A stretch of 64,000 nt of DNA from Flectonema sp. DT1601 (taxonomy: Eukaryota; Euglenozoa; Diplonemea; Diplonemida; Diplonemidae), in NCBI GenBank assembly GCA_964019425.1, contig OZ025837.1:305001-369000 (forward strand), written 5' to 3'. A model generated the notes under the pieces. That model did no database searches, was not told where the DNA came from, and saw only the letters and a program-made list of their open reading frames with translations. A program made the position numbers and the translations under genes. Below, one piece after another: positions 1 through 64,000 of the stretch (positions are counted from its first letter, which is position 1; each line of letters starts with the position of its first letter).

Positions 1-3000
1 ATGTGTCAACAAACGCGGCGACACGTCCAGAAGCGCGATCACCTCTGTAGGTACATTGAATAGCTCCTGCTGATACAGTTGGTGGTAGAGTTGTGTCAAT
101 CCACTGAGTAGCACCGTGTGCGAGGATACCACATCTGTAAACCTTTGGATCGTTAGCAAGACACGACTGACATGGGATGGTAATAACAAACACATCATAA
201 GCATTTGGTACAACAACAGCTCTGATTCCTTCACTCATCTGAATGTCAACAACGTTCGTCACAGAGACTGAAGTGTCAGTCACTGGAGTGAATGCCGCAC
301 TTGTAAACACGTTAGGAGACAAAGTGACTGAGATAGCAACTTCCTTAGTACCTGCCTGGAATGCACTTCCTCTAGTTGTTACGGATACTGATCCAGTTGA
401 TAGTGGAGTAGAGATTACCTGTGGGAAGGTCGCAAGCAAGAACTTAACCTTTTCAGTTGCAGCTGAAGTGCTGGCCGATGATCTCACAACGTAAGCAGGA
501 GCAGTGATGGCTCTGTTCTTCGCAATGAAGTTCAAGTAAAGCATTCTGAGTTCCTGGATGTTGGTAAACAATGTCTGCTGAGTTGCGTCTGTTGCCAATG
601 CTGTAGTAGCACTCTGAAGCTGATCAATACACTTAAAGTAAGTCGTCTCAAGTCTCCACTGAATGTGACGAGGAACAAGCTGGGTAGTAACAATTCTCTT
701 CATCAAAGCAACAGTGTTTGTGATGTCCTGTGCCTCAGTTGGAAGAGGTGACAGTAAAGTGCTGATGAGAGAGAAGGCTGTCCATTCGATCGCTCCAGGC
801 TGGTTGTTCTTCTCAGTCATTAAGGCATTGGCAAGGTTAATGTAAGTGTTCAAGTATGGGTGAACAGCAAGTGTTGCTACCATTCTACTTTGAAGACCTG
901 GTCCTCCGGTAAGAGCTCCAAGACCAGCCAAGAGCTGATCAAGTCCAGTGTTTCTTCCGACAATGGCTTGGAAGCCAGTTGTTGCTGAGGCTGAGTCGCT
1001 TGGTGGCTGTAATACGATCACTCTGAATCCCTTTCCAACAAATCCAGTTGTTCTGTCCTTGGCCTCAGCGTAGATAGTTACCTCCTGTGATGGGAATACA
1101 CCGACATTTGGAAGACCGTTAGCAGTCTCAAAGATGCTGTTTGATACGAATCCAGTAGAGATTGGAACAACATTCTGAGTCTGTGGCTGTTCAGTGTAGA
1201 AACTGTAATCTAACTCTGCTCCAGCTGATGCAGTAGCCAAGGCGGTGATGCGAAGGTTTGACTCTTCTGCGGTCCATGCTCCGTTGTTGCACTGTTCGAA
1301 GCACTCAACAACAACACTTGAGACAACTGGTGGCAATTCTACTCTGAAGGTGTACTCCGGACTGCAAGCACCACTGTTTGGTGGGATAATAGCACAGACA
1401 CGGTATGTGTATGTCTTACCTGCCTCTAACGCGTTTGGAACAAATGAAATAGCGCGGTCATTCAATCTTGTCGACACCATGGCAGCGACAGGTGTAAATC
1501 CTGTTGGTGCAGTGAATTCCCAAGTCCAGATGTCGTTGTTGTTTTGTTGTTCCAAGATGGAAACTTCAGCACGGAGAGTAATGGCGTTCTGTGGGTCATA
1601 GAAGGCTTGTGGTTCAAGAACTGTTACGGTTGGCTTTGGGTAGTCAGCAGCGTACAAGTTGAACTGATTAACAATCTGAGTCTGAGTCATGTAAGATGGT
1701 CTAATGATCAACTCATCAACAGTTCCTGGAGCAGCTGATAGAGATCCTCCCAAAGAGTTCTGACCAGAGTACACACGTCCGAGATGGAATCCACTTTCAG
1801 CACCTCCAATGTATCCAAGGATATCGTTAGAGTGGTACTTCAATCCATCAGTCTGGCAGTAGGTGTCTACGCAGATAGTCATTTCTGGAACCTCACCACG
1901 TCTTCCGGTTCTGAATGATCCAACAATGTAGTACCACTCATTTCCTTCAATGATCTTAGTGGTCATGGTTACTGACGTCCACAACAAGTTTGGACCGTTG
2001 GCAACGTGAAGTGCTGCGTAGAAGTTTCCGTCCTGCGCCAAACCAACGGTACCTCCTGGAGCAGGTGATGCAGAGTCTGTAATCTCCAACCAGTATCCAA
2101 ATCCGTATTCTCCTCCAGTCAAAGAGTTTGGTTCTGGGAAGTGGAATCTTCCTCCAATAGAACAATGCTTACCTGTCAAAGTGTATGTACCAGTTACCTG
2201 TTTTTTTTTTTTTTTTTTTTTTTTTGTTAAATTTCTTATATTCTACTCAACTACTAAAAAATTGTGATATAACTTTAAAAAAAAAAAAAAAAAAAAAAAT
2301 CACATACATCTGAGCACTGAGTCAAATCTGGGATGTTGACCCACGCACCGATGGTTACTTCAGCAAATCCAAAGTCAGCGCTGTCTGCGAAGAAGACAGA
2401 GTCAGTAGCCAACCTAACACCAGTGTTTGATGAGGCGTATGGACCGAATCTTGATTGAACGATGTCGAGTGATGCCGATGAATGAGTCTGTATTTGTTTT
2501 GTTTTGTTTTTTTGTCTCTAAAAAAAAAGAAGAATAATAACCCACCCCAATTACTCCAGCTAAATGACATACCAAACTTCCAATGGCACCAGCGCCAGCG
2601 CGTTCAAAGTTGTTGACGTAGGCAACAGGTGTGTTAGACACATCGTTACGGGCAGGGAAGTCAGAGAAGTGGTAAACGTAGTACTGAGTGTCTGGTTCAA
2701 CCTGTGACTGGATGTTAACGTTGCAGTTAGTGCAATCCGAACGAACGTCGTTTACGAAGACAGCGACCTCAACACTGTAACTGGCGGTCGATGATGCAGG
2801 TGGCTGCTGCCATTCAAAGTCACCAGTGCACTGAATTAAGTCTCCAGTGACTGATGTTACTCTGCAGTCAACATTTCCGACAACAACTCTGACGTTACCA
2901 ACAACTGCTGGAGGGAACTTACCGGTGATTCTCAATGGCTGTCCTCCCTTCCATGACAGAGATGTTGGCTGAAGTGCTGCTACTCTTGGCTTTACAGCAG

Positions 3001-6000
3001 CCTTCTCAAAGAAGTCAATCATCTCTTGCTGAGTCCATGCAGAGCTACAGAAGATCGAGTGGTCGATATCTCCAGTGAAACGCTGTCCAGATGATGGGCC
3101 ACATGGTCCTCCAATAGACATTCCGTAGTTTCCAATAACTGGGTTGGCGTTATCGTTAGTTGGTACGTCTACGGCCCTTGTCAACTGACCTGTTGCTACA
3201 GAAGTAGATTCCTGGCAAACGTTGTTAACACAGATGGTCAATCTACCTGCGGCATCGTAAGCAGCAGCGATCATCTGCCAAGCACCAGCAGTAAGTCTTT
3301 GGGTGCTTCGTAGGGTAGCAGTTCCAGCAGTCACAGATGGAACATATGTTGCTGGTACGACTCCCTGCAGACATGGTCCACTTGTAGTTCCGACGATGTA
3401 GTTTGTGTCTCCCTGGATCGAGAATCTTCTTGGGCACTCAACGTAGTTTCCTTCAAGAGCCAAGCTCACGGTGTCAGCAGGTCCGTTTACGAGAAGTGGA
3501 ACAGCAAGTCTTGCACCTGCTACGCGAGTCTGACAGTTCTCATTGATCTCCCATGAAGGTGATCCTCCAGTTCCGATAGTAGCCGACAGTGAGCAGGTAC
3601 CTCCATTTGGTTGAACGGCTCCAATTTCAATGGTCAAGTGAGTAATAGCTTCACATTCACCATCAGATGATTGACAAGGAGTAATTGTGTAAGTGAATAC
3701 TGTTGATCCTCCAGCCATTGTTGATGAAACAAAGGCAAGCTGATGGTTCATCTGTGACTGTACAAGAGTTGAAGTAGTGGCTCCACAGGCTGAAGCAGCA
3801 ATGCAAGGAGCTCCAGCAGGTGCTGAGGTTGCGGCAGTCTCACGTTCAATCTTGATCTGGAAACCTTCTCCAGCCTGGTCAGCAATGCAAACCATAGGAG
3901 CGTTTTCTAACAGAGCAGATGGATCGTCCATCTTTACCCAAGTAGCAACTGTAATACTTTCCTCATAGAACACATCACTTGTGGATGCAACACCCTGTCC
4001 AGCGTTAAGGTGAACAGCCTTGCTAATTGCGTTCGGTTCAAATGCAAACTTGAAGTCACTCGACAAGTATGAAACAGGGTTTCCTAAAGTAGCACTTAGA
4101 ATTGGAGATGACTCTAATGCTGGAAGCAGATGACCGTTGAAGTTGTAATTATGGCATTGTGAAGCAACGTTACAGTTAGGGTTAGCTGGAGTACATTGTT
4201 CAACGTCACAGATATCACCAGTCCATCCATCCTGACATCTACAGTAGGTAGTTGGTGGAGTTACTCTTTCAAGAGAGCGGACGCATACTCCGTTTCCACT
4301 GCAAGGGAGTCCCTCGGCATTGATTCCATTACAGCGAGCGTCACATGCATCACCAACCCATCCTAGTTCACAAGTACAGATACCAGATCCTCTGTTTCCA
4401 TCATTACATGTACCATGACCATCACATACTCCTCCTGCTGTTGTACTTGGGCATGACATACATTGGTCTCCGAATGTTCCTGGTGGACAGATGCATTCTC
4501 CAGTTCCTGTGGCTCCATCGTCACAAACTCCTCCGTTCTGAGTGCAGGAAGCTCTGCATGGAGTGCAAGAAGGTCCGAAGTGACCAGCAAGACACCAACT
4601 ACACAACTCACCACTCCATGGTGATGTACATCTACAAGTGTCAGTTTCAGATGAGCAAACTCCGTGATCACTGCAAACACCCAAATCCGGCATTGAACGA
4701 GGTTTGATTCTCACCAAGACATTAACAGTAAGCGTCAGTCCGAAGGAATCGGTCAATAGAACTGTGACTGGGAAGTCCTGATTGGCAGGTGACAATCTGA
4801 AGTTTCTGAGAGATCTCAAGTACATCTTCTGGTTTCTAATAACAAATCTATCTCCATTCAAGCTGGTAACTCTCGCAGTGACAACATCTCTTCGGTTGTC
4901 ATCGATGACGTTCTCAAATGTGAAGAGAGCCTCTCTTCTCATGTAAGTATCAATTGGCCAGGTGATCTCCTTCGTGGATACGAAGTCAAGTCCTGGGGAT
5001 CTTGGAGCAACTGGAGAGCTCGCCTGAATAAATGTAACCTTTCCAGTGCAAACCTCGGCACCTGCACGCCAGATAGTGTACGTGTGAACATCACGGAATT
5101 GTGTGTTAGTACCTCCTGTTCTTGTGTAGGTAAAGCTACCGTCAGCGTTAAGAATGAGTGTTCCTCTGGCTGTTGATGTGGTGCATGTAGCAGAGGCACA
5201 TGCAGTTACTCTACCAGCCTCTGTAGCGAAGTCGTTGTACAGAACTCCATTGGCAACTCCGAAGGTGACGGATGCGTCCTTAGCGAGGTTGATTCCAAAG
5301 TTATCATCAATCGAACACGTGTTAGTCTTGCTTCCAACAACAATGTTCTCAATCAAGTAAGAGTCAGACTTAGCGATCATTACAGCAACAGGTAGTCTAG
5401 CTTGTCCACCGTTAGCTCTCTTCAATGAGTCTGATGGGGCTGTCAATTCAGTTCCTTCAACACTGGCAGTGATGGTTGTGTCAGTTCTTGTCAATCTAAA
5501 GACCATCTTCTTACCAATAACAATAGGAACATTTACTACTGATGAAATAGCAGCAGTAACTCCGTTGGTTACCTTCACAATCGACAAGTCTCCGTTGTTA
5601 CTCCACTGGACCATTGTGGTTTCAGACATCTGTCCGAATACAGATGCGATTGGTCTGGTGTGACCAAATGCGATTCCTACCATGGCTCCCTCCAACAAGG
5701 CCTTAGTGACGGTAACAGTCGCGTGCATAACAGTTCTCTCAGCGAATCTTGCTTCAGAGATGAGGTACGACTTCGAGATCGATGCCTGTTGTTGCCAAGC
5801 GTTCTTTCCGTTAGTGCTGAACGCCCATGATCCACTGGAGCTTAGAGTTGTTGCAGTTGTCCAGAGACGAAGATCCTGAACCTCCATAACTGGGAGTACA
5901 GTTCCTCCACTTGATACGAAGTTGGCTGTTGCGGCCCTCGAACAAATAGCTGGGTATGAGTTAGCACATGACTGTGAAACCAAAACTCTTCCTTCAGTGG

Positions 6001-9000
6001 TGTGAATTACTACAGCGCAAGTGTTTCCAGCTACCGGTTGACCAGTAGCCCAGTTAGAGACAACGTTAACTCCATTCAACCATGTCCACTCTGTAGTTCT
6101 CTGAAGACCAACCCAGAGAGGTACTTGAGTTACCGTGTTTGCAACATTCATCCACATGGCTGGAGTGTCCGCGGAAACTAAGTCACCTCCAGAGTTCATG
6201 CAAGCCTGTCTGGCTGCGCTAAATGATGTCGCAGTTGTTGTGACGGCCAAACACGTGGTTCCATATCTCGCCCAACCTGACGGACAAACGTAGTCAGACT
6301 CAACGTCAACATTGCAGCTTCCCTGACAGGCGTCACCAGTGTAACCAGTGTTGCAGACACAAGCACCGTTAGTACATGTACCGTGGTGGTTGCATACCTT
6401 GCCATTGAATAATGGGCATCTGTCACTGCAGTCAAGTCCACTGAAGCGGTCAAGGCACTCACATGTTCCATCGCTGGTACACTTTCCATTTCCACTGCAA
6501 ACCTGGCGATCTCCAGATCCTGGGCAGACTCCTCCACAAGTTGGTCCCCAGTGGGCTCCGTCACACTCATCGCAGTCCTTTCCTCCAAACGGTGAGCTGC
6601 ACTCGCAGTTTCCGTCATCGTTACAGACTCCGTGTCCTCCGCAAACCTGTCCGTTTGCAACTGGACACTGAATGTCACACTCTGCTCCCTTCCATCCATT
6701 GTCACATCTGCATGAACAAGTGCTCTGAGCGTTTGCAACACAAGTACCGTGTTCTTTGCAAGTATCGCTGCAGCAGCAGTCGCAGGAGGCTCCAAAGCAT
6801 TCAGTTGGGCATGTTGTGCAGGTAGCAGCGTTGTTTGACCAGGCGCAAGTTCCTCCATTACAAACGTTACCATTGGTAGCTGGACATGCGACACAGTCTG
6901 GTCCAACGAAGCCAGGAGCGCACTGGTTACATCTGTCACCAGTCCATCCAGTAGTACACTCACATGAGCAGAATGGATCAGATGTTGTTAGTGTTGCTGT
7001 TCCCTTTGCGTTACAGTACTGGGCGTCTGTACATCTGTCTACGTTGCATGCACCAGTTCCAGTTCCGTGTGGCCACCAAGCGCCGAAGCAAGTGCAGTCA
7101 CATTCTCCATCAGAGTTGATAGTAAAGGTTCCGCGACCGTTACAGCACTGTGAGCAGGTTGGGTAGCCTGTGAATCCAACAGCGCATGTATTACATTGGG
7201 CACCTCCAAATGGAGTTTCGCACTGCGAACATGTTTCACCGCTCCACTGGGTGGCAGGGTCGCAAGTGCAACTGCACTGGTCATTTGCTACAGCCACTGC
7301 TGTTGCGTGACCTGAGCAATGAGTTGTCAGGCTGCACTGAGTGCACACAGGGAATGAAACACGGTTCGCTGCACATGTTGCACAGCCAGTAGCAAACTTA
7401 TCTTCACAAACAGAGCATGAGGAACCCTTGTACTGTCCGCTACATGCGCACTCACATTGACCGTTTCTAACAGATGCAACACCGTTTCCGTTACAGCTCG
7501 CAGCATCAGTGCAGGTACAGTCAGGTGCGTTGTTCATACCGTTAGCACAAGTAGTGCAGGTAGCATCTAAGTTAGTGTGTAGGCATGTTGAACAAGCAGA
7601 TGATGGGTTCCAGAAACCGTTACATGTGCAAACACATCTGTCTCCAGCCTGGGCATCACGTACCAATACAACACTTCGGGCATTAGCAGTGCTAGTACAG
7701 TCTCCTGCTGGGGTACATGTCGATGAGCAGTCCGCTCCAAAGTGGCCAGTAGCACATTCATCGCAGTTGGCTCCTCCGTATTGTGGAGGGCAAGTTCCAC
7801 AGCGTGGTCCACTCCAGTTGGTTACTGTGCAAGCACACTGGCAGTTCTGTCCGTTCAATGTTGCTGTTCCACGAGATCTGCAGAACTCAGCGTTACATGC
7901 TCCGTTACAAAGAGGTAGAGCACCTCCGTTTGCGCATGCGTCACAAGTGTTCTGAGTGTAGATCGCAGGGCATGAGCTGCAGTCGTTACTCTCCCAGTTG
8001 CTGTTGCAGTCGCATACACACTGAGTGTGATCAGCATTGCTTGTAATAGTTCTCGCTCTGTCAGGACTGGTGCAGTGCGAGTCAACTGAGCAAGCAACAC
8101 AGTCACCACCAACCCAAACGAAGCCCTCTGCGCACTGAGAACAGTCAGAGTCCTGGTCGTATCTTGGTGGGCAGTAGTTACAGTCATCATTCTCCCACTT
8201 GTTTCTGCAGACGCACTGGCAGCCATCTGATCCTCTGGCGAATACGGTTCTTGCGTGACCTGAGCAATCAGTCTGCTGGGAGCAAACACGGCAACTTGGA
8301 GGCACTCTGTCAGTCTGACAGACATCACATCCAGAACCAGTGAATCCAGGAGTGCAGACAGAACAGTCAGCTCCTGTCCACTTTCCACTGCAAGTACACT
8401 TGCACTCTCCGTTCTCCTTCTCAACCTTACCGGCGTTACCGCTGCAGTGAGTAGGTACGGAGCATTCTTCGCAATTTGGTGCAGTTCCGATGTGAGTGGC
8501 GGCACAGTTGGTGCAGGTGTTGTCGAACTGACTGTTGCATACGCTGCAGTCAGAACCTTCCCAGTTGTTGTTACATGCACAGGTGCATTTGTTGGAGTTA
8601 GCATCAGCGCTTGCTACACCGTTGCCACTGCAGGTAACCGTGGCGCAGTTAGTGCAAACTGGGAACAAAATGTGGTTGGTGGTGCAACGGTCACATTCAG
8701 TACCAGCGTATGGCGTTGGGCAAGTGTTGCAGTCTGAACCGGTCCAGTATCCTGAGCATGAGCATGTACAAGATGTACCATCTGATGTGACTGTTCCGTG
8801 ATCATTACAAAGAGTTGCAGCATCACACAGAGTGCAAACAGAGTTGATCATTGCGTATCCAGCTGAGGCATCACATGCGGTGCATGTGGCACCAGTGTAA
8901 CCAGTGACACACGCGTTGCAGTTAGGTGCTGCGTAGTTAGGCATACATGTACATGTGCATCCAGTGTTGTCTCCATTGCTAGCTACGGAATCAGCATTTC

Positions 9001-12000
9001 CATTGCAGTGTTCATCAACTTTACATTGTTGGCATACAGCAGATGATGCTGCTTTGTAGTAACCAGTAGCACAGTCAACGCATGCTGGCTGGACGTACGC
9101 AGATGAGCACTGTGCGCAAGTTGGGCCTGACCACATTCCAGCGCAAGTACAGACGCAGTTACGGTGGAATGAATCAGATTTAACGGAAGCAGCGTGAGCA
9201 TTACAGTGAGTACCATCCTGACATTGGATGCACGATAATCCATCCTGTGACATGATGTAGTCAGGAGCACATTCTGAACAAGCAGATCCAACGTATCCAG
9301 TTGCACAAACACATTGACACTTCATGTTATCAGCTGTTGGTGAAGCTACACCGTGTCCATTACAGTGAGCGTTAGCTGTGCATTCCTGACAGGCAGGGTA
9401 AAGGATTCTTCCTGCTGCGCAGCTTGCGCAATCAGCACCAAACTTTGTAGTATCGCAAGTCTGACATGAAGCACCTGTCCATTGGTTGTTACAGTTACAC
9501 TGACATGTTGCTCCATCTGAATTAATTGGAGTAGCAGATCTACTCATGCAGGCAACTACATTTGAACACATGACACAGTTAGGGTAACCAGTGTATCCAC
9601 TAGCACAAGTGTCACAGTTAGTGCCTCCGAATTCAGCTGGGCAGGTCTGGCAGCTGGATCCCGTCCATGGAGCAGTACAGTCAGTGCAGACGCACGTGTT
9701 CTGATCCTTTGCGACTGATACCGCTCTGTTGCTGCAGTGCTGCTGAAGAGTACACTCAGGAACACAGGCTGGGAATTCTCCTGTTAGACCAGTTGCGCAC
9801 ATAGTGCAGGTAGCCTGGTCATAAAGGTCTGGACAAGTTCCACAGTTATCACCGAACCATGGAGGCTTACATCTGCAGACACAACTTCCCTGACTGTCAG
9901 GAACAATTGCTGCCAGAGCGCGAATTGGACCTCCACAGTTTGAAAGTTGGCATGCAAAACAGTTAGGGAAGTTGTAGTGACCTGACTTGCAACGAGTACA
10001 AGTAGAGTCGTACAGTTCTGAGTTGCACTGATCACAGGAGTCACCAGTCCATTGAGAGTTTGAATCACAATTACAGCTGCAGGCTGTAGAGTCAGCGTTT
10101 GATCCCTGAGGGGTTCCGTGTCCATTGCAGTCAGTGACAGTACACAGTCTGCACTCAGCACCATCCTTTACGTAGTTCTCATCACAGGCAGTGCACTGTC
10201 CAGCTTGAAGGTTTCTGAAACCTGTTGGGCATACAGAGCATCTTGATCCTTCCCAGTTCTGGACACATGCGCACTCACATTGGTCACCAACCTGAGTGGC
10301 GACACCGTTACCAGAGCAGTGAACAGAGTCACGGCAGAGAGTACAGGTTGGGTAGTTAATTCTACCGGCAACACAGCTGGAGCATGAACCGGCTTCGAAC
10401 TTCGCATCAGAACAGGTCTCACAGTGAACTCCAACCCACTGATCAGCGCATCCCTTGCAGACACATTGACCGTTCTCTGAATCAACATCGGCGGCTCTTC
10501 CATTGCAGTGGTCTGCTACGGTGCATCTTTCACAGAATGTAACCTCTCCGTTGTCGATTGATGTTCTTACCCATCCAGGTAAGCATTGTCCGCAGTTAGA
10601 TCCAGTGCTTCCATCCTTGCATGTACACTTGCACACTCCGTTCTCAGAGGTGACGCCGCGGGCTGACCTATCACCGCTGCAGTGGATGACTAAGTTGCAC
10701 TGTGTGCAAACTGGAGGAGAACCCGCGAAGCCAGTTGGACATTCGTCGCAGTTTTCACCGGCGTATGAAGGAGCACACTGTTCACACTTCAATCCAGTGT
10801 AACCAGTCTTGCAAGAGCACTGACAGGTGGTTCCATCCGACGCGATTGGAAGGTTAGTACCTGCCGCTGAACATGTCGATGTGGTGACACTGACACTTGC
10901 AATGCACTGAGTGCAGTCCCATCCATCAGCAGTTTGAACCTTAATCCAACCTGACTTACACTCACTGCACGCAGAACCAGAGTATGGATGAGGACAGATA
11001 GTACAGGCACTTCCAGTGAACTTCTCTCTGCAGACACAGTTGCAGGTGTCATCAGCAGTGCTAATGTCTCCCTGTTGAATGTTACAGAAGGTACCACAGT
11101 TGTAACAATCTGGGTAGACAGCGTTGTTGGCAGCACAGCTCTGGCAGCCTCCTTCGCGATCGAAGCGACCTTCGTCACAGAAGTCGCAGGCTGGGCCAGT
11201 CCACTGGGCGGTGTCACACAGACAGAGGCATGCGGTTGCGTCAGAATTTGGGGAAGCAACACCTCGGTTGTTGCAGTGTCTTGAACGTTCACAGAGAGTG
11301 CAAGCACCTTCGATTAGAGAGTAACCAGTGTCACAGGTAGCACATTCTGGTCCTGTGTAACCAGTATCACAAGTACACTTGCAGGAGTTTGCTGTTGCAG
11401 CTGGTCCAACAGTTCCGTGGTTGGAGCAAGCGCTTCCAATGGTTCCCAAATTCCACTGAGACAAAGCGGCTGGAATATCCTGAGTTGCAGTAGAGCATGG
11501 GATACAGCTTGGGTATGCAATCAGGTCTCCAGAACACTTTCCACAGTCATCAGTTTGACTGAACTTAGCAGGACATTCATCACATGCAGAAGAAGCAGTC
11601 CACTGGTTTCTACACTGACAAGTACATTGGTTAGTAGTAATGTCACTCGAAAAAAAGGTAGCCTTTCCATGGCAGTTGTCAGCGTTAGTGCATTGAGTAC
11701 ATGTAACAACTCCTCCCTCAGTTTGTGAAACCCATCCTGGAAGACATCCAGTGCATGCATCGTTAACAAGTCTGAATGGTGTAGCACATGTAGAGCAGGC
11801 ACAAGTTGTTCTGTCAGAGGTTGGTGTACCCATATCACAAGTGCATGCAGTGCATGTTTCAGCAGTAGAGTCATAAGAGTATCCAATCATACATTCAGCA
11901 CAGTTAGTCGCTGGGTCAAATCCACTCTGACAAGTGTCACAGTTAGTTGTTGTAGTTGACCATTTGTTCTCACAAGTGCATGAACAAGTAGTTCCATCAG

Positions 12001-15000
12001 ATGTGACTTCTGATGCTCTTGCAGCGCAGTCATTAGCAACAGTACATCTAGTGCATGATGGGTAGTTGTAGTATCCAACAGCACATCCACTGCATGCGGC
12101 ATTGAACTTTTCATTACAGACAGAGCAGTGCTCTCCAGTCCACTGGTCGCTGCAGGTACAGGAGCAGTCAGAGAAGTCAGATACTGATGTGACATCTGAG
12201 GCGTGTCCATTACAGTCGGCAGTAACATCACACAGTACGCACTGAACAACAGAGGCGTCACTAGTCTGAAGGTGGTACTTAGTCTGGCAAGGAACACACG
12301 TTGGAGGTACCGCGCTAGCAGAGTAAACAAATCCACTTGGACATGTTGAGCAATCAGATCCAGTCCATGGCCAAGTGCAAGCACACTGACAAACACTATC
12401 CTGAGCAGTTCTGGTAACAGCCTCTGAATTAGATCCTGAACAGTGGGTTGCTCTGGAGCATGGGACACATCCTCCGTTCGAGGCTTGCCATCCGAGAGAA
12501 CACTCTGAGCAAGTAGCTCCAGTGTATCCGTTCTGACAGATACAAGTACAAACGTCATTTACTGTTACGATTGACGCAGCACGGTTACTGCAACCAGATG
12601 CTGGGCAGGTAGTACATGTTGGAGGTGTTCCTGTTGATCCAGAAGCACAAACGTTACATTCAACTCCCTGGTATTGTGGACCACAGATCTCACACTGATC
12701 ACCAGTGAATCCATTCTTGCATGCGCATGTGCAAACGCCGTTCACTACTGTTGGTGCAGCGTTTACTCTGTTGTTACATGTTGCCTCATTGCACACAAAA
12801 CAATCAGGGTAAGTACCCGTGTAAGTAGCAGCACATGAAGCACAAGTGCTTTGGTCGTATTGTGGAGCACAAGTACCACAGTTGCTTCCAGTCCATGACG
12901 CCTCAGCTGGGCAGACACAGAAGCAAGATGTTTGTTCGGCGTTGGTGGCTGCAACTCCCTGAGCGCATTGACTGTTCGAACACTGGACACAGTTTTCACC
13001 GTTCTTGTAGTATCCAGCAGCGCATGCTGAGCAAAGTGTTCCAGTGTAACCAGTTGTACAGCTGCAAACACAGGCATCACCAGCCTGGTTGAGCTGAACA
13101 GATCCATGCTGACTGCACAAGACTGGGTTTGCTGGTGCAACAGCCTCTCCCGCATTTCCAATGCTAACAGCACCAACTCCTAACTCAGTGCATGTCAAAC
13201 AGGATGGGAAGTATAATCTTCCAGCTAAGCAAGCATTGCAGGCTGAGTTGTATTTAGTTTGGTCACATGACAAACAGTCTGCTCCAGTGTATGGTACAGT
13301 GCATGAGCACATGCAGGAATCTTGAACAGAAACAACGCTATCGGCGTGACTGTTGCAGTGAGTGGCGAACGTGCATTCTGTGCAAGTGACAGTACCGGCA
13401 GCGTTAGTAGCTGTCTGAATCCAGCCTTCTTTACAGGCGTTACAGTTAGCATCTCTCACATATGGTGAGCTGCATACATTACAGTGAGTACCTGTCCAGT
13501 GATGGTTACAGGTGCATTCACAAGTAGAGGTGTCTACCGATCCATGAGCGTTACATGTGACAGCATTAGTACATTGTCCACAAACAGGGTATGCATTTGG
13601 TACTCCGTGTCCCGCTGCGCAAGCATTGCAACCAGTCTCACTGTTAAAGTTCGCTGGACATTCGTTGCAAGTAGCTCCTCTCCATTGCGTTGCTGGATCG
13701 CAGTCACAAGTACAGGCCTGACCATCACTTGCAACAGATGCAGAATGACCATTGCAGAAGTTAGCATCACATGCCTGACAGGTTTCACCAACTCTGTAGA
13801 ATCCATTCAAACATCTACTGCAGTCAGTTGCTGGGTCGAAGTTAGCCTGGCAAGTAGAGCAGTCTGGTGACAACCACTTGTTACGGCAGACACATCCACA
13901 TGTTGGTGAGGTCGTTAGTGATGCAGCCCGTCCATTGCAGGTGTTGGCGTTAGTGCAAGGTGTGCAGCTCGCTCCCTGGTATCCTTCAGCGCATTCGTTA
14001 CAGGTGTCTCCAGTGTTCTTTGGTGGGCACACTGAGCAATCATCACCAGACCAGTTGTTCAAACAAGTACAGGTGCAGCTTGTTCCGTCTCCTGCAACAA
14101 CATCGGCGTGCGAGCTGCAGTCAGATGATGGACTGCAAGGGATACAAGTTACAACACCATTTACTGTTAATGATCTGTGACCAGCTAGACAGGTAGTGCA
14201 TGAAGTAGTCGAGTCATATCCAGACACACATGCATCACAAACACCAGTTGATCCTAATGCGTGAGGGTGTTTGCAAGTACATGAACAGGCGTTTGCAACA
14301 CTTGATACAGCGGACACCTTTGCGACACCACCACAAGCTGCGAATGTACATTGAGTGCACACGTTAGCGCTGTTCATAATGTATCCAATAACACATTCAC
14401 TGCAGTCGTTACCCTTGTATCCGGTAGCACAAGTGCAGGTGCAAACTCCATCGATTTCTGTAACACTTCCGTGTGCAGAGCAGTGAGCAGCCGCAGTGCA
14501 GGTAACACAGTTTGGAGGGACTCCAGTGGATCCAGCAGGGCACACGTTGCAGTCATCACCAGCGAAGTTACACTCAGAGCAGGTTGAACCACTCCAGCTG
14601 TTGCGGCAGACGCAGTTACAGCCAATTCCATTAGTGTTGACAGATACCGATCTGGCATTTCCATTACAGTCAGACATCGTACAACTGTCACATGTTGGGA
14701 AAGTGTGTCTTCCACGTGAACAGGCATTGCAGTCAGCTCCATTCTGAGTTGTGTAGCGGGCAGGGCAAGTGGCGCAGTAGGTACCTGACCACTCCTCTCT
14801 GCAGTTGCAAGTGCACTGAGTTCCGTCAGCTGAAGCTGCTGCGACACCGTGTCCGTTACATCCCAATGGGGTTGCTCCATTGTCAACACACTCAAGACAG
14901 AGTGGGGCGAGGATTCTCTTCGTTGCGCATGTCGAACAGTCGCTTGCCATGTAGAGGGTAGTGTCACAGCTGTTGCAGGCAACAGCGTTAGCACCAGCTC

Positions 15001-18000
15001 TTGAAGGAGTAAAGTGACCATCACAGTCACAGATACAGGTTTGCTGAGATGCGTCAGTAGAAACTGAATCAGCGTTTCCTGAGCAATGAACTGCAGTTGT
15101 ACACTGGATGCAGCTGCCTGCGTTCTGAGGATCACTGACCCAACCAGGTGCGCAGTTCTGACATTGAGCTCCTGTGTATCCAGTTGCACATGCGCAGGTA
15201 CATGAAAGAGCATTTCCAGTTGCTGACGATGCAGTTGCTGAAGTAGCGTGTCCCGAGCAATGAGTTGCGGTACTGCACTGAGTGCATGTTGGGTATCCAA
15301 AAGTGTCATCAGCACATCTGTTACATGTTCCAGTGTGAGTAGTAGTGTACTTAGTGCTATCACAAGTACCACAGTTATCACCAGAGTATCTGTTCAAGCA
15401 GCTACATGTGCAGGCAGAGTTGTCAGCGGTGGATGAGACGGTGCGCGCGTTTCCTGAGCAGTGCACACCGTTGGTGCACTCAGTGCAAGCAACTGGAGAA
15501 GCACCGTTACTCATGTAACCTAACTGACAAGAGTTACAGTTGTTCGCCAATGAGTATGGTGAAGCACAAGTTTGACAGCGATCACCAGTCCATCTGGTAT
15601 CGCAGGTACAAGTACAGACGCCGCCAACCATCATTGGGTTAGCAGTAATTCTATCAGCTCCATTACAGTATGTAGCATCACATGGTCTGCACGCTGGTAG
15701 ATCTCCTGCGGCACATTCTCTGCAGTTGGAAGCTGCAGTGTATGCTGGTGGGCAAGTGTTGCAATCGTCTCCACTCCAGTTGTTGAAACAGCTGCACTTA
15801 CAAGTAACACCATCAGAGAATACGTCTCCCTTGCTGTTGCATGCAGATGTTGGGCATTGGGAACAAGTAGGGTAGTTGGTGTAGCCGTTGGCACATCCAT
15901 TGCATGCTCCGTTAAAGTTGTGTGGGCATTGGTTGCATGTAGCACCTGTCCATGGAGCTTCACAAGTACAAGTACAGGTTGAACCATCGTTTGAAGTAGC
16001 GTCAGATGCGTGTCCATTGCAGTCAGCTGATGTTGAACATTCCTGGCAGACTGTCTCTCCGTTAACTGAGCGTTCAACAAGACCAGCCTTGCATGGTGCA
16101 CAAGTTGTTGCAGTGAATTGAGATCTGTCACATTCATCACATCTATCACCATACCAGTTGTTTCTACACTGACAGAAGCATGCTGATGGATCAGTTGATG
16201 ATGCTCCGTGACTGACAGTGTTTGCCATTACACAGAAGTTATCACAACTCTCACACACTGGGTAGTTGATAAGACCCGGCTGGCATCTGTCACAGTCTTC
16301 CCCAGTGTACGGAGCCTGGCATGTACAGTCAGGTCCTGAGAACCTATTAATGCAAGCACAGCTACATTGAGTAGCATCTCCTCCGTTTGATGTCGCAGTG
16401 GTGGCCTTTCCATTGCAATGTTGTGTGCCAGAGCAAGGAGTACATGATCCCTGAGACAAAATGTAGTGTTGAGCGCATGTGTTACATGAAGCACCAGTGT
16501 ATCCTGGTTCACAGCTGCATACACATGATCCATCAACAACAGCAGATCCAGCTGAGTGTGGGTACTCTGAGCAAGTCGATGAGCATCTAGTGCACTCGTT
16601 TGTCGCAGAGCGGTAGAAACCAATTGCGCAGGCATTACAGTTCTCACCAGTTAATCCAACAGCACAGTTAGTACATGAAGGAGCTAAGAATCCGGTGTTA
16701 CATGTGCAAACACACCCAGTGTTTCCTTCGTTTGCGATGACTGAGGCGGCATTTGGACCACAATCAGTAGTTAAGTCACAAACGTAACATCCCAATGCGC
16801 TTGCGAATGTGCTCGAAGAGTCACATGTCTGACAGAACTCACCAGTCCAGCCAGGGGAGCACTCACATTGGCACTTCGATCTGTCTGCTGGGTTAGCGAC
16901 GGCTGAGTACGCATGTCCATTGCAGTTGTCGGCGGTGTTGCAGGCAGTGCAAGTTGGGAAGTCGTTCAAACGGTCGGTCGCGCACTTGTCGCAAGCACCG
17001 TCCTGCGCGTACTTCCAGTTACAGACACCACAGTTAGCTCCGGTCCATCTAGTGTTACAGGTTCCACATCCACAAGTTGATTGGTCTGAGGATGGGGAAA
17101 GTCCAGCAGAGTGTCCGTTACAGAAGTTGTTGTTGTTATCATTTGTGTTGCACTGCAGACAGTTAGGGAATACTCCGTAGTGAGTTGAAGCACACTTGTC
17201 ACAGCTTCCTTGAGCGTTAGCTGGAGGACCGTCAAACTTTCCTTCACAAGTTGAGCATGAAGCACCGCTCCATCCAGCAGCACATGTGCAGACACATCCG
17301 TCTCTTGCAGCATTGCTGCGGGCCTGTCCGTTTCCACTGCAGTGAGTAGCGTCAGAGCATGTGGAACAAGTAAGGACGTTGTTAACCTTAGTACCATATG
17401 TTCCACTCTTACACTTATCGCAGTCAAATACTTCGTCGTAGGCAGATGGGCAGGTCTGACAGTTGTCAGCAGCGTTCCAGAGGTTTCTGCAGGTGCACTC
17501 GCAGTTGTCTCCGTTCGTTGCAACTGTTCTTCCGTGGCTGTTGCAAGCTGCCAGGGTGCAGACATTGCAAACTGGGTATGTTCCACCCTGAGCACACTGA
17601 TTACAGTTAGTACCAGTGTATGGAAGTGGGCAAGTCAAACAGTTAGGAAGCAAGAACGATCCGGTGCAAGAACAGGTGCACTCACCCTCAACTACTGAAA
17701 CCCGACCATTTCCTGAACAGTGAGTTTCAGCATCGCACTGCTCACAAGTTGGGTAGTTTCCGTGATTTGGTGCACATGTGCTGCAGGTCTGCTGATTAAA
17801 GCGAGATGGGCAGTGAGTGCACTTTCCGTTTGAGTCGAGTTCGTAATGCTCTTTGCAGACACACACACAAGCCTCGGAATTGCTGGTAGATGTGGTTGGG
17901 GTGTGAGCACCAACACCACAATCAAAGGTAGAGCATGAGACACAGTCCTCAGTGTTTGGATTAATAAAGTATCCAGCAGCACAGTCCTCACAGTTTGCTG

Positions 18001-21000
18001 GGTCGTATTTGGCTGGGCAATCAGTGCAGGCGTCTCCCAACCAGTTTCCTTCACAAGATGGGCAGGTGCAACCACCGTTAGGGGAAGCGACAATGGAATC
18101 TCCTCTGTTGTTGCACCACAATTCAGATTGACATCTGACACAGCTACTGATTGATCCATCCTGAGCCATAACTGGGTAGTGGTCTGATTGACAAGTCTTA
18201 CAGTCATTCTCAGTATCGAATCCAGCCTTGCATTGTTCACAAGTGTCACCGAACCACTCAAATCTGCAGTCGCAAGTGCATTGGGTACGAGCAGCATTGG
18301 TAGATACTGATCCGTGTCCACTGCAAGCATTGGCAGGGCAAGGGGTGCAGGTTGGGTAGTTAATGTGGTTTGCCAAACATCTGTTGCAGTTGTTGTTTCC
18401 ATCAAATGGAGATGGGCAAACAGAACAACGAGATTCAACTGTGTACTTTCCAGTACATTCACATGTGCACGCTCCGTTTGACACAACAGCTGTTCCGAAT
18501 CCGCAGTTGGTGCTGCAAGGGGCGCAATCACTTCCGGCAAACAGTGGAGCACAGTTATCACAGTTGACACCACTGTATCCAACCTTACATGTATTACAGG
18601 TAGGACCATCAAAGTTACCCGTACAAGTACACTGACAAGTTCTGCGGTCTGTTGATGCGCTTGCGACTCCGTGACCACTGCAGTGAACACTGTTGCTGCA
18701 TGGAACACACCATGGAGTTGCTTCTAAGTTAGTGTTAGCATTAATATGTTGCGAGTCACACTTAGTACAGTCAGTTCCAAGATCAAGTCCAGTGAGACAA
18801 GTGGCGCAGCTATCAGTAGTCTTGTAGCCAGCCTTACACTTGCACACGCAGGTATCTCTGGCAGCGTTGCTTGCAACAGTCGTTGCACCCGCTCCACAGT
18901 CGTTAATATCACAGACAACACAGTTGTTGTTTTCTTTCTTGTGAGTGGCAGCACACAGAGTGCATTTCTCACCAACGTATCCAGTTAGACAGTTGCACGA
19001 GCATGAGTCGTCTCCGTCCTTGGTTGAGCTTTCGGCTTTGCCGTTGCAGTCGGTGTCAACGTGGCATTCTCTACAGGCTGGGTATGAGATTCTTCCTGCA
19101 ATACATTCATTACAATTAGCTCCAGTGTATGGCGAGTTGCAAGAGTTGCAGTCGGTACTTGACCACTGGGTGTTGCATGTACACGTGCAAGTTGTGCCGT
19201 CTGAGGTGACTGCTGAAGCGTGACCGAAGCAATCAGTTGAAGGACTGCAAAGTACACACGCACCATCGACTGAGTGGTAATCATTGCTGCACTCCGTGCA
19301 TGTGGTTCCCCTGTATCCAGTCTTACATCTTCCACAAGCGTTTCCAGCGAAGTTACCAGCGCAAGTGCATACACAGACTCCATTTACTTCCTGAACTCCA
19401 GTAGCACCATTGAGGCAGTCATCAGGAGAGCAGTTTCCACACTGTGGAGGTGTTGCAACAACTCCCTGAGCGCAGGCGGTACAGTCAGTTTGATCAAATC
19501 TTGGTGGGCACTGATCACAGTTTGGTCCATAAAAGTTAGCCTTGCATTCGCACAAACAGCTGCTTCCATCGAAGGAAGATCCTACGAGGAACCCATTTGT
19601 TGGGCAGTGAGTAGCAGCAACACAGAGAGTACAAGTTGGGTAGTTAATACGTCCAGGTAAACACTTTGAGCAAGTTGCAGGATCATACAAAGTAGTGTCG
19701 CAAGTTGCGCAGTTTGGCTGCTGCCATCTTCCTCTGCACTCGCAGGTACATGACAAACGGTCGGCGGAGGCTGCTGTTGGTGCTCCGTTACTGTTGCAGT
19801 CTAATTCGGTACATCCTCTGCAGTATGGAACAACTGCGGAAATAACAGTGCTGTCCTTGCAACGGCAGACACCGTTGGTGTCCTCCTCATGGTATTCATC
19901 ACATTCTGAACAGTCTGATCCAACCCATGGTGAGGCACACTTACAAACACATTGGTTTGAGACTTCAGAGTACACTGAAACACCATTTCCTCCAGTGCAA
20001 GAAGCGACTCCATCACAAGTAGTACATCCTGGAGAAACGAATCCTGCAAGACAGCTGTTGCAATCACCTGTAACTGAACTGTCGTATCCAGCTGGGCAGG
20101 TACTGCATGATGTTCCCTGAATCCATGAATTACGGCAATTGCAGACGCAAGCAGTACGAGCGTCGTTTGAAGTAACACCGTCAGCATGGCTTGAGCAATG
20201 TGTTGCTGGTGAGCATCTGGTACATCCCTTTCCAGATACGTAGTTTACGAATCCATCATCACACATGTTACATGATGGACCAGTCACTCCTTCAATACAA
20301 GTTCCACAAGTGCAGACTTCACCAGAACTGGAGACTGCTCCAGTGGTTGCAAGTCCGTTGCAGGCACCGTCGTTAGTGCACTTAAGACACTTGGCTGCAG
20401 CAGTAGAGTCTCTGAAGTATCCTGTGGTACATGAAGTACATCCAGTAGCAGAAACAAACTGAGTTGGGCAACTTGAACAAGTTGTACCAGTGAACTCACC
20501 ACTGCAGACACATCCACACTTACCGTCAGTGATTGCAACAGAAGACACTCCAGGTAAGTTAGTGCAGAAGTTGTTTAAGTCACATGGTACGCAGTCCATC
20601 TTTCCATTAACAGAAGCTAACACGTGATTGGCCGCGCACTCGTTGCAAGTTGCACCTGCGTACTTGGTGGTGTCACAAGTAGTACAATCAGTTCCGGAGT
20701 AGTAATTCTTACACGTGCAAGAGCACTCGTCGTTCGACACAGAGACGTCTGATGAGAATTGACTGCCGCCACAATGGTCTGGGATCCTGCACTCTGTGCA
20801 GGTTGGGAAGGTAATTCTTCCAGCAATGCATGAAGAGCACCCAGCTGCGTACTTGGTGTAGTCACATTGATCACACTTCTCACCGGTCCATGGAGCTGTG
20901 CACGTGTCACAGACACACCTGTCGTTTGTAACAGATGCTCCTGCTGCTCCTCCCAGGCATTGATCAACCTTGCATTCTCCACATGTTGGGAAGTTGTATC

Positions 21001-24000
21001 TTCCAGTAGCACATCCATCACAGCTGTCCAAGAACTTTGGGGCACAAGTGTTGCAGACTGTTCCAGTCCACTGACCAGCGCAATCACATACACAGGCTGA
21101 CTGATCAGCATTAGCGTAAGCATGGTCGGCATGTGATGCAGCAGTGCAGTGAGTTGCAGTTGCACACAACCGACATAGACCACCTTCTCTAACGTAGTTG
21201 CTGGCACAGTTTTGGCAATGAGCACCTGTGTATCCCGTTGAGCAAGTGCATGTACATGCGGTCTGAGCATCATTAGCGAGGACTCCAGAAGCGTGATTGT
21301 TGCAGTGAGTAACAACAGAGCAAAGAGTACAGTCTGGGGCGTTGACACGGTTTGCAGCACACTTGGTACAAGTTGCCTGGTCGTACTTAGCAGGACAGCC
21401 CTGGCAGTCAGTACTCTTATCGTAGAAGTTCTTGCACTTTACACATGAGCAGGTACTTCCGTCTCCTGACACGACGAGTGCGTTATTGTTGCAGTCTGCC
21501 GGTGATGAGCAGGCAGTGCAGGATACTACACCCGCTGCATTAATTGTGGCCTTGTGACCATTCTGACAGGCGTTACAGTCTGAATTTCTAACAAATGGGA
21601 ACAAACAGATATCACAGTGTGATCCTGACCAGTTGTGTCTACAGTCACATGTACAGGTTCCATCAGCAGCAGCAGTAACAGTTAATGCGTTGTTAGTACA
21701 GTGAGTGCCAGGATCACATCCAGCACATGCTGGGAAGGTTTGGCTTCCCGCGGTACAGGCACTGCAGTCATTTGCTTCTGTGAACATACTGTCACATACG
21801 TTGCAAGTAGCACCAGTCCACTGGTTTCTGCACTCACACTCGCAGGTAACTCCGTTCGATGAAACAGGCGATCCGTGTCCTGAGCAGTCAGCTGGAGTGC
21901 AGGCAGTGCAAGATGGGTAGTTTACGTATCCGGCAGCGCATGCTCCACAGTTCTGGGTTCTGTCGTACTGAGAGTCACATGAGTTGCAGTCAGCACCGTA
22001 CCACTGGTTTTCACAAGTACAGACACAGTTCTGTCTGTCGGTGTCGACAGAAACAGTACCCTGACCTGAACAGTCTGCTGAAGTACACTCAGTACAGGTT
22101 GGGTAGTTAACGTGACCAGCAGCACAGGTGTCACATGCTGCACCAGCGTATTTGGTTCTATCACATGAGTTGCATTCAGCGGAGTCATCGGTCCAGCTAC
22201 CTCTGCAGGTGCATGAACACTCGTTGTTAACAACTGCGACTTCCCTTGCGCGAGAGTTTCCACCACAGTGAGTTGCGATGGTGCACTGTACGCAGCTGCC
22301 GTCAACAAAAATGTAATCAGCGAGGCAAGTGTTACATCCCTGTTCTCTGTTAAATCCAGCAGGGCAGTCAGTGCAGGTATCTCCCTTCCAGAAATTAGCG
22401 CAGTCACACACGCATTGAGTTCTCATCGTAGAACCTGCAGCGTGAGTCGATCCTGTTGGAGTTCCTCCGTTGCTGCAGTCGGTGGCTGCGCATTGACGGC
22501 AAGTGTTTCCTTCCTTAATGTAGCTGTCAACACACATTGAGCATGTCTTTCCTGTGTAACCTGTTGAACAAGAACAGGTGCACGCATCACTAGCAGCGTT
22601 AGGCTGAACGGTATCAGCGTGACCGTTGCAGTTTGCTGCATTAGTACATAGGTGAGTACACTTACCATTAGCAGTGTTGATGTATCCGGTAGCACATTCA
22701 TCGCAGTCGTTTCCTCCGAATTGTGGAGGGCAGAAGTTGCAAGGGGCTGAAGCAGTTTGTGTTTCCCAGTTGCTTCTGCAAACACATGTGCAATCACCAG
22801 TAGTATCAGCTGGGAATACTGTTCTCGCGTGATCAGAACAATCGTCAACAGCAGAGCATGCTCTACAAGATGTAACTGCACCATTATCATTACATCCAGC
22901 ATCGTTACAGCACAGAGGTAGCTGAAATGGTAATGTGTTGTGGTGACATTGGAATCTGCGGCCATCTGGAAGTGATTGACATCCAGCAGCTGGCTGACTA
23001 CAGTCTTCAACAAGAAAGAATCCTGCGAACACATTGCACACTAATTTGTTGAAGTTTCCACACACGCTGGTTGGTACGAATCTTGGAAGACATTCGTCAC
23101 AAGTAGCACCACCCCATCCATTGCTGCAGGAGCAGACACATTGCTGCCTTGACACAGACAACTGTACAGAGTCAGAGTTTCCATTACAGTTACCTTCACC
23201 AGTACAGCTGCTGCAGGTTGGGAAGTCAACTAGTCGGGTAGCAGCACAAGCATTGCAGTCAGAGTTAAACTTTGGATCACAGGTAGAGCAATCGGTTCCA
23301 GTCCACTGATCCTTACAGTTACAGAAGCATCCTAATAATCCATCGTCGTTAGCTGTAACATCAACAAGTGTTGGGTTGCCAGAAGCAGACATGTGTCTTC
23401 CATTACAGAGAGCAGCATTTTGACATGCCTGACATCCAGTTCCATCAGCTGCGTATGGGAAGTGTCCTGGGAGGCACGAATCACATTCAGGCCATCCAGC
23501 GTATCCGGCAACACACTCCTGACAGGTAGCTCCTGAGCGGCGCGTGTTACATGTTGGGCAAGTGCACTCATCATTTGCTACAACTGCGTTGCCTAAACCA
23601 GAACAGTCAGCAGCAGTGCACTGTGTGCATGCAGGGTACTGGTATCTGTCTGCTTTGCAAGACGCACAGTCAGATCCGTACTTTGTGAAGTCACAAGACT
23701 CACAGCTGCTACCAAACCACTGTCCCTGACATGGACCACAAACACACCCTCCAGCAGATGGAGTTGGAGTGTTTCTTGCTCTGTTGTTGCAGTGGTCCTG
23801 ACTGGTGCAAGTACCACAAACCGGGAAGTCAACACCGTTCAAACAACCGTTACAGGTGGCGGTGTACTTTGTCTGGTCACAAGTAGAGCAGTCAGCACCA
23901 GTGTATGGAGGTGTACATTGGCAAACACAGCTACTGCTGTCATCATTTGGGGCAACTGATGAACTGTGTCCAGAGCAGTGAGCTGAGTCGTCGCAAACGG

Positions 24001-27000
24001 CACACGCTGGGAAACCAGCTCTGCTCTCACCACATTTATCGCAAGTAGTCTGGTCGAACTTAGTAGGACAGAAGTCACACACGTCTCCCTCCCATCTGCC
24101 AGTGCAGGTGCAGCCACAATCCACTGTTGCTGCTCCGTTAACGCAAGTCTTCATACACGAGACACAAGACTCTCCTTCTCTCGTGTAACCAACAGCGCAT
24201 TGATCACAGTTAGTACCAGTCCATTGTGTTGGACATGTTTGGCAACGGTTACCAGTCCATCCGTTAGCACATCCTGGGCAGTAGCACATCGATGGGTCAG
24301 CTACTGAAGCTGATGCTCCAGTTAGAACCTCTGTACCTCTTCCATTGCACTCAACTGCGTTGACACACAGAACACAAGAGTCTTTTCCATTAACTTGGGT
24401 AACCTTGTAACCTTCCATACAGGTGTTACAGCTGTTGCTCATGTCCCAACCACTTCTGCAGGTAGCGCAGTTTGAAGAGTCCAACCAGTTTCCTTCACAC
24501 TTACACTTGCACTCTGTCTGGGCACCGTTAGTGAAGATATCTGGTGGTGAGCTAGTGGCAACTCTGTTGTTACAGTTTGATGCAGTACACTGAGTGCAGG
24601 TAGTGGCGTCAACACGAATCCATCCAACCTTGCACCTGTTACAGTCAGCTGCAGCATCAAATCCTCCTGGACAGCTCTCACACTGAGATCCAGTCCATTG
24701 GTTGCGGCAGTCACACTGACAACTGTCTCCTGAAGCTGTTGCCTGAACTGGGGAGTGCGATCTTCCGTTGCAATGTTGGTCGTTGACACACTGAGAGCAG
24801 ATTGGGAAATCAAATCTTCCAGCCTGACACTGTGTACACTCAGCGGTGTAGATCGCTGGGTCACAACTTGCGCAGTTAGGCATAGTGTATGGAACGGTAC
24901 ACATGCATGAGCAAGTATTTGGTGCTTCACACTCAGGAGGAACAAGGTAGAATTCTTCTGTTGCAAGGTTAGTAGTAGAGTAATCACCTCCATTTACACA
25001 TGCAGTAAAGATCTGAGTGCTGGAGAATTCAGCGATAAAGACACATCCCTCGACGGTGTTTCTAACGGCAAAGCGAGTTGGCGACAACCAAATACCACCT
25101 GCGAAAGTGACGGCGGTGTCTGAAGCAATTCTCTGATACGTAAGTCTGCTTGCCTTGATACTCTTAATTCCGAGGATTGGGCTGACACCAATGGCAGTGA
25201 ATTGAAAGCTGATTTCACGGTTTTGCCAATCACATGATGGAGGGGATACAACAGCTCCATTGGAGTTGCAGTTGCCGCTAGCTGTGCATGGTTGACAAAC
25301 AGGTTCAGCACAAGTCTGACAAGAGTTCGCAAATCCGGTAGCACAACCCATACAGTCCTGTGCAAGATCGTATCCGTTGTCGCATGCTGCGCAGTTTGGT
25401 CCGGCGTAGTTGTCTTTGCAGAGGCACTCACAAGTGGCGTGGTTTACTTCAAATACTTCTAAAGCGTTACCATTACAGTCAGCTTCAACAGTACACTTGT
25501 GTGGTCCAGGGATATATCCAGGCTTCAACTTATCACATTTAAGTCCTGTCCATCCTTCTGAGCAAACACAGATGCAGATAGTGTGAAGATCGAAGTCTCC
25601 CATTCTTGTGTTTGGTGTCACTGAACCAGCGTTACCACTGCAATCAAGATCAACATTGCAGGCTCTGCATTCCAATACTGAGTCAGCGTTGCTTGGGCTT
25701 GTGAAGACAAATCCAGCAATGCAATTCTTACATCCTCCCTGAATGTCGTAATTTGGAACACACACTTGGCAGTCTGGTGGAGCGTAGTGGTCCTCACAAG
25801 TACAGATGCACTCAGTGGTTGAGGTTAAGGTACCGTGCTCAACACAGCTGCATGGGGTACAGGTTGGGTAGTTAACGCGTCCAGGTAGACATTCATTACA
25901 GTTATCACCTGTGAATGGTGATAGACAGGTGTTACACTTATCACCAGTCCATTGGTTGTCACATCCTGTGCAAACACAAACATCAACACCCTGATCATTT
26001 GGCATTGCCATGACCTGATCAGTTCTTCCATTACAGTGAGTAACTCCATCACAAACTCCACAGTCTGGGTAAGTTCCAATTTCTCTGCAAGCAAGACAAT
26101 CAGCGGTGTAAACGTTAAGGTCACAGGTGTTACATGTAGCTCCAGTAAATGGAACAGCACAGTTACAAACACATGAAGTCTTAGCAGAGTTTGGCTGTGG
26201 AGGGCTTCCTACAACAGACCTTCCATTGCAGTGGTCTACATCAGTACAGAATACACAAGTTTCACATGGGTATGAAGCTTGAATAGAGCATGACACTGGA
26301 GTCTGGTGTGGAAGAGGACGTCCGTTGGCGAACTGGTAAGTTCTCACTGAAGCTGCAGTAATGCTGTCGTCACATACTTCGTAAATCGTAGCGTGGGTTG
26401 CGACGAGGTCAAATGCGATCCAGCAACGTACGCTTCCCTGGTTTTCCAATAAGAACGCAACACGGCTTCCGGAAATCCATACAGCAGTAGTTGGTCTGTT
26501 GTTGTTTCCACTGTTGCTCAATATTGTTGACCCACTTACCTGTTGAATAGTTCTAGTTGTTCCAGGGTTTTGAGGATCAGTTAATACGACAACCATATTA
26601 AACCAATTACATGTCTTATCATTTACCAACTGAAGACAATTATCTGGTCCAGGACCGTCAAGTGTAACAGAAACGTATCCAGCCTTGCACTGGTTGCATG
26701 AAGAGTCAAGACGTGCGTCACACTTTGAGCAATCAGCATCAAAGTACTTGTTGCTGCAAGTACATGTACAGGTTGTGTGGGCATCGTTAGTTGCCGCAAC
26801 AGTTCCGTGTCCGTTGCAGTCGTGGCTGTCGGTGCAAATTCTGCACTGAGCATCATTTTCTTCATCTGGTTTAGGTGCGATGTACTTAGTGGCACATCCC
26901 TTGCACATCGCATCATATTCTACTGCGCAATCGTTACATCTTTCACCAGTCCAGTTGTCCTGACAAGTACATTCACAGACAGTTTGTGCTGCGTTTGGTG

Positions 27001-30000
27001 CTGCAGCTCCGTGTGAGTTACAGTGAGCAGCGCTCTCGCAAAGCTCGCAGACCAGGACACCATTTACTGATCTCTTAACGTATCCAGCCTTGCATCCCTT
27101 ACAGTTGCTTCCAGCGAATGGATGGATACACTCCTGGCAGAAGGTTGAGACATCAAAGTTGGAGTTCTTGCAACGGCATTCGCACGTTGTTGGAGATGCT
27201 GCAGAAACGAAGTGAGCAGTTCCCTGACAGTGAGTAGCGATGCTGCACTGAGTACATCCCTGTGCATTGTAGTTAATCCATCCAGGAAGACATGTGTTGC
27301 AAGTTGGTCCAGTTACTCCCTTAGTGGCATCACACTCACATTGGCATGATTTCTTATCGGTGCTGACACTGGCTGCTCCAAGACTGTTGCAGTTGTTGGC
27401 GTCGGTACAGGCGTCACAGTTTGGCTCAACAGTGTTAGCAGCACATCCATCACAAGAAGAATCATATCTTGGATCGCACACGCTACAAGTAGTACCAGTC
27501 CAACGTCCTTCACATGTGCACTGGCATGTGTTCGAAACTACGATACTTACGTAACCATTTCCAGTGCAATCAGCAGGTGTGCATGGGCGACACTGAACTG
27601 GTGGACCAGATCCTGCAACTGGTACGTATCCCGCGGCACACTCTAAGCAGTTGGAAGCACCAGTGTATCCTGCTGGGCAGTTCTGACACTTGTCACCAGT
27701 CCAGTGGTTCCTACAGGTGCAGTCACATCCAACGTTACCAGCTGAGTTAGTAACGTCCGAAGCGTGATCAGTGCTGGTGCAGTGGTTGGCAATAGTACAG
27801 GTGTCACAGTCTGGAAGGAATGTGTTGGCAGGGCAGTCAACACAGCCGTTGGCGTTGAGGAGAGGATCGCAAGTATCACAAGTTGCTCCAGTACGCTTAC
27901 CAAGACACTCACAAATACAGGTGCTTTGGTCAGATGATGGGTACGCACTGCTAGCCTGGCTTGATCCTCCACAGACCTGAGCGTTACATTGAACACACAA
28001 GTTGGCACTGTCTCTGTAGTAACCTTCTTTGCACTTCTCACATGTGGATCCGGTGTAAGGATGGAAGCAAGTGCACTCACACATTGTTTTAGTGGAGTCG
28101 ACGTTGACGAGACCAACTCCATTGCAGTTGGTATTGGCATCACACACTGTTGTGCAAGTTGGGAAGTTGATTGCCAATGGGTTGGCACAAGCTTGTGGTG
28201 TGCAGTCTGGGAATGCTGTTCCATCAGCACAAGTGTTGCAGTTACCCTGTCCATCATTGGTGTATACAGGTGGGCATGTCTCACATCTATCTCCAGTCCA
28301 GCCTGGTTTACAGTTGCACTGACAGGTGTACAAACCAGACAACTGAACATTAACAGTGTTCGCTGCCACGCAGTGTGTTGCAGCATCACAGGCTTCACAG
28401 ACTGGGTCGGAACCAACAGTTGCTACGAATCTGAAGTTGTCAGCACAAGGCTCACAAGTGGCATCGTAATTCTGCTTCTCACATTGGCACTGAGTCTGAC
28501 CAGTTGGTACTGTGTAGTACTTCTTGCATTCACAAGTGCAGGTGGTAGCCGAGCCTCCCGCAGAGGTTGCCCTGGTTGAAACCGCTGAGCCTCCGCAGAA
28601 TGAAACGCCACATGGAAGACATTCGTTGTTGGAGGAGTAGTAGTTGACTTCACATTGGCTGCAAGTCGCTCCCGTGTATCCTGGAAGACAGTCACATCCA
28701 CAGTCGTATTGAGAAGTAGCAGAGTTCCAGATTCTAGCAGGAGGGGATCCGTTACATTGAGCAGCAGTGCATTCTGTGCAGCCTCCACTGCCATTAGGGG
28801 AAAATCCAGCACGGCATTCATTACAGTCGGCTCCCTGGAATGGTGGGAGGCAAATGTTGCAGTTGGTACCAGTCCAAGGAGCAGTACATTGACACACACA
28901 CTCGTCATTAACAATACTGCTTGTACCGTGTGCTGAGCAATCAGTGTTGGTGCATTCAAGGCAGTTTGGGTATTGATATCTTCCTGACACACAGGCATTG
29001 CATGCTGCTACGTATCTAGTGGTGTCACATTCGTTGCAACGGGCTCCTGAGAATTGGGTGGCAGGATCACAGCTGCATCCACACGTAGTTGGAGTAGCAA
29101 CGAAGGCACTGATTGTTCCTGGAGCGGTACAGTCTGCTTGAATTGTACATGGCTCACAGTTTCCATTGCTTCTCATAACATTTCCGAATTCACACTGATT
29201 ACAGAAGGTACCAGTGTAGCCAGCTTCACAGACACACCTACAACTTTCAGCGTCGCGAACGACTCTGTTACCGTGACCATTACAGAGTGCCTGTTCGTCA
29301 GCGCAGTTCTTACAAACCGGGTAGTTAACTCTAGTTCCCTCACATCTACCACAGTCACCAGCAGTAGTTGAGTCGAACTGAGCATTACAAGATGCGCAGT
29401 TTTCACCGAACCAACTGTTTCTGCATTTGCATCCACAAGTGCCGTCCTGGTTCATAACAATGTCAGTAGCCTGGTTGGAGCAGTGAGTAGAAACAGTGCA
29501 TTCAACGCATGCTCCGTTTTGAAGTTCGTAACCAGCCTTGCAGGTGTTACAAGTGGCACCAACCTGTACCCACGGATCTGGGCAGACATCACACTTGGCT
29601 CCTTGCCATTGGTTGTTGCAGGTACATGGGCAAGTTGCGAATGGATCATTTGCGACGTTCAAAACACCGTGACCAGTACAGTGAACTGCTGCATCACATG
29701 CTCCACATCTTGGGTATGGGTGTGTTGAAGTTGCTGCTGCGCAAGTATCACAGTTCTGAACAGCGGATGGGTCATATGGTGCTGGACACACAGAGCATGT
29801 TGGAGGAGCGTAACCATTAATACATGAACAGGTGCAGGTTTGTCTGTCACTGCTAACTAGGGTACCTCTGTTGTTACAATCGATAGAAGGATCACACTGA
29901 ACACAGTCCTCGTTAACACGTTTCCATCCGACCTTACACTCAGAGCAGTCAGTAGCCGGATCGAATCCGTCCTTGCAGGTAGCACATGAAGGAAGAAGCC

Positions 30001-33000
30001 ATTTGTTTGCGCATGTACAGACACAGTTACTTCCATCACTGGTAAAAACAGTCGCGTGATTAGAGCAGTCAGCTTGGTTGCACTGTTCACACGTTGGTGG
30101 GGTGTGACGGCCGATTTGGCAAACCTGGCAGGCGCTTTGTTCAACCTTGTCAGGGCAAGTTCCACAGTCATCACCTTCCCAATGAGTGTTGCACTGACAA
30201 ACACATTTAGTGGAGTCAGCGTTTGAATTTACATCAGTTGCACGAGTGGCACAGTTGGATGAACTTCCACAACAGTGAACAGGAACACTGCATTGGACAC
30301 AGGTGTTTCCTTCTTTGACGTATCCTGGGGCACACTGAGTGCATGTCTTGGCAACCGAATCGTACAACCAACCTTCAGTGCACTGCTCACAAGATGCACC
30401 CATCCAAGGGAAGTTACATGTGCAGTCACATGAAGTAGAGTCAAAGCTACCCTGAACACCACTAGCGTGATCAGAGCAGTGTGTTACAACACTACACAAC
30501 TCACATGTTTGTGTGGCAGCTACAAGGTATCTCTCAGAGTCACACTTGCTACAGTCAGGTCCAGTGAATCCAGTGTTACACACACAGTGACATGCGGTGT
30601 TTAGTGCGTTGGAAAAGACAGCTGAGGCATGTCCATTACAGTGAGTAGTACTGAGGCACTGTGTACATTCTGGGTGGTTAATGTAACCATTCAAGCATTT
30701 ATCACAGTTTGGTCCTGTGAATGGGGATGGGCAAGTCTTGCACTTTGGAAGTGCGAAGTTGGTGTCACAGTCGCAAGTGCAGGTTTCACCATTGCCTGAA
30801 ACAGTTGGGACACCGTTATCACTACAGAAAGCCTTGTCACAGATTCCACATTCTGGGTAGTTGAAGTATCCATTAGCACAAGTGTCGCATGTTGCCTGGT
30901 TGTACTTGGCCTCAGGGCAGATGTCACACTTGTCTCCAGTCCATTGACCCTTGCAATCACAGTCACAAACATCACCAACAACCATTGCGCCTCTGGTACC
31001 AGCTGTTGAGCAGTAAGTTCCAACAGTACATGGAGAGCATGCTGGGCCACTGAAACCGGCAGCACAGTCAATACAGTTGTCCTGGTCGTAGTTACTTGGA
31101 CACTGGTTGCATGCTAGTCCGAACCAGTTAGTTCCAGAGTCGCAGGTACATCTACAGGTGTCTCCATCAATAACAGATGATCCGTGATCATTACACTGAG
31201 ATCTACCACATGTTACACAAATACCATCCTGTCTGAGGTATCCAACAGCACATGACTCACAGCTGCTTCCAGTGTATCCAGTTTGACATTCACACTTGCA
31301 GATGTCAGCACTGCCAGACTGAGCAACAACTGGGCTTCCGTAAGCCCCACAATCCTTGTTACACAGATCACATGTTGGGTATCCGTAGTGTTGTGGTGCA
31401 CAGGCATTGCAGGCTCCGTTGTACTTCGCTTCACAGTTGGTGCATCCAATTCCAGTCCACATTCCCTTTGCAGGGTCACACGTGCAAACGCAGTTCTCAC
31501 GAGTCTCATCGGAAGTTACGGAAGAAGATCTGGTTGAACAGTGAGTAGCATCAGTACACTGAGTACACCCAGTTACGGTACCCTGAGCATTAACAATGCT
31601 GATGTAACCTGCTAGGCAAGTGTTACAGTCTGGTGAAGAGCTGAAAGGAGAATTGCAAGTCAGACAACTGTCAGCTGTAGACCATTGGCTGCGGCAGTTG
31701 CAGGTGCAATCAGCTCCATTTCTAGTAACAGAATCAGCATTTCCATGGCAGTTGGACTGAACAGTACAATCACCACATGTAGTTCCAGTACAGGTAGTGC
31801 AGGTGCTGTCAAAGTTAGGAGGGCACTGGTTGCAACGAGGTCCAAACCAGTTTCCTTGGCAAGGCTCACATGAGCAGGTCACTCCATCAGAAACTGGAGT
31901 TCCTCTGTTGTTGCAAACAGCAGCAGTGCACTCATCACAGTTTGGTCCAAAGTGCGTAGAGATGCATCCAGTGCAAGTCTGCTGACCGTTGACAATCTTA
32001 ATCGCGTATGGACTCGTGCATGAAGTACAGTCAGGTAGAGCAAAGTTTCCATTACATGAAGTACAGGTGCACTGACCGTTTGCAACTCCAGTAGTTCCAC
32101 GTCCGTTGCAGGCATTCGCACAGCTGTCACAGTTAGGACCAGCGTGACCAGCAATACACTCATCGCAGTTAGTTCCAGTAAATGGATCTGGGCACTGAAG
32201 ACAGTCTGGTAGCTGGAAGTTGTTGATGCAGGTACAAGTACAAACATCGTTAACAACTGCAATATCTGAGGCGTGTACTGAATTAGTGCAATGGGTTGCC
32301 ACAGAGCACAGAACACAGTTCGGGTATCCAGCGTATCCACTAGCACAGGAGTTGCATAGTGTTCCAGTGAACGGTGGGAGGCAGTTACATCTGTCAGCAG
32401 CGTTCATGCGGTCATTCTTGCAGACGCAAGTGCAGCCAGAGTGGTCTGGAAGACTGTTGGAATCAATAGCCATTTGTGCCTGGCACTGCTCTGCAGCTGT
32501 ACACATTGAGCATCTGAATGGAGAAGTACCAGAGATGTAGTAATCAGTATCACAAGCATTACATGTCGCACCAACATATCCAGGATTACATTGACACGTA
32601 CAGGCTCCACCAGAACTAGTTGCCTGTGATGCTTCACCAACACAGTGTGTTGCTACACTACATGGAACACAGGTATTTCCTGATGGGGTGTAGTTGTCAG
32701 CACAGGTAGCACATCCTGTTGGGTTTGCGAAAGCTGGGCAGGTACCACAGTCAGATTCAGTTGTGTAGAATCCCCTGCAGTTGCAAACACAGTTACCCGC
32801 GTCCAATGTGAAGCCAACAGCGTTACCATTACATGGGCACCGAAGAGTGCACTCCTGACAGTCTCCGTTTGCTGCAGTCGTCGCGCAAGTGTATCCGGCG
32901 GCACTGTCGCATTGTGTACATCTGTCACCACTGAAACCAGGTTTGCAAGTACATCTGCAAGTAGTAGAGTCAACCAGTGTAGCAGCTGTTGATGCAGCAC

Positions 33001-36000
33001 CGTTACAGTAGTTTGAATCACAAGGAACGCAGTCAGTCAATACACCTCCAACCATAACATTTACAAGTCCTGCAATACAAGTCTTGCATTCAGTCTGTTC
33101 GTATTTTTCTGGACAGGTTTGGCATCTGTCTCCTGTCCACTTATCTTTACAAGGACCACACTGACAGTTAATACCATTAGCATCACCCTGCGGTGTTACT
33201 GAGTTTACGCAAAACAAACTACAGTCAGTGCTACAGTCAGGTCCAGTGTAAGGAGCATTACAGGTACACTTACAGGTAGTTGAGCTACAAGATCCACGGC
33301 TACCACAGGTGTTCTGTGGGAAACCTGGGCAGCTACCACCACAGTTGGCGTTACAGGTTCCGGCTGGGCAGTCACATCTGCAAACACCGTTCGCGTCGTA
33401 CGCGTGTGCAGCTCCGTTCAGACAAACTGGGCAAGTGTTGCAAGTGTCAGGGACTGGTACTACGGCTGCGCAAGCCTTGCAAGTTGGTCCGAAAAACTGC
33501 GATGAAGAACAAGCACACTGAAGTACCATTCTACCTGTTCCATCGTCAACACATTCGGCATCAGCTCCACCAACACAAGTTGCTTGTGGATCAACGCAGT
33601 CACATGGGCAAGAGCATGCTGGTCCTCCGTAACCGGCATCGCAAATGCATTGTCCCATTCCGTTAGCGCTTTCATGGAATGTACCACGACCACTGCAACA
33701 GGTTCCTACACCTGCTGCTGCAGAGCTAATCTGAACACCGTTTCTGTTGAACATTCTACCGTTTGGAAGTGTTGCTTGGTTGCTACCAGTTTCACATGAT
33801 GCCTGTGGAGCTTCTGGACAACACAAGTCGTTGTCAATAATAGAAATTGGACGAGTTCTGGCAACACAAGTTGGGTATGGGTAAGTCATAGTAGGCAACA
33901 CTGGAACGAATGTAACAACAATAGTCTTGTCACCATCGATAATAGTGTTGTCTCCAGCAGTGAATGTCGCACTTACACCGTCCTGTTCAGCAGCAGCGAG
34001 ACTACCGAAAGCAATAGTAGGTGGTGGTCTGGTAATTTCATTAGCAGCAGTGTTAGTCCAATCAGCAGTAACTGAGGTCGCAACATCAAGTCCACCAATG
34101 ATCTTGAAGTTCAGAATGAAATTTCCTCCTTCAGTAGCAGCTGATGCTCCAGTCACCTGCAAGTCAACAACTCTAATGTTGAACTCCATCGAATAGATGA
34201 TTCCATTCTGAGTGAGAGTAGCAGCAGCTTGGTATGTTCCTGGGGCAGAATCACCCGCCAGAGATAAGTAAGCAGTGTTTTGTGATTCTCTGTTACCACT
34301 GTTGATTGAAGTCTGAACAATGTTAGTAAGAGTACCAGTACTGGTGTGAATAGTCCACAACTGCTGACCAGCAGGAGCTTCAAGTGACTCTCCACTGACA
34401 GTGTGAACTGGCGTTGAAACTGCAAGAACACCACCAGCAAAGTCGTTCAAGTTCGATGCCCTCCTCCAGACAATTGAGAATGCATGTCTAGCACATGGAG
34501 CAACAACATGAGTGTTAGTATCCTGACTTGTAGAGGTGATAACAGCAGTCAATGGCTGTAAGTTAGGGTCCTCAAGAATAGCAATGTGCCTGTTAGTTTG
34601 ACGTCTGAATGCCTCTCCACTGCATCCAACTGTTCCACTTGCGCGGAAGTCTAACAGGTATTGACCGAAGACTCCTGTTGGAGGGATGAAGTTACCAGTG
34701 TAGGTACCGTCACCGTTTAAGTCAGTTAGGGAAATGTGAGTTTGTTTTCCTAATGGACCAGTTGCTGTAACCATAAAGCTAATATCCTGAAGTGGTTGTA
34801 AGGTGTCAATAGGAACAACCTGAGCACTGATTGGAAGAGCACGGCCACTGAAACCAGAGGTTGGTATGCTGACCTTAATAATCATTTTTGTTGATCCAGT
34901 GACTCTGGTAGTGACATCAACAGTAGTAACGTCACCAGTCACAGCAATGTTTGCTCCTTCTAATCTCAACTCATAACGTGCGCTGTTACTGAATGGAAGA
35001 GTGTATCCCTTCTCTCTTGCAACCGTGCTAAAAGTGATATCACCAACTGTTTGTTCTCCAACAACAACACCGGAACTGGTGACAAGCTGAAGTGTAACCT
35101 GATCAACGTTACCTGAAGTCGATACTGTGATGTCAACTGGGTTAGCTCTGCTGTCAACAACGATTGGAATAACAGCCGACTGACCATTTCTTAAAGTGTT
35201 AGTTTGAGTCCAAAGTGCTGTAAGACCAGTAATCTCATCAAACAACTCAGCGTAGATGTTCTGTAAATGAGCAGCAGTAGGAGCGTACTTGTAAACACCA
35301 CCAGTAATACTCGCCATCAAAGTTAATTTCTGGTTTGCTTCACCTTCGGCACAGTCCGGTGACAAACAAATAGTCGAAACGTGATGCTGATGGAACTGCA
35401 TGAACACAGCCCAAGCACGGTAAGTATCAATAGGGACGCTGTCACGTCCGTCGGTAAGAACAACAATTTGTCTTGGAATATTCTTTGGGGCACCAGTTCT
35501 AAGGGCGATGATACCTCCGTAAATACCCATAAGCACGTTGGTACCTCCTCCATTACGGTTCTTAATCATACCAGCGAGAGCAGATCTGTCTGACGTTAGC
35601 TGTACGGTGAATACAACTTCAAAGGCGTGCTTGAAATCAACAACGGAAAACCAAGTACCGTCAGGAAGCTTTGCAAGAACATCCTTTGCGGCTGCAATTC
35701 TGCTTGCAGTTGGATCGGTGGTTGCCATTGATCCAGACTGGTCAATGACAACAACAACTTCCATTCCACTTCCATCCCAACGAACAGCTTCAGGTCTAAC
35801 GTGGCTAGTTACAACTTGTGGTGACGCACAAGTGCTTCCACCCAATACTACTTCAACTCTAACACCGCAGGTTCCTCCAGCGACGTTTAAGAGAGCACCA
35901 GCCGATAGATAATCACAACCAGTTGTGTAAACTGGAGGTCTAATCAAAAGTCTGTGCATTCCAACTAATTCATCGTACTCAACGAGTGCTGATAATGGAG

Positions 36001-38893
36001 TGCTTCCAATGTAAGCTCTGAAAGCATTCTCAGGAAAACGAAGAGATCTACTTCTGTCGACTCCATTGTCAGGGTTGTAAGCAGCATCAGCCACGTAAGC
36101 CTGAACGTTAACATCAATAGTTGGAAGTGGTGATGATGATGGTCCAACATTAGCAGTCAAGTTATATCCGTATACTCCAGCTGGTGGTGGGATGTCTTGT
36201 TGAGGGTTCTGTACGGAAATGATAACGTTACCCTTTGTTGCTACAATTGGAGTCCATGTTTGAGTGTATACTCTGTTGTTTTCAGTGATCGTGTAAACAG
36301 CAGTAATAGAAGCAGCGTATGTTCCAGCCCTTGTTGATGTTGCGAGGTTAGCAGTGTTTCCAGTAGTAGTAGCAGTAGACTGACCAGAGATAGTAGTTAA
36401 TGATGAAAGAGTTACTACTTCTGTTACTGCAGTATCAATCATAGTAGCAGTGATACTTGAAACAGTAACAGTAAATGGACCAGTGTTTGAAAGAGTGACT
36501 GTCAATAATGATCCAGAAACACTAGCGCAGAGATCAAGACTGATTTCTAAGTCACAAGGTTCACACATTGAGCATGCTGCTGGCTTTACCACTGCAACCT
36601 TTTCAATTCTTGCACCAAATGAGACAGTTCCCGGTACTAATGTACATGGTACATCAGAGGCCTCACGCCTTCCGTGGGAACATGTTCCAGATACGAAGGT
36701 CCAGATAACACAATCTCTTGCGTTGCAACAAGTAGCAGCACATTCTTCTTTTGTGACAGCTGACATGACGGTGAAGGATGATGATGGGCAGATGTATGAA
36801 TCGAGATCACCAACAACATTACATCTACTGTTTGGGTCCCTAACACGAGAATCTAAAGCCATTCTACCAACAGCTCCGTTAAGTGAAGTGGAACTACTGA
36901 CATCCAAGTACAATGACAGACCTGGGAGGGTGCTTCTGTCTGATGCTCCCATTCCAAATCGAGCAGCAGTTGATTCCGATAATGAGTGTACGGTACCATC
37001 AAAGGTTCCGTAACCAGTCAGCTTACCAGTTACCAACTTGTACAACTTCCAGTCACTAGCCTTGACGTAACCTCCGTTGGTGTCGTAGCAGTTGCTGTTC
37101 ATTTCTAAGATCGAACGTGCAGCAGGATCATTAGTTGGAGCGTACAGAAGAACATCAATTGCGTATCCAGATGAGTAAGTCTTCACACCATTAACAGTTG
37201 TTACTACGTGAAGGTTTCCAGTAAGTCTGGCATTCTCGGTACCTCTCTTAAAGCTGAGGCAGTATGGGTCCTTACAGTCAAGGTTTACAATAGTGTTTCC
37301 CAATGTGAGTCTGAGTGCTGGAGAATCACCTCCGTCAAAACACGATGAAGCAGCAGCACCAGTTACTTCGTAATCCTCAACTAAGTCAGCGTCAGTGCAG
37401 GAGTAACCAGATTCGATACCACAGTTAGCATTACAACCATCATTGCTGTCAGTGTTTCCGTCGTCACAAGTTTCTCCAGATTCTGTGCGGCAGTTACCAC
37501 AGATAGGTTCGTCCCACATCCATACAACACGTCCTCCGAAAGAAGCAGTCGCGCTTTGGTCTCCTCCTCTAGCGGCGTTTCCACTGTAGAATAAGTCAGC
37601 TCCTGATGGTACTTTCCATCCCAAGTTTGAAGATGTGAAAGCAGAGTATCCAGAACAGTAACCTACACCACCTGATCCTACGGTGTTAACAGACGCGGCA
37701 GTTCCTGAACCACAACTACAGTACTGAAGTGAGCCAGGGGTGCATCCAACAACAGTCATTTCAGCATCACAGTCAGCATTACATCTAGCAGTAGTCCATC
37801 CGTTGGTTGTTCCGAGTGCAGTTACTACGAAACCATTTGTTGGACAAGCTGTTTGAGTTCCACCATGTTCTCCATGAGCAGTTGGGGTACCACCTCCACC
37901 TCCAGCAGCAATAATAACAGGCAATGCATCAATCAAGACACGGGTTTGCTTACCACCCTGACCGGCAGCTGAAGAACCCCCAACTTCCATAGTAATAACA
38001 GATCCTGGGACTACTGACATTGTTACTTCACAGAATGATCCGTGACCTCCGTGTCCAACAATCTTAATGTAACGATGACCAGCAGCAAGACAACCAGCTT
38101 CATTGTTGTTCAACGCCGTTACTGGAACAGTCTGAGGAACACCACCATCCCAGGTAGCTCTTTGGTAACAGTTTCCGAGGTTGGAGTGCTGAGCACCTCC
38201 TCCAGCTCCCCAGACTTTGAAGTTTATGCTTCTGGTGTTTGCAGGTACAGTCCAAGTAAGGTCGGCACTGGTGGCACGAGTTTTAGTGAAATCTTGGTAC
38301 TTGATATTAGTAGAAGGATTATCAATGGCAGTTGATGTTCCCTCAATAGTAAACAAAATGTTATCCAGACAGTACTCTGCATCGTTTGTTGGATCGACAT
38401 CAATGCGACCGATTTTCCAACCGGACGGAACAAGTTCGAACAAACCTGTTGATGATGATGTGGTTTGTGTAGTCCTTCGATTACCTTCTGTATCAAAGAA
38501 CGCAACAATCCAGTTAACATTTGGTGAGAAAACGTCAAGCGCTGCGGCAGATACAGGCTTAACAAATTCAACTCTAAAGTTAGTCATTCCCTCACATCTA
38601 CATGACGGTCCGTTGGTCAGTCCAGAGCCATCGCTCCTTCTGTTGTAGGTCGGCATGATGGCAGCATGACCGACCAACCAAGGGTCCTGAGTTGCCACTT
38701 TCATAGGAGTGACACTGTTCACAGTAAACCACTGTGCGTAGGTGTTACCAACTTCCTGGCAGGTGTCAGTTGGTAGCTCCTTAATTTCAGAAACCTCTCC
38801 CATCGTAACTTGATATTGGTACTTCGTTCTGGGCTGTTCCGCCTGTACCAAAGCTAGCAGCCCAACCATCGCAAGCTTAGTGTAGCTTGACAT
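1..38893 (-). CDS. Giant multidomain EGF-repeat surface protein (3' end beyond the left edge)
   Basis: Three exons read on the minus strand: 38893-2573, 2487-2308 and 2197-1 (continuing outside), at least 12,899 residues, all joined in phase 0. Residues 1-18 form a signal peptide. Approximate order after it: glycine-rich block (220-470); DUF4215-like Cys repeat (461-510, motif ETCDDGNTDSNDGC); PAN-like Cys segment (700-740); von Willebrand A domain (1040-1215, MIDAS DQSGS); Calx-beta-like domain (1580-1690); EGF/laminin-type modules (1690-10860); C-type lectin (10865-10985); VCBS-like segment (11190-11290, GTLILNADGSFTYT); cadherin-like stretch; four EGF modules; LamG-like; IPT/TIG (about 11965-12035); second LamG-like domain across the exon junctions; REJ-like stretch; GPS-like Cys region close to position 1. 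Family knowledge suggests an extracellular adhesin or receptor; that role, and a membrane anchor outside the window, are inferred. The start is the first ATG of the frame and opens directly into the signal peptide. Confidence 0.9.
2198..2307 (-). other. Intron 2 of the giant gene (110 nt, GT-AG) with complementary homopolymer ends
   Basis: On the minus strand the donor reads GTATGTGA and the acceptor AACAG. A run of 23 U lies just inside the donor and a run of 25 A just before the acceptor. The junction is phase 0, and the frame downstream is open for all 2,197 nt to the window edge. Confidence 0.88.
2488..2572 (-). other. Intron 1 of the giant gene (85 nt, GT-AG)
   Basis: On the minus strand the donor reads GTATGT and the acceptor AAATACAG. 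Splicing removes an open but low-complexity tail and an in-frame TAG stop (2416-2414), and joins exon 1 in phase 0 to a 60-codon exon that continues the LamG-like fold. The intron is U-rich in its middle and A-rich before the acceptor. Confidence 0.88.
22860..23070 (-). other. Atypical Cys-rich insert C in the EGF array
   Basis: About 70 residues (CGNFNKLVCNVFAGFFLVED, then a segment with CHHNTLPFQLPLCC) break the EGF spacing. It contains cysteines but no WTG or HCxGHA motif. It does not obviously match modules A and B. Confidence 0.55.
24925..25245 (-). other. Non-EGF inserted module B in the EGF array
   Basis: About 105 residues starting near SCDWQNREISFQF, with GIWLSPTRFAV and VFIAEFSSTQIF, sit between EGF modules. 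The pattern matches module A, so the two look like paralogous copies of one unnamed beta-rich domain inserted at two places in the array. Confidence 0.7.
26280..26625 (-). other. Non-EGF inserted module A in the EGF array
   Basis: About 115 residues interrupt the cysteine rhythm, beginning near TCNWFNMVVV and containing VWISGSRVAFLL and CWIAFDL. It is flanked by ordinary EGF modules. It shares a spaced pattern (C-[ND]-W, then [IV]-W-[IL]-S-x-x-R-x-A, then I-A and a late Cys) with module B about 1.4 kb downstream in the gene. I do not recognise the fold; it is predicted beta-rich. Confidence 0.7.
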
Positions 38894-39289
38894 GTTGCTC
38901 TCTTTTAAAATTGAGAGTTGCTTTTTTTCTCCCTTGTCTTTTTTTTTTTTTTTTTTTTTTTTTTCAAAAAGGTTTTAAGAAATTAAAAAAAAAAAAAAGG
39001 GAAAAAGGAAGTCGATATATAAAAATAAAAGACCTGATGGAGGGGGGGGAATTAAAATTAATTAAAAAAAAAAACAAAAAACTACTAAAACACAAAACTA
39101 ATGAGTAAGCTACTCATAGATGGAAAATTACCATTCATTTTTTTTTTTTTTTTTTTTGACATCTCTGTTCAAGGTGAAAATACAAATAAATAAAAACCGT
39201 CGTCAAAAAAAAGATTTACACTTGCTAAATAGTAAAAAGGTTAGGTAGAAAAAAAAAAAAGAAAAAAAAAAAAAAAGGGAAAAAATTTC
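38894..39289. other. Homopolymer-rich spacer upstream of the giant gene
   Basis: A 396-bp gap holding the presumed promoter and 5' leader of the giant gene and the 3' end of the pseudokinase transcript. A run of 26 T (38939-38964, a poly-A on the coding strand) lies 46 bp before the giant gene's ATG. There are further A and T runs near 38980, 39139 and 39250-39278. No credible ORF or RNA gene was seen. Confidence 0.7.
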
Positions 39290-40267
39290 CTATTTCTGAC
39301 ATCTAATAGTTTTTTTAAAATTCGTCGCTAAGATCTCACGAGCTCTGTCTGCGGGTTTTCTTGTGACATGAGGAAGAATACAGTCGAGAAACGCTTCAGG
39401 AAATTCATCCCATTGAGAAGCAATCGCAATTACTTCACTACTAATCTCATCAAATCGGGATGATGACAAATCAGACTCCTTCAGCGCAGATAAAATAATA
39501 TTTAAAGAAATAGGACGAATGTTTGACTGCTCTACAGAAGGCGGAGGTGTCAGTTTAGTGTTAAACGACTTCAGTAACCATTGATGGCTGAGAAGTTTTG
39601 TTACTGACGGTCTATCAGCAGCACTTCCGCAACATTTGCTAACGAAATCCTGAGCAAGTTCAGAAAATTGTTTTAGTAAAACATCAGACTGAATGACGTT
39701 ATGATTGCACACCAACATCATCGCAGTTTCATTTGAAAAATTTTCCAACGGAACTTCTCCCAACAACATTTTTACAACACACAATCCAACAGCCCAAATG
39801 TCACTTTCCTTATTACATTCTCCACCTAAGACTCTCTCTGATGGATACAGATGTGGATGAACCTGAGGAGGTTTATTCTTTAAATACGACTCTATATGAG
39901 CAAGTCCATAATCACGAAAATAGATTCTACCTTTCAACCCAACTAGAATACTTGAAGGTTGAATTGATCCATGAAAAGTTGATTTGTGAATAATTTCAAT
40001 CTCTTTTAGGATATTTATTATAATTTGTTGAGCAATCTGTTCTCTATCACTAGCCTGTCCATTTGAGATATATTGTAGTAGTGGTTGTTGTTCTTTTTGT
40101 AAAGCCGGATATGTAATTTGAAGGTTTCCGTTGCTGAAACAAATTGATGTTGGTAGCAATAAACTTTCAATGTCTGAGCTTCGAGCAGACTGTACGACTG
40201 AACGCAATGCGTCAGCAGATGCTTCAGAGGCTTCTTGTTCTATAATTAGGTTACTGTGAGTGCTCAT
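39290..40267 (-). CDS. Predicted pseudokinase (degenerate protein kinase domain)
   Basis: 325 residues. The C-lobe of a Ser/Thr-type kinase is visible: a catalytic-loop equivalent HGSIQPSSIL (99-108), a DYG motif (119-121) in place of DFG, an APE-like PSE (142-144), and SDIWAVGLC (155-163) with the conserved subdomain IX Asp. In the catalytic loop the HRD Asp is Ser101, the Lys is Gln103 and the Asn is Ser106. The N-lobe is short, and I see no glycine loop or VAIK lysine. By family knowledge this predicts no phosphotransfer, so a scaffold or allosteric role is likely (inference). The C-terminal 80 residues are helical and unrecognised. The gene stands alone, 121 bp from its upstream neighbour. 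I cannot assign a named subfamily. Confidence 0.82.
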   Translation of the reverse strand: MSTHSNLIIEQEASEASADALRSVVQSARSSDIESLLLPTSICFSNGNLQITYPALQKEQQPLLQYISNGQASDREQIAQQIIINILKEIEIIHKSTFHGSIQPSSILVGLKGRIYFRDYGLAHIESYLKNKPPQVHPHLYPSERVLGGECNKESDIWAVGLCVVKMLLGEVPLENFSNETAMMLVCNHNVIQSDVLLKQFSELAQDFVSKCCGSAADRPSVTKLLSHQWLLKSFNTKLTPPPSVEQSNIRPISLNIILSALKESDLSSSRFDEISSEVIAIASQWDEFPEAFLDCILPHVTRKPADRAREILATNFKKTIRCQK

Positions 40268-40388
40268 TTGTTTTATTTTACATATTGAAGTTGTGTTCTG
40301 ACAATGAGGGAAATATTCAAAAAAAAAAAAAAATATATAAACTTTTTTTCTAAAGGGATAATAACATAGTACAAAAGTGTAATTTGGT

Positions 40389-41219
40389 TTAAGTTGATTT
40401 CACTCGCTTTCCTCTCGCAGATCGCATCTTATTTTGCAAATCAACTGCCCGAGCGTCAATCTCATCTTTGTATATCTTTATTCGAATCGAATAAATTTTT
40501 GATAATTTCTTAATAATAAATGCCTTGCATTGCTCTGGTTTAATAGAACAGTCTACATTGGTTGTGGTTAGCAGTAATCCTGAATTTGAAACGACGGAAA
40601 CCGTGCCATCACTGTCCCATTTAACAAACAATTCATTACTAGGATACAAAGCGTTGTCTTGAATGAATATATCGCGAGTCTTCAGTGGTTTGATTTTTGT
40701 GTTTCGTTCATGTCGAAGTTGCTGAGCATGTGCTCTATGCATAACTTTAAATCCTTTTTTAAAATGACTATTTGTAATCTCAAGCGTCAACGGTGCAATT
40801 TCCATCGGTTCCAGTCTTTTAATTTCATCGATCCCGTATTGGGGTTTGTTTTTATATAAAGACGGGTATTCTATTGCGGCAGTACTGGCAATCCTGAACA
40901 CCAATTGTCTCAAATATTGAATGCAATTATCAGCAGCGACCGTTTTATGGTTTACGACTATATCCAGTGCACTAAAATTGATTCCGCGGTGAATAGTCTC
41001 GCGAAGGGGAGCAACTTGGAAAGGGATTTCATCGATGGAGGTGTTCATTAAATCAGCACCGTCAACCAATCCATGAATACCAATGTTGAGAACTACCGAT
41101 GATGATATTTCATAACTACTGTGAGTTGGTGGTGACACCAGTCTTATTCTACCGATTCCCTTTGCAAGCCATTCCTCAAATAGCACCTCCTCCTCTTCCA
41201 GAGATAATTGCGCATCCAT
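40389..41219 (-). CDS. Hypothetical protein, 276 aa
   Basis: The ORF begins with an acidic stretch (MDAQLSLEEEEVLFEEW) and ends in a basic tail (NKMRSARGKRVKST). There is no signal peptide, membrane segment or recognised motif. The middle alternates predicted strands and helices and contains ITNSHFKKGFKVMHRAHAQQ. Support as a gene comes from its length in an A/T-rich background full of stops, compact spacing to the pseudokinase gene (121 bp) and a poly-T run (41309-41335) upstream, as for the other genes here. I do not recognise the family. Confidence 0.72.
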   Translation of the reverse strand: MDAQLSLEEEEVLFEEWLAKGIGRIRLVSPPTHSSYEISSSVVLNIGIHGLVDGADLMNTSIDEIPFQVAPLRETIHRGINFSALDIVVNHKTVAADNCIQYLRQLVFRIASTAAIEYPSLYKNKPQYGIDEIKRLEPMEIAPLTLEITNSHFKKGFKVMHRAHAQQLRHERNTKIKPLKTRDIFIQDNALYPSNELFVKWDSDGTVSVVSNSGLLLTTTNVDCSIKPEQCKAFIIKKLSKIYSIRIKIYKDEIDARAVDLQNKMRSARGKRVKST

Positions 41220-41818
41220 TTATCTGTTTTTTTTAAAAAAACAAAAAAAAATAATAAATTCGATTTGTGATTCATTATGTGGACTACAGACTCTTTTAAT
41301 AACAGAGATTTTTTTTTTTTTTTTTTTTTTTTTTTCCCAAACCACAACAACAGGAACAGACAGCAAAAATAGTATAATAAACAACTCTACGTGTGAACCT
41401 AAAATTTTTTTTCAGGCAAAACAGTGGCCTTTTTCTTATGAAAAAAAAAAAAAAAAAAACGTTGTGCTTCCCATTAAGAAGTGAAGACTGCTTTTAAAAG
41501 ACTGCTGTACAAAAAAAACTCACAAAAAAAAAAAAAAAATTGTTAAGGGAAAAAAAATAAGTAAAACATTCTAAGGCAGGGCACCACATAAAGAAAAAAA
41601 GAAACAGCGTAAATGTGCCGACTTCTCTCGAAGTCAAAAAAAAAAAACAAAATAAATTTTTTTTTATTATTTTTTTTTTTTGTAATTGGCAATGAAGGAC
41701 TTGGGTTTCATGGGAGGTCAAAAAAAAAAAGAACGAAAAAAAAGAAAAAAGCGAAGCCAAAATCATCCATAAGCACTTCTTACAACAGACCACCTGACTT
41801 CGATTAAAGTAAGAAGTC
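41220..41818. other. A/T homopolymer spacer, no gene seen
   Basis: A 599-bp gap between the 276-aa gene and the 3' end of CEP104. It is dominated by A and T runs (for example T27 at 41309-41335 and A runs near 41442-41459 and 41523). Short ORFs on both strands are Lys- or Phe-rich translations of these runs and are not credible genes. Confidence 0.7.
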
Positions 41819-44628
41819 CTACGAAGCCTTACGAGGATTTTTTGGACAATTTTTTAACAGATGCTCGTCCCATCCCTCAACCCCAGGTGGAATTTTTTGA
41901 TAACACAAAACACAAATACTGAATTCCTCTGAATGAGGAACACAGTCCTCAGCTGCGATGTGATCTGCGTACTCTGATTCGAGAATAGCAAACATGCATC
42001 GAGGACATTGCTTCATGTGTTTTCTGTTCGAACATTCTAACAACCAATGATCATTAAGCAACATGATCTCTATTACCTGTCCACATAGTTTACATGGGTG
42101 AAGCATAGGACAGCTTTTAAGATAGTGTTGGTCTAAAGCCTGTCCTTGGTCTTTATTTTTAACATAGTCTGGATCTTGCCATTTGCAAAATTGACAGGAA
42201 TCGTCTTCGATATCTTCCTCAGCTGGATCTGGTTGAGGTGTTCTCTGAGGACTTAGTGCTTCTCTGGCTTGTCTTATTTGTTTTTTTGCTTCGTGGTTTC
42301 CGTCGATTGACATGCTTGTGTTCATCATCTCCATCTCATGAATTTTACCTCGTTGTGGTGGATGTTGATCACTCTGTTTTATGTTGTTATTATTATTATT
42401 ATTTTTTTTCAAAGGGAGAGAGGAAAATCAAAAAAAAAAGGGGGGCATACCTGACACTCTTTGTCAATAACAGCCTTCAAAGCAGGTTTGAGATCTGCCG
42501 TGTGTCTTGCGACTATTTTACTCGCACCGAGATGACAAAGTTTCGATACTAGTTTGACTCCGGCTTCACGGACTTCTCCGTTTGCGTGTTCCATCGCAGG
42601 AAGAGCTACTTTTGACATAATCGTGTCAGCAGGCAACGCATGTTTGTGAAGTCCAAATTTATCGAGTAACAGAGAAAGTGTTGAAACCTTAGCAAGAAGG
42701 GGTCTCCAGTGTGATGGAGATGCCTTCTTCTTATCTGAAGGATCACTGAAGATACAAGCAGCCACTTTATCAATACCGAAAACAGGAGATGAGGCCAACA
42801 TCATTATCATTTCTGTTGATAATTCACGTGTTCGCTGATTACCATCACCAGCCCTCGCAACTAAACAAGTCGCCACGTGATGAAGAGCAGGCGTGACTGA
42901 GTGATGTGGCTTTGTAGATATAATTGCCCTGAGAGCATCCATAATGCCGGGAATCACACTGTTAATAGAATCATTTAAACCATATGATTTTAGAGAAATA
43001 TATTTCAAAAACAAAGCTGTCACGCTACCAATATCTGTTGGAAAAGGACTAGTATCCGTCCCGTTACTGCTCGCAGCAATCTTTCCGGCAACACTTCTGA
43101 TAGAGGCGTCTCGGAATTGCCACTTCTTAGCAAGTAAACAGCTGGTTGTGTGTTGTCCAAAAGCTGCAACAAATTCCAAATGAGGTCGTAGTTTTGCTTC
43201 AGGTATCTCCTCTGGTGCAGATGCTTCAGGTTGCAATGCTGTTATCCTAGAAATTAGATCTTGTTCCCATCCAGCAAGCGAATCAATTTTCGATGCTGCT
43301 TTCCTAGCAGTTGTGGGAGCAGCATGCTGTTTCGCAGCGTTGAAAGGATCCTCTGTAGCCATTACCTTTTCTATGTCCCACCATTTCTTTGATGATCCGA
43401 TGTCGTTTTCTTCATCAGAAACTGGTTCTTTTTGTATCTTATTACTCGAATATACCCTACTAACAGCTGGCTTCTCATCTATCGAAGCTGCCTTTACTGG
43501 TGGTTGTGGAGATGATGAATGATTGTACGAAGCAGAACCAACTACTACCTGATCATCATAATTAACATCTACTTTGCTTATTGGAACTGATGGCTTCTTT
43601 TCAATTTCTGGTTCAGGAACAGGCTGCGGTGTAGTACCTTGAATTGGAGGCAGTGCTGGTTGAAGCAATGCTGGTTGCTGCTGAACAGCAGGATTTTGAG
43701 GATGATCATTCATTGGTGGTAGGCATACAGGTGGTGGAGGTGGTGCAGCATTAGTTTGTTTTGATCCAACCAACGCAGCTCTACTTCTGAGATTATCAAT
43801 TTCCTGTTTTAATGCTTTCGCTAAGTCATAATCTTCGACAGAGACAGCTTGACTTTTTTGATTCTCCAACATCAACAAGTTATTTCCAACTAATTTCAAT
43901 GAATCGATCTGTTCTTTCATTTTTTTAGCCAAATCATAATCTTCTTCTTGCACAGCATTTTGTTTCACCGCCGTTAATTCTCTAATTTTCTTCAAAGTGA
44001 CGGCATCGAACTGCATGTCATACCTAACATCTTGACTTTCCACTCCCTCAGGAGGTTTCATTTCATTTAATGGGATTCCTTCTCCAGTATCTGGTGCGAA
44101 TATACCTGTTTCTAGGGTGTATGGAGTGGGTGATTGTCTGTATGTTGGACCCATAGAACCAATTACGTTTAAAGCAACAAGACCAACTTGATTGTAATAA
44201 TTATAAGCATTGATATGGCATTTATGTAGTAGTAGTCTGAGGTACAGAGCATCGCAGTTGACGTGAACTGTTTTCAACTCGCGAGCCATGTAATCAGATT
44301 CTTCGTTGGGTGAGAGACTGAGGTAGCCGAGTCGTTTCCAAATTGCTTCTTCAAGACCGTAGTACTCTCGACGTTGACTGCTATCCATTGTTGGTTCAGA
44401 GACAAAGACTTCGACTTTGCTGGCGATTTTACTGGCGTGAGAGAGGAATTGAATTTGCTCAACGTAAGTGTCTCCTTTGAACCGAAGAACCATTTCCTGT
44501 GGATACTCTGAAAATCTTGGACTCTGCCATCCTTTAGTCTGCGGTGTGTGGTGTAACAACTCTGCTGCTGGACTGCTCTCGTCCTCACCTGTGCAAGCTG
44601 CAATGTCAAAAGTTATCTTTTTTTCCAT
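41819..44628 (-). CDS. CEP104: CEP104-like centriole/ciliary tip protein, two exons
   Basis: Exons 44628-42451 and 42373-41819, joined in phase 0, give 910 residues, close to the roughly 925 of human CEP104. The N-terminus carries the jelly-roll-like start (GWQSPRFSEYPQEMVLRF, comparable to GWRSPRF in animals). It is followed by a coiled-coil region with two EDYDLAK repeats, a proline-rich linker, a TOG-type helical array, and C-terminal zinc-binding Cys/His clusters (CQFCKWQDP, CPMLHPCKLCG, CPRCMF). CEP104 binds tubulin through its TOG domain and acts at the distal centriole and ciliary tip with CP110, CEP97 and EB1. I chose the ATG at 44628 because MEKKITFDIAAC aligns with the family start; an in-frame ATG at 44661 would add 11 residues. 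Confidence 0.9.
42374..42450 (-). other. CEP104 intron (77 nt, GT-AG)
   Basis: On the minus strand the donor reads GTATGCCCC and the acceptor ATAAAACAG, joining KECQ to SDQHPP in phase 0. Without splicing the frame upstream soon stops, and the zinc-finger part would lack its N-terminal domain. A U10 run follows the donor, and A8 with AAT repeats precedes the acceptor. Confidence 0.88.
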
Positions 44629-44661
44629 TCTTGGGAAACCCGTCATGTAATTAAGCACCAC

Positions 44662-45064
44662 CAGTCAAAAGACTCAGTGACCTTTTTTAACTGTTTGTTT
44701 AGAAATTACGAAATAATCATATTTTTTTTTTCGTTTTTTTTTTAAAGAACAAAAAAAAAAAAAAAAAAAGACCACAAAATTGATTTGTCATCGCCTGTTA
44801 ATGCATTTCAGTTAACATCTCAAAGGAGGGGGGAATTTTTTAATAATAAAAAAAAACAAAGTCTATCTATTTTATTTTCTTTTTTGTTTTGTTTTGTTTT
44901 GAGAATGGTAAGGGAATTTTTTTGTTCGTGCATACTTTTGTTCAGATTAACCTCATATTTCGTTGAACACAATCTCGTCGGCACTAAGGTGACAGATCAT
45001 GACCACAAGAAAATAACGGCTTTTTTCAAATCTGAATAGTTTCTTCTCCTCGACTACGTCGGTA

Positions 45065-45102
<38 letters not shown>

Positions 45103-45480
45103 TCTGTTAGCTTTGCTGCATTACAATGCAGGCATGCTATTCTTTAATCTAAGTTTTGTTATAGGAAGGTGTGCACTAAATACAAAAGATATTTAAATAC
45201 TAATATACATTATTTTAGATAAACATTTTGACCATAATAAATAAAACGGCTCTTTTTAATTTGAGTCTGTCGGTGCATTAAAAAAAAAAAATTTAAAAAA
45301 AAATATAAAAAAATGTATAATACAACGCCACTAAATTCATTTTGTTTTCACTCTAAAGGGGTTTTTTCTTTAAAAAAAATATAAAAAATAAAAAAATAAA
45401 AAATTTAAATCTAACTTTTTAACTTGTGAACCCACTATCACTAATTTACCATCCGAAGGGTAAAAAACGTTGAGTTTGAC
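44662..45480. other. Intergenic spacer with long A tract
   Basis: Roughly 0.8 kb between CEP104 and the HYLS1-like gene. It holds T runs near 44720-44742, an A run at 44751-44769, a 34-nt A tract (45066-45099) and many shorter A/T runs. A plus-strand 84-codon ORF (44785-45039) is low-complexity and lacks support. No RNA gene was seen. Confidence 0.65.
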
Positions 45481-45499
45481 GTCTACAACAGAAAATTCA

Positions 45500-45660
45500 T
45501 CCGTTGTCACTCAAAATATCCAAATAGTTCCGTGTTGGTGAATGGCTAAGTACTCTGGTTGATAGTTCATTTGTTAACTGAATCTGAGTAGTGATAAATA
45601 CTCCTACCAACAGAGATCATTCCGTAGTGTGTTACGCTTGCAGAAGCCATACGATTAAGT
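45500..45660 (-). pseudogene. Decayed partial copy of the HYLS1-like 3' end
   Basis: The stretch at 45505-45556 resembles 45681-45732 (shared CTCAAAATATCCAA, AGTTCCGT, TTGG, AAGTACTCT). The next part (45559-45640) resembles the coding DNA at 45830-45917 (shared TAGTTCATT, ATCTGA, TAGTGATA, CTACCA, CAGAGA, CATTC). It therefore looks like a tandem partial duplication of the HYLS1-like gene's end, with an internal deletion and no open frame left. Confidence 0.6.
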
Positions 45661-45721
45661 CAATAGAAACTTTTATCTGCTGTCGCTCAAAATATCCAAC
45701 AGTTCCGTATTGGCGAATAGC

Positions 45722-46240
45722 TTAAGTACTCTTTGTTGGTTTTTTTTCAAGGAGTCTGCATCTAGTTTCCCATAAAAGAGATCTCCTGTCTTGGTTGTAT
45801 ACTTTTTCATCTAATAATGGCTGACCTTGTTGGTAGTTCATTCGTTCTGTGTATGAGGCAACTGGATCTGAATAGTGATATATGCTACTACCAGCAGAGA
45901 GCATTCGGTATCGTGTTTCCCATACAGCTGATTTACGTATTTTATCGCTCTCTCTCTTCTTTTCATCCCATCTTTTCTTTTGAGCAAGATGTTTCGTTAC
46001 TACATCTGTTTTTCTCATACCATTCGATAGTCTGTTTGGTGAATGATGAGCTGTTGGTATAAAAGATAAAGCTGCTTTCTTTTTTGTCCTTACTGGTCTT
46101 TCGCTTTCTTCGTATTCACTTGCCTCCTCTTGTTGCTTCATTAAGAGGTATTCTAGTCCTCTGATATAGGCATCGGATACTCTCTCGTATCCATCTCCAG
46201 CGAGGATCAATCTAAGCTGTTCTGCTGTCGGTAATGCCAT
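45722..46240 (-). CDS. HYLS1: HYLS1-like centriolar protein
   Basis: 172 residues. An N-terminal helix pair with a Gly-Tyr turn (LRLILAGDGYERVSDAYI, 9-26) is followed by the C-terminal HYLS1 signature: SFIP (59-62), RKTD (76-79), KRWD (89-92), W-x-x-R (107-110) and a second arm RSLLWETRCRL (153-163). From memory, human HYLS1 has the same order: SFILP, GKTDRVARY, KRDWD, LRWGVR and ALRWGVRC. HYLS1 is a core centriolar protein needed for ciliogenesis, mutated in hydrolethalus syndrome. At 172 aa it is shorter than the human protein (about 299 aa), mainly in the N-terminal half. The neighbour CEP104 acts in the same organelle, though the adjacency may be chance. Confidence 0.78.
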   Translation of the reverse strand: MALPTAEQLRLILAGDGYERVSDAYIRGLEYLLMKQQEEASEYEESERPVRTKKKAALSFIPTAHHSPNRLSNGMRKTDVVTKHLAQKKRWDEKKRESDKIRKSAVWETRYRMLSAGSSIYHYSDPVASYTERMNYQQGQPLLDEKVYNQDRRSLLWETRCRLLEKKPTKST

Positions 46241-46393
46241 CTTGTATTACTGAAGTTAGTGAATAAGGGATTTATAAAAGGGTAAAGAGCGAGGGAATGA
46301 AGAGGAGGGGGAAAAACAAAAAAAAAAAAAAAAAAAAACATGAAAATATTTTTTTTTTTTTTTTTTTTTTTAAAATAAGAACCTATTATTAAC

Positions 46394-47506
46394 TTAACCT
46401 AACTGGATTGATAGCAATGGATGGTTTTTGACTGGAGGAAGCCTACCGGGTCTTGTTGTTGTTCTGGAGAACTGATGACGACAAGCATTATCAGTCATGA
46501 GACTCGTCATGTTGGCAACAAGTCTAACAGTAGTAGGGTGATCATTACCAAGATAATACGAAGAAACCGAAACCGCATTAACTAAATCACGTTGAGCAGC
46601 GACAGCTTCAGTCTCCTCCGGATGACACGATCGAATGGTACTCGACGCTTCTAACAATAAAATATACATATTTATGTCTTTATCTGAGTATTTTTTATTA
46701 TCATTTCTCTGAATATTTTCAACATTTGGTATCCGATTATTAATAATTTTCAACGCCCTTCTAACCGGAAGCATAGCAGCAGCACTGTTACCATTCTTAT
46801 GTAATACGGTTGCGTAGTTTAAAAGTGTCCCTGGAGATTCTTCACCAATCATTTCTTCTACGGTAATACAATCTTCAAAAGCTGCCAAGGCACGGAGTAG
46901 ATCTCCACTGCTATGGTGTAGGCATCCAATGTTGTTAAGTGTTGTTGCTCGTAGACGGTATTGTTCTGATACTTCACCAACGATGCCTTCTTCGCAGGTG
47001 ATTTGATCTGCCTTTGCAAGGAGTGATTGAGCTAGTCTTTTGGTTTTCTTTGTTAGAGGCCTTCTCAGTAATTCGAGTGACTGTTCATTGCATTGCAGTA
47101 CAGTTTCTCCATTACAATCAGAAAGGTATGCCGCAGGTAGTAATCTGGGAGTGGATTGAAATCCCGTGGAATTCTTTCCAAGAACCTGCTTATGTTGATT
47201 GTTAAGTCTTTCACCATAGGCTATCCTCAGAGCTCTTTTTTGAGTGTCTGCGATTGATTCGTTGCAGTATTGCTTTCGTCTCTGATGTTCCATAACTAAT
47301 GCGTGTTTTCCACGTACTTGACGTTGCTCTGCGATGGTAAACTTAAGACTATCACGTGCTATTCTATCAACCCATCTTCCCTTTCTAGCAAGATATTCAT
47401 TCTTACTACTAGCATTTACTAAATCATGTTCCATTCGTCTGTGTAACAATCTCACTTCTCGTTGTTTCTCCGCCGCTGATATCGCCGCAGACACATCAAG
47501 TACCAT
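46394..47506 (-). CDS. TPR-like helical repeat protein
   Basis: 370 residues. The first 100 are basic and helical (many Arg/Lys/Gln, no signal peptide). The centre (about 185-260) fits tetratricopeptide repeats: LRATTLNNIGCLHHSSGDLL then RALAAFEDCITVEE, and GTLLNYATVLHKNGN then AAMLPVRRALKII. A further helical pair near 300-345 (LVNAVSVSSYYLGNDHPTTV) resembles kinesin-light-chain-type TPRs. TPR arrays bind peptides, so a scaffold role is likely; the partner is unknown. A run of 19 T (47512-47530) lies just upstream of the ATG. It is the last single-copy gene before the tandem array. Confidence 0.75.
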   Translation of the reverse strand: MVLDVSAAISAAEKQREVRLLHRRMEHDLVNASSKNEYLARKGRWVDRIARDSLKFTIAEQRQVRGKHALVMEHQRRKQYCNESIADTQKRALRIAYGERLNNQHKQVLGKNSTGFQSTPRLLPAAYLSDCNGETVLQCNEQSLELLRRPLTKKTKRLAQSLLAKADQITCEEGIVGEVSEQYRLRATTLNNIGCLHHSSGDLLRALAAFEDCITVEEMIGEESPGTLLNYATVLHKNGNSAAAMLPVRRALKIINNRIPNVENIQRNDNKKYSDKDINMYILLLEASSTIRSCHPEETEAVAAQRDLVNAVSVSSYYLGNDHPTTVRLVANMTSLMTDNACRHQFSRTTTRPGRLPPVKNHPLLSIQLG

Positions 47507-47750
47507 TATTATTTTTTTTTTTTTTTTTTTAAATTCAGTTGTTAGGGGTTCTGTTTAGGGGAATGAAAAGACTACGGCTTATTAAGTGCAATATATATAA
47601 ATGTAGTTCGACACAAGTGATGCTTTCAGCGGTTGTTAATATTTTTTTTTGATTGTGTTAGAAATTTAAACGAATAGCTGGTTCAAGTGGTTATGAGTTT
47701 TTCTTTTTAAAAACACGATTTAGTTCTCGCCCAAGTTTCCACCTCTTTTT

Positions 47751-49988
47751 TTAAGTATTTTTCTTGTCAACAACTTTCTTGTTTCCTAAGAAATACGCAA
47801 CGGCTATAATTGGTACCAAAGCAAACCATCCCCAAGCTGAAGGGTAGCGATGCTCTCGCGTATTAACAGTTTTTGATTGTGTTGGAGATGTATACAGAAC
47901 AGGAGAAAGCAGCTGACATGAATTGTGATCTGAAAATTCCGATGACCAAGACGCTCCGTTATTAGAAAATATTATTGAAAATGGAAGAACAGATGGGAAA
48001 CTGTCTTTGATGTTTTTAACGCGAGGCTTACTCTGAGAAATAGTTATACGAAGTACTGAATTCACTCCAAATGAAGCAGGTAATTGAAAGGAGATCTTTT
48101 CCAACGATGCAACTCTATCGTTGAAGAAGTCATGAGTCTTTGAGTTTAGTTCATCACCGACAATCATTCTAATGTATACATTAACATCTTGTATGATAGA
48201 CACGGGATAAGGATCGTTCCATGAGATTGTTAGAGCAGCTTCACTGTTTTGTTTGATTTCCAGAGGCTGAAAACATAAATTAGTTTCAACTCGTGGTTTC
48301 TCACTACTCTGATAGAATAGAACATTCTGAAATAAGTTTTTTAGAACTGGATGACCATAACCTTGAAATGGGTCTACAGTTGGTTTTGATGAAAGTTTTT
48401 TCCAATCACCTTCCCCAGTTAAGTCAACAAACCCACGCAACTTTGTCGCACAGTGAACAAGAGATCCTCTCACCATGGCAGATGAGATATATTTTAATGT
48501 GGTATCAGTGCTCATTACTGTTAGTTTTCTTTTTAAAAACGCTTCTCGGATGAGTAATGCCGCACCTGCAATCAAAGCAGTTGCCGGAGAAGAACCAGTA
48601 TGAGGAACCAATCCATTAGTTGTGTTTGCCTTCGGTAATAAGATGAATTCTCCTGGAGCAACAACATCTGGTTTTGTTCTCAAATTATTTTTTGTTTTTT
48701 CTCGAGATCCCCTTCCAGACATTGTCAGCAGATTTTGAGGCGACCAATATTCATCAAACTGTTCATCTTCTGACATGAAAGGACCAGAAACAATACAATG
48801 CTCACCCTTAAGAAGTTTATTTATGATGTTTTCTCCTTTGTTTTTTGAGATTAAAACTGACGGTTTGTAAACCTTTACATCTGAATCCAAACACTCCATT
48901 GGACCATCAATTCTATTATTGTCGTTAACGATAATGACTAAGTTGGTAGTAGGTTCAGTGTTCAGTACTTTTTCTGTAAACGTACAAATACCACGTCTCG
49001 CAATCGACACCGAAGTTGGATTTTTTATTTTCATGAGCATTCCTAATTTTTTACATCCCTGAACACCTCCAGAGTGAATCGATATTTCTGAATTTCGAAC
49101 GATGTTAACAATTGGATTCGACGCAAACTGAGCCCTGACCGCTACAATCCTCTCAGCCTCATCATCACCACATTGAACTTTAATATACTGACTAGGATAA
49201 CCAATTACTTCTCTGGTTTCACGGATAGCTTGGATACCTCCAACAGTAAGAGTGTTCTTAGCAATGTGTGGATGACACACTGAACTGTAACTGCAAGATA
49301 GGGATTCACGACTTGAGTTTCCACATAATTTTATTGCGTTGTTTCCTGCTGCTCCGACCAGGATAGCATCAGGATTCTTGTATGAAAATAGATTCATTTG
49401 AGATACTAATTTCATAGGATCACCTCCACAGAATGCCATTACAAAAGAACGAGTTCCCACATCGTACATTTCTGCTAAGTAATGATGAAGATTGACAGGA
49501 AGATCGAATGCTTGATTTTTTGATGTTCCGAAAACAGCAATCTTACTGAGTGGAGCCATGCCATAGTAGTCACTCTGTTCTATTGGAGGTGATCTCGAAC
49601 CTCCTGGATTTAGTGTAAGTCCGCTACCGCAGTATCCTCCTGCTGCTGCTCCAGCCATAGATGAACCGTGACAATTCTCTTTAGTGTCGTTGTGATGAAG
49701 ATCTTGATACCTATTGTTGTAATATGATAGCTTCTTGTGATCAACGACTTTTCCATTAGTTTTTATTATTTTATCATCGTCATTAAAAGCGCAGTGTAGG
49801 TAGTCAATACCTGTGTCGATTACCCCTACTGTTTCACCAGCTCCCTTCAATCCCATGTCATGTAACGAGTTGCTTCCAATACTGGAACCACTCTGCAAGT
49901 AAGGCAGCGCATATCGTAAACCCACAGTGTAATCACATAGTAATATCGAGGTAAGCAGCTTCAAAAGTACTAACATGAAGGTAGCCAA
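47751..49988 (-). CDS. Subtilisin-like (S8) membrane protease with PA domain, copy 1
   Basis: 745 residues. A signal peptide (1-23) leads almost directly into the catalytic domain: Asp58 in GVIDTGID, His107 in CHGSSMAG, an oxyanion-type Asn in VGAAGNNA, and the nucleophile Ser in HTGSSPATALIAG (about 465, replacing the usual GTSMATP). A PA-type insert (about 265-400, with CTFTEKV and VIIVNDNNRIDGP) separates His from Ser, as in plant and fungal subtilases. A C-terminal beta domain is followed by a membrane helix (WGWFALVPIIAVAYFLG) and a short KKVVDKKNT tail, predicting a surface or endomembrane ectoenzyme. I see no inhibitor-I9 propeptide. It is the last gene of unit 1 in transcription order, with an A/T run (49996-50027) before the ATG. 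Confidence 0.9.
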   Translation of the reverse strand: MATFMLVLLKLLTSILLCDYTVGLRYALPYLQSGSSIGSNSLHDMGLKGAGETVGVIDTGIDYLHCAFNDDDKIIKTNGKVVDHKKLSYYNNRYQDLHHNDTKENCHGSSMAGAAAGGYCGSGLTLNPGGSRSPPIEQSDYYGMAPLSKIAVFGTSKNQAFDLPVNLHHYLAEMYDVGTRSFVMAFCGGDPMKLVSQMNLFSYKNPDAILVGAAGNNAIKLCGNSSRESLSCSYSSVCHPHIAKNTLTVGGIQAIRETREVIGYPSQYIKVQCGDDEAERIVAVRAQFASNPIVNIVRNSEISIHSGGVQGCKKLGMLMKIKNPTSVSIARRGICTFTEKVLNTEPTTNLVIIVNDNNRIDGPMECLDSDVKVYKPSVLISKNKGENIINKLLKGEHCIVSGPFMSEDEQFDEYWSPQNLLTMSGRGSREKTKNNLRTKPDVVAPGEFILLPKANTTNGLVPHTGSSPATALIAGAALLIREAFLKRKLTVMSTDTTLKYISSAMVRGSLVHCATKLRGFVDLTGEGDWKKLSSKPTVDPFQGYGHPVLKNLFQNVLFYQSSEKPRVETNLCFQPLEIKQNSEAALTISWNDPYPVSIIQDVNVYIRMIVGDELNSKTHDFFNDRVASLEKISFQLPASFGVNSVLRITISQSKPRVKNIKDSFPSVLPFSIIFSNNGASWSSEFSDHNSCQLLSPVLYTSPTQSKTVNTREHRYPSAWGWFALVPIIAVAYFLGNKKVVDKKNT

Positions 49989-50545
49989 CCCAACCTTTAT
50001 TTTTTATTTTTTTTTATTTTTTTTTTTAAAAAAATGAAAAGTGATCACACGATAGAAACAAAACTAAAAAACAGTATAGTCAGGAATCAAGTAACCATCC
50101 GAACTTGGACAAATTCAAATGATATTAAATAGAACAACAGGAATAAAACAAAAGGTGGTCGTACTCGACGTTTCTCTTGTCGTTTATTTTTAACTTATCC
50201 CTCACGTGAAATCACTAATTTAGTAGTCGGTGTACCCGAAGTAGTTCTTCCTTCTTCTCGTTATTTTATGAAAACTGAAATAATAAAATATTTTGATACG
50301 TTCCGTGTAATTGTCTAAAGTACAAGTTGTCAGCAATCACCTTACTAAGTGATTGTCAACAAGAAGTAATCACAACAAGAGGCATTGTGTACAGGAGGTC
50401 CTGTCACATCTCAAACAGGAGTCGAATACTCCGATTGTTTAAATAAAATAACAATTCAATCATGTGATTCTCATGTCAGACGTTGTTGGAATCGTATCAA
50501 AATAACTCATCTGACTAACCTTTGATGGAGTTGTGAGACTTCACT
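49989..50545. other. Spacer between protease and repeat ORF, unit 1
   Basis: 557 bp carrying the protease's 5' region and the 3' region of the repeat gene. A small inverted repeat CAATCAC/GTGATTG (50334-50340 and 50349-50355, 8-nt loop) is visible. No ORF was found. The same spacer recurs in unit 2 at 57821-58379. Confidence 0.65.
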
Positions 50546-50681
50546 TCAGTTAATCAAATGAACGTCCATAGGATTACCAACCACCACGATGACAATTACA
50601 TCCACATCGCAGTGAGTTACATGCTGAGACACTAATTTTTTTAAATAATTATTCACAGGACGGGACATTAATTCTTTTAAA
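50546..50681 (-). other. Conserved Cys-rich tail codons downstream of the repeat ORF stop, unit 1
   Basis: After the TAA that ends the repeat ORF, the same frame passes a second TAA and then reads CNSLRCGCNCHRGGW before a TAA. The short BTB locus carries the matching tail CNIPRCGCNCHRGCW in a small ORF (54010-54192). This looks like a once-coding C-terminus now behind stops, or an unspliced last exon; I found no clear GT-AG pair. Confidence 0.5.
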
Positions 50682-52268
50682 TTACTCATCATAATCATAA
50701 TAGTCATCGGAGTCATAATAAGAAGTAAATCGACGAGCACTATACCCAACAGTAGGTTGAGGAGCACCATACCCAACAGTAGGTTGAGGAGCACCATACC
50801 CAACAGTAGGTTGAGGAGCACTATACCCAACAGTAGGTTGAGGAGCACCATACCCAACAGTAGGTTGAGGAGCACCATACCCAACAGTAGGTTGAGGAGC
50901 ACCATACCCAACAGTAGGTTGAGGAGCACCATACCCAACAGTAGGTTGAGGAGCACTATACCCAACAGTAGGTTGAGGAGCACCATACCCAACAGTAGGT
51001 TGAGGAGCACCATACCCAACAGTAGGTTGAGGAGCACCATACCCAACAGTAGGTTGAGGAGCACTATACCCAACAGTAGGTTGAGGAGCACCATACCCAA
51101 CAGTAGGTTGAGGAGCACCATACCCAACAGTAGGTTGAGGAGCACTATACCCAACAGTAGGTTGAGGAGCACCATACCCAACAGTAGGTTGAGGAGCACT
51201 ATACCCAACAGTAGGTTGAGGAGCACCATACCCAACAGTAGGTTGAGGAGCACCATACCCAACAGTAGGTTGAGGAGCACTATACCCAACAGTAGGTTGA
51301 GGAGCACCATATCCAACAGTAGGTTGAGGAGCACCATACCCAACAGTAGGTTGAGGAGCACCATACCCAACAGTAGGTTGAGGAGCACCATACCCAACAG
51401 TAGGTTGAGGAGCACCATATCCAACAGTAGGTTGAGGAGCACCATACCCAACAGTAGGTTGAGGAGCACCATACCCAACAGTAGGTTGAGGAGCACCATA
51501 CCCAACAGTAGGTTGAGGAGCACCATACCCAACAGTAGGTTGAGGAGCACCATACCCAACAGTAGGTTGAGGAGCACCATACCCAACAGTAGGTTGAGGA
51601 GCACCATACCCAACAGTAGGTTGAGGAGCACCATACCCAACAGTAGGTTGAGGAGCACTATACCCAACAGTAGGTTGAGGAGCACTATACCCAACAGTAG
51701 GTTGAGGAGCACCATACCCAACAGTAGGTTGAGGAGCACCATACCCAACAGTAGGTTGAGGAGCACTATACCCAACAGTAGGTTGAGGAGCACTATACCC
51801 AACAGTAGGTTGAGGAGCACCATACCCAACAGTAGGTTGAGGAGCACCATATCCAACAGTAGGTTGAGGAGCACCATACCCAACAGTAGGTTGAGGAGCA
51901 CCATACCCAACAGTAGGTTGAGGAGCACCATATCCAACAGTAGGTTGAGGAGCACCATACCCAACAGTAGGTTGAGGAGCACCATACCCAACAGTAGGTT
52001 GAGGAGCACCATACCCAACAGTAGGTTGAGGAGCACCATACCCAACAGTAGGTTGAGGAGCACCATACCCAACAGTAGGTTGAGGAGCACCATACCCAAC
52101 AGTAGGTTGAGGAGCACCATACCCAACAGTAGGTTGAGGAGCACCATACCCAACAGTAGGTTGAGGAGCACCATGAGGTTTTTTCAAAATAGGAATCAAA
52201 GTGGATTCTTTTGCACAATTTTTCTTAGGAGCTTTCTTTTTCCCTATGTATCTGTCTCCTATTAGCAT
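50682..52268 (-). CDS. GAPQPTVGY-repeat protein, copy 1 (possible 3' part of the long BTB gene)
   Basis: 528 residues: a 32-residue basic leader ([18 protein letters not shown] onwards), exactly 53 copies of the nonapeptide [GS]APQPTVGY, and a 19-residue Tyr/Asp-rich tail ([13 protein letters not shown]). Pro/Gly/Gln/Tyr repeats of this kind are typically disordered or beta-spiral, elastic or adhesive, or prone to phase separation; the function here is unknown. The ORF overlaps the long BTB ORF by 44 nt in the +1 frame. It may be a separate cistron, be reached by frameshifting, or be untranslated. Three reading frames on this strand and one on the other stay open through the array, so openness alone is weak evidence. 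The leader, tail and G/S-only variation favour this frame. Confidence 0.6.
50742..52172 (-). repeat. 27-bp minisatellite, 53 units (unit 1)
   Basis: The unit reads GGTGCTCCTCAACCTACTGT plus TGGGTAT on the minus strand. Variants are almost confined to two sites: the first codon GGT/AGT (Gly/Ser) and the silent GGG/GGA before TAT. There are no spacers. All units are 27 bp, so the frame is kept. Confidence 0.97.
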
Positions 52269-53544
52269 CTACAGGTCGAGTAACAATTGGAGCCTTTTTA
52301 CCAAATCTTCTCCGTGACATGATGTGTTCACCTGCTAAGCAGGATGACAGTTCTTTGTTATCAATCGCATCCCACATTATTGCTTTTGAAACACCTTCTC
52401 TCGATAATTGCTGGATCATCACATTGCGAGCTACTTCCTTCTGCTCATCATCTGTTAAGGATGCTTCAATACAGACCTCCTGCATAAGTGACAACAATTC
52501 ATCCTCACATGACAGGGATGGCACTACTCTAGTTGAGAACAGTACACACACATCCTCAGCAGTAAACTCTTTGAAGGAAGAACTATTGTTTTTTGAAAGA
52601 CAGCCGCCCTCTTCTAGTTTCTCGTGACAAACCTTGATGAGTAACTCGCTGTGTGTCTCCCGTGACAGTCTGAGTAGTCGACACACATCACTGTCTTCGA
52701 TTTGATGAGACACATGCTCAGAAATATCATTTAATAGTGACCTACACGTGATGTTGAGGTCCAGTATTTGTCTTCCAGTTGTAACCATATTCTTGATCAA
52801 ATCCAACAGAAGATTTCTAATTTCCTCCGCCTGCAAGTAGCAAACAAGTCGGTAAATGTTTTCAAGCTGTTTTACATCGAGAGCAACGTCTACTTGTGCT
52901 CCATACATCAATTGCATAACAAATAGGAAGTCATCCTGAGATACGAAATCAAGGTCAATAATTATATGTTTCGACGCGGACTCTTTAAAATCACTCAGAG
53001 CGGAACTAAAATATTTCGAGCTAGCTTCCACCATCATTCGATAGACAACTCCGATAAAGGCTACCTTCAGAGCGGAACTAAAATATTTCGAGCTAGCTTT
53101 CACCATCATTCGATAGACAACTCCGATAAAGGCTACCTTCAGAGCGGAACTAAAATATTTCGAGCTAGCTTCCACCATCATTCGATAGACAACTCCGATA
53201 AAGGTTACCTTCAGAGCGGAACTAAAATATTTCGAGCTAGCTTCCACCTTCATTCGATACAACTCATAGACATCTCTGTTAAAGGTTACCTTCAGAGCGG
53301 AACTAAAATATTTCGAGGCAGCTTCCACCATCACTCGATGCAACGCATAGTCAGTTCTGTTAGAGGTTACCTTCAGATCGGAACTAAAGTATTTCGAGCC
53401 AGCTTCCACCATCATTCGATGCAACGCATAGTCAGTTCCGTTAAAGGTTACCTTCAGATCTGATGTTCTCGTATCGTTGATTGAATCTGACCGATCGATA
53501 CTACAGACGGCTACTTTCGTTTTTTTGGTTTTATATGAAAACAT
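52225..53544 (-). CDS. Long BTB/BACK protein with repeated BTB segment, copy 1
   Basis: 439 residues. The first strand-helix part of a BTB domain ([20 protein letters not shown] then GSKYFSS) is present six times in tandem (residues 29-181; three units of 27 aa and three of 24 aa). The rest of the BTB fold follows once ([20 protein letters not shown] to the [10 protein letters not shown] strand), then a BACK-like helical region ([20 protein letters not shown]). BTB proteins dimerise and often recruit cullin-3 ligases. Whether this one can fold with six copies of the edge segment is unclear. The ORF ends at TCC-TAA, 44 nt inside the repeat ORF. Its paralogue is the short BTB gene in the same unit. 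Confidence 0.8.
53002..53460 (-). repeat. 72/81-bp tandem repeat of the BTB N-terminal segment, 6 units
   Basis: Six near-identical units encode [DA]LKV[TA]F with a KYFSS end. The three distal units (24 aa) have lost three residues relative to the 27-aa form. Unit 2 of the array has only five, lacking one 72-bp unit. Confidence 0.93.
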
Positions 53545-53905
53545 TTCTCAAAATCCGTCAAAACTTTAGAAAAGAATAAATAATATTAATTAACCGAGTT
53601 AATGAACTGCACCTGTTGTGGAATTAAATCAAATCATAACAACACTTTTAAAGGTATCAAGAATAATAGTATTTAAGATAAGAAGGTGTAATTTATTAAA
53701 AGAGCGGATCAGAGTTAACAGCAGAGAAGATCATGGTTGCGATGGCCTTCACTTTCTCGCTTTTCTTTTTTGAATTAGAGCAAAACCTGTTTTGAGAAGG
53801 AAGGCGTGACAAAAAAAAAAAAACCACACGAGGCAAGACAACAAAGACTGCTACAGAACATCGCCCGTGCAATGCGGGAACACCGTAAACGTACGTAACC
53901 AGCAG
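53545..53905 (-). repeat. Upstream region of long BTB gene, shared with short BTB gene
   Basis: About 350 bp upstream of the long BTB ATG match the region upstream of the short BTB ATG (55118-55466), including CAAAACTTTAGAAAAGAATA and a GC-richer block ending in AACACCGTAAACGTACG. The two BTB genes probably share promoter elements through duplication. The four copies in the window start at 53545, 55118, 61766 and 63338. Confidence 0.85.
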
Positions 53906-54009
53906 CGTACGGCGCCCGAGAAGGAGTAGGAATCCTGTTCAGAGACTTCACTTCAGTTAAGCAAATGAACGTTAGCTTGTAACTCAACAGAGATAGACAC
54001 CTCATAAGA

Positions 54010-54192
54010 TTACCAACAACCACGATGACAATTACATCCACATCGCGGTATATTACACGGTATTTGCTGGGACACTAAATGATTACCAAAAGGATTCATA
54101 GAAATCTGTCTCCCAAAAGTATCTACAGGACCATACCCAACAGTAACAGGTTGCGGAGCAACATGAGAAAATAGAAAAACAGGATTGCGCAT
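54010..54192 (-). CDS. Small ORF with single APQPxTVGY unit and Cys tail (unit 1)
   Basis: 60 residues starting 16 nt after the short BTB stop, in the +1 frame, with a TAA immediately before its ATG. It holds one repeat-like unit (APQPVTVGYG), PVDTFGRQI (matching PVDANRRQI of the long BTB protein) and the tail CNIPRCGCNCHRGCW. By homology it corresponds to the 3' part of the long locus with the repeat unexpanded. It could be a short cistron or a relic. Identical in unit 2. Confidence 0.4.
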   Translation of the reverse strand: MRNPVFLFSHVAPQPVTVGYGPVDTFGRQISMNPFGNHLVSQQIPCNIPRCGCNCHRGCW

Positions 54193-54208
54193 TTATTGAA
54201 TTGCACAA

Positions 54209-55117
54209 TCATTCTTTTTCCCATCCCATTAGCACAATTGGAGCCTTTTGACTAAATCGTCTCGCTAACCAGATGTGTTCACCCGCTAAGCAGGATGACA
54301 GTTCTTTGTTATCAACCGCATCCCACAACAATGCTTTTGAAACCCCCTCTTGCGATAATTCCTGGAACACCACATTGCGAGCTACTTCCTTCTGCTCATC
54401 ATCTGTTAAGGATGCTTCAATACAGACCTCCTGCATAAGTGACAACAATTCATCCTCACTTGACAGGGATGGCACTACTCTAGTTGAGAACAGTACACAC
54501 ACATCCTCAGCAGTAAACTCTTTGAAGGAAGAAATATTGTCTCTTGAAAGACAGTCGCCCCCCGCTAGAACTTCGTGACAAACCTTGATGAGTAACTCGC
54601 TGTGTGTCTCCCGTGACAGTCTGAGTAGTCGACACACATCACTGTCTTCGATTTGATGAGACACATGCTCAGAAATATCATTTAATAGTGATCTATACGT
54701 GATGTTGAGGTCCAGTATTTGTCTTCCAGTTGTAACCATTTTCTTGATCAAATCCAACAGATGATTTCTAATTCCTGCTATCTGTAAGTAGCAAACAAGT
54801 CGGTAAAGGTTTTCAAGCTGTTTTACATCGAGAGCAACGTCTACTTGTGCTCCATATATCCAACGGACTACAAATAGGAAGTCATTCTGAGATACGAAAT
54901 CAAGGTCAATAATTATATGTTTCGACGCGGACTCTTCAAAATCACTCAAAGCAGAACTAAAATATTTCGAGGCAGCTTCCACCATCATTCGATGCAACGC
55001 ATAGTCAGTTCCGTTAAAGGTTACCTTCAGATCTGATGTTCTCGTATCGTTGATTGAATCTGACCGATCGATACTACGGACGGCTACTTTCGTTTTTTTG
55101 GTTTTATTTGATAACAT
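54209..55117 (-). CDS. Short BTB/BACK protein, copy 1
   Basis: 302 residues with one intact BTB domain ([20 protein letters not shown], residues about 29-125, through [20 protein letters not shown]) and a BACK-like helical part ([20 protein letters not shown]). The N-terminus ([18 protein letters not shown]) is nearly the same as in the long paralogue, and upstream and downstream DNA also match it. The likely role is a BTB adaptor, perhaps for cullin-3, by family analogy only. The unit 2 copy is identical in protein sequence. Confidence 0.85.
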   Translation of the reverse strand: MLSNKTKKTKVAVRSIDRSDSINDTRTSDLKVTFNGTDYALHRMMVEAASKYFSSALSDFEESASKHIIIDLDFVSQNDFLFVVRWIYGAQVDVALDVKQLENLYRLVCYLQIAGIRNHLLDLIKKMVTTGRQILDLNITYRSLLNDISEHVSHQIEDSDVCRLLRLSRETHSELLIKVCHEVLAGGDCLSRDNISSFKEFTAEDVCVLFSTRVVPSLSSEDELLSLMQEVCIEASLTDDEQKEVARNVVFQELSQEGVSKALLWDAVDNKELSSCLAGEHIWLARRFSQKAPIVLMGWEKE

Positions 55118-55466
55118 TTCTCAAAATACGTCAAAACTTTAGAAAAGAATAAATAATATTAATTAACCGAGTTAATGAACTGCACCTGTTGTGGAATTAA
55201 ATCAAATCATAACAACACTTTTAAAGGTATCAAGAATAATAGTATTTAAGATAAGAAGGTGTAATTTATTAAAAGAGCGGATCAGAGTTAACAGCAGAGA
55301 AGATCATGGTTGCGATGGCCTTCACTTTCTCGCTTTTCCTTTTTGGATTAGAGCAAACCCTGTTTTGAGAAGGAAGGCGTGACAAAAAAACAAACCACAC
55401 AAGGCAAGACAACAAAGACTGCTACAGAACATCGCCCGTGCAATGCGGGAACACCGTAAACGTACG
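55118..55466 (-). repeat. Upstream region of short BTB gene, unit 1
   Basis: Matches 53545-53893. Ends in CGTACGCTGCTGGTTA, where the other copy reads CGTACG followed by the inverse, TAACCAGCAG, then CGTACG. No gene is seen within it. Confidence 0.85.
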
Positions 55467-55582
55467 CTGCTGGTTATTTTAAACGAATTTAAACGAATAG
55501 CTGGTTCAAGTGGTTATGAGTTTTTTTTTCAAAACACGATTTAATTCCATCTCCCCCCTCACCCAAGTTTCCACCTCTTTTT

Positions 55583-57820
55583 TTAAGTATTTTTCTTGTC
55601 AACAACCTTCTTTTTTCCTAAGAAATACGCAACGGCTATAATTGGTACCAAAGCAAACCATCCCCAAGCTGAAGGGTAGCGATGCTCTCGCGTATTAACA
55701 GTTTTTGATTGTGTTGGAGATGTATACAGAACAGGAGAAAGCAGCTGACATGAATTGTGATCTGAAAATTCCGATGACCAAGACGCTCCGTTATTAGAAA
55801 ATATTATTGAAAAGGGTAAAACAGATGGGAAACTGTCTTTGATGTTTTTAACGCGAGGCTTACTCTGAGAAATAGTTATACGAAGTACTGAATTCACACC
55901 AAATGAAGCAGGTAATTGAAAGGAGATCTTTTCCAACGATGCAACTCTATCGTTGAAGAAGTCATGAGTCTTTGAGTTTAGTTCATCACCGACAATCATT
56001 CTAATGTATACATTAACATCTTGTATGATAGACACGGGATAAGGATCGTTCCATGAGATTGTTAGAGCAGCTTCACTGTTTTGTTTTATTTCCAGAGGCT
56101 GAAAACATAAATTAGTTTCAACTCGTGGTTTCTCACTACTCTGATAGAATAGAACATTCTGAAATAAGTTTTTTAGAACTGGATGACCATAACCTTGAAA
56201 TGGGTCTACAGTTGGTTTTGATGAAAGTTTTTTCCAATCACCTTCCCCAGTTAAGTCAACAAACCCACGCAACTTTGTCGCACAGTGAACAAGAGATCCT
56301 CTCACCATGGCAGATGAGATATATTTTAATGTGGTATCAGTGCTCATTACTGTTAGTTTTCTTTTTAAAAACGCTTCTCGGATGAGTAATGCCGCACCTG
56401 CAATCAAAGCAGTTGCCGGAGAAGAACCAGTATGAGGAACCAATCCATTAGTTGTGTTTGCCTTCGGTAATAAGATGAATTCTCCTGGAGCAACAACATC
56501 TGGTTTTGTTCTCAAATTATTTTTTGTTTTTTCTCGAGATCCCCTTCCAGACATTGTCAGCAGATTTTGAGGCGACCAATATTCATCAAACTGTTCTTCT
56601 TCTGACATGAAAGGACCAGAAACAATACAATGTTCACCCTTAAGAAGTTTATTTATGATGTTTTCTCCTTTGTTTTTTGAGATTAAAACTGACGGTTTGT
56701 AAACCTTTACATCTGAATCCAAACACTCCATTGGACCATCAATTCTATTATTGTCGTTAACGATAATGACTAAGTTAGTAGTAGGTTCAGTGTTCAGTAC
56801 TTTTTCTGTAAACGTACAAATACCACGTCTCGCAATCGACACCGAAGTTGGATTTTTTATTTTCATGAGCATTCCTAATTTTTTACATCCCTGAACACCT
56901 CCAGAGTGAATCGATATTTCTGAATCACGAACGATATTAACAATTGGATTCGATGCAAACTGAGCCCTGACCGCTACAATCCTCTCAGCCTCATCATCAC
57001 CACATTGAACTTTAATATACTGACTAGGATAACCAATTACTTCTCTGGTTTCACGAATAGCTTGGATACCTCCAACAGTAAGAGTGTTCTTAGCAATGTG
57101 TGGATGGCACACTGAACTGTAACTGCAAGATAGGGATTCACGACTTGAGTTTCCACATAATTTTATTGCGTTGTTTCCTGCTGCTCCGACCAGGATAGCA
57201 TCAGGATTCTTGTATGAAAATAGATTCATTTGAGATACTAATTTCATAGGATCACCTCCACAGAATGCCATTACAAAAGAACGAGTTCCCACATCGTACA
57301 TTTCTGCTAAGTAATGATGAAGATTGACAGGAAGATCGAATGCTTGATTTTTTGATGTTCCGAAAACAGCAATCTTACTGAGTGGAGCCATGCCATAGTA
57401 GTCACTCTGTTCTATTGGAGGTGATCTCGAACCTCCTGGATTTAGTGTAAGTCCGCTACCGCAGTATCCTCCTGCTGCTGCTCCAGCCATAGATGAACCG
57501 TGACAATTTTCTTTAGTGTCATTGTGATGAAGATCTTGATACCTATTGTTGTAATATGATAGCTTCTTGTGATCAACGACTTTTCCATTAGTTTTTATTA
57601 TTTTATCATCGTCATTAAAAGCGCAGTGTAGGTAGTCAATACCTGTGTCGATTACCCCTACTGTTTCACCAGCTCCCTTCAATCCCATGTCATGTAACGA
57701 GTTGCTTCCAATACTGGAACCACTCTGCAAGTAAGGCAGCGCATATCGTAAACCCACAGTGTAATCACATAGTAATATCGAGGTAAGCAGCTTCAAAAGT
57801 ACTAACATGAAGGTAGCCAA
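55583..57820 (-). CDS. Subtilisin-like (S8) membrane protease with PA domain, copy 2
   Basis: 745 residues, differing from copy 1 at three positions only (Asn to Asp in VRNSEIS, Asp to Glu in SEDEQ, and Asn to Lys in FLGNKKVV). Signal peptide, Asp/His/Ser triad, PA insert and C-terminal anchor are all intact. Many of the few DNA differences are silent, so both copies look functional and recently duplicated. Confidence 0.9.
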   Translation of the reverse strand: MATFMLVLLKLLTSILLCDYTVGLRYALPYLQSGSSIGSNSLHDMGLKGAGETVGVIDTGIDYLHCAFNDDDKIIKTNGKVVDHKKLSYYNNRYQDLHHNDTKENCHGSSMAGAAAGGYCGSGLTLNPGGSRSPPIEQSDYYGMAPLSKIAVFGTSKNQAFDLPVNLHHYLAEMYDVGTRSFVMAFCGGDPMKLVSQMNLFSYKNPDAILVGAAGNNAIKLCGNSSRESLSCSYSSVCHPHIAKNTLTVGGIQAIRETREVIGYPSQYIKVQCGDDEAERIVAVRAQFASNPIVNIVRDSEISIHSGGVQGCKKLGMLMKIKNPTSVSIARRGICTFTEKVLNTEPTTNLVIIVNDNNRIDGPMECLDSDVKVYKPSVLISKNKGENIINKLLKGEHCIVSGPFMSEEEQFDEYWSPQNLLTMSGRGSREKTKNNLRTKPDVVAPGEFILLPKANTTNGLVPHTGSSPATALIAGAALLIREAFLKRKLTVMSTDTTLKYISSAMVRGSLVHCATKLRGFVDLTGEGDWKKLSSKPTVDPFQGYGHPVLKNLFQNVLFYQSSEKPRVETNLCFQPLEIKQNSEAALTISWNDPYPVSIIQDVNVYIRMIVGDELNSKTHDFFNDRVASLEKISFQLPASFGVNSVLRITISQSKPRVKNIKDSFPSVLPFSIIFSNNGASWSSEFSDHNSCQLLSPVLYTSPTQSKTVNTREHRYPSAWGWFALVPIIAVAYFLGKKKVVDKKNT

Positions 57821-58379
57821 CCCAACCTTTATTTTTTATTTTTTTTTTATTTTTTTTTTTAAAAAAATGAAAAGTGATCACACAATAGAAACAAAACTAA
57901 AAAAACAGTATAGTCAGGAATCAAGTAACCATCTGAACTTAGACAAATTCAAATGATATTAAATAGAACAACAGGAATAAAACAAAAGGTGGTCGTACTC
58001 GACGTTTCTCTTGTCGTTTATTTTTAACTTATCCCTCACGTGAAATCACTAATTTAGTAGTCGGTGTACCCGAAGTAGTTCTTCCTTCTTCTCGTCATTT
58101 TATGAAAACTGAAATAATAAAATATTTTGATACGTTCCGTGTAATTGTCTAAAGTACAAGTTGTCAGCAATCACCTTACTAAGTGATTGTCAACAAGAAG
58201 TAATCACAACAAGAGGCATTGTGTACAGGAGGTCCTGTCACATCTCAAACAGGAGTCGAATACTCCGATTGTTTAAATAAAATAACAATTCAATCATGTG
58301 ATTCTCATGTCAGACGATGTTGGAATCGTATCAAAATAACTCATCTGACTAACCTTTGATGGAGTTGTGAGACTTCACT
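57821..58379. other. Spacer between protease and repeat ORF, unit 2
   Basis: 559 bp, nearly identical to 49989-50545, with the same CAATCAC/GTGATTG inverted repeat. No ORF or RNA gene was seen. Confidence 0.65.
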
Positions 58380-58515
58380 TCAGTTAATCAAATGAACGTC
58401 CATAGGATTACCAACCACCACGATGACAATTACATCCACATCGCAGTGAGTTACATGCTGAGACACTAATTTTTTTAAATAATTATTCACAGGACGGGAC
58501 ATTAATTCTTTTAAA
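58380..58515 (-). other. Conserved Cys-rich tail codons downstream of the repeat ORF stop, unit 2
   Basis: Same arrangement as at 50546-50681: past two in-frame TAA codons the frame encodes RCGCNCHRGGW. Retained unchanged in both array units, which may only reflect their recent common origin. Confidence 0.5.
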
Positions 58516-60561
58516 TTAGTCATCATAATCATAATAGTCATCGGAGTCATAATAAGAAGTAAATCGACGAGCACTATACCCAACAGTAGTTTGAGGAGCA
58601 CCATATCCAACAGTAGGTTGAGGAGCACCATATCCAACAGTAGGTTGAGGAGCACTATACCCAACAGTAGGTTGAGGAGCACCATACCCAACAGTAGGTT
58701 GAGGAGCACCATACCCAACAGTAGGTTGAGGAGCACTATACCCAACAGTAGGTTGAGGAGCACCATACCCAACAGTAGGTTGAGGAGCACCATACCCAAC
58801 AGTAGGTTGAGGAGCACCATACCCAACAGTAGGTTGAGGAGCACTATACCCAACAGTAGGTTGAGGAGCACTATACCCAACAGTAGGTTGAGGAGCACCA
58901 TATCCAACAGTAGGTTGAGGAGCACTATACCCAACAGTAGGTTGAGGAGCACCATACCCAACAGTAGGTTGAGGAGCACCATACCCAACAGTAGGTTGAG
59001 GAGCACTATACCCAACAGTAGGTTGAGGAGCACTATACCCAACAGTAGGTTGAGGAGCACCATATCCAACAGTAGGTTGAGGAGCACTATACCCAACAGT
59101 AGGTTGAGGAGCACCATACCCAACAGTAGGTTGAGGAGCACCATATCCAACAGTAGGTTGAGGAGCACTATACCCAACAGTAGGTTGAGGAGCACCATAC
59201 CCAACAGTAGGTTGAGGAGCACCATACCCAACAGTAGGTTGAGGAGCACTATACCCAACAGTAGGTTGAGGAGCACTATACCCAACAGTAGGTTGAGGAG
59301 CACCATATCCAACAGTAGGTTGAGGAGCACTATACCCAACAGTAGGTTGAGGAGCACCATACCCAACAGTAGGTTGAGGAGCACCATACCCAACAGTAGG
59401 TTGAGGAGCACCATACCCAACAGTAGGTTGAGGAGCACTATACCCAACAGTAGGTTGAGGAGCACCATACCCAACAGTAGGTTGAGGAGCACCATACCCA
59501 ACAGTAGGTTGAGGAGCACCATACCCAACAGTAGGTTGAGGAGCACTATACCCAACAGTAGGTTGAGGAGCACTATACCCAACAGTAGGTTGAGGAGCAC
59601 CATATCCAACAGTAGGTTGAGGAGCACTATACCCAACAGTAGGTTGAGGAGCACCATACCCAACAGTAGGTTGAGGAGCACCATACCCAACAGTAGGTTG
59701 AGGAGCACTATACCCAACAGTAGGTTGAGGAGCACTATACCCAACAGTAGGTTGAGGAGCACCATATCCAACAGTAGGTTGAGGAGCACTATACCCAACA
59801 GTAGGTTGAGGAGCACCATACCCAACAGTAGGTTGAGGAGCACCATATCCAACAGTAGGTTGAGGAGCACTATACCCAACAGTAGGTTGAGGAGCACCAT
59901 ACCCAACAGTAGGTTGAGGAGCACCATACCCAACAGTAGGTTGAGGAGCACTATACCCAACAGTAGGTTGAGGAGCACTATACCCAACAGTAGGTTGAGG
60001 AGCACCATATCCAACAGTAGGTTGAGGAGCACTATACCCAACAGTAGGTTGAGGAGCACCATACCCAACAGTAGGTTGAGGAGCACCATACCCAACAGTA
60101 GGTTGAGGAGCACCATACCCAACAGTAGGTTGAGGAGCACTATACCCAACAGTAGGTTGAGGAGCACCATACCCAACAGTAGGTTGAGGAGCACCATACC
60201 CAACAGTAGGTTGAGGAGCACCATACCCAACAGTAGGTTGAGGAGCACCATACCCAACAGTAGGTTGAGGAGCACCATACCCAACAGTAGGTTGAGGAGC
60301 ACCATACCCAACAGTAGGTTGAGGAGCACCATACCCAACAGTAGGTTGAGGAGCACCATACCCAACAGTAGGTTGAGGAGCACTATACCCAACAGTAGGT
60401 TGAGGAGCACCATACCCAACAGTAGGTTGAGGAGCACCATACCCAACAGTAGGTTGAGGAGCACCATGAGGTTTTTTCAAAATAGGAATCAAAGTGGATT
60501 CTTTTGCACAATTTTTCTTAGGAGCTTTCTTTTTCCCTATGTATCTGTCTCCTATTAGCAT
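58516..60561 (-). CDS. GAPQPTVGY-repeat protein, copy 2
   Basis: 681 residues: the same 32-residue leader and Tyr/Asp-rich tail as copy 1 (last residue Asp instead of Glu) around 70 nonapeptides. One terminal unit reads APQTTVGY. Gly/Ser alternate in a patterned way with higher-order blocks (for example S-G-S-S-G-G recurring), showing expansion by multi-unit duplication. It overlaps the long BTB ORF by 44 nt in the +1 frame, as in unit 1. Confidence 0.6.
58576..60465 (-). repeat. 27-bp minisatellite, 70 units (unit 2)
   Basis: Same 27-bp unit as in unit 1, with 17 more copies and clearer higher-order periodicity of the AGT (Ser) and GGATAT variants. No interspersed spacers. Confidence 0.97.
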
Positions 60562-61765
60562 CTACAGGTCGAGTAACAATTGGAGCCTTTTTACCAAATC
60601 TTCTCCGTGACATGATGTGTTCACCTGCTAAGCAGGATGACAGTTCTTTGTTATCAATCGCATCCCACATTATTGCTTTTGAAACACCTTCTCTCGATAA
60701 TTGCTGGATCATCACATTGCGAGCTACTTCCTTCTGCTCATCATCTGTTAAGGATGCTTCAATACAGACCTCCTGCATAAGTGACAACAATTCATCCTCA
60801 CATGACAGGGATGGCACTACTCTAGTTGAGAACAGTACACACACATCCTCAGCAGTAAACTCTTTGAAGGAAGAACTATTGTTTTTTGAAAGACAGCCGC
60901 CCTCTTCTAGTTTCTCGTGACAAACCTTGATGAGTAACTCGCTGTGTGTCTCCCGTGACAGTCTGAGTAGTCGACACACATCACTGTCTTCGATTTGATG
61001 AGACACATGCTCAGAAATATCATTTAATAGTGACCTACACGTGATGTTGAGGTCCAGTATTTGTCTTCCAGTTGTAACCATATTCTTGATCAAATCCAAC
61101 AGAAGATTTCTAATTTCCTCCGCCTGCAAGTAGCAAACAAGTCGGTAAATGTTTTCAAGCTGTTTTACATCGAGAGCAACGTCTACTTGTGCTCCATACA
61201 TCAATTGCATAACAAATAGGAAGTCATCCTGAGATACGAAATCAAGGTCAATAATTATATGTTTCGACGCGGACTCTTTAAAATCACTCAGAGCGGAACT
61301 AAAATATTTCGAGCTAGCTTCCACCATCATTCGATAGACAACTCCGATAAAGGCTACCTTCAGAGCGGAACTAAAATATTTCGAGCTAGCTTTCACCATC
61401 ATTCGATAGACAACTCCGATAAAGGCTACCTTCAGAGCGGAACTAAAATATTTCGAGCTAGCTTCCACCATCATTCGATACAACTCATAGACATCTCCGT
61501 TAAAGGTTACCTTCAGAGCGGAACTAAAATATTTCGAGGCAGCTTCCACCATCACTCGATGCAACGCATAGTCAGTTCTGTTAGAGGTTACCTTCAGATC
61601 GGAACTAAAGTATTTCGAGCCAGCTTCCACCATCATTCGATGCAACGCATAGTCAGTTCCGTTAAAGGTTACCTTCAGATCTGATGTTCTCGTATCGTTG
61701 ATTGAATCTGACCGATCGATACTACAGACGGCTACTTTCGTTTTTTTGGTTTTATATGAAAACAT
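60518..61765 (-). CDS. Long BTB/BACK protein with repeated BTB segment, copy 2
   Basis: 415 residues, as copy 1 but with five N-terminal BTB segments (residues 29-157) instead of six. The remaining BTB, BACK-like and C-terminal parts match copy 1, including the TCC-TAA end. Confidence 0.8.
61295..61681 (-). repeat. 72/81-bp tandem repeat of the BTB N-terminal segment, 5 units
   Basis: Three 27-aa and two 24-aa units. The third differs from its unit 1 counterpart ([11 protein letters not shown] against [11 protein letters not shown]), and one 24-aa unit is missing. Confidence 0.93.
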
Positions 61766-62124
61766 TTCTCAAAATCCGTCAAAACTTTAGAAAAGAATAA
61801 ATAATATTAATTAACCGAGTTAATGAACTGCACTTGTTGTGGAATTAAATCAAATCATAACAACACTTTTAAAGGTATCAAGAATAATAGTATTTAAGAT
61901 AAGAAGGTGTAATTTATTAAAAGAGCGGATCAGAGTTAACAGCAGAGAAGATCATGGTTGCGATGGCCTTCACTTTCTCGCTTTTCTTTTTTGGATTAGA
62001 GCAAAACCTGTTTTGAGAAGGAAGCCGTGACAAAAAAAAAAAACCACACGAGGCAAGACAACAAAGACTGCTACAGAACATCGCCCGTGCAATGCGGGAA
62101 CACCGTAAACGTACGTAACCAGCA
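61766..62124 (-). repeat. Upstream region of long BTB gene, unit 2
   Basis: Third of four copies of the shared BTB upstream region; contains the CGTACG-TAACCAGCAG-CGTACG arrangement, as in unit 1. Confidence 0.85.
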
Positions 62125-62229
62125 GCGTACGGCGCCCGAGAAGGAGTAGGAATCCTGTTCAGAGACTTCACTTCAGTTAATCAAATGAACGTTAGCTTGT
62201 AACTCAACAGGGATAGACACCTCATAAGA

Positions 62230-62412
62230 TTACCAACAACCACGATGACAATTACATCCACATCGCGGTATATTACACGGTATTTGCTGGGACACTAAAT
62301 GATTACCAAAAGGATTCATAGAAATCTGTCTCCCAAAAGTATCTACAGGACCATACCCAACAGTAACAGGTTGCGGTGCAACATGAGAAAATAGAAAAAC
62401 AGGATTGCGCAT
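62230..62412 (-). CDS. Small ORF with single APQPxTVGY unit and Cys tail (unit 2)
   Basis: Identical 60-residue ORF to that at 54010-54192, again starting 16 nt after the short BTB stop. Coding status uncertain. Confidence 0.4.
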   Translation of the reverse strand: MRNPVFLFSHVAPQPVTVGYGPVDTFGRQISMNPFGNHLVSQQIPCNIPRCGCNCHRGCW

Positions 62413-62428
62413 TTATTGAATTGCACAA

Positions 62429-63337
62429 TCATTCTTTTTCCCATCCCATTAGCACAATTGGAGCCTTTTGACTAAATCGTCTCGCTAACCAGATGTGTTC
62501 ACCCGCTAAGCAGGATGACAGTTCTTTGTTATCAACCGCATCCCACAACAATGCTTTTGAAACCCCCTCTTGCGATAATTCCTGGAACACCACATTGCGA
62601 GCTACTTCCTTCTGCTCATCATCTGTTAAGGATGCTTCAATACAGACCTCCTGCATAAGTGACAACAATTCATCCTCACTTGACAGGGATGGCACTACTC
62701 TAGTTGAGAACAGTACACACACATCCTCAGCAGTAAACTCTTTGAAGGAAGAAATATTGTCTCTTGAAAGACAGTCGCCCCCCGCTAGAACTTCGTGACA
62801 AACCTTGATGAGTAACTCGCTGTGTGTCTCCCGTGACAGTCTGAGTAGTCGACACACATCACTGTCTTCGATTTGATGAGACACATGCTCAGAAATATCA
62901 TTTAATAGTGATCTATACGTGATGTTGAGGTCCAGTATTTGTCTTCCAGTTGTAACCATTTTCTTGATCAAATCCAACAGATGATTTCTAATTCCTGCTA
63001 TCTGTAAGTAGCAAACAAGTCGGTAAAGGTTTTCAAGCTGTTTTACATCGAGAGCAACGTCTACTTGTGCTCCATATATCCAACGGACTACAAATAGGAA
63101 GTCATTCTGAGATACGAAATCAAGGTCAATAATTATATGTTTCGACGCGGACTCTTCAAAATCACTCAAAGCAGAACTAAAATATTTCGAGGCAGCTTCC
63201 ACCATCATTCGATGCAACGCATAGTCAGTTCCATTAAAGGTTACCTTCAGATCTGATGTTCTCGTATCGTTGATTGAATCTGACCGATCGATACTACGGA
63301 CGGCTACTTTCGTTTTTTTGGTTTTATTTGATAACAT
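62429..63337 (-). CDS. Short BTB/BACK protein, copy 2
   Basis: 302 residues, identical to the copy at 54209-55117 by reading. One BTB domain and a BACK-like region. A silent-type change is visible upstream in the DNA (CCGTTAAAG to CCATTAAAG near 63232). Confidence 0.85.
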   Translation of the reverse strand: MLSNKTKKTKVAVRSIDRSDSINDTRTSDLKVTFNGTDYALHRMMVEAASKYFSSALSDFEESASKHIIIDLDFVSQNDFLFVVRWIYGAQVDVALDVKQLENLYRLVCYLQIAGIRNHLLDLIKKMVTTGRQILDLNITYRSLLNDISEHVSHQIEDSDVCRLLRLSRETHSELLIKVCHEVLAGGDCLSRDNISSFKEFTAEDVCVLFSTRVVPSLSSEDELLSLMQEVCIEASLTDDEQKEVARNVVFQELSQEGVSKALLWDAVDNKELSSCLAGEHIWLARRFSQKAPIVLMGWEKE

Positions 63338-63686
63338 TTCTCAAAATACGTCAAAACTTTAGAAAAGAATAAATAATATTAATTAACCGAGTTAATGAAC
63401 TGCACCTGTTGTGGAATTAAATCAAATCATAACAACACTTTTAAAGGTATCAAGAATAATAGTATCTAAGATAAGAAGGTGTAATTTATTAAAAGAGCGG
63501 ATCAGAGTTAACAGCAGAGAAGATCATGGTTGCGATGGCCTTCACTTTCTCGCTTTTCCTTTTTGGATTAGAGCAAAACCTGTTTTGAGAAGGAAGGCGT
63601 GACAAAAAAACAAACCACACAAGGCAAGACAACAAAGACTGCTACAGAACATCGCCCGTGCAATGCGGGAACACCGTAAACGTACG
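63338..63686 (-). repeat. Upstream region of short BTB gene, unit 2
   Basis: Fourth copy of the BTB upstream region, ending in CGTACGCTGCTGGCTA just before the junction with unit 3. Confidence 0.85.
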
Positions 63687-63705
63687 CTGCTGGCTATTTT
63701 AAACG

Positions 63706-64000
63706 AATTTAAACGAATAGCTGGTTCAAGTGGTTATGAGTTTTTTTTCAAAACACGATTTAGTTCCATCTCCCCCCTCACCCAAGTTTCCACCTCTTTT
63801 TTTAAGTATTTTTCTTGTCAACAACCTTCTTGTTTCCTAAGAAATACGCAACGGCTATAATTGGTACCAAAGCAAACCATCCCCAAGCTGAAGGGTAGCG
63901 ATGCTCTCGCGTATTAACAGTTTTTGATTGTGTTGGAGATGTATACAGAACAGGAGAAAGCAGCTGACATGAATTGTGATCTGAAAATTCCGATGACCAA
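63706..64000 (-). repeat. Tandem array unit 3 (start only)
   Basis: The first 295 bp repeat the left end of units 1 and 2 and enter the C-terminal coding part of a third protease gene. The array therefore continues beyond the window. Confidence 0.9.
63802..64000 (-). CDS. Subtilisin-like membrane protease, copy 3 (C-terminal part only)
   Basis: The final 65 or so codons match copies 1 and 2, including the membrane helix and the tail. It encodes FLGNKKVV as in copy 1, while a nearby silent site (CAACAACC) matches copy 2, so its pattern is mosaic. The rest lies beyond the right edge. Confidence 0.85.
   Translation of the reverse strand, partial: WSSEFSDHNSCQLLSPVLYTSPTQSKTVNTREHRYPSAWGWFALVPIIAVAYFLGNKKVVDKKNT

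Follow-up and report, generated by a model that had tools for sequence, protein, structure and literature searches.

The window analysed here, a 64,000-nucleotide piece of contig C58 in a genome of 89.5 Mb in 92 contigs, carries on its minus strand one giant diplonemid gene, whose product (the window protein) is, to judge from its sequence, probably a membrane-anchored adhesin or tether built around a disulfide-locked, glycan-free rod of fixed length. The gene has an intact reading frame, evolves under purifying selection with a frozen order of modules, uses biased codons and has lost almost all of its N-glycosylation sequons; from these properties we infer that its product works either as a long tether in adhesion or as a fibre of the cell surface.

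A minus-strand frame is open from stop to stop over positions 2417–38974 (12,186 codons). Within it, exon 1 runs without a stop from an ATG to the first splice donor, an outcome with a chance of ~10^-297 under an independent-bases model; the other five frames contain 9 to 105 stops per bin in the 12 full 1,000-codon bins across exon 1. The gene model is as follows:

2573..38893, minus strand, exon 1, 12,107 codons, ATG at 38893
2488..2572, minus strand, intron 1, 85 nt, GTATGT...ACAG, position kept in the C62 paralogue
2308..2487, minus strand, exon 2, 60 codons
2198..2307, minus strand, intron 2, 110 nt, GTATGT...ACAG, position kept in the C62 paralogue
2..2197, minus strand, in-window part of exon 3, 732 codons, leaving the window, with a membrane span and tail beyond

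The coding total within the window is 12,899 residues. The initial annotation had proposed a protein of at least this length, and the same figure is obtained here from 12,107 + 60 + 732 codons; its first exon open for 12,107 codons and followed by two further exons is likewise confirmed, both introns being of the GT-AG type and recurring at the same positions in the paralogue. By analogy with the paralogue the gene would comprise four exons, and the whole conceptual protein adds up to about 13,150 residues and a mass of ~1.4 MDa. Estimated from this coding length, a single transcript would measure ~39.5 kb.

The features of the encoded protein, from the N-terminus onward, are:

38840..38893, minus strand, hydrophobic N-terminus read by eye as a signal peptide (MSSYTKLAMVGLLALVQA)
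37469..38296, minus strand, glycine-rich segment (weak Gly_rich_2 match, E 0.019, below cut-off)
37421..37510, minus strand, DUF4215-like Cys motif (E 8.6e-5, 23.2 bits versus a cut-off of 27)
36680..36778, minus strand, PAN-like segment (PAN_4, below cut-off in each of two scans, E 0.0016 and 3.9e-4)
35252..35758, minus strand, VWA domain (PF13519, 3.4e-12; PF00092, 1.3e-9)
6617..33223, minus strand, array of 134 EGF/laminin-EGF-like unit hits (residues 1891–10759)
5939..6229, minus strand, C-type lectin domain (PF00059, 3.8e-11)
5126..5293, minus strand, cadherin-like/bacterial-Ig-like domain (Cadherin_4, 1.8e-4, below cut-off)
3023..3349, minus strand, LamG/concanavalin-like domain (PF13385, 9.7e-10)
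2825..2989, minus strand, IPT/TIG domain (PF01833, 9.5e-4, just below cut-off)
1673–2101, minus strand, LamG match in exon 3 (E 1.4e-4, below cut-off)

The unit of the array has ~64 residues and ~10 Cys, and three more unit hits lie past the array. An EGF array had been described with about 145 modules; the array itself stands, but its count is nearer 134 plus the three further on. Most array chunks contain no Pfam EGF model above cut-off: EGF_laminin exceeds its cut-off of 21 in two of the first ten chunks (24.1 and 21.7 bits), and the EGF_Teneurin matches in the last two exon 1 chunks (37.6 and 41.5 bits versus 24.3) and the EGF match (25.2 bits versus 21.5) sit at or beyond the array end. 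An AlphaFold2 model of two units reached a pLDDT of 95, and netrin and laminin EGF chains top its Foldseek list; laminin-type EGF (LE) chains of netrin and laminin also head the VIA-align list. The most alike pair of modules within the array is 58% identical, and Tandem Repeats Finder reports a single 42-base row inside exon 1. A repeat artefact of the assembly was rejected on these two grounds and on the collinear paralogue; collapse or expansion in the EGF region, which the initial annotation named as a result that would overturn its model, is contradicted by the module divergence and the second locus.

Outside the array, the VWA, lectin and first LamG domains of the initial annotation are each matched by Pfam models, with the VWA (47.4 bits versus 27) and Lectin_C (44.1 bits versus 22.6) models passing their cut-offs. 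DQSGS occupies the VWA metal-site position, in line with the DxSxS motif of that site. Inspection of the C-type lectin domain by eye did not find the canonical sugar-site motifs, and sugar binding by this domain is therefore doubtful. Three further proposals find their matches, but weak ones: the IPT domain (19.6 bits versus a cut-off of 20.9), the second LamG domain across exons 2–3 (22.4 versus 27.6) and a part called VCBS-like, which is matched by Cadherin_4 (22.4 versus 25.1). A Calx-beta domain was not recovered: at E ≤ 1, Pfam gave none in residues 1430–1720, although this segment ends in ISIIDND, which resembles the Calx-beta family; nor did the Pfam scan of the C-terminal part return any REJ match at E ≤ 1 for the portion described as REJ-like. 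The head, lectin and LamG domains suggest a putative binding role.

A protein search returned a full copy of the window's exon 3, identical over the first 725 comparable residues and extending 255 residues past the window edge. This copy ends in a membrane span (NWAVMGPVIAVVCVAFLLCIVGVVYCSKK) followed by 54 residues, of which the final few probably stem from reading on past the next donor. The four-exon model of the paralogue, as read from open sequence, has 13,129 residues (1.39 MDa), and its ten most hydrophobic 19-residue stretches all fall on one membrane span; there is one such span in each copy. For the 3′ end of the paralogue and the window's exon 3, an unreliable structural model (pLDDT 32.5) places helices, then strands and then an alpha-beta segment ahead of the span, so that this region may include GAIN-like and SEA-like parts.

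The paralogue (C62:621146–660.7k) shares the introns of the window gene, and its exon 1 encodes 12,085 residues. Global alignment of the two exon 1 products extends end to end over 12,028 residues at 63.4% identity, with 75 gaps, none of which reaches 10 residues, and 1,487 of 1,488 Cys are common to both proteins. Synonymous sites are saturated (pS 0.69, dS ~1.9) while dN is 0.28, and dN/dS lies between 0.06 and 0.33 across 20 full 600-codon intervals. For 136 of the 137 module hits the same-rank partner is the best match in both directions, and same-rank modules share a mean identity of 65%, versus 44% for the closest window module of any other rank; therefore no gain or loss of a module is seen since the copies split. 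Gain and loss are expected in long tandem-module proteins, and saturated divergence without any module change points to a constraint on length or order of unusual strength. The conservation of the paralogue excludes a random open frame and is a strong argument against an assembly artefact, and the alternatives of several genes or a pseudogene were rejected because selection and codon bias run along all of exon 1. On the sequence evidence, the gene is real, its whole length is under purifying selection and its module order is frozen.

Contrary to what its composition predicts (6.8% Asn and 19.4% Ser+Thr in 12,899 residues), the window protein contains 10 N-x-S/T sequons versus 162.9 ± 11.1 expected from shuffling inside 64-residue blocks with Cys held fixed. 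The same holds for the C62 paralogue (14 versus 149.8) and for a 21,670-codon relative on C18 (25 versus 265.1). In the order window, C62 and C18, the mirrored motif S/T-x-N (138, 135 and 248) and the spaced motif N-x-x-S/T (172, 186 and 327) both stay near the composition figure for N-x-S/T (161, 150 and 266). A unit-column shuffle likewise gives 1 sequon versus 57.5 ± 5.7 in the window protein, 6 versus 62.2 in C62 and 11 versus 98.4 in C18, and the mirrored motif is found close to expectation in the window protein (37 versus 41.9) and C18 (63 versus 62.8) and a little below it in C62 (20 versus 32.3 ± 4.7). The loss extends over the head (1 versus 19.1), the array (9 versus 121.7) and the C-terminal part of exon 1 (0 versus 13.5), and each of these parts is depleted in C62 and C18 too, which argues for entry into the ER as one chain. 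N-W-S/T tripeptides, which are poor glycan acceptors, account for 15 of the 49 residual sequons, and two residual sequons share an alignment column between the window protein and C62.

Changes between the two copies are coupled in the same sense. Asn is kept at 817 of 1,425 positions overall (57%), versus 17 of 97 (18%) where the partner has S/T at +2; at offsets −3, −2, −1, +1 and +3 the figure is 49–59%. Similarly, S/T is kept in 10 of 98 cases where the partner has Asn two residues before, versus 60–67% at other offsets. This low retention at sequon spacing indicates that selection against N-glycosylation continued after the duplication. The block and column shuffles, the reversed motif, the offsets and these paralogue-coupled changes led us to reject composition or EGF spacing as the source of the loss.

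The genome contains three STT3-family matches, and sequon loss common to all proteins of this organism was not seen: a control set of 27 ORFs of at least 330 codons (open frames rather than gene models, with the 27-bp-repeat ORFs dropped) has 125 sequons versus 107 expected, and there is no shortage in 1,045 residues from a different EGF protein (13 versus 10.3) or in 1,203 residues from one of the VWA giants (7 versus 4.5). The protease beside the giant gene has 3 versus 7.1, on small numbers. Among 667–833-residue pieces of relatives that share the array unit, those on C44 (0 versus 6.9) and C73 (1 versus 9.8) are depleted and those on C12 (5 versus 9.0) and C39 (5 versus 9.8) weakly so, and a giant on C36, possibly unrelated, falls short by half or more, with 12 versus 23.6 in 3,333 residues and 2 versus 8.0 in a second piece. 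The uneven relatives and the depleted C36 giant count against a clean family rule of sequon loss. One published study reports sequons to be positively selected where exposed, rare at interfaces and almost eliminated from buried sites (PMC5562741). A fully packed surface would give sequon loss over the whole ectodomain, as would, alternatively, simple interference with disulfide folding.

The codon adaptation index (CAI), calculated with a small reference of two tubulin gene pieces (380 and 402 codons), is 0.49 for exon 1 and 0.49 for exon 3, and is flat along exon 1 (0.42–0.54 in 25 consecutive 500-codon bins). The paralogue gives 0.44 for exon 1 and 0.34 for exon 3, and the C18 relative 0.30. 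For comparison, 20 further ORFs were scored around C58 and C18, including two that are tandem copies: 19 fall within 0.22–0.29, and the remaining one, which is membrane-protein-like, reaches 0.43. The giant locus is also higher in G+C than its flank. With so small a reference set and so G+C-rich a locus, the codon bias is an indirect sign that the gene may be heavily translated.

The array unit occurs at no fewer than seven loci (C58, C62, C18, C39, C73, C44 and C12), the head on C58, C62 and C18 (E ≤ 1e-5, 8 candidates scored) and exon 3 on C58 and C62 (E ≤ 0.001, 3 candidates scored); C62 alone among these relatives is collinear with the window gene. Of the 242 unit hits in the C18 relative, 51 are matched by a twin at 90% identity or higher, and near-duplicate units are also visible by eye in the C12 and C44 pieces. 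The initial annotation stressed how few proteins of this size are known, but size as such is not unique even in this genome: two domain searches turned up at least 19 frames that stay open for 10,000 codons or more, the window's included; this is a lower bound for open frames, not gene models, and by hand tally they sum to 265,047 codons, 0.9% of the genome. Longer single frames lie at C36:557489 (26,714 codons), C59:402241 (18,591) and C18:814606–879615 (21,670), and the C36 frame, of which 10 kb were read, would make an 80-kb exon. A separate multi-VWA group of 12,447–12,788 codons, partly in tandem at ~38.6–43.9 kb, is found on C10 (four copies), C3 (three), C23 (three, one copy having 10,470 codons), C56 (two), C31 and C70; in size it comes near the window gene, but no relation to the window's head was detected at E ≤ 1e-5. 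Protein searches returned no homologue of the giant protein outside this genome, and the literature searched held no description of its architecture, frozen array or sequon avoidance. Giant proteins are already known; what is new here is the sequon avoidance in the window protein and its C62 and C18 relatives.

For a CEP104 gene in the neighbourhood, the top matches outside this genome come from EukProt transcriptomes, at 81% and 50% (Rhum_ record), with matches from Euglena gracilis and Bodo saltans ranking lower; we take the Rhum_ prefix to denote the diplonemid Rhynchopus humris and EG_ to denote Euglena gracilis. A diplonemid spliced leader has 711 copies within 3 mismatches versus none for a reversed-pattern control. 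Many of the copies listed belong to tandem arrays with a period of 610 or 623 bp; large arrays are seen at C16:1432443–1446807 (~623-bp period) and C20:1248648–1291401 (~610 bp). Every frame of at least 250 codons in the window reads along the minus strand, apart from two that run antisense to the 27-bp repeats. Unidirectional gene arrays are described for Diplonema papillatum (PMC10161547), and the window introns fit the canonical type of Diplonemidae (PMC12621601); the latter source also describes Paradiplonema papillatum as genetically tractable. The spliced leader, the CEP104 matches, the unidirectional cluster and the GT-AG introns identify the giant gene as a diplonemid nuclear gene.

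Upstream, ~400 bases (38894–39297) with several long poly-T/poly-A runs separate the giant gene from a kinase-like gene, a short gap that would suit trans-spliced neighbours. Positions 47001–55500 and 55001–64000 hold tandem copies ~7.8 kb apart and ~98–99% identical, with a subtilase gene (PF00082), a 27-bp-repeat ORF and two BTB genes, according to Pfam on the first copy. The 27-bp-repeat ORFs (GAPQPTVGY) have 53 and 70 repeats and are open on both strands.

In the tether that we favour, the signal peptide would direct the chain into the secretory pathway as a type I membrane protein that crosses the membrane once. Farthest from the cell would lie a head (glycine-rich, PAN-like and VWA), followed by the 134 disulfide-rich units as an extended rod; the lectin, LamG, IPT-like and Ig-like domains would sit close to the membrane, ahead of the one span and short tail. 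Such a rod would keep the head, with its VWA domain, at a set distance from the cell; if each unit spans 2.5–3.5 nm, as LE modules do, the rod would be ~330–470 nm long. We propose that selection excludes N-glycans since these would interfere with the folding of the rods or with their packing side by side. A more specific, tentative form of this proposal treats the entire 13,000-residue ectodomain as an interface, selected against N-glycosylation, in a laterally packed and length-calibrated surface fibre, that is, a glycan-excluded molecular ruler. Such a ruler would account for a module number frozen since the paralogue split, unlike the C18, C12 and C44 relatives with their near-duplicate units. 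If true, its sequon avoidance would be among the strongest such signals in one protein, and it would represent a diplonemid surface structure as yet without a name. The sequon deficit would be a sign, computable in any genome, that a giant frame is made, is secreted and must stay bare, and the label “giant surface protein” becomes a testable question of whether the rod is glycan-free and bundled.

The protein could instead be a secreted structural polymer, with its rods packed to form a coat, a scale, a flagellar hair or the fibre of an extrusome, while its span would serve delivery before proteolytic release. Sequon loss along the entire ectodomain fits this reading, given the reported rarity of sequons at interfaces and their near elimination from buried sites (PMC5562741), as does a codon bias that points to bulk production; the membrane span and tail kept in both copies, and a VWA domain with an intact metal-site motif beside a lectin fold, both suited to binding, make it unlikely overall. 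It is less probable still that the frame encodes a polyprotein cut into several working proteins, with no 13,000-residue molecule in the mature cell: proteolysis is compatible with all present results, and the GAIN-like or SEA-like region that the unreliable model places before the span might be a site for it, but no linker or cut site is evident by eye, and the array is nearly continuous, every indel between the paralogues being shorter than 10 residues. It is scarcely credible that the frame arose from a repeat wrongly collapsed or expanded, or from separate genes taken as one: the evidence comes from one assembly, but a diverged second locus has nearly equal length and the same order and introns, the modules (maximum 58% identity) are too divergent for collapse, and purifying selection and codon bias span the whole of exon 1.

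With laminins, netrins, teneurins, tenascins and Notch, the proposed tether shares serial Cys-rich EGF-like modules, although its unit of ~64 residues has 10 Cys, whereas the LE module has 8, and its 134 unit hits and domain order were not met elsewhere in our searches. Polycystin-1 and the REJ-GAIN receptors are similar in carrying a C-type lectin and, on the outer side of the membrane, a large ectodomain. In contrast to Polycystin-1, the C-terminal part of the window protein has no REJ, PLAT or PKD match at E ≤ 1, and it has one membrane span rather than the eleven of Polycystin-1; the window protein is not placed in that family. Titin and other giants belong with it to a size class of 10^4 residues with many repeated modules; unlike these, the window protein is a secretory, disulfide-rich protist protein encoded almost entirely in one exon.
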